Below, piece by piece: positions 1 to 21,858 of a stretch of 21,858 nt of DNA; positions within the stretch are counted from its first letter, which is position 1, and each line of letters opens with the position of its first letter. Source of the stretch: a virus. The stretch is taken from positions 1 through 21,858 of IMG/VR virus record IMGVR_UViG_3300021185_003455; one strand, written 5' to 3'. The position numbers were made by a program, and so were the translations under genes. Under the pieces are notes generated by a model, which ran no database searches, was not told the DNA's origin, and saw only the letters and a list, made by a program, of their open reading frames with translations.

Positions 1-422
1 TTAATATCCCCTTCGCTAATACCTCGTTTTCTTGCATATTCTTTCACCTTTCCGAACAATGGGTTAATACCCTTTGGTTCTATTAGAAGTGATTGAAACT
101 CATTTGGTAACCTTAACTCTACCTTTTCATCTTCGGTATTATTACTATATACAACATAATCATCACCATAAATCTCATATATCTTTTTTAACTTATGAGA
201 ATCTACGTGCAATCTTTTTAATAACCTTTGAATACGCTTACCCTTTGCATCACATACCCAACAGTGCCATTGTTGTGTTTGGAGGTTTATCTGTAACTTT
301 TTTTTATGATGATGACAAAAAGGACAATAATGTGCTTGTTCATCGTTTTTCATTGATGTACCAGGCCCTAGAACATCATCTAATATGTTTACAACTTTTT
401 GTTTATCGTGATGTGAAAGCAT
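1..422 (-). CDS. DNA primase, zinc-finger N-terminal part (3' end outside window)
   Basis: This is a DnaG/T4 gp61-type primase fragment of 140 codons that runs off the left edge, so the catalytic TOPRIM domain is not visible. Primases of this class make RNA primers for lagging-strand replication together with a replicative helicase. The visible evidence is a zinc-binding ribbon with Cys33-x2-Cys36 (HYCPFC), a histidine run at 37-39 and Cys54-x2-Cys57 (WHCWVC), followed by basic residues KGKR at 60-63. Near the end, 'YARKRGIS' is typical of the segment after the zinc domain in phage primases. The ATG at 422 is the first in frame, and the region before it is A/T-rich with no good Shine-Dalgarno. 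A host-like promoter lies just upstream (443-473). It is the only replication gene seen here and marks a module boundary. The family call is secure; the exact subtype is not. Confidence 0.85.
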   Translation of the reverse strand, partial: MLSHHDKQKVVNILDDVLGPGTSMKNDEQAHYCPFCHHHKKKLQINLQTQQWHCWVCDAKGKRIQRLLKRLHVDSHKLKKIYEIYGDDYVVYSNNTEDEKVELRLPNEFQSLLIEPKGINPLFGKVKEYARKRGISEGDI

Positions 423-442
423 ATTTTTACTATTAATCTATG

Positions 443-473
443 TAAAGATACGAATAATATTTTAATTATCCAA
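443..473 (-). promoter_or_regulatory. Putative host-type (Bacteroidetes sigma) promoter of the primase gene
   Basis: On the minus strand, TTG (471-473) is followed by exactly 20 bases and then TATCTTTA (443-450). This fits the Bacteroidetes primary sigma consensus TTG-N19-21-TAnnTTTG except for the last base. It lies 20 bases before the primase ATG and its -33 box overlaps the end of the preceding gene. It differs from the ATATTTATA motif in front of the virion genes, which fits early or middle expression of the primase by host polymerase. One site in AT-rich DNA could be chance. Confidence 0.4.
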
Positions 474-1532
474 ATTATTTAGGTAGTTTTTTAATGGGTT
501 ATGAACAATATTGTTGAAAAATTCAGCATCATTAGAGTATGTTCTTATTTTTTTCTTATTATATTCTAATATCTCATTTAATTCAACTGAATTGTGTTTT
601 TTTAATAATTCTTGGGCCGCATCTAATGCTAAACTTATTCGTATCGAATCATCAGCTAAGTCATAACTTTCATCTATTATTGAGTCAAACGTTTTTAAAC
701 CCAATCTTCTAATCTCATTTAATGACCCCTTAGAACTTATGAGAACATATGGGATTCCCCATGCAATGTTTCTATATACCTTTTCAGTTAAATGTATCAT
801 ATCATCCCATTGATGTTCTGAATCTGCTGATGATTTAGTATGATATGTACTATAAAACTCAGATTCAGTACATATATTTATTTTACCTAAGAAATAGTCA
901 GAGTCGATTAAATACTGATGATTTTCATCCCATATTTTTGATAAAAAAGAATCATGTGTAAATCCACTATCTCCCCATAAATCAAAAGTAGTTGCTGAAT
1001 TTAAGTTTCGTTTTAATAACTCTTTTACACATTCTAATTTATGTACTTTACTTCTTCGGTTAAAGCAAGAAAAGTTATAAGAATTTTCCGTATCACTTTT
1101 TACTTTTGGTTGAGTATCTGCTCTTGAAAATTCATATAAAAATGCTGGATAATAAATCGAAAAAAACTTTTCACACTCCTTGATTACCCCATCATCGGTA
1201 ACCGCATTATTGTACATAAACATTCTTCTACTTTTAGGTATATTATACTTTTCTAATATTTCAAAAAAATCATAATATAAATAACGAGTTGGATATCCTT
1301 CTGAAGTATCTGTTAATACAAATATTAAATTATTATTAGTTGAGTATTTTTCTATTAGTTTTGTGATAAAATCTTTTTGACTTTGCCAATAAAAGTTATC
1401 TACTAACACATAACCAAAATCACCATTGTGTTTTGATAGCCGTTTTAAGTTAAAAAATTGTTTACAATCTCTTATAAACATTCCCCACCAATCATTTGGG
1501 TTTTCTATTTCATCTAAATAATAAAAATTCAT
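462..1532 (-). CDS. Glycosyltransferase-like protein
   Basis: A 356-aa protein with no signal peptide or membrane segment. The C-terminal half (about 220-295) carries a pattern I associate with a family common in marine viruses and some bacteria and usually annotated as glycosyltransferase-like: 'LTEKVYRNIAWGIPYVLI' (248-265), then 'GSLNEIRRLGLKTFDSIIDESYD' spread over 269-291. A conserved 'FNRR' lies at 157-160. The TEK...A.G.P pattern resembles the donor-binding half of GT10 fucosyltransferase-like enzymes. This is a family resemblance only, and acceptor and donor are unknown. The ATG at 1532 follows the previous stop by 20 bases with a poor ribosome site. It is the last gene of the accessory cassette with the sulfotransferase and GIY-YIG nuclease, so modification of virion or host surface glycans is a reasonable inference. 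Confidence 0.5.
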   Translation of the reverse strand: MNFYYLDEIENPNDWWGMFIRDCKQFFNLKRLSKHNGDFGYVLVDNFYWQSQKDFITKLIEKYSTNNNLIFVLTDTSEGYPTRYLYYDFFEILEKYNIPKSRRMFMYNNAVTDDGVIKECEKFFSIYYPAFLYEFSRADTQPKVKSDTENSYNFSCFNRRSKVHKLECVKELLKRNLNSATTFDLWGDSGFTHDSFLSKIWDENHQYLIDSDYFLGKINICTESEFYSTYHTKSSADSEHQWDDMIHLTEKVYRNIAWGIPYVLISSKGSLNEIRRLGLKTFDSIIDESYDLADDSIRISLALDAAQELLKKHNSVELNEILEYNKKKIRTYSNDAEFFNNIVHNPLKNYLNNLDN

Positions 1533-1552
1533 CTATCTACTAATATACAAAA

Positions 1553-2053
1553 TTATTCTGTAATATCCAAATCTTTTCTGAAAAACTTTCCTAATAGGTT
1601 ATCATTAAGTGATAACTCATTTGCCAATACATCGTGAGAAAATTGTTCTTGTAGTTCATAATAGGTAAGGGATTTTTTATTTGAACAAAATCTCAATATT
1701 CTTAGTTCAAGTTGGTCGTTAATATCACTTCTCCTATCTTCATTCAAAGCTTTATCATTATTATCAAACCATTCTTTTACTACTTTATTAGAAGAACGAT
1801 ATTCTAACCAATCAGATTCTTTGGTTACCATTTCATATTTCTTCATTCTCTTATCAGTAAGAGCAGCAGTTTCTTTTTTACCAAACTTTCTTTTTCTAAC
1901 TGAAACTACTTGTTTTTTACCAATGTAAAACTCATTTGTTTTACCATTTGTAATTTTATATATAAAACCAAATACACCTTCTGGCATATCCGATACTTCT
2001 GTTATGCATTTTCCGTTATATGTCCATGTCATAGTTAAAAATTTTGAAATCAT
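1553..2053 (-). CDS. GIY-YIG family endonuclease (phage free-standing type)
   Basis: A 166-aa protein with a GIY-YIG nuclease core. 'GFIYKITN' (29-36) supplies the GIY-equivalent strand with Tyr32. 'FYIGKK' (42-47) is the YIG strand with Tyr43, followed by basic residues around 53-60. 'ESDWLEY..S' (79-87) and a C-terminal 'YYELQEQF' (131-138) with Glu133 complete a pattern seen in many phage GIY-YIG proteins. Such enzymes cut DNA once and often act as free-standing homing nucleases or in recombination. The start at 2053 is preferred because AGAGAGG lies 7 bases upstream, although this makes the gene overlap the sulfotransferase end by 38 bases. A second Met (residue 8, start at 2032) would shorten the overlap but has no ribosome site. 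Function beyond nuclease fold is unknown. Confidence 0.7.
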   Translation of the reverse strand: MISKFLTMTWTYNGKCITEVSDMPEGVFGFIYKITNGKTNEFYIGKKQVVSVRKRKFGKKETAALTDKRMKKYEMVTKESDWLEYRSSNKVVKEWFDNNDKALNEDRRSDINDQLELRILRFCSNKKSLTYYELQEQFSHDVLANELSLNDNLLGKFFRKDLDITE

Positions 2054-2588
2054 TTTTGTACCTCTCTCGTACCCAATCTTTCATCCACTCTTCTTGATAC
2101 ATATGTTTGTAAAAAGATTCTTGATTTAACTGTGGGTGTTTATCGTAGATTGAATTACGATTTAAGTGCGGTAGTGATTCTTGTACTTTTATATTTTGAA
2201 AAATATGATTTACATCTTTTACATAGTTTTCGTATCTACCAACGAAGCTCACCTTTTTTTCTGATGAACTTCCATTATTTGTAAAATAGCTTTGGGGAAA
2301 ATATAGATAATCGTGTTCGAAAATAGAATCAATAAACTTTCTAACACTTGAAAATCCGTTATCTCTACAATAGTGATAATAAGCAGAAGCAAATCTTGTA
2401 AATGGATTTCTAACCATACAAAAAATATAATAATTTTTTATGTTCTCAAATTTGCCTATGTGATTGTGAGATTGTGATACAAATTCAGTACCTTCTTGTT
2501 TTTTTAAAACTGAGGTAATTGATGTACCTCCAGTTTTAGGTATATGAATATATCCCCATTCGTTAGAACGGTTAATTAATAAACTCAA
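2016..2588 (-). CDS. Sulfotransferase (Sulfotransfer_2-like)
   Basis: A 190-aa enzyme that would transfer a sulfuryl group from PAPS to an acceptor, probably a carbohydrate. The 5'-phosphosulfate loop is clear: 'YIHIPKTGGTS' (13-23) with Lys18. The 3'-phosphate site is 'VRNPFTRFASAY' (59-70) with Arg60 and Ser68. 'FVGRYENY' (115-122) and a final 'YKNDFKIFNY' (178-187) match the usual family ending. The length is short but complete for this family. The only usable start is TTG at 2588, because an in-frame stop lies two codons upstream and the next Met is past the active-site loop. No good Shine-Dalgarno is visible. It follows the 62-aa gene by 11 bases, so it should be read from the late-type motif at 2812. 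The acceptor cannot be told from sequence; host surface polysaccharide or a virion glycan are both possible. Confidence 0.85.
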   Translation of the reverse strand: MSLLINRSNEWGYIHIPKTGGTSITSVLKKQEGTEFVSQSHNHIGKFENIKNYYIFCMVRNPFTRFASAYYHYCRDNGFSSVRKFIDSIFEHDYLYFPQSYFTNNGSSSEKKVSFVGRYENYVKDVNHIFQNIKVQESLPHLNRNSIYDKHPQLNQESFYKHMYQEEWMKDWVRERYKNDFKIFNYDMDI

Positions 2589-2599
2589 ATGAGATTAAT

Positions 2600-2788
2600 T
2601 TAGTATTTAACATTTGATGAATACGGTTTTTGGTTTAGTTTACCACCTCTTGCCGCAGCAAGTGCCTTTTCATCTTTTGATAATTTTTTTAAATCAAAAT
2701 CACCTGCTGATATAGGAGTTTTATCTTTTCCTTTATCTGCTAATTTTGAAAAATCTGATTTATCGTATAAATCTTTTATTGAAGCCAT
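2600..2788 (-). CDS. Small basic protein of unknown function
   Basis: A 62-aa, lysine-rich, hydrophilic protein with no cysteine, membrane segment or motif that I recognise. The start at 2788 is well supported by AAAGGAG 9 bases upstream. The late-type motif ATATTTATA sits 23 bases before the ATG, immediately after the stop of the preceding structural gene. A dedicated promoter and strong ribosome site suggest high late expression, so a minor virion or assembly protein is plausible. It is the first gene of the unit that continues into the sulfotransferase, nuclease and glycosyltransferase-like genes. Confidence 0.7.
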   Translation of the reverse strand: MASIKDLYDKSDFSKLADKGKDKTPISAGDFDLKKLSKDEKALAAARGGKLNQKPYSSNVKY

Positions 2789-2811
2789 AGTTGTTTCTCC
2801 TTTTATATAAG

Positions 2812-2820
2812 TATAAATAT
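2812..2820 (-). promoter_or_regulatory. Late-type promoter motif ATATTTATA before the 62-aa gene
   Basis: The coding strand reads CATATTTATA, a perfect copy of the 9-base motif shared by five intergenic gaps here. It ends 23 bases before the ATG at 2788 and starts one base after the stop of the upstream gene. No TTG box is seen at the -33 spacing. Confidence 0.55.
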
Positions 2821-2821
2821 G

Positions 2822-4096
2822 TTATAAATCCATTCGAACGATAAAATTTACCGCCATATCTGGATATTTCTTTATTGGTTTGGGTAACTTTGCTACCGCT
2901 ACCAAGTTGTTATTATCATCATACAATCCTATTGTTGATACGAATGTTGTTAAATATGAACCTGTTGGGTCTGTTAAAGATTTGGAATAATAATCTTCCC
3001 AAGAACCCGTTACATAATCATTTGATTCCGAGCTTGTTATAGAACCATAATATTCAGAAACTCTATCGATTGTAGTTACTTCTTTAATTTTTCTTGTTCT
3101 AGCAGCTCTTTGCAATCTACTTCCAACCCTTATCTCACTTTCAGTAAAATCATAAGAACCACTTACAGTAAGAGAAATTGCCGATGGGTTTTGTGAATAA
3201 TTAAATTCACAATCTCCTGCTTGACATAGAACCTCTAACTCATGTATTGTTTTTGTAGAACGATATTCTAAATCATAATCAGTAACATCTTCTTCTTGTT
3301 CAGCAAGTGTTGTAAATAATATCAAACCATCTGCATAAAATACATTACCTATTTGTACATTCTCTAAACCAGAACCTAAAAAGTTTAATCCTTCTGCTAT
3401 TGTAATCTGTCCTTGACTACCTGTTTGTATAGCATCAGTAAAAGCATCCATTCTTTGAATAGTTCTATCATCTGTATCACCTTCCCAAGTTAGTTTTACC
3501 AATGGATTATTAAAATCAATACCATATGGTTGTTGTGCTCTAATGGTAATTGGTTGAGTATCATTATCTACAAATACAATATCAACTCCCCTTGAAAAAT
3601 CATTTTGAAACTGATTCATATCCATTCTAGTCCATTGGTATTCGGTAGTTTTAGCTCTTAAAACTCCTTTACCATCATCTGTTACTTCTGAACCAGATGC
3701 AACTGTGGGAGATGTTAATTTTATAGAAGATGGTTTTATACCTTCTCCATATTTTATTTGGTCTATATCAATTACATAAACAGTTTCTTCAAATCGTCTT
3801 TCATTTGAAAAATCATAAAGATTAGAAACACTTCCAAACATTTTTACTAAATCGTTTTGAACAAAGTATTTATGTCTAATTGATTTGTACATTGGATGTT
3901 TGTGATACGAATCTATAATAGAACCACTTATAGTTCTTTCAAATGTTGTAGAATCAAATGCCCCACTACCACTATGAAGTGCCGATGTTTTATCATATAA
4001 TTTTATGACAGGATAATCACCTTCAGATGCATAAAACTTTTTATACACCTTAAAGCTTCTCTGTTGAACGTTTGATTTAGCTATATTCTTTAACAT
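2822..4096 (-). CDS. Virion structural protein, paralogue of the 411-aa protein upstream
   Basis: A 424-aa protein that shares a chain of landmarks with the next gene upstream (4173-5408), so the two are diverged duplicates. These are 'YVIDIDQIKYGEGIKP' (107-122), 'GNVFYADGLILF' (250-261), 'FNYSQNPS' (298-305) and a C-terminal block 'STIGLYDDNNNLVAVAK' (387-403) followed by PI-K and a final R-M-D-L. I believe such proteins recur in marine T4-like phages as virion proteins, but I know no defined role. The start ATG at 4096 has AGAGGA 8 bases upstream. It has its own late-type motif at 4112 and a terminator separates it from its paralogue, so it forms its own transcription unit. It may be an abundant tail or head component; that is inference. 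Confidence 0.65.
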   Translation of the reverse strand: MLKNIAKSNVQQRSFKVYKKFYASEGDYPVIKLYDKTSALHSGSGAFDSTTFERTISGSIIDSYHKHPMYKSIRHKYFVQNDLVKMFGSVSNLYDFSNERRFEETVYVIDIDQIKYGEGIKPSSIKLTSPTVASGSEVTDDGKGVLRAKTTEYQWTRMDMNQFQNDFSRGVDIVFVDNDTQPITIRAQQPYGIDFNNPLVKLTWEGDTDDRTIQRMDAFTDAIQTGSQGQITIAEGLNFLGSGLENVQIGNVFYADGLILFTTLAEQEEDVTDYDLEYRSTKTIHELEVLCQAGDCEFNYSQNPSAISLTVSGSYDFTESEIRVGSRLQRAARTRKIKEVTTIDRVSEYYGSITSSESNDYVTGSWEDYYSKSLTDPTGSYLTTFVSTIGLYDDNNNLVAVAKLPKPIKKYPDMAVNFIVRMDL

Positions 4097-4111
4097 ACTA
4101 TAATTCCTCTA

Positions 4112-4120
4112 TATAAATAT
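4112..4120 (-). promoter_or_regulatory. Late-type promoter motif ATATTTATA before the 424-aa gene
   Basis: A perfect motif copy (CATATTTATA on the coding strand), 15 bases before the ATG at 4096. It begins 8 bases after the T-tract of the terminator at 4129-4153, the position expected of a promoter restarting transcription. The short spacing means the ribosome site AGAGGA would lie almost at the 5' end of the mRNA. Confidence 0.6.
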
Positions 4121-4128
4121 GTGGAAAC

Positions 4129-4153
4129 AAAAAACCCCACTCGTGGTGGGGTT
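4129..4153 (-). terminator. Rho-independent terminator after the 411-aa gene
   Basis: On the minus strand an 8-bp perfect stem AACCCCAC / GTGGGGTT with a 5-base loop runs straight into a run of T. It is GC-rich against a strongly AT-rich background and lies 19 bases after the stop of the 4173-5408 gene. Confidence 0.85.
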
Positions 4154-4172
4154 GATTATAGGTTAAGTTCTT

Positions 4173-5408
4173 TTAGAAATCAAGTTTAACTTTTATAAGT
4201 ACTTCTTTATCGAAAGATTTTTCAATAGGTTGTGAAGTTTTAGCTACTGCTAGAATTTCATTTGCATCATTCATCAATCCAATTGCTGTAATATAAGCTC
4301 TTGGGTCAGTTTCAAATGATGATTCTTTAAATGAACCATCTGAACCTGTTATGAATGTTGGGTTGTTAGAGAAGTTAAATTCTCTGTTCTGTGCTCTTAC
4401 AAAGTAATGTGATGTAGAAACGTTTTCTACTCTTCTTGCTTGGAAGTCACTACCACCTTTTAACATTTCATGTAATAAGAATTGGTTTTTACCTTCATGT
4501 GTAAATGTTTTACTCATAGTTTTTCCACCCACCGAACCACTATCAATTGATGTACCAACAGTTGCTTCAAGTGCAGCTGGATTTAAAACTATCAATCCTT
4601 GGTCTGGATAAAACAATCCAAATCCTTGTCCGTTAGCTGCTCCAGTTGAATACTTGTTTGCAACAGTTGCAGGATTTTCAGTTCCTAAATTAAGTGAACC
4701 ACTTACAATGTTAAATACTCTACCAGCTTTACCAACTGTATCTGAAAATTTCTTACCACTATCATCAATAAAGTTTTGTTTTCCATTAGAACCACTTAAA
4801 ATGAATTCCATATTACCTGGATCTAGTGTTTCTTTGTATCTAGCACGTGCTACATTTATAATGTACACATCTTCCGAATCATGATTATCACCAGATGCTG
4901 ATATGAATGAGAAAAGTGCATCATCTTCTTCTAATAAGATAGAACGATATTGAGCGTATGTTGCTTTAGCTGCTTGAGTAGATGAATCATCATTTGCTAA
5001 TGAGGTAGAACCACTACCATATTTGTTACCATATGCTACTGCATATTGTACTTCAGCTGATGAATCACTTGCAGGGTCTGTTGAATATACATTTAGGTAA
5101 TATTCAGAACTTGCTGCTACTGCTTGCGTGGATGATGTAAAAAAGGTTGATAAAGAACCAGTATCACCAGTCCATAAACCAGTTGTTACAGTTTCAACTT
5201 TACCTTGTACTGTATCAAACTCACCAAATCTTTTATATACACCAGTAGAAAGAACTCCCCCCTGAGAAGCAACTTTATCGCCACCAGTTAGGTAGTTGTT
5301 GATTATACCTGTTAATTGTTCAGAAGTTAGGTTACCATTATTCTGAGATAGATATGATGCTAAATCAGCTGATAAATTTACTCCTGCTTGTCCTTGTATC
5401 TGTGCCAT
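4173..5408 (-). CDS. Virion structural protein (first of a paralogous pair)
   Basis: A 411-aa Ser/Gly/Thr-rich protein without signal peptide, membrane segment or cysteine, as is usual for phage virion proteins. It shares with the downstream 2822-4096 product: 'VYIINVARARYKETLDP' (181-197), 'GLFYPDQGLIVL' (264-275), 'FNFSNNPT' (344-351) and a C-terminal block 'TAIGLMNDANEILAVAK' (374-390) followed by PIEK and a final K-L-D-F. The N-terminal 60 residues ('LTGIINNYLTGGDKV') have no counterpart in the paralogue. The start ATG at 5408 has AAGGAA upstream. It is cotranscribed with the 209-aa gene 17 bases upstream and followed by a strong terminator, a sign of high expression. I cannot say whether it belongs to tail, baseplate or head. 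Confidence 0.65.
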   Translation of the reverse strand: MAQIQGQAGVNLSADLASYLSQNNGNLTSEQLTGIINNYLTGGDKVASQGGVLSTGVYKRFGEFDTVQGKVETVTTGLWTGDTGSLSTFFTSSTQAVAASSEYYLNVYSTDPASDSSAEVQYAVAYGNKYGSGSTSLANDDSSTQAAKATYAQYRSILLEEDDALFSFISASGDNHDSEDVYIINVARARYKETLDPGNMEFILSGSNGKQNFIDDSGKKFSDTVGKAGRVFNIVSGSLNLGTENPATVANKYSTGAANGQGFGLFYPDQGLIVLNPAALEATVGTSIDSGSVGGKTMSKTFTHEGKNQFLLHEMLKGGSDFQARRVENVSTSHYFVRAQNREFNFSNNPTFITGSDGSFKESSFETDPRAYITAIGLMNDANEILAVAKTSQPIEKSFDKEVLIKVKLDF

Positions 5409-5425
5409 CGTTTTTTTCCTTTTTA

Positions 5426-6055
5426 TTAACTTGGTTGTACATAAGTAATGGTTACAGGAATAGTTTGTGAACCACCTGTTTCATTACCATATACAGTAAT
5501 CGTTGTCTTAATTGTTTGTGTTATACTTGGGTTAGGAACAAATGTAAATGTTTGTCCAACTTCTATGGCTGCTGTTGTTGTGATTTCTTCTCCTAATGCT
5601 AAAGGAACAGTTCCACTTCCAGCTGCAATACCACTACCTACAACAGAACCTGCGTTTTTATTAGAGAGAATTATAGTATATCCAGTTTGCGTATTACCAC
5701 TTGGTGAAGTAGTTGGTGTTAGAGAAACTTGACCTGAAGTTTGAGTTACTGAAATTGATGGGATACCAAATTCTACTTGTGGAATCTTCTTTGTACCTTT
5801 TGGTAAAGTTACCAATTTATATTTCAATACTTGAGTTTCATCTGGTGAAGCTTCTGTAATTGGGATTGCTTTAATTGCTGCATCATAATAAGCACTACCC
5901 TTTGGATGTGCTGGTTCGTACAATGAGTAATCTATCTCATCATCACCCAATGCAAACTTTGTTATGTTGATACCTTGACCCGTTGCGAGTAGTTCTCTAC
6001 CTTTTCTCGTAAGGATAGCATCAACTGTAATTTCTGAATTATCTAAATATGCCAT
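5426..6055 (-). CDS. Putative virion structural protein with Ig-like C-terminal region
   Basis: A 209-aa protein. The N-terminal 110 residues look like the conserved part: 'LDNSEITVDAILTRKGREL' (4-22), 'FALGDDEIDYSLYEP' (34-48) and 'DETQVLKYKLVTLPKG' (72-87). I associate this pattern with hypothetical virion proteins of T4-like marine phages, but not with a named T4 gene. The C-terminal half (about 110-209) is Thr/Ser/Gly-rich beta-type sequence ending 'TIPVTITYVQPS', and resembles an Ig-like or BACON-like strand pattern. The ATG at 6055 has AGAGGA 9 bases upstream, and the late-type motif lies 26 bases before it. It heads a two-gene unit with the 411-aa protein. Exact role unknown. Confidence 0.6.
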   Translation of the reverse strand: MAYLDNSEITVDAILTRKGRELLATGQGINITKFALGDDEIDYSLYEPAHPKGSAYYDAAIKAIPITEASPDETQVLKYKLVTLPKGTKKIPQVEFGIPSISVTQTSGQVSLTPTTSPSGNTQTGYTIILSNKNAGSVVGSGIAAGSGTVPLALGEEITTTAAIEVGQTFTFVPNPSITQTIKTTITVYGNETGGSQTIPVTITYVQPS

Positions 6056-6081
6056 AATTTATTCCTCTGTGTTATTCAATA

Positions 6082-6090
6082 TATAAATAT
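6082..6090 (-). promoter_or_regulatory. Late-type promoter motif ATATTTATA before the 209-aa gene
   Basis: A perfect motif copy, TATATTTATA on the coding strand, 26 bases before the ATG at 6055 in the 58-base gap after the giant gene. No TTG is seen at the -33 position and no hairpin terminator precedes it, so read-through from the upstream gene is likely. Confidence 0.55.
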
Positions 6091-6113
6091 AACTATTTTA
6101 TAAAATTAATTAT

Positions 6114-9100
6114 TTATTTAACATCAACTTCTAAAATTGGTTCACCAGCCCCCCTTGATGTATCAGAAACCTTAAGAATATTTGGATTCGTACAGAAGGT
6201 TTCTATTGGTGACTTTTTATCTAAAGTAGTTAAACTTGTTTGTATTGATGGAGATTTAAATCCACGATTTCCGTATTTACTACCTAATGAACCAACACCC
6301 GCTCTTTTACCCCCACTTGCATTTACTCTTTCTACTGCCGTTATAGTTCCACCAAGTTTTCCTCGTTCTCCAACTTTTGGACCAAATAGTTCTCCAGTTC
6401 TCGGACCAGAAGTAAATCTTCCAACTTCAGCAAATACTATATACTTTCTTGTTTTTGTTACTTTTTGTGTTGTTTCACCTAATGATGCATCATTACTATC
6501 TACTTGGATAGGTTCTGAAATTTCAAACTCCTCGGTTACAAGATAAACTTGTTTAGTTTCTTTTATTAAAGTACCATTACCATCTAATTTAGTAATTACA
6601 GCATATCCATTAACCGCAGTAATTCCTGCTAACCCATTTGTTAAGTTATCTGGATTTATACCAATTTGGTCTTGTGCACCAATTGCCTCAAACTGTTTTA
6701 ATAATTTATCAACAACTTTAGAATCTGTAATTGTACCATCAATTAAATCATACGTTGATACAAACGTTGGAGATAAATTTCTTAATCTACCAATAATATT
6801 TGCATAATTACCTTTAAATGTTGGATTTGATGATTCTATTACACTATCGTATTGATTTTGTAAACCTGCTAATTTAATTCTTTCTTTTAATTGTATATCA
6901 GCCGGCCATTGTGTTATTGGTATCATTGCAAGTTGTAAAGATTCTCTTAAAGTAACAACTCCATCTTGGAATTTAGAACCAAAATCTACTGCTTGGGGTT
7001 TTGTTCTTTTTACTTTATTTCTTTCAAGTATATGTGGTTCTATTAGTAATCCACTTGTAACAATTGCTCTAGCAGGTACAAGAGATTCTAATACCTCAAA
7101 TAAAGATTGGTCTATATATCTTACTAATTGAATATATTCATATAGATTAAGATTATATCTTTCAAAATAATAATTTCTTAATTCTCTAAGTTCCTTATAT
7201 TCATATTTGTATTCATCGCTCGGGTCACCGATATATTGGTCTAATTCAAACTGCCCTATGGATTTTAAAATATCCATATTAACTTCTTTTACAGGTGAAA
7301 AGAACAATCCTAACTTGTTTGTATCGATTGGAGATGTATCAAATGATTTTTTAGTTGAACGGTCTCTGTATGAAAGCGTTAATCCATATTCTATATCTTC
7401 ACTTAATCCTTGTTGTTCTTCAAATCTAAATTTTTGTGAAACGTTAAACCCACTTGAAGGAACATTTGCTGTTACAGTTCTTTCATATGGTGTGTAATGA
7501 TATGGATAAGTACTATTACTATCAAAGTTAGATGCAGTTACGAATGGAACTAAATATGATTCATTAATAGATACATTTTTAATTGCAGTATCTGCATTTC
7601 TATCTTTAGGATATTCAAAATCTAAACGAAGAAGTAAATCTTCAGTAGAAGATGAATGGTGATTACCATCAATTGCATCTGGCATCAATGTGTGATTATC
7701 TACTCGTGATTCTGATAATGGAGTTGTCCAATATCTAAATTCATCTATTGAACCAGTAAACGTAGAACCATCTCCAATCTTTAATGTAGTTTCGGTTTGC
7801 CAAATATGATTTTCAACTTCTATTGAAGCTGATACTTCACTTCTAATTCTACCCTGAAAAGCTTCTTTACCTTTTACTGTAAAGGTGTTATTACTTTTTT
7901 CAACTACTATTTGAGTATATTCATCATTAAAGAATGGAAAGGCTGATGAAGTTACCATGTATGCCGATGAACCATCAGCAACAGTCAATGTCAGTACTCC
8001 GTTTGTTCCATTTGTATGTTGTACACCAACATTCCATAATGAACTTGTTACGAATGTTTGGTCTTGTCTTTTATTGGAATTAACTCTAATTTCTACTGCA
8101 TTTGGATAATCAGATGTTTCACTATATTGTTTCCATGGAACTAATATTGATTCAGACCCACTAATGTTTAATGCTGCTGTTCTATCTTCAAATGAAAATT
8201 TAGATACACCACCATCAGCATTTCTTGGTCCACCAAACTCCATAATAGTTAACATCGATGATGGAACCCCATAACAAGCAAGAGCTGCTTTAACTGCTCT
8301 ACTTGAACCTTTATGTTTTAAAAGGTATGGTATATTGTTAAGTAATCTTCTCCAAACCTGATTTTGTATTTCTTTACCAGTTAGATTTGATACTGAAGTA
8401 CCATCGGATGTTTCACCAAAAGCATACTCCCAAAGTGATTGTGCTTTTGCAGGAACTTTAGTATCCCACCCTAATGATTCTAACATTTGAGAAAGTAAAG
8501 AATCATTTATACCAATATCATATTTATGTTCTAAGTTTTTCTTTTGAGCAATAGCTTTAGTGTATAAATAAAGTACATCAAAGTGATGTCCCATCATATT
8601 AAAGAACATTTTAAATTCTTCAGAATCTTCAGAATCTTGGACGTGTAGTGGTAAATTATTTACTAAATAATCTTTATTATATAAATCATAATTTTGTGCA
8701 TTAGCGCTAACACTATTATACCAAGTAGTTGCATCGTTGGAATCTGAAGCTGAAATTGAATTACCACCTGCTCCCGGATATGTTAATCCATCTGCAGAAG
8801 AACTTGTAAATAAGAACGTTTCAAATGCATCAAAATTATCTTTTACTTCTTGAACAGATTCAGAAGCTCTATTAATTTCATTTTTTAATGTTACTGAACC
8901 TGTGTGGAAAGAACCTGATTCTAATTTTGTTATTTTATCTTCGTAAAATTCTATTAATTGAATTTTATAAATAAAATTATTAACTCTTTCATTTGCAGAA
9001 GAATATTTTACAAAATTATTCCAAGCCCAAGTTGAATCAGTTTCAACTAAAAGAGAACCACTAACTTCTTTTGATGAACTTACAAATGGTATAGTTAATT

Positions 9101-11357
9101 TTTTTAAATCGAATCCACTACCACTTACATATTCTGTTAGTAGTTTTGTTGATGAAGATGAACCACTTGCTATTAAGTCATCATATAATTGATATCCAAT
9201 ATTTTCTCCACCACATATACCTGTTCCAAAATTTGGTGATAATTCAATACAATCTTCAAATTCTTCATTTAAAATAGTAATTTGTTCTACATAAGGAATT
9301 GATTGTATCTTAGAAACCCAAATTTGTTCATTTGGTTGTACTTCTCTTGGAAGTGGTTCGTATAATTTAAATACAAGAGTTTTTTCTTCATGTACTTTAG
9401 TTCTTTCACCAGTATCTTCACTAAATTCATATTTAGAAAAAGTTTCAAAATCAGTATCCCAAGATGCAATTACCTTGTTATTTGCATTACCAAAGTGCAT
9501 TAAGTGGGTTAAATATTTTGAAGAATCTCCATTTAGTATATCTGTATCAAACATACTACATAATGTTTCTTTAATATCTCTTAAAACTAAATCTCTTCTT
9601 AATTTAATATTACCCTTATCAAATTGAACTTGAATTGTTTCTGTTTTACCTTCCGTTTTAGAATCACCTTCTTCGTTATAAGGAATTAATTTTAATACAA
9701 ACGTTACAGCCTCTAAATCTTCATCTAAACTATTTCCTGCTTTTTTTAATACATCTTTAATATTAAAAGATTGTACTCCATCAGCAGGTCTTTTAGATGC
9801 TAATTTATATTTATCAATTACGTCATTAACGTATATATCTACATAATTTGTATTTATTGAAGTCCATGAAATTTCAAAATCAACATTATATCCTTGATAA
9901 TCTTTACCTGATATTAATTCAGGATAATCTATTGTTCTGATATCAGGACCTGGTAGTAAATCTTTTCTTTCTGCTCTGAATTTTATTGGTACGATATTTC
10001 CGGTACCATCTCTCTCACTTACTGCTTGAAAATATGCAGTATAATTACCGTTTCCATTAAACAATTCAGATTCATTTATGGTAACTACACCACTCGCGTT
10101 TTGGATAGATGTAGTATCACCAAATGTAAAGATTACAGAGTCTGCGTTAGTAGAATCAAAACTTATAGTAATATCATCACCATTGGGTTGCCCTTCTCCA
10201 AAATAAATTATATTAGAAGTACCTTCAAGTTCAGCCGTTGTAGTTACAGCTTTTGGACCAATAGCGGCAGTTCCTCTTGTTTCGGTTGAATCTACATAAT
10301 AAGTGTCTCTTCTGTATTTATATGTTGGAGTATCTTTTGGTGGGTCTGGAACTGCAGTTTTACTTACTGTAATTTTTAATCGATATGTACCAACCGCTAA
10401 ATCATCTGAAAATGCCTTATCCTTACTACTTGATAGTAATCCACCTCCTCCATTAAATAATTCATATTGATAATTACAAGTAGTATCTGTTCCTGATAAG
10501 GTTACAGCTAATGCTGACCCAACAGATTCATTATCTACTAATACGGCACCAGTTTCACCTACTGGTCCTTTTCCTGTTATACTTTCTGACTTAGTACCTA
10601 ATACTGCATTTGCTGTAACACTGTCTGGTGCATTAAAATCAATATCAACAGTAATTCCCTTTGGAATTTCTACAATTATCTCTTCTTTTTTAAACTTATA
10701 TACACCTTTATATGATGCTGCCGCTCCTTGAGCTCCTTGTCTTATTGTTTTTACAATTCCACCATTATTGCGTATTACTACCTCGTAAACATTACCACCT
10801 TTTGGATTTGTTTTATCCGGATTTGTTTGTGTTGATATTTGAAAGTTATTACTTGCTGGACCATAACCTCCTGCTTTCGCTTTAAAAGTTTTTGTTTGTG
10901 TAAACTCAGATGATGACCAAATAGTTTTTGATTTCCCTGAATTATTTACTGAAAAATCAATGTTTGGGTCAGAACCAAAAGTTAATGAAAATGTAAAATG
11001 AATTGGGATTGTTGCAAACGATATTTCAACGGGATCAAAATCACTAAAATCTATATCAATATAATCTTCAAGTCTATCATTATTTATTCCAATGACTTGA
11101 TTTCGTTGATTTATATTGGTAACAACAGTATTTCTAGCATCTTGACCATAGTCAACTCTATTTGGGTCACTAGTTTGAAAGGCTCCAGTATTTGTTGTAC
11201 TACTAGGTAATGATTGAGAAGTCGCACGGCTTGAATCACCCATGATACCACCCGAACCAAAGTTACTTACTGGAGACCAGTCATATCCAGTCCATTGATA
11301 TTGTCCATCAAATGAAATTTCACCCCGTTGTTTACCTCTGTAATTTGGTACTGCCAT
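6114..11357 (-). CDS. Giant modular tail/baseplate protein with P2 gpI-like region and LamG-like lectin domain
   Basis: A 1747-aa protein, the largest gene here. Residues 1-80 are Ser/Asn-rich. Residues about 90-580 are beta-rich with Ig-like character. Residues about 910-1040 are helical and contain 'VWRRLLNNIPYLLKHKGSS' with 'RAVKAALACYG' following, which resembles the Tail_P2_I (P2 gpI) pattern of a KGT-type turn then a helix ending in 'YG'. About 1054-1252 looks like a LamG/concanavalin jellyroll, ending in 'GSIDEFRYWTTPLSESRV'. Residues about 1360-1445 ('LRELRNYYFERYNLNLYEY', 'LVPARAIVTSGLLIEPH') are another conserved-looking block, and the C terminus is beta-type. The start has AGGAG upstream. 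It is far larger than T4 gp7 or gp10 but occupies a comparable place after gp6, so a wedge or fibre-anchoring role with sugar binding is inferred. Confidence 0.7.
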   Translation of the reverse strand: MAVPNYRGKQRGEISFDGQYQWTGYDWSPVSNFGSGGIMGDSSRATSQSLPSSTTNTGAFQTSDPNRVDYGQDARNTVVTNINQRNQVIGINNDRLEDYIDIDFSDFDPVEISFATIPIHFTFSLTFGSDPNIDFSVNNSGKSKTIWSSSEFTQTKTFKAKAGGYGPASNNFQISTQTNPDKTNPKGGNVYEVVIRNNGGIVKTIRQGAQGAAASYKGVYKFKKEEIIVEIPKGITVDIDFNAPDSVTANAVLGTKSESITGKGPVGETGAVLVDNESVGSALAVTLSGTDTTCNYQYELFNGGGGLLSSSKDKAFSDDLAVGTYRLKITVSKTAVPDPPKDTPTYKYRRDTYYVDSTETRGTAAIGPKAVTTTAELEGTSNIIYFGEGQPNGDDITISFDSTNADSVIFTFGDTTSIQNASGVVTINESELFNGNGNYTAYFQAVSERDGTGNIVPIKFRAERKDLLPGPDIRTIDYPELISGKDYQGYNVDFEISWTSINTNYVDIYVNDVIDKYKLASKRPADGVQSFNIKDVLKKAGNSLDEDLEAVTFVLKLIPYNEEGDSKTEGKTETIQVQFDKGNIKLRRDLVLRDIKETLCSMFDTDILNGDSSKYLTHLMHFGNANNKVIASWDTDFETFSKYEFSEDTGERTKVHEEKTLVFKLYEPLPREVQPNEQIWVSKIQSIPYVEQITILNEEFEDCIELSPNFGTGICGGENIGYQLYDDLIASGSSSSTKLLTEYVSGSGFDLKKLTIPFVSSSKEVSGSLLVETDSTWAWNNFVKYSSANERVNNFIYKIQLIEFYEDKITKLESGSFHTGSVTLKNEINRASESVQEVKDNFDAFETFLFTSSSADGLTYPGAGGNSISASDSNDATTWYNSVSANAQNYDLYNKDYLVNNLPLHVQDSEDSEEFKMFFNMMGHHFDVLYLYTKAIAQKKNLEHKYDIGINDSLLSQMLESLGWDTKVPAKAQSLWEYAFGETSDGTSVSNLTGKEIQNQVWRRLLNNIPYLLKHKGSSRAVKAALACYGVPSSMLTIMEFGGPRNADGGVSKFSFEDRTAALNISGSESILVPWKQYSETSDYPNAVEIRVNSNKRQDQTFVTSSLWNVGVQHTNGTNGVLTLTVADGSSAYMVTSSAFPFFNDEYTQIVVEKSNNTFTVKGKEAFQGRIRSEVSASIEVENHIWQTETTLKIGDGSTFTGSIDEFRYWTTPLSESRVDNHTLMPDAIDGNHHSSSTEDLLLRLDFEYPKDRNADTAIKNVSINESYLVPFVTASNFDSNSTYPYHYTPYERTVTANVPSSGFNVSQKFRFEEQQGLSEDIEYGLTLSYRDRSTKKSFDTSPIDTNKLGLFFSPVKEVNMDILKSIGQFELDQYIGDPSDEYKYEYKELRELRNYYFERYNLNLYEYIQLVRYIDQSLFEVLESLVPARAIVTSGLLIEPHILERNKVKRTKPQAVDFGSKFQDGVVTLRESLQLAMIPITQWPADIQLKERIKLAGLQNQYDSVIESSNPTFKGNYANIIGRLRNLSPTFVSTYDLIDGTITDSKVVDKLLKQFEAIGAQDQIGINPDNLTNGLAGITAVNGYAVITKLDGNGTLIKETKQVYLVTEEFEISEPIQVDSNDASLGETTQKVTKTRKYIVFAEVGRFTSGPRTGELFGPKVGERGKLGGTITAVERVNASGGKRAGVGSLGSKYGNRGFKSPSIQTSLTTLDKKSPIETFCTNPNILKVSDTSRGAGEPILEVDVK

Positions 11358-11382
11358 TTTCTATTTTTCTCTCCTATTATCT

Positions 11383-13407
11383 TTATATTGCAAATTTACC
11401 TCCGACACCAGAACCATCATCTTCAACTCTAACGTCTCGACCACCAATTAGTGGTTTTCCTTCTTGATATAAGTTATGCCTTCTTGATTGTTTATTAGAA
11501 TCATGTACTACAATTTCACCTGTCGAACCAGCATCGCTGCCCGCTTTCCAACAGTTTTCTACCAGGATCGTTCCGTTACCTGTACCTCTATATGGAGAAT
11601 AATTAATTCCTCTTATACCTGTTGTTGAAACTGTCCACGTACCCGTACAAAATACTTGAATTATATCTTGACCAGATACTGCACCTGTCCATGAAAAATT
11701 AATTGTTTGGGGTCCTCTGGTTTCAAATGGTGGTTTAGCTGGCGCTGGGTCTGGCGGGTCTGATACAATTTCAACCGTTCCTCTATCTTTAGCAGCTTGA
11801 ATTATGTTTACCGTTGTACTTGGTCTACCAGGTAAAGTAGAACCAATAGTTACAGTACCACTACGGGAAAGATACTCTGTATTTTTAGAAACAGTTATTC
11901 TTAAATTACAGGTTCCTCTAGTATAAGATATATTTTTTGAAGAAGATGTAGTAAGCTTACACCAACTTGGTAAACCAGTAATCTTAGCTTGATGTGCGTT
12001 TGGACCAAACTTTCTAATAGATGGAGATGCTTTTACACTAATTTCTTGTATAATCCTTCCGTTAGAGGGACTTGGATTTGCTTGAACTAGATTTGCAGTA
12101 AGACTATACGTTGGATTAGACGGTGGCGGCGGGTCATTGGGAGGTGGCGGCGGGTCAGGTTCAGGATCTGGTACACTATATACACATGCCCCATAATTTC
12201 CATAATTATCTGCATTTATATCTAGACACTTGGGTGGATATATACAAGTTCCATCGCTACCATAATTTGATGCATTTGAATCATCACACACCTTTACATC
12301 TCTATATTTTTTTACCTTTATATCATAAACACACTCTGAAGGTATGGTTGCATTAGGGTTATAATTTTTAGCACTACTATCCATACATCCTCGAATCTGT
12401 GCGGCTTGTACTGGTGGTTTAGTAGATGCATATTCATCATTACTTCGTACTGTTTTTAATATTTGTTTAATTTCATCTAACGTAGTTTGTTGAGCTTTTG
12501 ATTTTAAAGTATTTAATCTTATGGATTGTTTTGGTAATGTAAACTCAGCTGCATCTGATGCCATATTACATATCTCATCAAATACGTTTTCAATATCAAA
12601 CTCTACACCAAATGAATCACCAGTGGATTGTCCGTAATTTGCTTCAAATGGATTATAATACTTATTCATACGATAATTATCAATAATCTCTTGAAGTAAT
12701 TTTTTTACTTGTGTCATGTAAACTTCAAAATTTACTAATTTAAATTCTGTTTCTATAAGTTTAATATAATCTTGCCCTTCTGATATTGTTCCTTTTTTCA
12801 TCAACATCTTTTTAACAATTTCAGTAACATCAAGTTGATTTACAAAATCATCAAAGAATATTAATATATCTGCGGTAAATGTTCCACAATTTACAAAAGT
12901 ATCATATCTTGCTTGTAAATCTGAATTAGCAATGGAGGTACCATCTTCTACAACAGGTAATACTCGTACCTCAGTTCTTGAAGGAGCTATTTCATGAATC
13001 CAAACTTTATCAAACAACCTTGGTTCAGAACCCAATCTTCTATTTAGTAAAGTGATTTGTGTTTTGAATACTCCATTGGAATATCCAGCTTCTTTAATAA
13101 GCTTTTCGGTATCTATAAAATACTCTTTGGCATTATTTGTTTTCTTATTAAACTTATTTTCAGGTACTTTATCAAAATATGCTTTAATATTTTCATCAGT
13201 ATAGCTTATATATCTTACTTTATGACCATTAACAGATTCCTGTGGTAATTGATTATCGGATGCATCATAGATTACAAACTCGATAATATCACCAACGTCA
13301 AATCCGAAATACCCACGCTTGATTTCCTTTTCAAAGATTTGTCTATCTTTGTCATCAAGTCGGTATCCCTTCTTTTCTTCTACTTCTTTAAATCCTTTTA
13401 TTGCCAT
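11383..13407 (-). CDS. Tail adhesion protein with Cys-rich 'A-x-NY' repeats and two BACON-like domains
   Basis: A 674-aa protein with clear modules. Residues 1-330 form a conserved-looking domain ('GYFGFDVGDIIEFVIYD' at 32-48), presumably the virion anchor. Residues 340-410 hold three cysteine repeats: 'GCMDSSAKNYNPNA..C-V-Y' (340-361), 'CDDSNASNYGSDGTCIY' (374-390) and 'CLDINADNYGNYGACVY' (394-410). This motif family is widespread in secreted Bacteroidetes proteins. A proline-rich hinge follows (413-433). Residues about 435-540 and 560-652 look like two BACON domains: a Trp-containing strand ('LPSWCKL', 'TGTWTVS'), an 'R-x-GT' or 'SGTVTIG' strand, and endings 'TTVNIIQAA' and 'RRHNLYQEG'. BACON folds are associated with carbohydrate or mucin binding and occur in crAss-like phages. 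No Shine-Dalgarno is seen before the ATG, only an A-rich leader. Confidence 0.75.
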   Translation of the reverse strand: MAIKGFKEVEEKKGYRLDDKDRQIFEKEIKRGYFGFDVGDIIEFVIYDASDNQLPQESVNGHKVRYISYTDENIKAYFDKVPENKFNKKTNNAKEYFIDTEKLIKEAGYSNGVFKTQITLLNRRLGSEPRLFDKVWIHEIAPSRTEVRVLPVVEDGTSIANSDLQARYDTFVNCGTFTADILIFFDDFVNQLDVTEIVKKMLMKKGTISEGQDYIKLIETEFKLVNFEVYMTQVKKLLQEIIDNYRMNKYYNPFEANYGQSTGDSFGVEFDIENVFDEICNMASDAAEFTLPKQSIRLNTLKSKAQQTTLDEIKQILKTVRSNDEYASTKPPVQAAQIRGCMDSSAKNYNPNATIPSECVYDIKVKKYRDVKVCDDSNASNYGSDGTCIYPPKCLDINADNYGNYGACVYSVPDPEPDPPPPPNDPPPPSNPTYSLTANLVQANPSPSNGRIIQEISVKASPSIRKFGPNAHQAKITGLPSWCKLTTSSSKNISYTRGTCNLRITVSKNTEYLSRSGTVTIGSTLPGRPSTTVNIIQAAKDRGTVEIVSDPPDPAPAKPPFETRGPQTINFSWTGAVSGQDIIQVFCTGTWTVSTTGIRGINYSPYRGTGNGTILVENCWKAGSDAGSTGEIVVHDSNKQSRRHNLYQEGKPLIGGRDVRVEDDGSGVGGKFAI
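12122..12157. repeat. Perfect 15-bp direct repeat, 21-bp period, in the proline hinge
   Basis: GGTGGCGGCGGGTCA (plus strand) occurs at 12122-12136 and again at 12143-12157. The 21-bp period is seven codons and encodes the 'DPPPP' repeats of the hinge between the Cys repeats and the BACON-like domains. It is a G-rich island in AT-rich DNA, and slippage would change hinge length in frame. Confidence 0.9.
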
Positions 13408-13420
13408 TTTTATTTTTTAA

Positions 13421-14749
13421 TTAAAGATTTTGAACTACTTGATTTTCATTACTTTGAATACTGTTCGAACTCGTATATCCATGGTTATCAGAAACTTTTT
13501 GGTCCCCATAGCATTGCCAATAGTGAGTGTATAATATTAATTTTTCATTCTTTGGAGTAGAGTATGTGATTTTAGCATCATCAGTTCCTTTTCCTCGGCC
13601 GGACCTTCGTCTTAATATAAGTGCTTTACTTCCTGGTTGAAGTTGGCCAGTTGTATCTTTAGTAGCTGCTGGTATGGTAATACTCGTAGGTAAAGTAGAA
13701 CCATCTCCATCGCCATTTAAAGTTTGTGTTTTTTTAGTAAGCTTTACTGATTCCTCTGCTATATTATAGAATGTAATTTTCCTACCACATATAATCCCTC
13801 TCCAATGGTTTCTCCTATCATCAAAGTAAAACTGCCAATTACTACCACCATCTGTTTTTTCTGTATGAGCGAACTTACCTCTAGAATGATTTACTAAGTA
13901 TCCAATTGTACCACTAACTTGCCATGTATTTGGTAAGAAAGTAGATAATAAATCTCTTAAGTTGGTTTGATTCGCTGCCGCCAGCTCAGCTGCAGCTGCA
14001 TTAGCTGCATCTTCAGCTGCTTTTTCTGCAGCTGCTTGAGCATCTTTTGCTGCTTGAGTTTGAATATCTAATATATCTAACTGAGCTGCAACTTGTCCTT
14101 GTAATGATGCTACAATCTGTCTTAATTGAAGTATCTGTTCTCTTAGAGTATCTTTCTGCGCAGTTAAACCCTCGACCTGTGCTTGTAATGAAACTCGTGC
14201 CGCAGTTTCTCGTGTTCCCTTAATAATTGCTTGGGAAAATTTAGCACTTAAATCACCAAATGAACTTGCCTGTTGTTGTAATTGATTTTCGGCTATAGCT
14301 CTTGCTACTTGTGCCGCATCTAACTGAGAACGTAATGATTGTATCTGCCCTTGTAGTTGTGATATCTGTGCTTGTAAATCTCTAATTGTATTGTTAGCTT
14401 CTGCTAAATCAGCAACTGCTTTATTATATTTTTCTAATAAATCATCGTATAATGCTTTAGGAACAACATCCGGCGTTGGCCTTGGTGGTGGAACTATTAA
14501 CTCATCAATTACAGTATCAACTGCTTTTTTTAGTTGCTCTTCATCATACTTAGGTTTTTCAATGAAGTTTGTTAACTCACCATCTCGTTCACCCTCAATA
14601 TGTTCATATGGTTCGGAAGCAGATTTAGAAACTATGGTAGTAGAACCATCAATAAATGTATGAGTTTTAGAAATAGGGTCCTCAGAGATGATTGCTCGTG
14701 AACCACTCTGTGCTAATTCTGAAACTCTAAGTTTATTTTCTAATGCCAT
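13421..14749 (-). CDS. Long coiled-coil fibre-like tail protein
   Basis: A 442-aa protein in three parts. Residues 1-95 are an N-terminal segment ('ENKLRVSELAQSGSRAI' at 4-20) ending in a proline stretch 'IVPPPRPTPDVVP'. Residues about 99-262 form a long coiled coil with heptad repeats rich in Gln, Leu and Ala ('LQAQISQLQGQIQSLRSQL'), turning into an Ala-rich helix (233-259). Residues about 263-442 are a globular, Gly/Trp-containing beta-rich domain ('SGTIGYLVNHSRGKFAHTE', 'WQFYFDDRRNHWRG') that I do not recognise. The layout of anchor, rod and distal head suggests a trimeric fibre or fibritin-like protein, with the C-terminal domain as tip. It starts one base after the DNRLRE-like gene stop and is followed after 13 bases by the BACON protein. 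The specific target is unknown. Confidence 0.6.
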   Translation of the reverse strand: MALENKLRVSELAQSGSRAIISEDPISKTHTFIDGSTTIVSKSASEPYEHIEGERDGELTNFIEKPKYDEEQLKKAVDTVIDELIVPPPRPTPDVVPKALYDDLLEKYNKAVADLAEANNTIRDLQAQISQLQGQIQSLRSQLDAAQVARAIAENQLQQQASSFGDLSAKFSQAIIKGTRETAARVSLQAQVEGLTAQKDTLREQILQLRQIVASLQGQVAAQLDILDIQTQAAKDAQAAAEKAAEDAANAAAAELAAANQTNLRDLLSTFLPNTWQVSGTIGYLVNHSRGKFAHTEKTDGGSNWQFYFDDRRNHWRGIICGRKITFYNIAEESVKLTKKTQTLNGDGDGSTLPTSITIPAATKDTTGQLQPGSKALILRRRSGRGKGTDDAKITYSTPKNEKLILYTHYWQCYGDQKVSDNHGYTSSNSIQSNENQVVQNL

Positions 14750-14750
14750 T

Positions 14751-15815
14751 TTATTTCTCTATTGTAAAAGTTAAATCCTTATCATCAAAATATTCTATAA
14801 CACCATCTCTATTAGTTTTAATCTGAATATAGTAATCTCTATTATATTCCCAATTGGTTAAATCTAATTTAAAGAAATTACCAGTTGAATCACACGAAAC
14901 TTTTGTGTAATCATCATCAAATGGAATTATAATCTCATCAGTTAATATATCTTTTATCTGATAATAAGTAGTTGATGGTAAAAAATATAAATCTGTATAT
15001 GAGTATTCATTAGTATATGTTTTAAGAGGATATTTTTCTCTTCCGAAAACTCTGATTGTAGGTTTACTTCCACGCTTGTATCTAGTCTTTAATCTTTTAA
15101 ATGTTACATGAATATCATCAGCGGTAAGTTCTGTTAAAGAGCCAGTAGAGAATGAAGAATCATCCCAACCAATTCTCAGTTTAGGTTGGTATATTGTATT
15201 TGTTTCTTTTGAGAAGAATTTTAATTGCCCATAATCATTAGTATCATTTTCTAATGATGTATCGTGTTTTAAAATAAATCCCTCATTTGGTAGAGTTCCA
15301 CCAATCCACTCATCCATAGTTGTTTTAACATCCATTTCTATATCAGATGATTCGTATGAAAAAGATTGTGATGAAAATGAACCAGTGAACCAAGTTCCTC
15401 CCTTACCATTAAATGAACCAGTTGTATCAGATGAATGTTCTTCAAGTGATAACCAGTCTTGTCCTGTGTTTACAGAGTTCCAAGATACACCATCAGTTGT
15501 AATATCATCGAAACGAGTACCTATACCCATTTCCCATGATTGTGTTACTGCATAAGCATATATTGTATAATCAATTGGAATTTCAGATGATTCACATTCT
15601 TTAAGAATCATATCTACTGCACTCATTGTTACTTCACCACTTGCAATAGATTGTGAAAGTGGAGTTGTTTCAAATTTAATTACAGAATGTGCAATATCTT
15701 TTAAACTTCCATAATAAGTTTTAGAAACTTCTAAAATTTCATCTAAACCAGTATTTTGAGATGGTTGTTGTAAGTAAATAGTTGCATCTTTAGATGCTGT
15801 TACGAATTGATACAT
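14751..15815 (-). CDS. DNRLRE-like domain protein in the baseplate module
   Basis: A 354-aa protein. Residues 1 to about 218 follow the DNRLRE family pattern: 'DATIYLQQPSQNTGLDEIL' (10-28), 'AHSVIKFETTPLS' (42-54), 'TRFDDITTDGVSWNS' (about 99-113), 'EMDVKTTMDEWIGG' then 'EGFILKHD' (about 160-185), and 'YQPKLRIGW'. This beta-sandwich is usual in bacterial extracellular and carbohydrate-active proteins, where it is thought to act as a structural or binding module. Residues about 220-354 are another beta-rich region ('DIHVTFKRLKTRYKRGSKP') of unknown family. The start overlaps the gp6 stop by one base (TAATG), so its translation is probably coupled to gp6. A role in a wedge-attached fibre or side plate is inferred from position. 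Confidence 0.65.
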   Translation of the reverse strand: MYQFVTASKDATIYLQQPSQNTGLDEILEVSKTYYGSLKDIAHSVIKFETTPLSQSIASGEVTMSAVDMILKECESSEIPIDYTIYAYAVTQSWEMGIGTRFDDITTDGVSWNSVNTGQDWLSLEEHSSDTTGSFNGKGGTWFTGSFSSQSFSYESSDIEMDVKTTMDEWIGGTLPNEGFILKHDTSLENDTNDYGQLKFFSKETNTIYQPKLRIGWDDSSFSTGSLTELTADDIHVTFKRLKTRYKRGSKPTIRVFGREKYPLKTYTNEYSYTDLYFLPSTTYYQIKDILTDEIIIPFDDDYTKVSCDSTGNFFKLDLTNWEYNRDYYIQIKTNRDGVIEYFDDKDLTFTIEK

Positions 15816-17848
15816 TATACTACCCTCCCTTTTATATCCTTACCCGGATATTTTAATTCAAATACAGATGGGTCTAAAGATGGATAAACCATTTTTCCCT
15901 TTGTTGCTGATTCAATATTGTATTTTATTTTAGAGTATGAACCTCCACATTTATTTACAATTTCACATTTTGGAACAGATTGAACTCCCTCTACACCAGC
16001 AATTAGTAATTCAATTTCAGAAATATTGATAGCTTGATTAAATGTCCAATTATCAATATTAAAATGATTTTCAATCTCTGTAATGCATTGTAGTAGAACT
16101 TCTCTTTTGTTATATGAATTATAAACCATTATTTCAAAATCAAGCCCTATATTAATTATAAATCCATTTAATAAATTTATACCATCCGTTAACATTCTAT
16201 ATTCTGATAAGTATGTTTTTAGATTTTCTTTAACTGCTTGGTTTAAGTTCGTTAAATATTTATTAGAATCATATCCTAGCACATATAAATTAATGGCAAA
16301 TGGATTATTTTTTTCGTTATTTGTAGTTTTTCCAACTAAGAATCTTTGTAATTCTGTTTTTATTTCTGTTTCTGTTTTTTTATTACCACTTAGTTGTTGT
16401 ACTAATCCTGCAAATTCATCTAAAGTATCAGGTGTGTTTAATATTGAAGATGGTGAGTTATTATCCAACTCTCCATCCGGTGCACAATACGCTTTTGCAA
16501 TACCACCATACTTTGCTGGTAATGATAATGCTCTTACTTGATAATCTTTTCGTGTTACTGCTCTATTTTGTGAACCAAAATGTGCTAATCCATTCTGTCT
16601 AATTTCTTCTAAGGTTTCAGCACCCCTACCACCACTGGCAGGAATTTCATTTTCAGCTGCAATTGAATTCTTTACAGTTCCATACATTTGAAGTTCATCA
16701 TCATCAAATAAAGATAAATCCTCATCAAATTCAATGTTTGTGATACGCTTAATCTCTCCTTTTGCAACATTTGAATTAACACCACCACCAACTAAATATC
16801 TTACAGTAAGTGTAGTATTACTTGGTGCTTGTCCATATGATTTAGTTTTTAAGAAGTTAGCAGGGTCAAATGATGCACCTAATTTATCGATTGAATTATT
16901 TAATCCCAATCCTACATTTTTAAAATTTGGTAGTAATGTTTCATCTGAAGATGTTGAATTACCTCCTCCGAAAATAATACTTGTTGTATTATCTTCATTT
17001 ATTTTAGTAGTAAATCTTCTAGAAGTTTTTGTTACTTTCAAAATTTGAGGTACTGATTCTTTAAACTGCGCCAAATCGTTATCAAATTGAGTGGTGTTCA
17101 CATAATCAGTATAAATAAGTTCTTGTGCTAAATAAGGAACCTCATACCATTTGTTTCCATTAGAATCTCTTACATCATATATTTCAATAATATTTTTATC
17201 TGAAAAATTTATTGTATCAAACTGTTTAGGACTATTAAATGATTTATTTATAGTTTTAAGTTCTGCAGAAATTGCTGGAACATATTTTCTTATTAAATAA
17301 AAAGTGGGTTCTTGTAATTCGTTTCTTTGATAGACACTTATCTCTCTATCAGTTATATCATTAAAATCTACAAGTTCTGTTGTTCTAAAGGAAACACCAG
17401 TACTTGATGTTAATTCCATACCTTCTTTAATTCTAAGAAGATATCCTGCATCTAATTCGAATCGGTTATCACCATCATATAAATCACCACTTGCTTTTCT
17501 TTTACTTGGAACAAGTTGATAAACTGATATACTAGTAAGTGCCGCAGATGTAGTTTTTGGTTTGTATCCAAGAAAGCTAGATAAGTTAATAACATTAGCT
17601 CTATCTTCTGCCGAGTGAAGCATTGATTCTTTTAGAGTATCATCTATATAGTAACCAAGAACATCTCCTAAATAAGATGCCATTTCAATGAACATCATAC
17701 CCGGAGAAGCTTCATTAAAATCTGAATATGAAGTAGGGAAATATGTTTTGGCATACTCAATAAGATTTTCTCTAAATTGACCGAAATCTTTATTTAGATA
17801 TTTTATATCTCTACCCTTATTTTTTTTATTTGTTGTATTTAAAGCCAT
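15815..17848 (-). CDS. Baseplate wedge protein, T4 gp6-like (baseplate J family)
   Basis: A 677-aa homologue of T4 gp6 (660 aa), the protein that forms the ring of baseplate wedges and drives the structural switch at infection. The N-terminal region is diagnostic: 'YLNKDFGQFRENLIEYAKTYFP' spread over 17-38, 'SDFNEASPGMMFIEMASYLGDVLGYYID' over 42-69, then 'LLHSAEDRANVINLSSFLGYKP'-type sequence to about residue 97. A J-like region about 405-460 contains 'GAETLEEIRQNGLAHFGSQNRAVTRKDY'. The ATG at 17848 follows the gp25 stop by 6 bases. Gene order gp25 then gp6 matches T4-like phages. Its stop overlaps the next start. Confidence 0.9.
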   Translation of the reverse strand: MALNTTNKKNKGRDIKYLNKDFGQFRENLIEYAKTYFPTSYSDFNEASPGMMFIEMASYLGDVLGYYIDDTLKESMLHSAEDRANVINLSSFLGYKPKTTSAALTSISVYQLVPSKRKASGDLYDGDNRFELDAGYLLRIKEGMELTSSTGVSFRTTELVDFNDITDREISVYQRNELQEPTFYLIRKYVPAISAELKTINKSFNSPKQFDTINFSDKNIIEIYDVRDSNGNKWYEVPYLAQELIYTDYVNTTQFDNDLAQFKESVPQILKVTKTSRRFTTKINEDNTTSIIFGGGNSTSSDETLLPNFKNVGLGLNNSIDKLGASFDPANFLKTKSYGQAPSNTTLTVRYLVGGGVNSNVAKGEIKRITNIEFDEDLSLFDDDELQMYGTVKNSIAAENEIPASGGRGAETLEEIRQNGLAHFGSQNRAVTRKDYQVRALSLPAKYGGIAKAYCAPDGELDNNSPSSILNTPDTLDEFAGLVQQLSGNKKTETEIKTELQRFLVGKTTNNEKNNPFAINLYVLGYDSNKYLTNLNQAVKENLKTYLSEYRMLTDGINLLNGFIINIGLDFEIMVYNSYNKREVLLQCITEIENHFNIDNWTFNQAINISEIELLIAGVEGVQSVPKCEIVNKCGGSYSKIKYNIESATKGKMVYPSLDPSVFELKYPGKDIKGRVV

Positions 17849-17854
17849 AATTTA

Positions 17855-18286
17855 TTATCCCTGAACTACAAACGTTACGTTATCAGTTTCTATACTATCT
17901 CCCATAGAAAACTTAATATCCATACCAACTTGATTTCTATCTTTCATTTCATCGGTCAATTCAATATTAATTTCATCTATTTTTATATACGGTAACCAAA
18001 AGTTAACACTTTCAGTTATTACTTTCTGTATGTTGGTTTCAAACTCCCTATCATCCATTTGTTCAAATAAGAATGAATGTAATCCGGTTCCAAACTCGGG
18101 TTGCATTATTCTTTCTCCTTTTGCAGTTAAAAGAAGATTTCTTAAATTCGTTTTAGCTGCCTCAAATGCCGAATATGTTGGATTAAACAAAGTGCCACTA
18201 TTAGTAGGATATTCAAAACCATATGCATAGTTATCAAATTCACTATCTGTATCTTTTACTATTCTTTTTGGTAAAACGTATGACAT
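17855..18286 (-). CDS. Baseplate wedge protein, T4 gp25-like
   Basis: A 143-aa protein of the gp25/GPW lysozyme-like fold family (T4 gp25 is 132 aa). In contractile tails this protein joins the wedge to the sheath and starts sheath assembly. The hallmark is at 47-75: 'TNLRNLLLTAKGERIMQPEFG' reads across this region and continues 'TGLHSFLFE'. The end is beta-type and acidic. The start ATG at 18286 overlaps the stop of the 20-aa Cys/Gly ORF (TAATG), and a G-run 8 bases upstream may serve as ribosome site. The gene is immediately followed by gp6. Confidence 0.92.
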   Translation of the reverse strand: MSYVLPKRIVKDTDSEFDNYAYGFEYPTNSGTLFNPTYSAFEAAKTNLRNLLLTAKGERIMQPEFGTGLHSFLFEQMDDREFETNIQKVITESVNFWLPYIKIDEINIELTDEMKDRNQVGMDIKFSMGDSIETDNVTFVVQG

Positions 18287-18348
18287 TATTTACCCCCACA
18301 TCCACAGCCACATCCGCAACCGCCATCTAATTTATTTTTGTTTATCAT
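18286..18348 (-). CDS. 20-aa Cys/Gly-repeat microprotein
   Basis: A 20-codon ORF below usual length limits. It begins MINKNKLD and continues with four cysteines alternating with glycine ('GGCGCGCGCGGK'). Its ATG overlaps the stop of the 190-aa gene (ATGA) and its TAA overlaps the gp25 start (TAATG), so it fills a gap of 58 bases with exact coupling on both sides. That fit is the main reason to call it real. Alternating Cys-Gly suggests metal binding or disulfide formation, possibly in virion assembly, but I know no family for it. Alternatively the stretch could be spacer that happens to be open. Confidence 0.55.
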   Translation of the reverse strand: MINKNKLDGGCGCGCGCGGK

Positions 18349-18917
18349 TTTTTAAATTTTTTAACTAATGCAGAATTATCTCTGTTTAGAATTCTATCTA
18401 ATCCAGGCAGACCAGTTGTTACACCCAATCCACCTTGTTTTTTTCCACCAACACCTGGCATATCTCCATATCCCATTTGCGCTGCCATTGAAGCTTTCAT
18501 TCCATCTAAACCTGCTCCTGCTCCTTGTTGAGTAAACTCAACTGTTTTATCCATACTTTCATTCACTTGTGGTTTCTGAAATGAATCTAACACAGATTTT
18601 GGAGAAACTCCACCTGATTTTTGTTCTTTAGTAAATGGTTTAGTATTTCTTAGTGCTTCATTTAATGCTTCATTTTTAGATAAAACCCTTTTAGGTTGTT
18701 CTGTTCTTTCATTTTCTAATACTTGTTCAGCCATTTTAAATGGGTCTACTTCTTCACTAACCACATTGTTTGTAGATTTATTAGAAGTTTTTGATGTACC
18801 ATTAACTGCCTCAGCAAGTATTGCTGGGAATTGATTTTTAAGAAAGTTTTCATGTTTCTTAGCAACTTCAACTTCCACTAATGCTTTTACTACTTTGATT
18901 AATTGTTTTTGTTTCAT
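18345..18917 (-). CDS. Putative virion protein of unknown function
   Basis: A 190-aa protein, rich in Lys, Gln and Asn. The N terminus is a predicted amphipathic helix ('KQLIKVVKALVEVEVAKKHENF' over 4-25). The middle is low-complexity and probably disordered (40-130). A Gly-rich stretch (132-169) leads to a short conserved-looking ending, 'LDRILNRDNSALVKKFKK' (173-190), which resembles the ends of hypothetical proteins near gp25 in marine T4-like phages. No Shine-Dalgarno is visible; the leader is A-rich. It heads the long unit started by the late-type motif at 18945, and its stop overlaps the microprotein start. A connector or chaperone for the baseplate is possible but not shown. Confidence 0.6.
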   Translation of the reverse strand: MKQKQLIKVVKALVEVEVAKKHENFLKNQFPAILAEAVNGTSKTSNKSTNNVVSEEVDPFKMAEQVLENERTEQPKRVLSKNEALNEALRNTKPFTKEQKSGGVSPKSVLDSFQKPQVNESMDKTVEFTQQGAGAGLDGMKASMAAQMGYGDMPGVGGKKQGGLGVTTGLPGLDRILNRDNSALVKKFKK

Positions 18918-18944
18918 TATTTCTAAAATTTTCTTTTATCTTAA

Positions 18945-18953
18945 TATAAATAT
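18945..18953 (-). promoter_or_regulatory. Late-type promoter motif ATATTTATA before the 190-aa gene
   Basis: A perfect motif copy (TATATTTATA on the coding strand) 27 bases before the ATG at 18917, in the 57-base gap after the 319-aa gene. It would drive the long unit containing gp25, gp6 and the adhesion genes. Confidence 0.55.
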
Positions 18954-18974
18954 ATCTTTGTTAGTTTTATGGTT

Positions 18975-19934
18975 CTAATCACAATCACCACAACACTTTC
19001 TTCTTTCCTCAGCAAGTTCTTGTCTGATTTGTACTATTGATTTTTGTAATTGTAAAGAGCTTCTATCCTTTTTTGCATCATCTAATAATTTACCTACCAT
19101 TAAATCAGCTTCATTAAAAAATCGTTCTCTTCCTAATACATCTTTTTGAGTTTCTGCTCTAAGTATATCATCTAAATTTGATTCTAAAGTACCCCCACTT
19201 GATAATCTTGCTCTAAGTTCATTATCTATTTGTTCAGAACCACCCCCTTGTTGACCTGGATTAAATGGTACATTATTACCACCAAAGGTTGAGCCATCTA
19301 AGGAACCAAAGTTTCCATCTGCTCCAAAGTTTGCGTCTCCACCCAACTTTAAAGCTGGAAACGGAATGTTTGGTATTGAATAACCTACCCATTGTAAAAC
19401 ACCAGGACCTGGAATTGGAGCTGGTGCGGAAGGATACAAAGATGTTGTCATATACATTCCTTTTAAACTAAATAAATGTACTTGCATAAACAGAACCATC
19501 ATATCTAAAAATGATAAACAAGAATCGGTTGGGATTTCAAATGGTACATTTGGCCATGTGCCAGGTGAAGTTACCATAGCTGAATTTGCTAATATGTTTT
19601 GTACTGAACCTGGTGCTGGTATTAATGGGGTAGGGAAGGGAAGTAGTGTAGCTCCAGTCCAATATCCCTTTACTGCATTACCAACATCTTTTAAAAAAGC
19701 ATGTTGAGCAGGAACTCCCTTAGTAAGTGCCATTGTATGTGCTACAGTCATCATAGTAATGAACAAAGGTAGATTTCCTGCAGCAACTGGATTTTTATGT
19801 ATTAACTGTCCACCCCGTCTTATGCACATATCATATTCCATCGCCAATTTAGCAGCGTACTGAGGATATGCAACAACTCCAAGAGGATTGTTCATGTATA
19901 GTAACATATTTACTTTGAACAATTTCCAAGACAT
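18975..19934 (-). CDS. Hydrophobic baseplate-module protein with C-terminal CC-x-x-C
   Basis: A 319-aa protein. Residues 1-165 are unusually hydrophobic, Met- and Pro-rich, with two stretches that could be buried or membrane-seeking helices: 'LPLFITMMTVAHTMAL' (55-70) and 'FLDMMVLFMQVHLFSL' (about 142-157). A Pro/Gly-rich linker (about 166-230) follows, then a charged helical region ('LRAETQKDVLGRERFFNEADLM'-type sequence, 250-312). The last residues are 'RKCCGDCD', giving Cys314, Cys315 and Cys318, which could bind metal. It lies 4 bases after the gp5-like spike gene, so a hub-associated or membrane-contacting role is an attractive inference. I do not recognise a named family. Confidence 0.6.
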   Translation of the reverse strand: MSWKLFKVNMLLYMNNPLGVVAYPQYAAKLAMEYDMCIRRGGQLIHKNPVAAGNLPLFITMMTVAHTMALTKGVPAQHAFLKDVGNAVKGYWTGATLLPFPTPLIPAPGSVQNILANSAMVTSPGTWPNVPFEIPTDSCLSFLDMMVLFMQVHLFSLKGMYMTTSLYPSAPAPIPGPGVLQWVGYSIPNIPFPALKLGGDANFGADGNFGSLDGSTFGGNNVPFNPGQQGGGSEQIDNELRARLSSGGTLESNLDDILRAETQKDVLGRERFFNEADLMVGKLLDDAKKDRSSLQLQKSIVQIRQELAEERRKCCGDCD

Positions 19935-19938
19935 AATT

Positions 19939-21216
19939 TTACTCCGTAAAGTTTTTTATTGATTTTATTTGGTCTAATCTAGCAGCAATTGCTTCAAATT
20001 CAGGAATATTTAGAGGGCCCTTAGCAGTAGGTCCTGCTGGAGTTGCATAAATTTGATTTTTAATAGCAGTAATCATAGCATCTAAAATATCAACTAATGT
20101 TTGTGCTCTTGCAAGAGGTTCCTTTTGACCAGTACCACCATTACCACTATCATCAGTATTTAATCGTATTTCTCCATTACCAGTTTTGATAGTAAAGTCA
20201 GCATCATTTCTGTTAGTAGTTATATTTACAGTATCACCGAAATCTAAATCAGCTCCAGCATTACCATTATCAATTGTGAATTTACCATCAGATATGAATC
20301 CATAATTTCCTTTTGAGAAAAATATCATTTCAGCTGCTTTGGATGAAAGGATAATTCTTTCTGAGTTGATTAGTATTTGGTCTTGTCCTACATATTCTTC
20401 AGGTATTTCAAAGTTTATAGGAGTAGTTTCAAAGTTGGAAGAACCACCATCATCTATAAGACCTGGTTGAAATGGCATTTTATAATCTTGAGAGGTAAGT
20501 GCTATAATTGAACCATCTTTATTTACATCTTCTTCTGTTAGTTCGTTTAATTTTAAATTGTTTTTTCCTTCATCATTCTCTCTGTTACGGATGACAAGCG
20601 TTGGTGAAAATGATTGTTCTTCGTTATTATAAGCAGAAAACCTAATTGATTGTCCAAACCTTGATTGTATTATTTTATCACCTTCATATAAACGTAGTTT
20701 ATGTACTACTTCTGGTTTAAAATACTCACCAAGTTCAGAATCTCTTTCCGCGGTATCTGATTGTGCTGTTGATGTTTGAGATACTTCAGAATAAGAATCA
20801 CTATTTGGCTGTGATTCTTCACTACTTTCAGATAATCTTTCTTCTACATTTATTTTTGCATTACCAATATTAATATTAGTACTTGGTATTCTTTTATAAT
20901 AGTCAATACCACCAACAAATATAAGTTGAACCGTTTCACCTACTAAGGGTATTCCCTCATCGGGTAACATGGGTGCATAAAAATTTAAATTCTTTTTATT
21001 TGGAGTTAAATCATTAAGTTTCCTTATTTTAGAATGTCCTATATAGGCATCAGATAATTTAGAACTTTCTTCACTACTACCGATTGTAGGTATATTTTCA
21101 TCATCTTCATTCAAGATGACGTGTTCTACAATACCAACATTTATTGATTTTCCCCCAATATTAAAATTATTAGATGCTGATTGATATTGCTGTGATATTG
21201 ATTTTCTACCAGCCAT
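19939..21216 (-). CDS. Baseplate central spike protein, T4 gp5-like without lysozyme domain
   Basis: A 425-aa protein that I read as the tail spike. The N-terminal part (about 25-110: 'GIVEHVILNEDD', 'LVGETVQLIFVGG') and the part after a Ser/Glu-rich insert (127-165) together resemble an OB-fold, with the conserved strand 'EGDKIIQSRFGQSIRFSAY' at 178-196. Residues about 278-355 ('ILINSERIILSSKAAEMIFF', 'GFISDGKFTIDN', 'DFTIKTGNGEIRLN') are short beta repeats typical of the spike beta-helix. The end (365-422) is helical. T4 gp5 (575 aa) has a lysozyme domain between OB and helix; no such domain or catalytic motif is visible here. The start overlaps the previous stop by one base (TAATG). Confidence in the spike role is good. 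Confidence 0.78.
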   Translation of the reverse strand: MAGRKSISQQYQSASNNFNIGGKSINVGIVEHVILNEDDENIPTIGSSEESSKLSDAYIGHSKIRKLNDLTPNKKNLNFYAPMLPDEGIPLVGETVQLIFVGGIDYYKRIPSTNINIGNAKINVEERLSESSEESQPNSDSYSEVSQTSTAQSDTAERDSELGEYFKPEVVHKLRLYEGDKIIQSRFGQSIRFSAYNNEEQSFSPTLVIRNRENDEGKNNLKLNELTEEDVNKDGSIIALTSQDYKMPFQPGLIDDGGSSNFETTPINFEIPEEYVGQDQILINSERIILSSKAAEMIFFSKGNYGFISDGKFTIDNGNAGADLDFGDTVNITTNRNDADFTIKTGNGEIRLNTDDSGNGGTGQKEPLARAQTLVDILDAMITAIKNQIYATPAGPTAKGPLNIPEFEAIAARLDQIKSIKNFTE

Positions 21217-21626
21217 TACTTACCTACCTTTTGCTTGAGTTCTTCAATTTCATTTGTAAGTTCATCAACCTTTAAGTCTTGCTCATCAACAACCTCTTTT
21301 GCAGTTTCTTCTAATTGAGAAAGTAACTGTTCTTTTTCATCATCAGAAAGAAAGCCAGTATCACCTTCAGCTTTTTGAGCTGCTCCTATAATTCTTTGTG
21401 CAATTGCTGCCATCTTGATTAGCGAATCATCGTTCTTAACTGATGTATCTACTAAATCTTTTATGATGGGACCAATTACTGCCATATCTCCTGCGTGTCT
21501 AATCACCTTTTTCATTTCAGCAATTAGTTCTGAGATTCTTTGTTTCTTGTTTATCTGATTCTCATAGATATCTTTAAACAATCCACTAAGGTTCTTACCA
21601 GGAAATAATTCAAAATCTGTACTCAT
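21216..21626 (-). CDS. Small coiled-coil protein of the baseplate module
   Basis: A 136-aa, highly charged, mostly helical protein. The N terminus 'FELFPGKNLSGLFKDIYENQ' (5-24) looks conserved. A central helix (30-90) precedes a C-terminal coiled coil with regular heptads ('LDEL..EIEELKQKV'-type, 100-134). It is the first gene of the unit driven by the motif at 21648, and its stop overlaps the spike gene start. That tight coupling suggests it works with the gp5-like spike, perhaps as a hub or chaperone component. I do not recognise a named T4 equivalent. No clear Shine-Dalgarno precedes the ATG. Confidence 0.6.
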   Translation of the reverse strand: MSTDFELFPGKNLSGLFKDIYENQINKKQRISELIAEMKKVIRHAGDMAVIGPIIKDLVDTSVKNDDSLIKMAAIAQRIIGAAQKAEGDTGFLSDDEKEQLLSQLEETAKEVVDEQDLKVDELTNEIEELKQKVGK

Positions 21627-21647
21627 TATTTTACCATATTAGTTGTA

Positions 21648-21656
21648 TATAAATAT
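21648..21656 (-). promoter_or_regulatory. Late-type promoter motif ATATTTATA before the 136-aa gene
   Basis: A perfect motif copy (TATATTTATA on the coding strand) 21 bases before the ATG at 21626 and 8 bases after the T-tract of the terminator at 21665-21691. The same terminator-then-motif layout occurs at 4112-4153. Confidence 0.6.
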
Positions 21657-21664
21657 AGTAAATG

Positions 21665-21691
21665 AAAAAACCTCACTTTTTAGGGTGAGGT
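21665..21691 (-). terminator. Rho-independent terminator after the small hydrophobic gene
   Basis: On the minus strand a 7-bp perfect stem ACCTCAC / GTGAGGT encloses an 8-base loop and runs into a T-tract (complement of 21665-21670). It lies 27 bases after the stop of the gene at the right edge. Confidence 0.85.
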
Positions 21692-21718
21692 CTTTAATCA
21701 ATTGATTTCAATTAATCC

Positions 21719-21850
21719 TTATTTCTTTTTAAGGATATGGTATAGAATAAAGGCACCTACTAATCCAAGTAAACCTTCACTACTCAATCCACCCAAAATA
21801 CCCATAATGTTTTCCACTACTGAGTTTTCTGGCCAAAAAGGTATCTGCAT
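21719..21850 (-). CDS. Small hydrophobic protein, possibly membrane-bound; may be 5'-partial
   Basis: The ORF from the ATG at 21850 encodes 43 aa. Residues about 14-39 form one hydrophobic, Gly-rich helix ('IMGILGGLSSEGLLGLVGAF') ending in 'HILKKK', the layout of a single-pass membrane protein with a positive tail. Holin-like or other small phage membrane proteins share this form, but nothing specific identifies it. The frame stays open to the window edge (two further codons, K-G), and an AAAGGA directly abuts this ATG with no spacing. The true start may therefore be outside the window, or at the internal ATG at 21805, which has GTGGA upstream. A strong terminator follows. Confidence 0.5.
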   Translation of the reverse strand: MQIPFWPENSVVENIMGILGGLSSEGLLGLVGAFILYHILKKK

Positions 21851-21858
21851 TCCTTTGA

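Follow-up and report, generated by a model that had tools for sequence, protein, structure and literature searches.

A short AT-only motif as the probable late promoter in one clade of T4-like Bacteroidota myoviruses, with a candidate gp55-like sigma factor

The nine-base motif ATATTTATA is very probably a phage promoter, and a late one, judging from its placement in a virus record of 21,858 bases (the window, taken at its full length) and in related phages. We propose that it is a -10-like, single-element late promoter in a large and for the most part uncultured clade of T4-like Bacteroidota myoviruses. A phage sigma factor of the gp55 kind (the immuto gp118 family), whose gene often lies close to those of the baseplate, would bind the host RNA polymerase core and direct it to the motif, and virion genes would thereby be transcribed late. 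Replication genes would be served instead by a host sigma-A promoter (TTTGG / TAnnTTT). Taken as a whole, with gp118-family proteins as readers of the motif, this account is probable.

All five copies of ATATTTATA lie on the minus (coding) strand of the window, and the plus strand carries none. They precede orf62 (2600-2788) with the genes that follow (motif at 2812-2820), orf424 (2822-4096; motif at 4112-4120), orf209 (5426-6055, the ortholog of immuto gp107; motif at 6082-6090), orf190 (18345-18917, the head of a run of baseplate genes; motif at 18945-18953), and orf136 (21216-21626), again with the genes that follow (motif at 21648-21656). The distances to the start codon, in this order, are 23, 15, 26, 27 and 21 bases, in agreement with the 15-27 bases of the original prediction, and all five copies are intergenic, as it had also claimed, in a window with 520 intergenic bases out of 21,858. 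Since 47 of the 569 AT-only 9-mers of the window are wholly intergenic, we calculate a chance of about 4e-6 for five out of five, if the copies are independent. By itself the number of copies is not striking (5 where 1.56 are expected, a value reached in 3 of 100 shuffles), so the reality of the motif is settled by the counts in relatives. Because the virus is known from this one record, genome-wide counts were made in relatives, which were found through the gp6-like baseplate wedge gene at 15815-17848 (minus strand; PHROG 219/10646/6). A further baseplate wedge gene, in a gp25-like position, occupies 17855-18286 (minus strand; PHROG 261/43). A scan of positions 1-20000 for E. coli-type promoters gave no excess (83 sites versus 106.8 in shuffles).

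The relatives comprise 80 related IMG/VR loci with 910,770 bases, 97.6% of which a simple ORF caller assigned to coding sequence; the loci are related to each other, and their counts are not independent. ATATTTATA is the most enriched 9-mer of their gene-upstream DNA, occurring in 122 of 263 regions against 2.64 expected, versus 4 for its reverse complement. Among its 170 copies, 145 are intergenic, on the strand of the following gene and less than 100 nt before its start, and the remainder are divided among genes in sense (9), genes in antisense (8) and other places (8). Equal frequency inside genes, which the original prediction had named as evidence against a promoter, is thus not what these loci display (145 upstream, 17 in genes). 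The end of the motif lies 20-28 nt from the start codon at 116 of the 145 sites. In 366 upstream regions of 54 more distant loci, ATATTTAT leads the 8-mers (63 versus 4.3 expected; reverse complement, 7), and AACGGGAGA ranks above ATATTTATA among the 9-mers; the core of the motif in the wider group is [AC]TATTTATA. The leading k-mers of immuto, of the related record G001 and of 25 loci around the sigma gene are host-type or early ones, not ATATTTATA.

The genes behind the motif are conserved along with it. For three genes at operon heads, 142 of 174 orthologs carry it (orf190, 64/65; orf136, 63/89; orf209, 15/20), against 3 of 472 for nine other genes, many of which leave almost no intergenic room for a motif. 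Six of the 18 window genes in the ortholog table, orf424 and orf62 among them, have no ortholog, and one has a single ortholog. The motif precedes the TerL, tail sheath, tube, hub and tail spike genes of immuto and the sheath, hub and head-tail adaptor genes of G001; most of the targets identified across the relatives are virion genes (sheath, tube, hub, terminase, portal, head-tail adaptor). Upstream enrichment in relatives, conservation at operon heads and this gene class together argue for the late-type promoter originally proposed. Several targets are not recognizable, and one in G001 is similar to a cytidyltransferase.

The T4 late promoter has an 8-bp TATA box, which we take to be TATAAATA in the direction of transcription. 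The motif had been described as inverted relative to this box; that description does not hold, because TATAAATA is close to palindromic and TATTTATA, read in the same orientation, differs from it at just two of eight bases, the central pair (AA to TT). TATAAATA itself has only 10 of its 250 copies in the 80 loci upstream of a gene on the gene strand. In other respects the motif is like the T4 late promoter, being a single short AT-only element of the -10 type, with no -35 box, before virion genes. The reported lack of a -33 TTG box was confirmed: TTG occurs at -28 to -14 from the motif start in 13 of 124 sites, fewer than in a control stretch lying farther from the gene (42 of 124). According to PMC2988020, T4-like late promoters, with a -10-only consensus and a gp55 homolog, have been inferred in silico in Vibrio, Aeromonas and cyanobacterial phages, and their consensus is described as very similar or close to that of T4. 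The present motif has a different consensus from those promoters and belongs to phages of a different phylum. A non-exhaustive literature search found no description of the motif or of a late promoter in such phages.

A separate, host-type promoter class is present in the relatives and once in the window. It reads TTTGG, a spacer of about 17 nt and CGTAnnTTTr, and stands before primase and other non-virion genes. The window site, on the minus strand, consists of the -33 box TTTGG at 470-474, assigned by the class profile from relatives, and the -7 element CGTATCTTTA at 443-452; as a whole (443-474) it combines TTTGG with TATCTTTA, in which A replaces the last G of TAnnTTTG. It precedes a partial DNA primase gene of the replication class (3-422, minus strand; PHROG 47, with a match to immuto DnaG). 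Host-type sites were found before primase in five of the seven records scanned, PolA in two and DnaB in one, and G001 has them before helicase and endonuclease. Sites were accepted if they had a -33 box or paired TTTG with TAnnTTTG; the short core CGTATnTTT, with 41 upstream hits against 88 antisense ones within genes, was not used alone, and a looser pattern that also catches the late motif (11/20 for orf209) was discarded. Immuto has no upstream site by the accepted patterns; its early promoters have another shape, reading TATATTTAGG, and some of them have TATATTTA in common with the late motif. On these sequences, an evolutionary link between the late motif and the host element is conceivable.

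Many relatives carry a sigma-like gene 4-10 kb upstream of the baseplate wedge gene, and at least 595 IMG/VR stretches encode a relative of this candidate. The gp118-type protein occurs in G001, G003, G008, G009, immuto and Mel-JY01, all of which carry the motif. In the virus of the window, the gene would be expected about 2 kb past the right end of the record if the gene order follows that of one relative, L010. Immuto gp118 is matched by the T4 gp55 family phrog_234 (E 0.008), the only sigma-bearing record so matched; phrog_12791 matched only T4. The Pfam sigma region 2 profile matches the orthologous protein of the huge phage LR756508 (E 0.006; T4 gp55 itself, 0.0045) and 1 of 12 family members (E 0.051). 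Nmad2, the commonest weak Pfam match of these twelve (3/12, best E 0.0022), was taken as chance. In VIA-align, T4 gp55 (7d7c_F) ranked first for one predicted model (Z 10.7) and joint first for a second (Z 10.2), scores that fall under the program's warning that Z below about 13 may reflect a common helical arrangement; the entries shown were sigma factors or sigma-bearing RNA polymerases, as far as their titles tell. Foldseek returned no match at 0.001, with gp55 ranked 28th and 18th for the two models, a sequence search of solved structures with the sigma family gave none, and hhalign of the family to gp55 was weak (probability 1.9%, E 0.026). Like T4 gp55, the candidate is small and divergent with a predicted sigma region 2 fold; unlike gp55 (185 aa), it has 232-264 aa (12 aligned) and extra C-terminal helices. 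Some close-clade members, not others, have YIDxDYL-like ends, whose likeness to a clamp motif was judged by eye. The search for a gp55-like sigma gene that the original prediction called for therefore succeeded in part: a predicted gp55-like sigma fold is found in many relatives, not in all.

That incomplete distribution is an argument for another reader of a late promoter, such as a second sigma factor, an activator or a phage RNA polymerase, which we consider unlikely, though the most serious of the alternatives. Fifteen loci extend 7.5 kb or further upstream of the wedge gene; ten of them have the sigma gene there, and the other five, which bear the motif and have 61-63% wedge identity, do not. 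The motif-bearing records G002 (126 kb) and G004 (67 kb) also gave no sigma match. LR756508 has the ortholog, and none of 162 upstream regions in the 200 kb read has the motif. Since both kinds of exception occur, the pairing of gp118-type protein and motif is one that we infer; the majority of the phage genes, moreover, have no annotation. Against another reader stand the six motif-bearing phages with the protein and the fact that the sigma-lacking records are all fragments. Multisubunit RNA polymerase (PF00623) was not found in seven records, with controls matched 14 of 14; the single-subunit polymerase profile PF00940 matched none of its controls.

Two further readings were weighed. Were TATATTTA a -7 element for host sigma-A, the motif would be a variant host promoter. 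One register, with the first A at -11, does fit the TAHHTTT form (T-12 A-11 T-8 T-7 T-6) of PMC6847099, where the -33 box is described as little evident in F. johnsoniae promoters, compatible with a box-less motif; T precedes the motif in 53% of sites, and some immuto early promoters, as noted, share TATATTTA with it. The motif is also AT-rich with a TTT core and from the same host group as the Bacteroidota sigma-A promoter (TTTG / TAnnTTTG), yet it has neither the -33 box nor the conserved T-12 and G-5. At 53%, T-12 is poorly conserved, whereas positions that vary in the host consensus are invariant here, in a profile seeded on the exact motif, and C stands at -11 in 10 (immuto) and 16 (distant loci) one-mismatch sites. 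Given also the separate promoters with a -33 box before other genes, host recognition is improbable. Of the earlier view, the partial fit to the Bacteroidetes -7 form survives in that one register, but it is unlikely that the motif is a hybrid suited to the host polymerase. Of the two candidate registers, the one that puts the TA of TATTTATA at -12/-11 agrees better with the invariant bases. An mRNA leader element, for processing, stability or ribosome standby, would explain the rather fixed distance to the start codon but is very improbable. Terminator-like hairpins directly upstream leave no space for another promoter: that at 4133-4153 (minus strand; -14.2 kcal/mol, z -3.5) ends 12 nt from the 4112 motif, and one with a T run at 21665-21695 (minus strand; -14.3 kcal/mol, z -4.4), absent from the list of a consensus terminator scan, adjoins the 21648 motif. 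Such hairpins precede 16 of 124 sites versus 2 of 77 controls, and no second motif or box was found upstream in the 124 sites. Five sites are only 3-4 nt before ATG, which limits how far downstream transcription can start.

If the late promoter is read by the gp118 family, the clade may, more tentatively, possess a late system of its own, with a one-piece sigma in which a gp55-like region 2 is fused to a C-terminal helical domain that takes the role of sigma-4 or gp33, no T4-type clamp, a TATTTATA-type element and, in places, almost leaderless late mRNAs. At the T4 promoter, gp55 acts together with gp33 and the gp45 clamp; a gp45-family clamp (phrog_223) was found in none of nine relatives, with T4 positive, and the bacterial clamp PF02768 exceeded the cut-off in none of seven records, several of the records in both searches being fragments. 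Gene timing in Bacteroidota phages is, to our knowledge, poorly understood, and these results offer for it a specific consensus for late promoters, a host-type consensus for early ones and, as candidate sigma factor, gp118 of the cultured phage immuto, which infects Flavobacterium sp. LMO8. The central AA to TT change may be a natural case of altered sigma specificity relative to T4 gp55, and the motif provides a way to predict late operons in many metagenomic contigs. Because binning of phage contigs is unreliable, the case for the host is based on the type of promoter and on immuto as an isolate; relatives of the sigma candidate occur at 12 loci in genome bins, six titled Bacteroidota and the rest other phyla or unnamed bacteria.

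The 9-base motif ATATTTATA is a real, conserved promoter, and very probably a late one. In the window, whose annotated gene run lies on the minus strand, the original prediction placed five copies on the coding strand (2812-2820, 4112-4120, 6082-6090, 18945-18953 and 21648-21656); all five were recovered, and the window holds no further copy. The copies end 23, 15, 26, 27 and 21 bases before a start codon, and all of them fall within the 2.4% of the window that is intergenic. Their count alone is mildly unusual, as five or more copies were reached in 3 of 100 shuffles of the window. Terminator-like hairpins occur at 4133-4153 and about 21665-21695.

Relatives were found in IMG/VR through the gp6-like baseplate wedge protein (at least 599, of which 80 were retained for locus analysis). 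The named ones, Flavobacterium phage immuto, Mel-JY01 and uncultured LR756508, show 38-40% identity in this protein. Across the 80 related loci, 145 of 170 copies of ATATTTATA lie upstream of a gene and on its strand; the corresponding figure for TATAAATA, the letters of the T4 late box, is 10 of 250. With no motif preset, enrichment among 9-mers is highest for ATATTTATA, present in 122 of 263 regions where 2.64 would be expected (4 for the reverse complement). Among 8-mers of 54 loci that are more distant, ATATTTAT comes first, in 63 of 366 regions against 4.3 expected (7 for the reverse complement). Host-type or early k-mers, not the late motif, lead in 25 loci around the candidate sigma gene; such k-mers also lead within immuto alone and within the related record G001 alone. 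Exact copies occupy 116 of 195 upstream regions of at least 30 nt, and the remaining 79 hold one-mismatch copies in a forward-to-reverse ratio of 20 to 3. Forward and reverse copies number 25/2 in G001, 16/1 in immuto, 17/6 in Mel-JY01 and 7/3 in LR756508, with T4, the control, at 6/7.

Placement is likewise conserved among orthologs of window genes directly behind the motif, which precedes 64/65 orthologs of orf190, 63/89 of orf136 and 15/20 of orf209; these counts cover three of the five motif-bearing genes, the other two having zero orthologs to count. For nine further window genes that have orthologs, the count is 3 of 472, but many of these genes are intra-operon and almost gapless, so the contrast reflects operon-head placement and is not an independent test. 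The predicted absence of a -33 box is supported by 124 distinct sites, which show no conservation near -35/-33. The motif is preceded by T in 53% of these sites and followed by T in 66%, and terminator-like hairpins lie at most 70 nt before it in 16 of the 124, compared with 2 of 77 controls. At five sites in close loci, a gap of 3-4 nt between the late site and the ATG suggests that late mRNAs may be nearly leaderless there.

Most identified targets are virion genes. With a simple gene caller, 13 of 17 copies in immuto are upstream, two lie within genes in sense, one is antisense and one is elsewhere; identified targets include TerL, tail sheath, tail tube, baseplate hub, tail spike and a lectin-domain protein, and the remainder are mostly hypothetical. 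In G001, 19 of 27 copies are upstream. A scan of ten of its targets clearly identified the tail sheath, the baseplate hub and the head-tail adaptor; one more is tail-fibre-assembly-like, one is cytidyltransferase-like, and five gave no informative match. Mel-JY01 has the exact motif before its portal and tail tube genes, and ATATTTATG before its hub gene. Within the window, the unit behind the 2812 promoter includes a sulfotransferase-like gene (2016-2588). By eye only, a large virion-cluster gene (11383-13407) has Cys-rich repeats, and the start of the gene at 1553-2053 (PHROG label, NAD synthetase), FIYKITNGKTNEFYIGKKQ, resembles a GIY-YIG nuclease.

The T4 late promoter, as described in PMC2988020, consists of an 8-bp box located roughly one turn before the start and has no -35 element; gp55 reads it together with gp33 and the gp45 clamp. 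The logic in the window and its relatives is alike, whereas the letters of the motif differ. Neither the proposal that the motif is inverted relative to T4 nor that of a hybrid adapted to the host polymerase survives. No gp45-family clamp was found in the relatives searched.

A gp55-like sigma gene, also envisaged by the original prediction, is partly borne out. A T4 gp55 family search of nine relatives and T4 matched T4 and immuto gp118 (the latter at E 0.008), and Pfam sigma region 2 matched T4 gp55 at E 0.0045 and one protein of LR756508 at E 0.006. This protein (L130, 1294-2004) and gp118 are orthologs, each encoded about 4 kb upstream of the wedge protein. Among 13 records searched, the family profile matches seven (G001, G003, G008, G009, immuto, Mel-JY01 and LR756508) and finds no match in T4, G002, G004, G005, G006 or G007. 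AlphaFold models of the candidates (pLDDT 66.7 and 79.9) are wholly helical: sigma region 2 spans residues 15-120 or so, and further helices extend to 226. Foldseek gave no match at E 0.001 or better; most entries in its lists are sigma factors, and gp55 ranks 28th and 18th. Judged by titles, every VIA-align row is either a sigma factor or an entry on RNA polymerase initiation, three of them being RPSH, RPSB and RPSD (sigma H, B and D); T4 gp55 scores Z 10.7 (121 residues, 5.5 A) and Z 10.2 (120 residues, 5.0 A). The gp118-family proteins are likely sigma factors.

Genome company and the T4 parallel lead us to infer that the candidate sigma would read ATATTTATA, although it is not yet tied to the motif in all relatives. 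Fifteen loci extend 7.5 kb or more upstream of the wedge gene. In 10 of them the sigma gene lies 4-10 kb upstream; the other five, a subgroup made up of L052, L059, L067, L083 and L085, have the late motif but lack a sigma gene in the 7.5-10 kb covered. In L010, the window's nearest sigma-bearing relative, the gene ends about 6.2 kb upstream; because the window stops at 4 kb, a similarly placed gene would fall about 2 kb outside. LR756508 (L130 and L275-L284) argues against a strict link, having no late motif in 162 upstream regions (200 kb read) despite its sigma ortholog, the specificity of which may have changed.

A second promoter class, TTTGG, about 17 nt, then CGTATnTTTr, matches in form the Bacteroidota sigma-A promoter as given in PMC6847099 and PMC9723704. 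Among seven records scanned, this host-type site precedes primase in G001, G002, G003, G004 and the window, and no upstream site was found in immuto or G005. G001 and G002 also have it before PolA, and G002 has a further one before DnaB. Ten proteins behind such sites include the replication genes helicase, endonuclease and DNA polymerase; others are glycosyl- or methyltransferase-like, nucleotidase-like or without an informative match. Promoter class thus differs between virion genes, preceded by the late motif, and replication genes, preceded by host-type sites. Immuto 67635-73824 (L099) has eleven near-identical TTG...TTTAGGTATCaataattaaaa sites, mostly preceding small genes; the sites resemble an early-promoter array of host type. 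Mel-JY01 (PP395634; L265-L274) was deposited as a Microcystis phage, yet besides the late motif and a sigma ortholog it has promoters of Bacteroidota type (TTTGG..CGTATATTTG, ahead of the gene for an SSB homolog); a Bacteroidota bacterium present in the culture may be its actual host.
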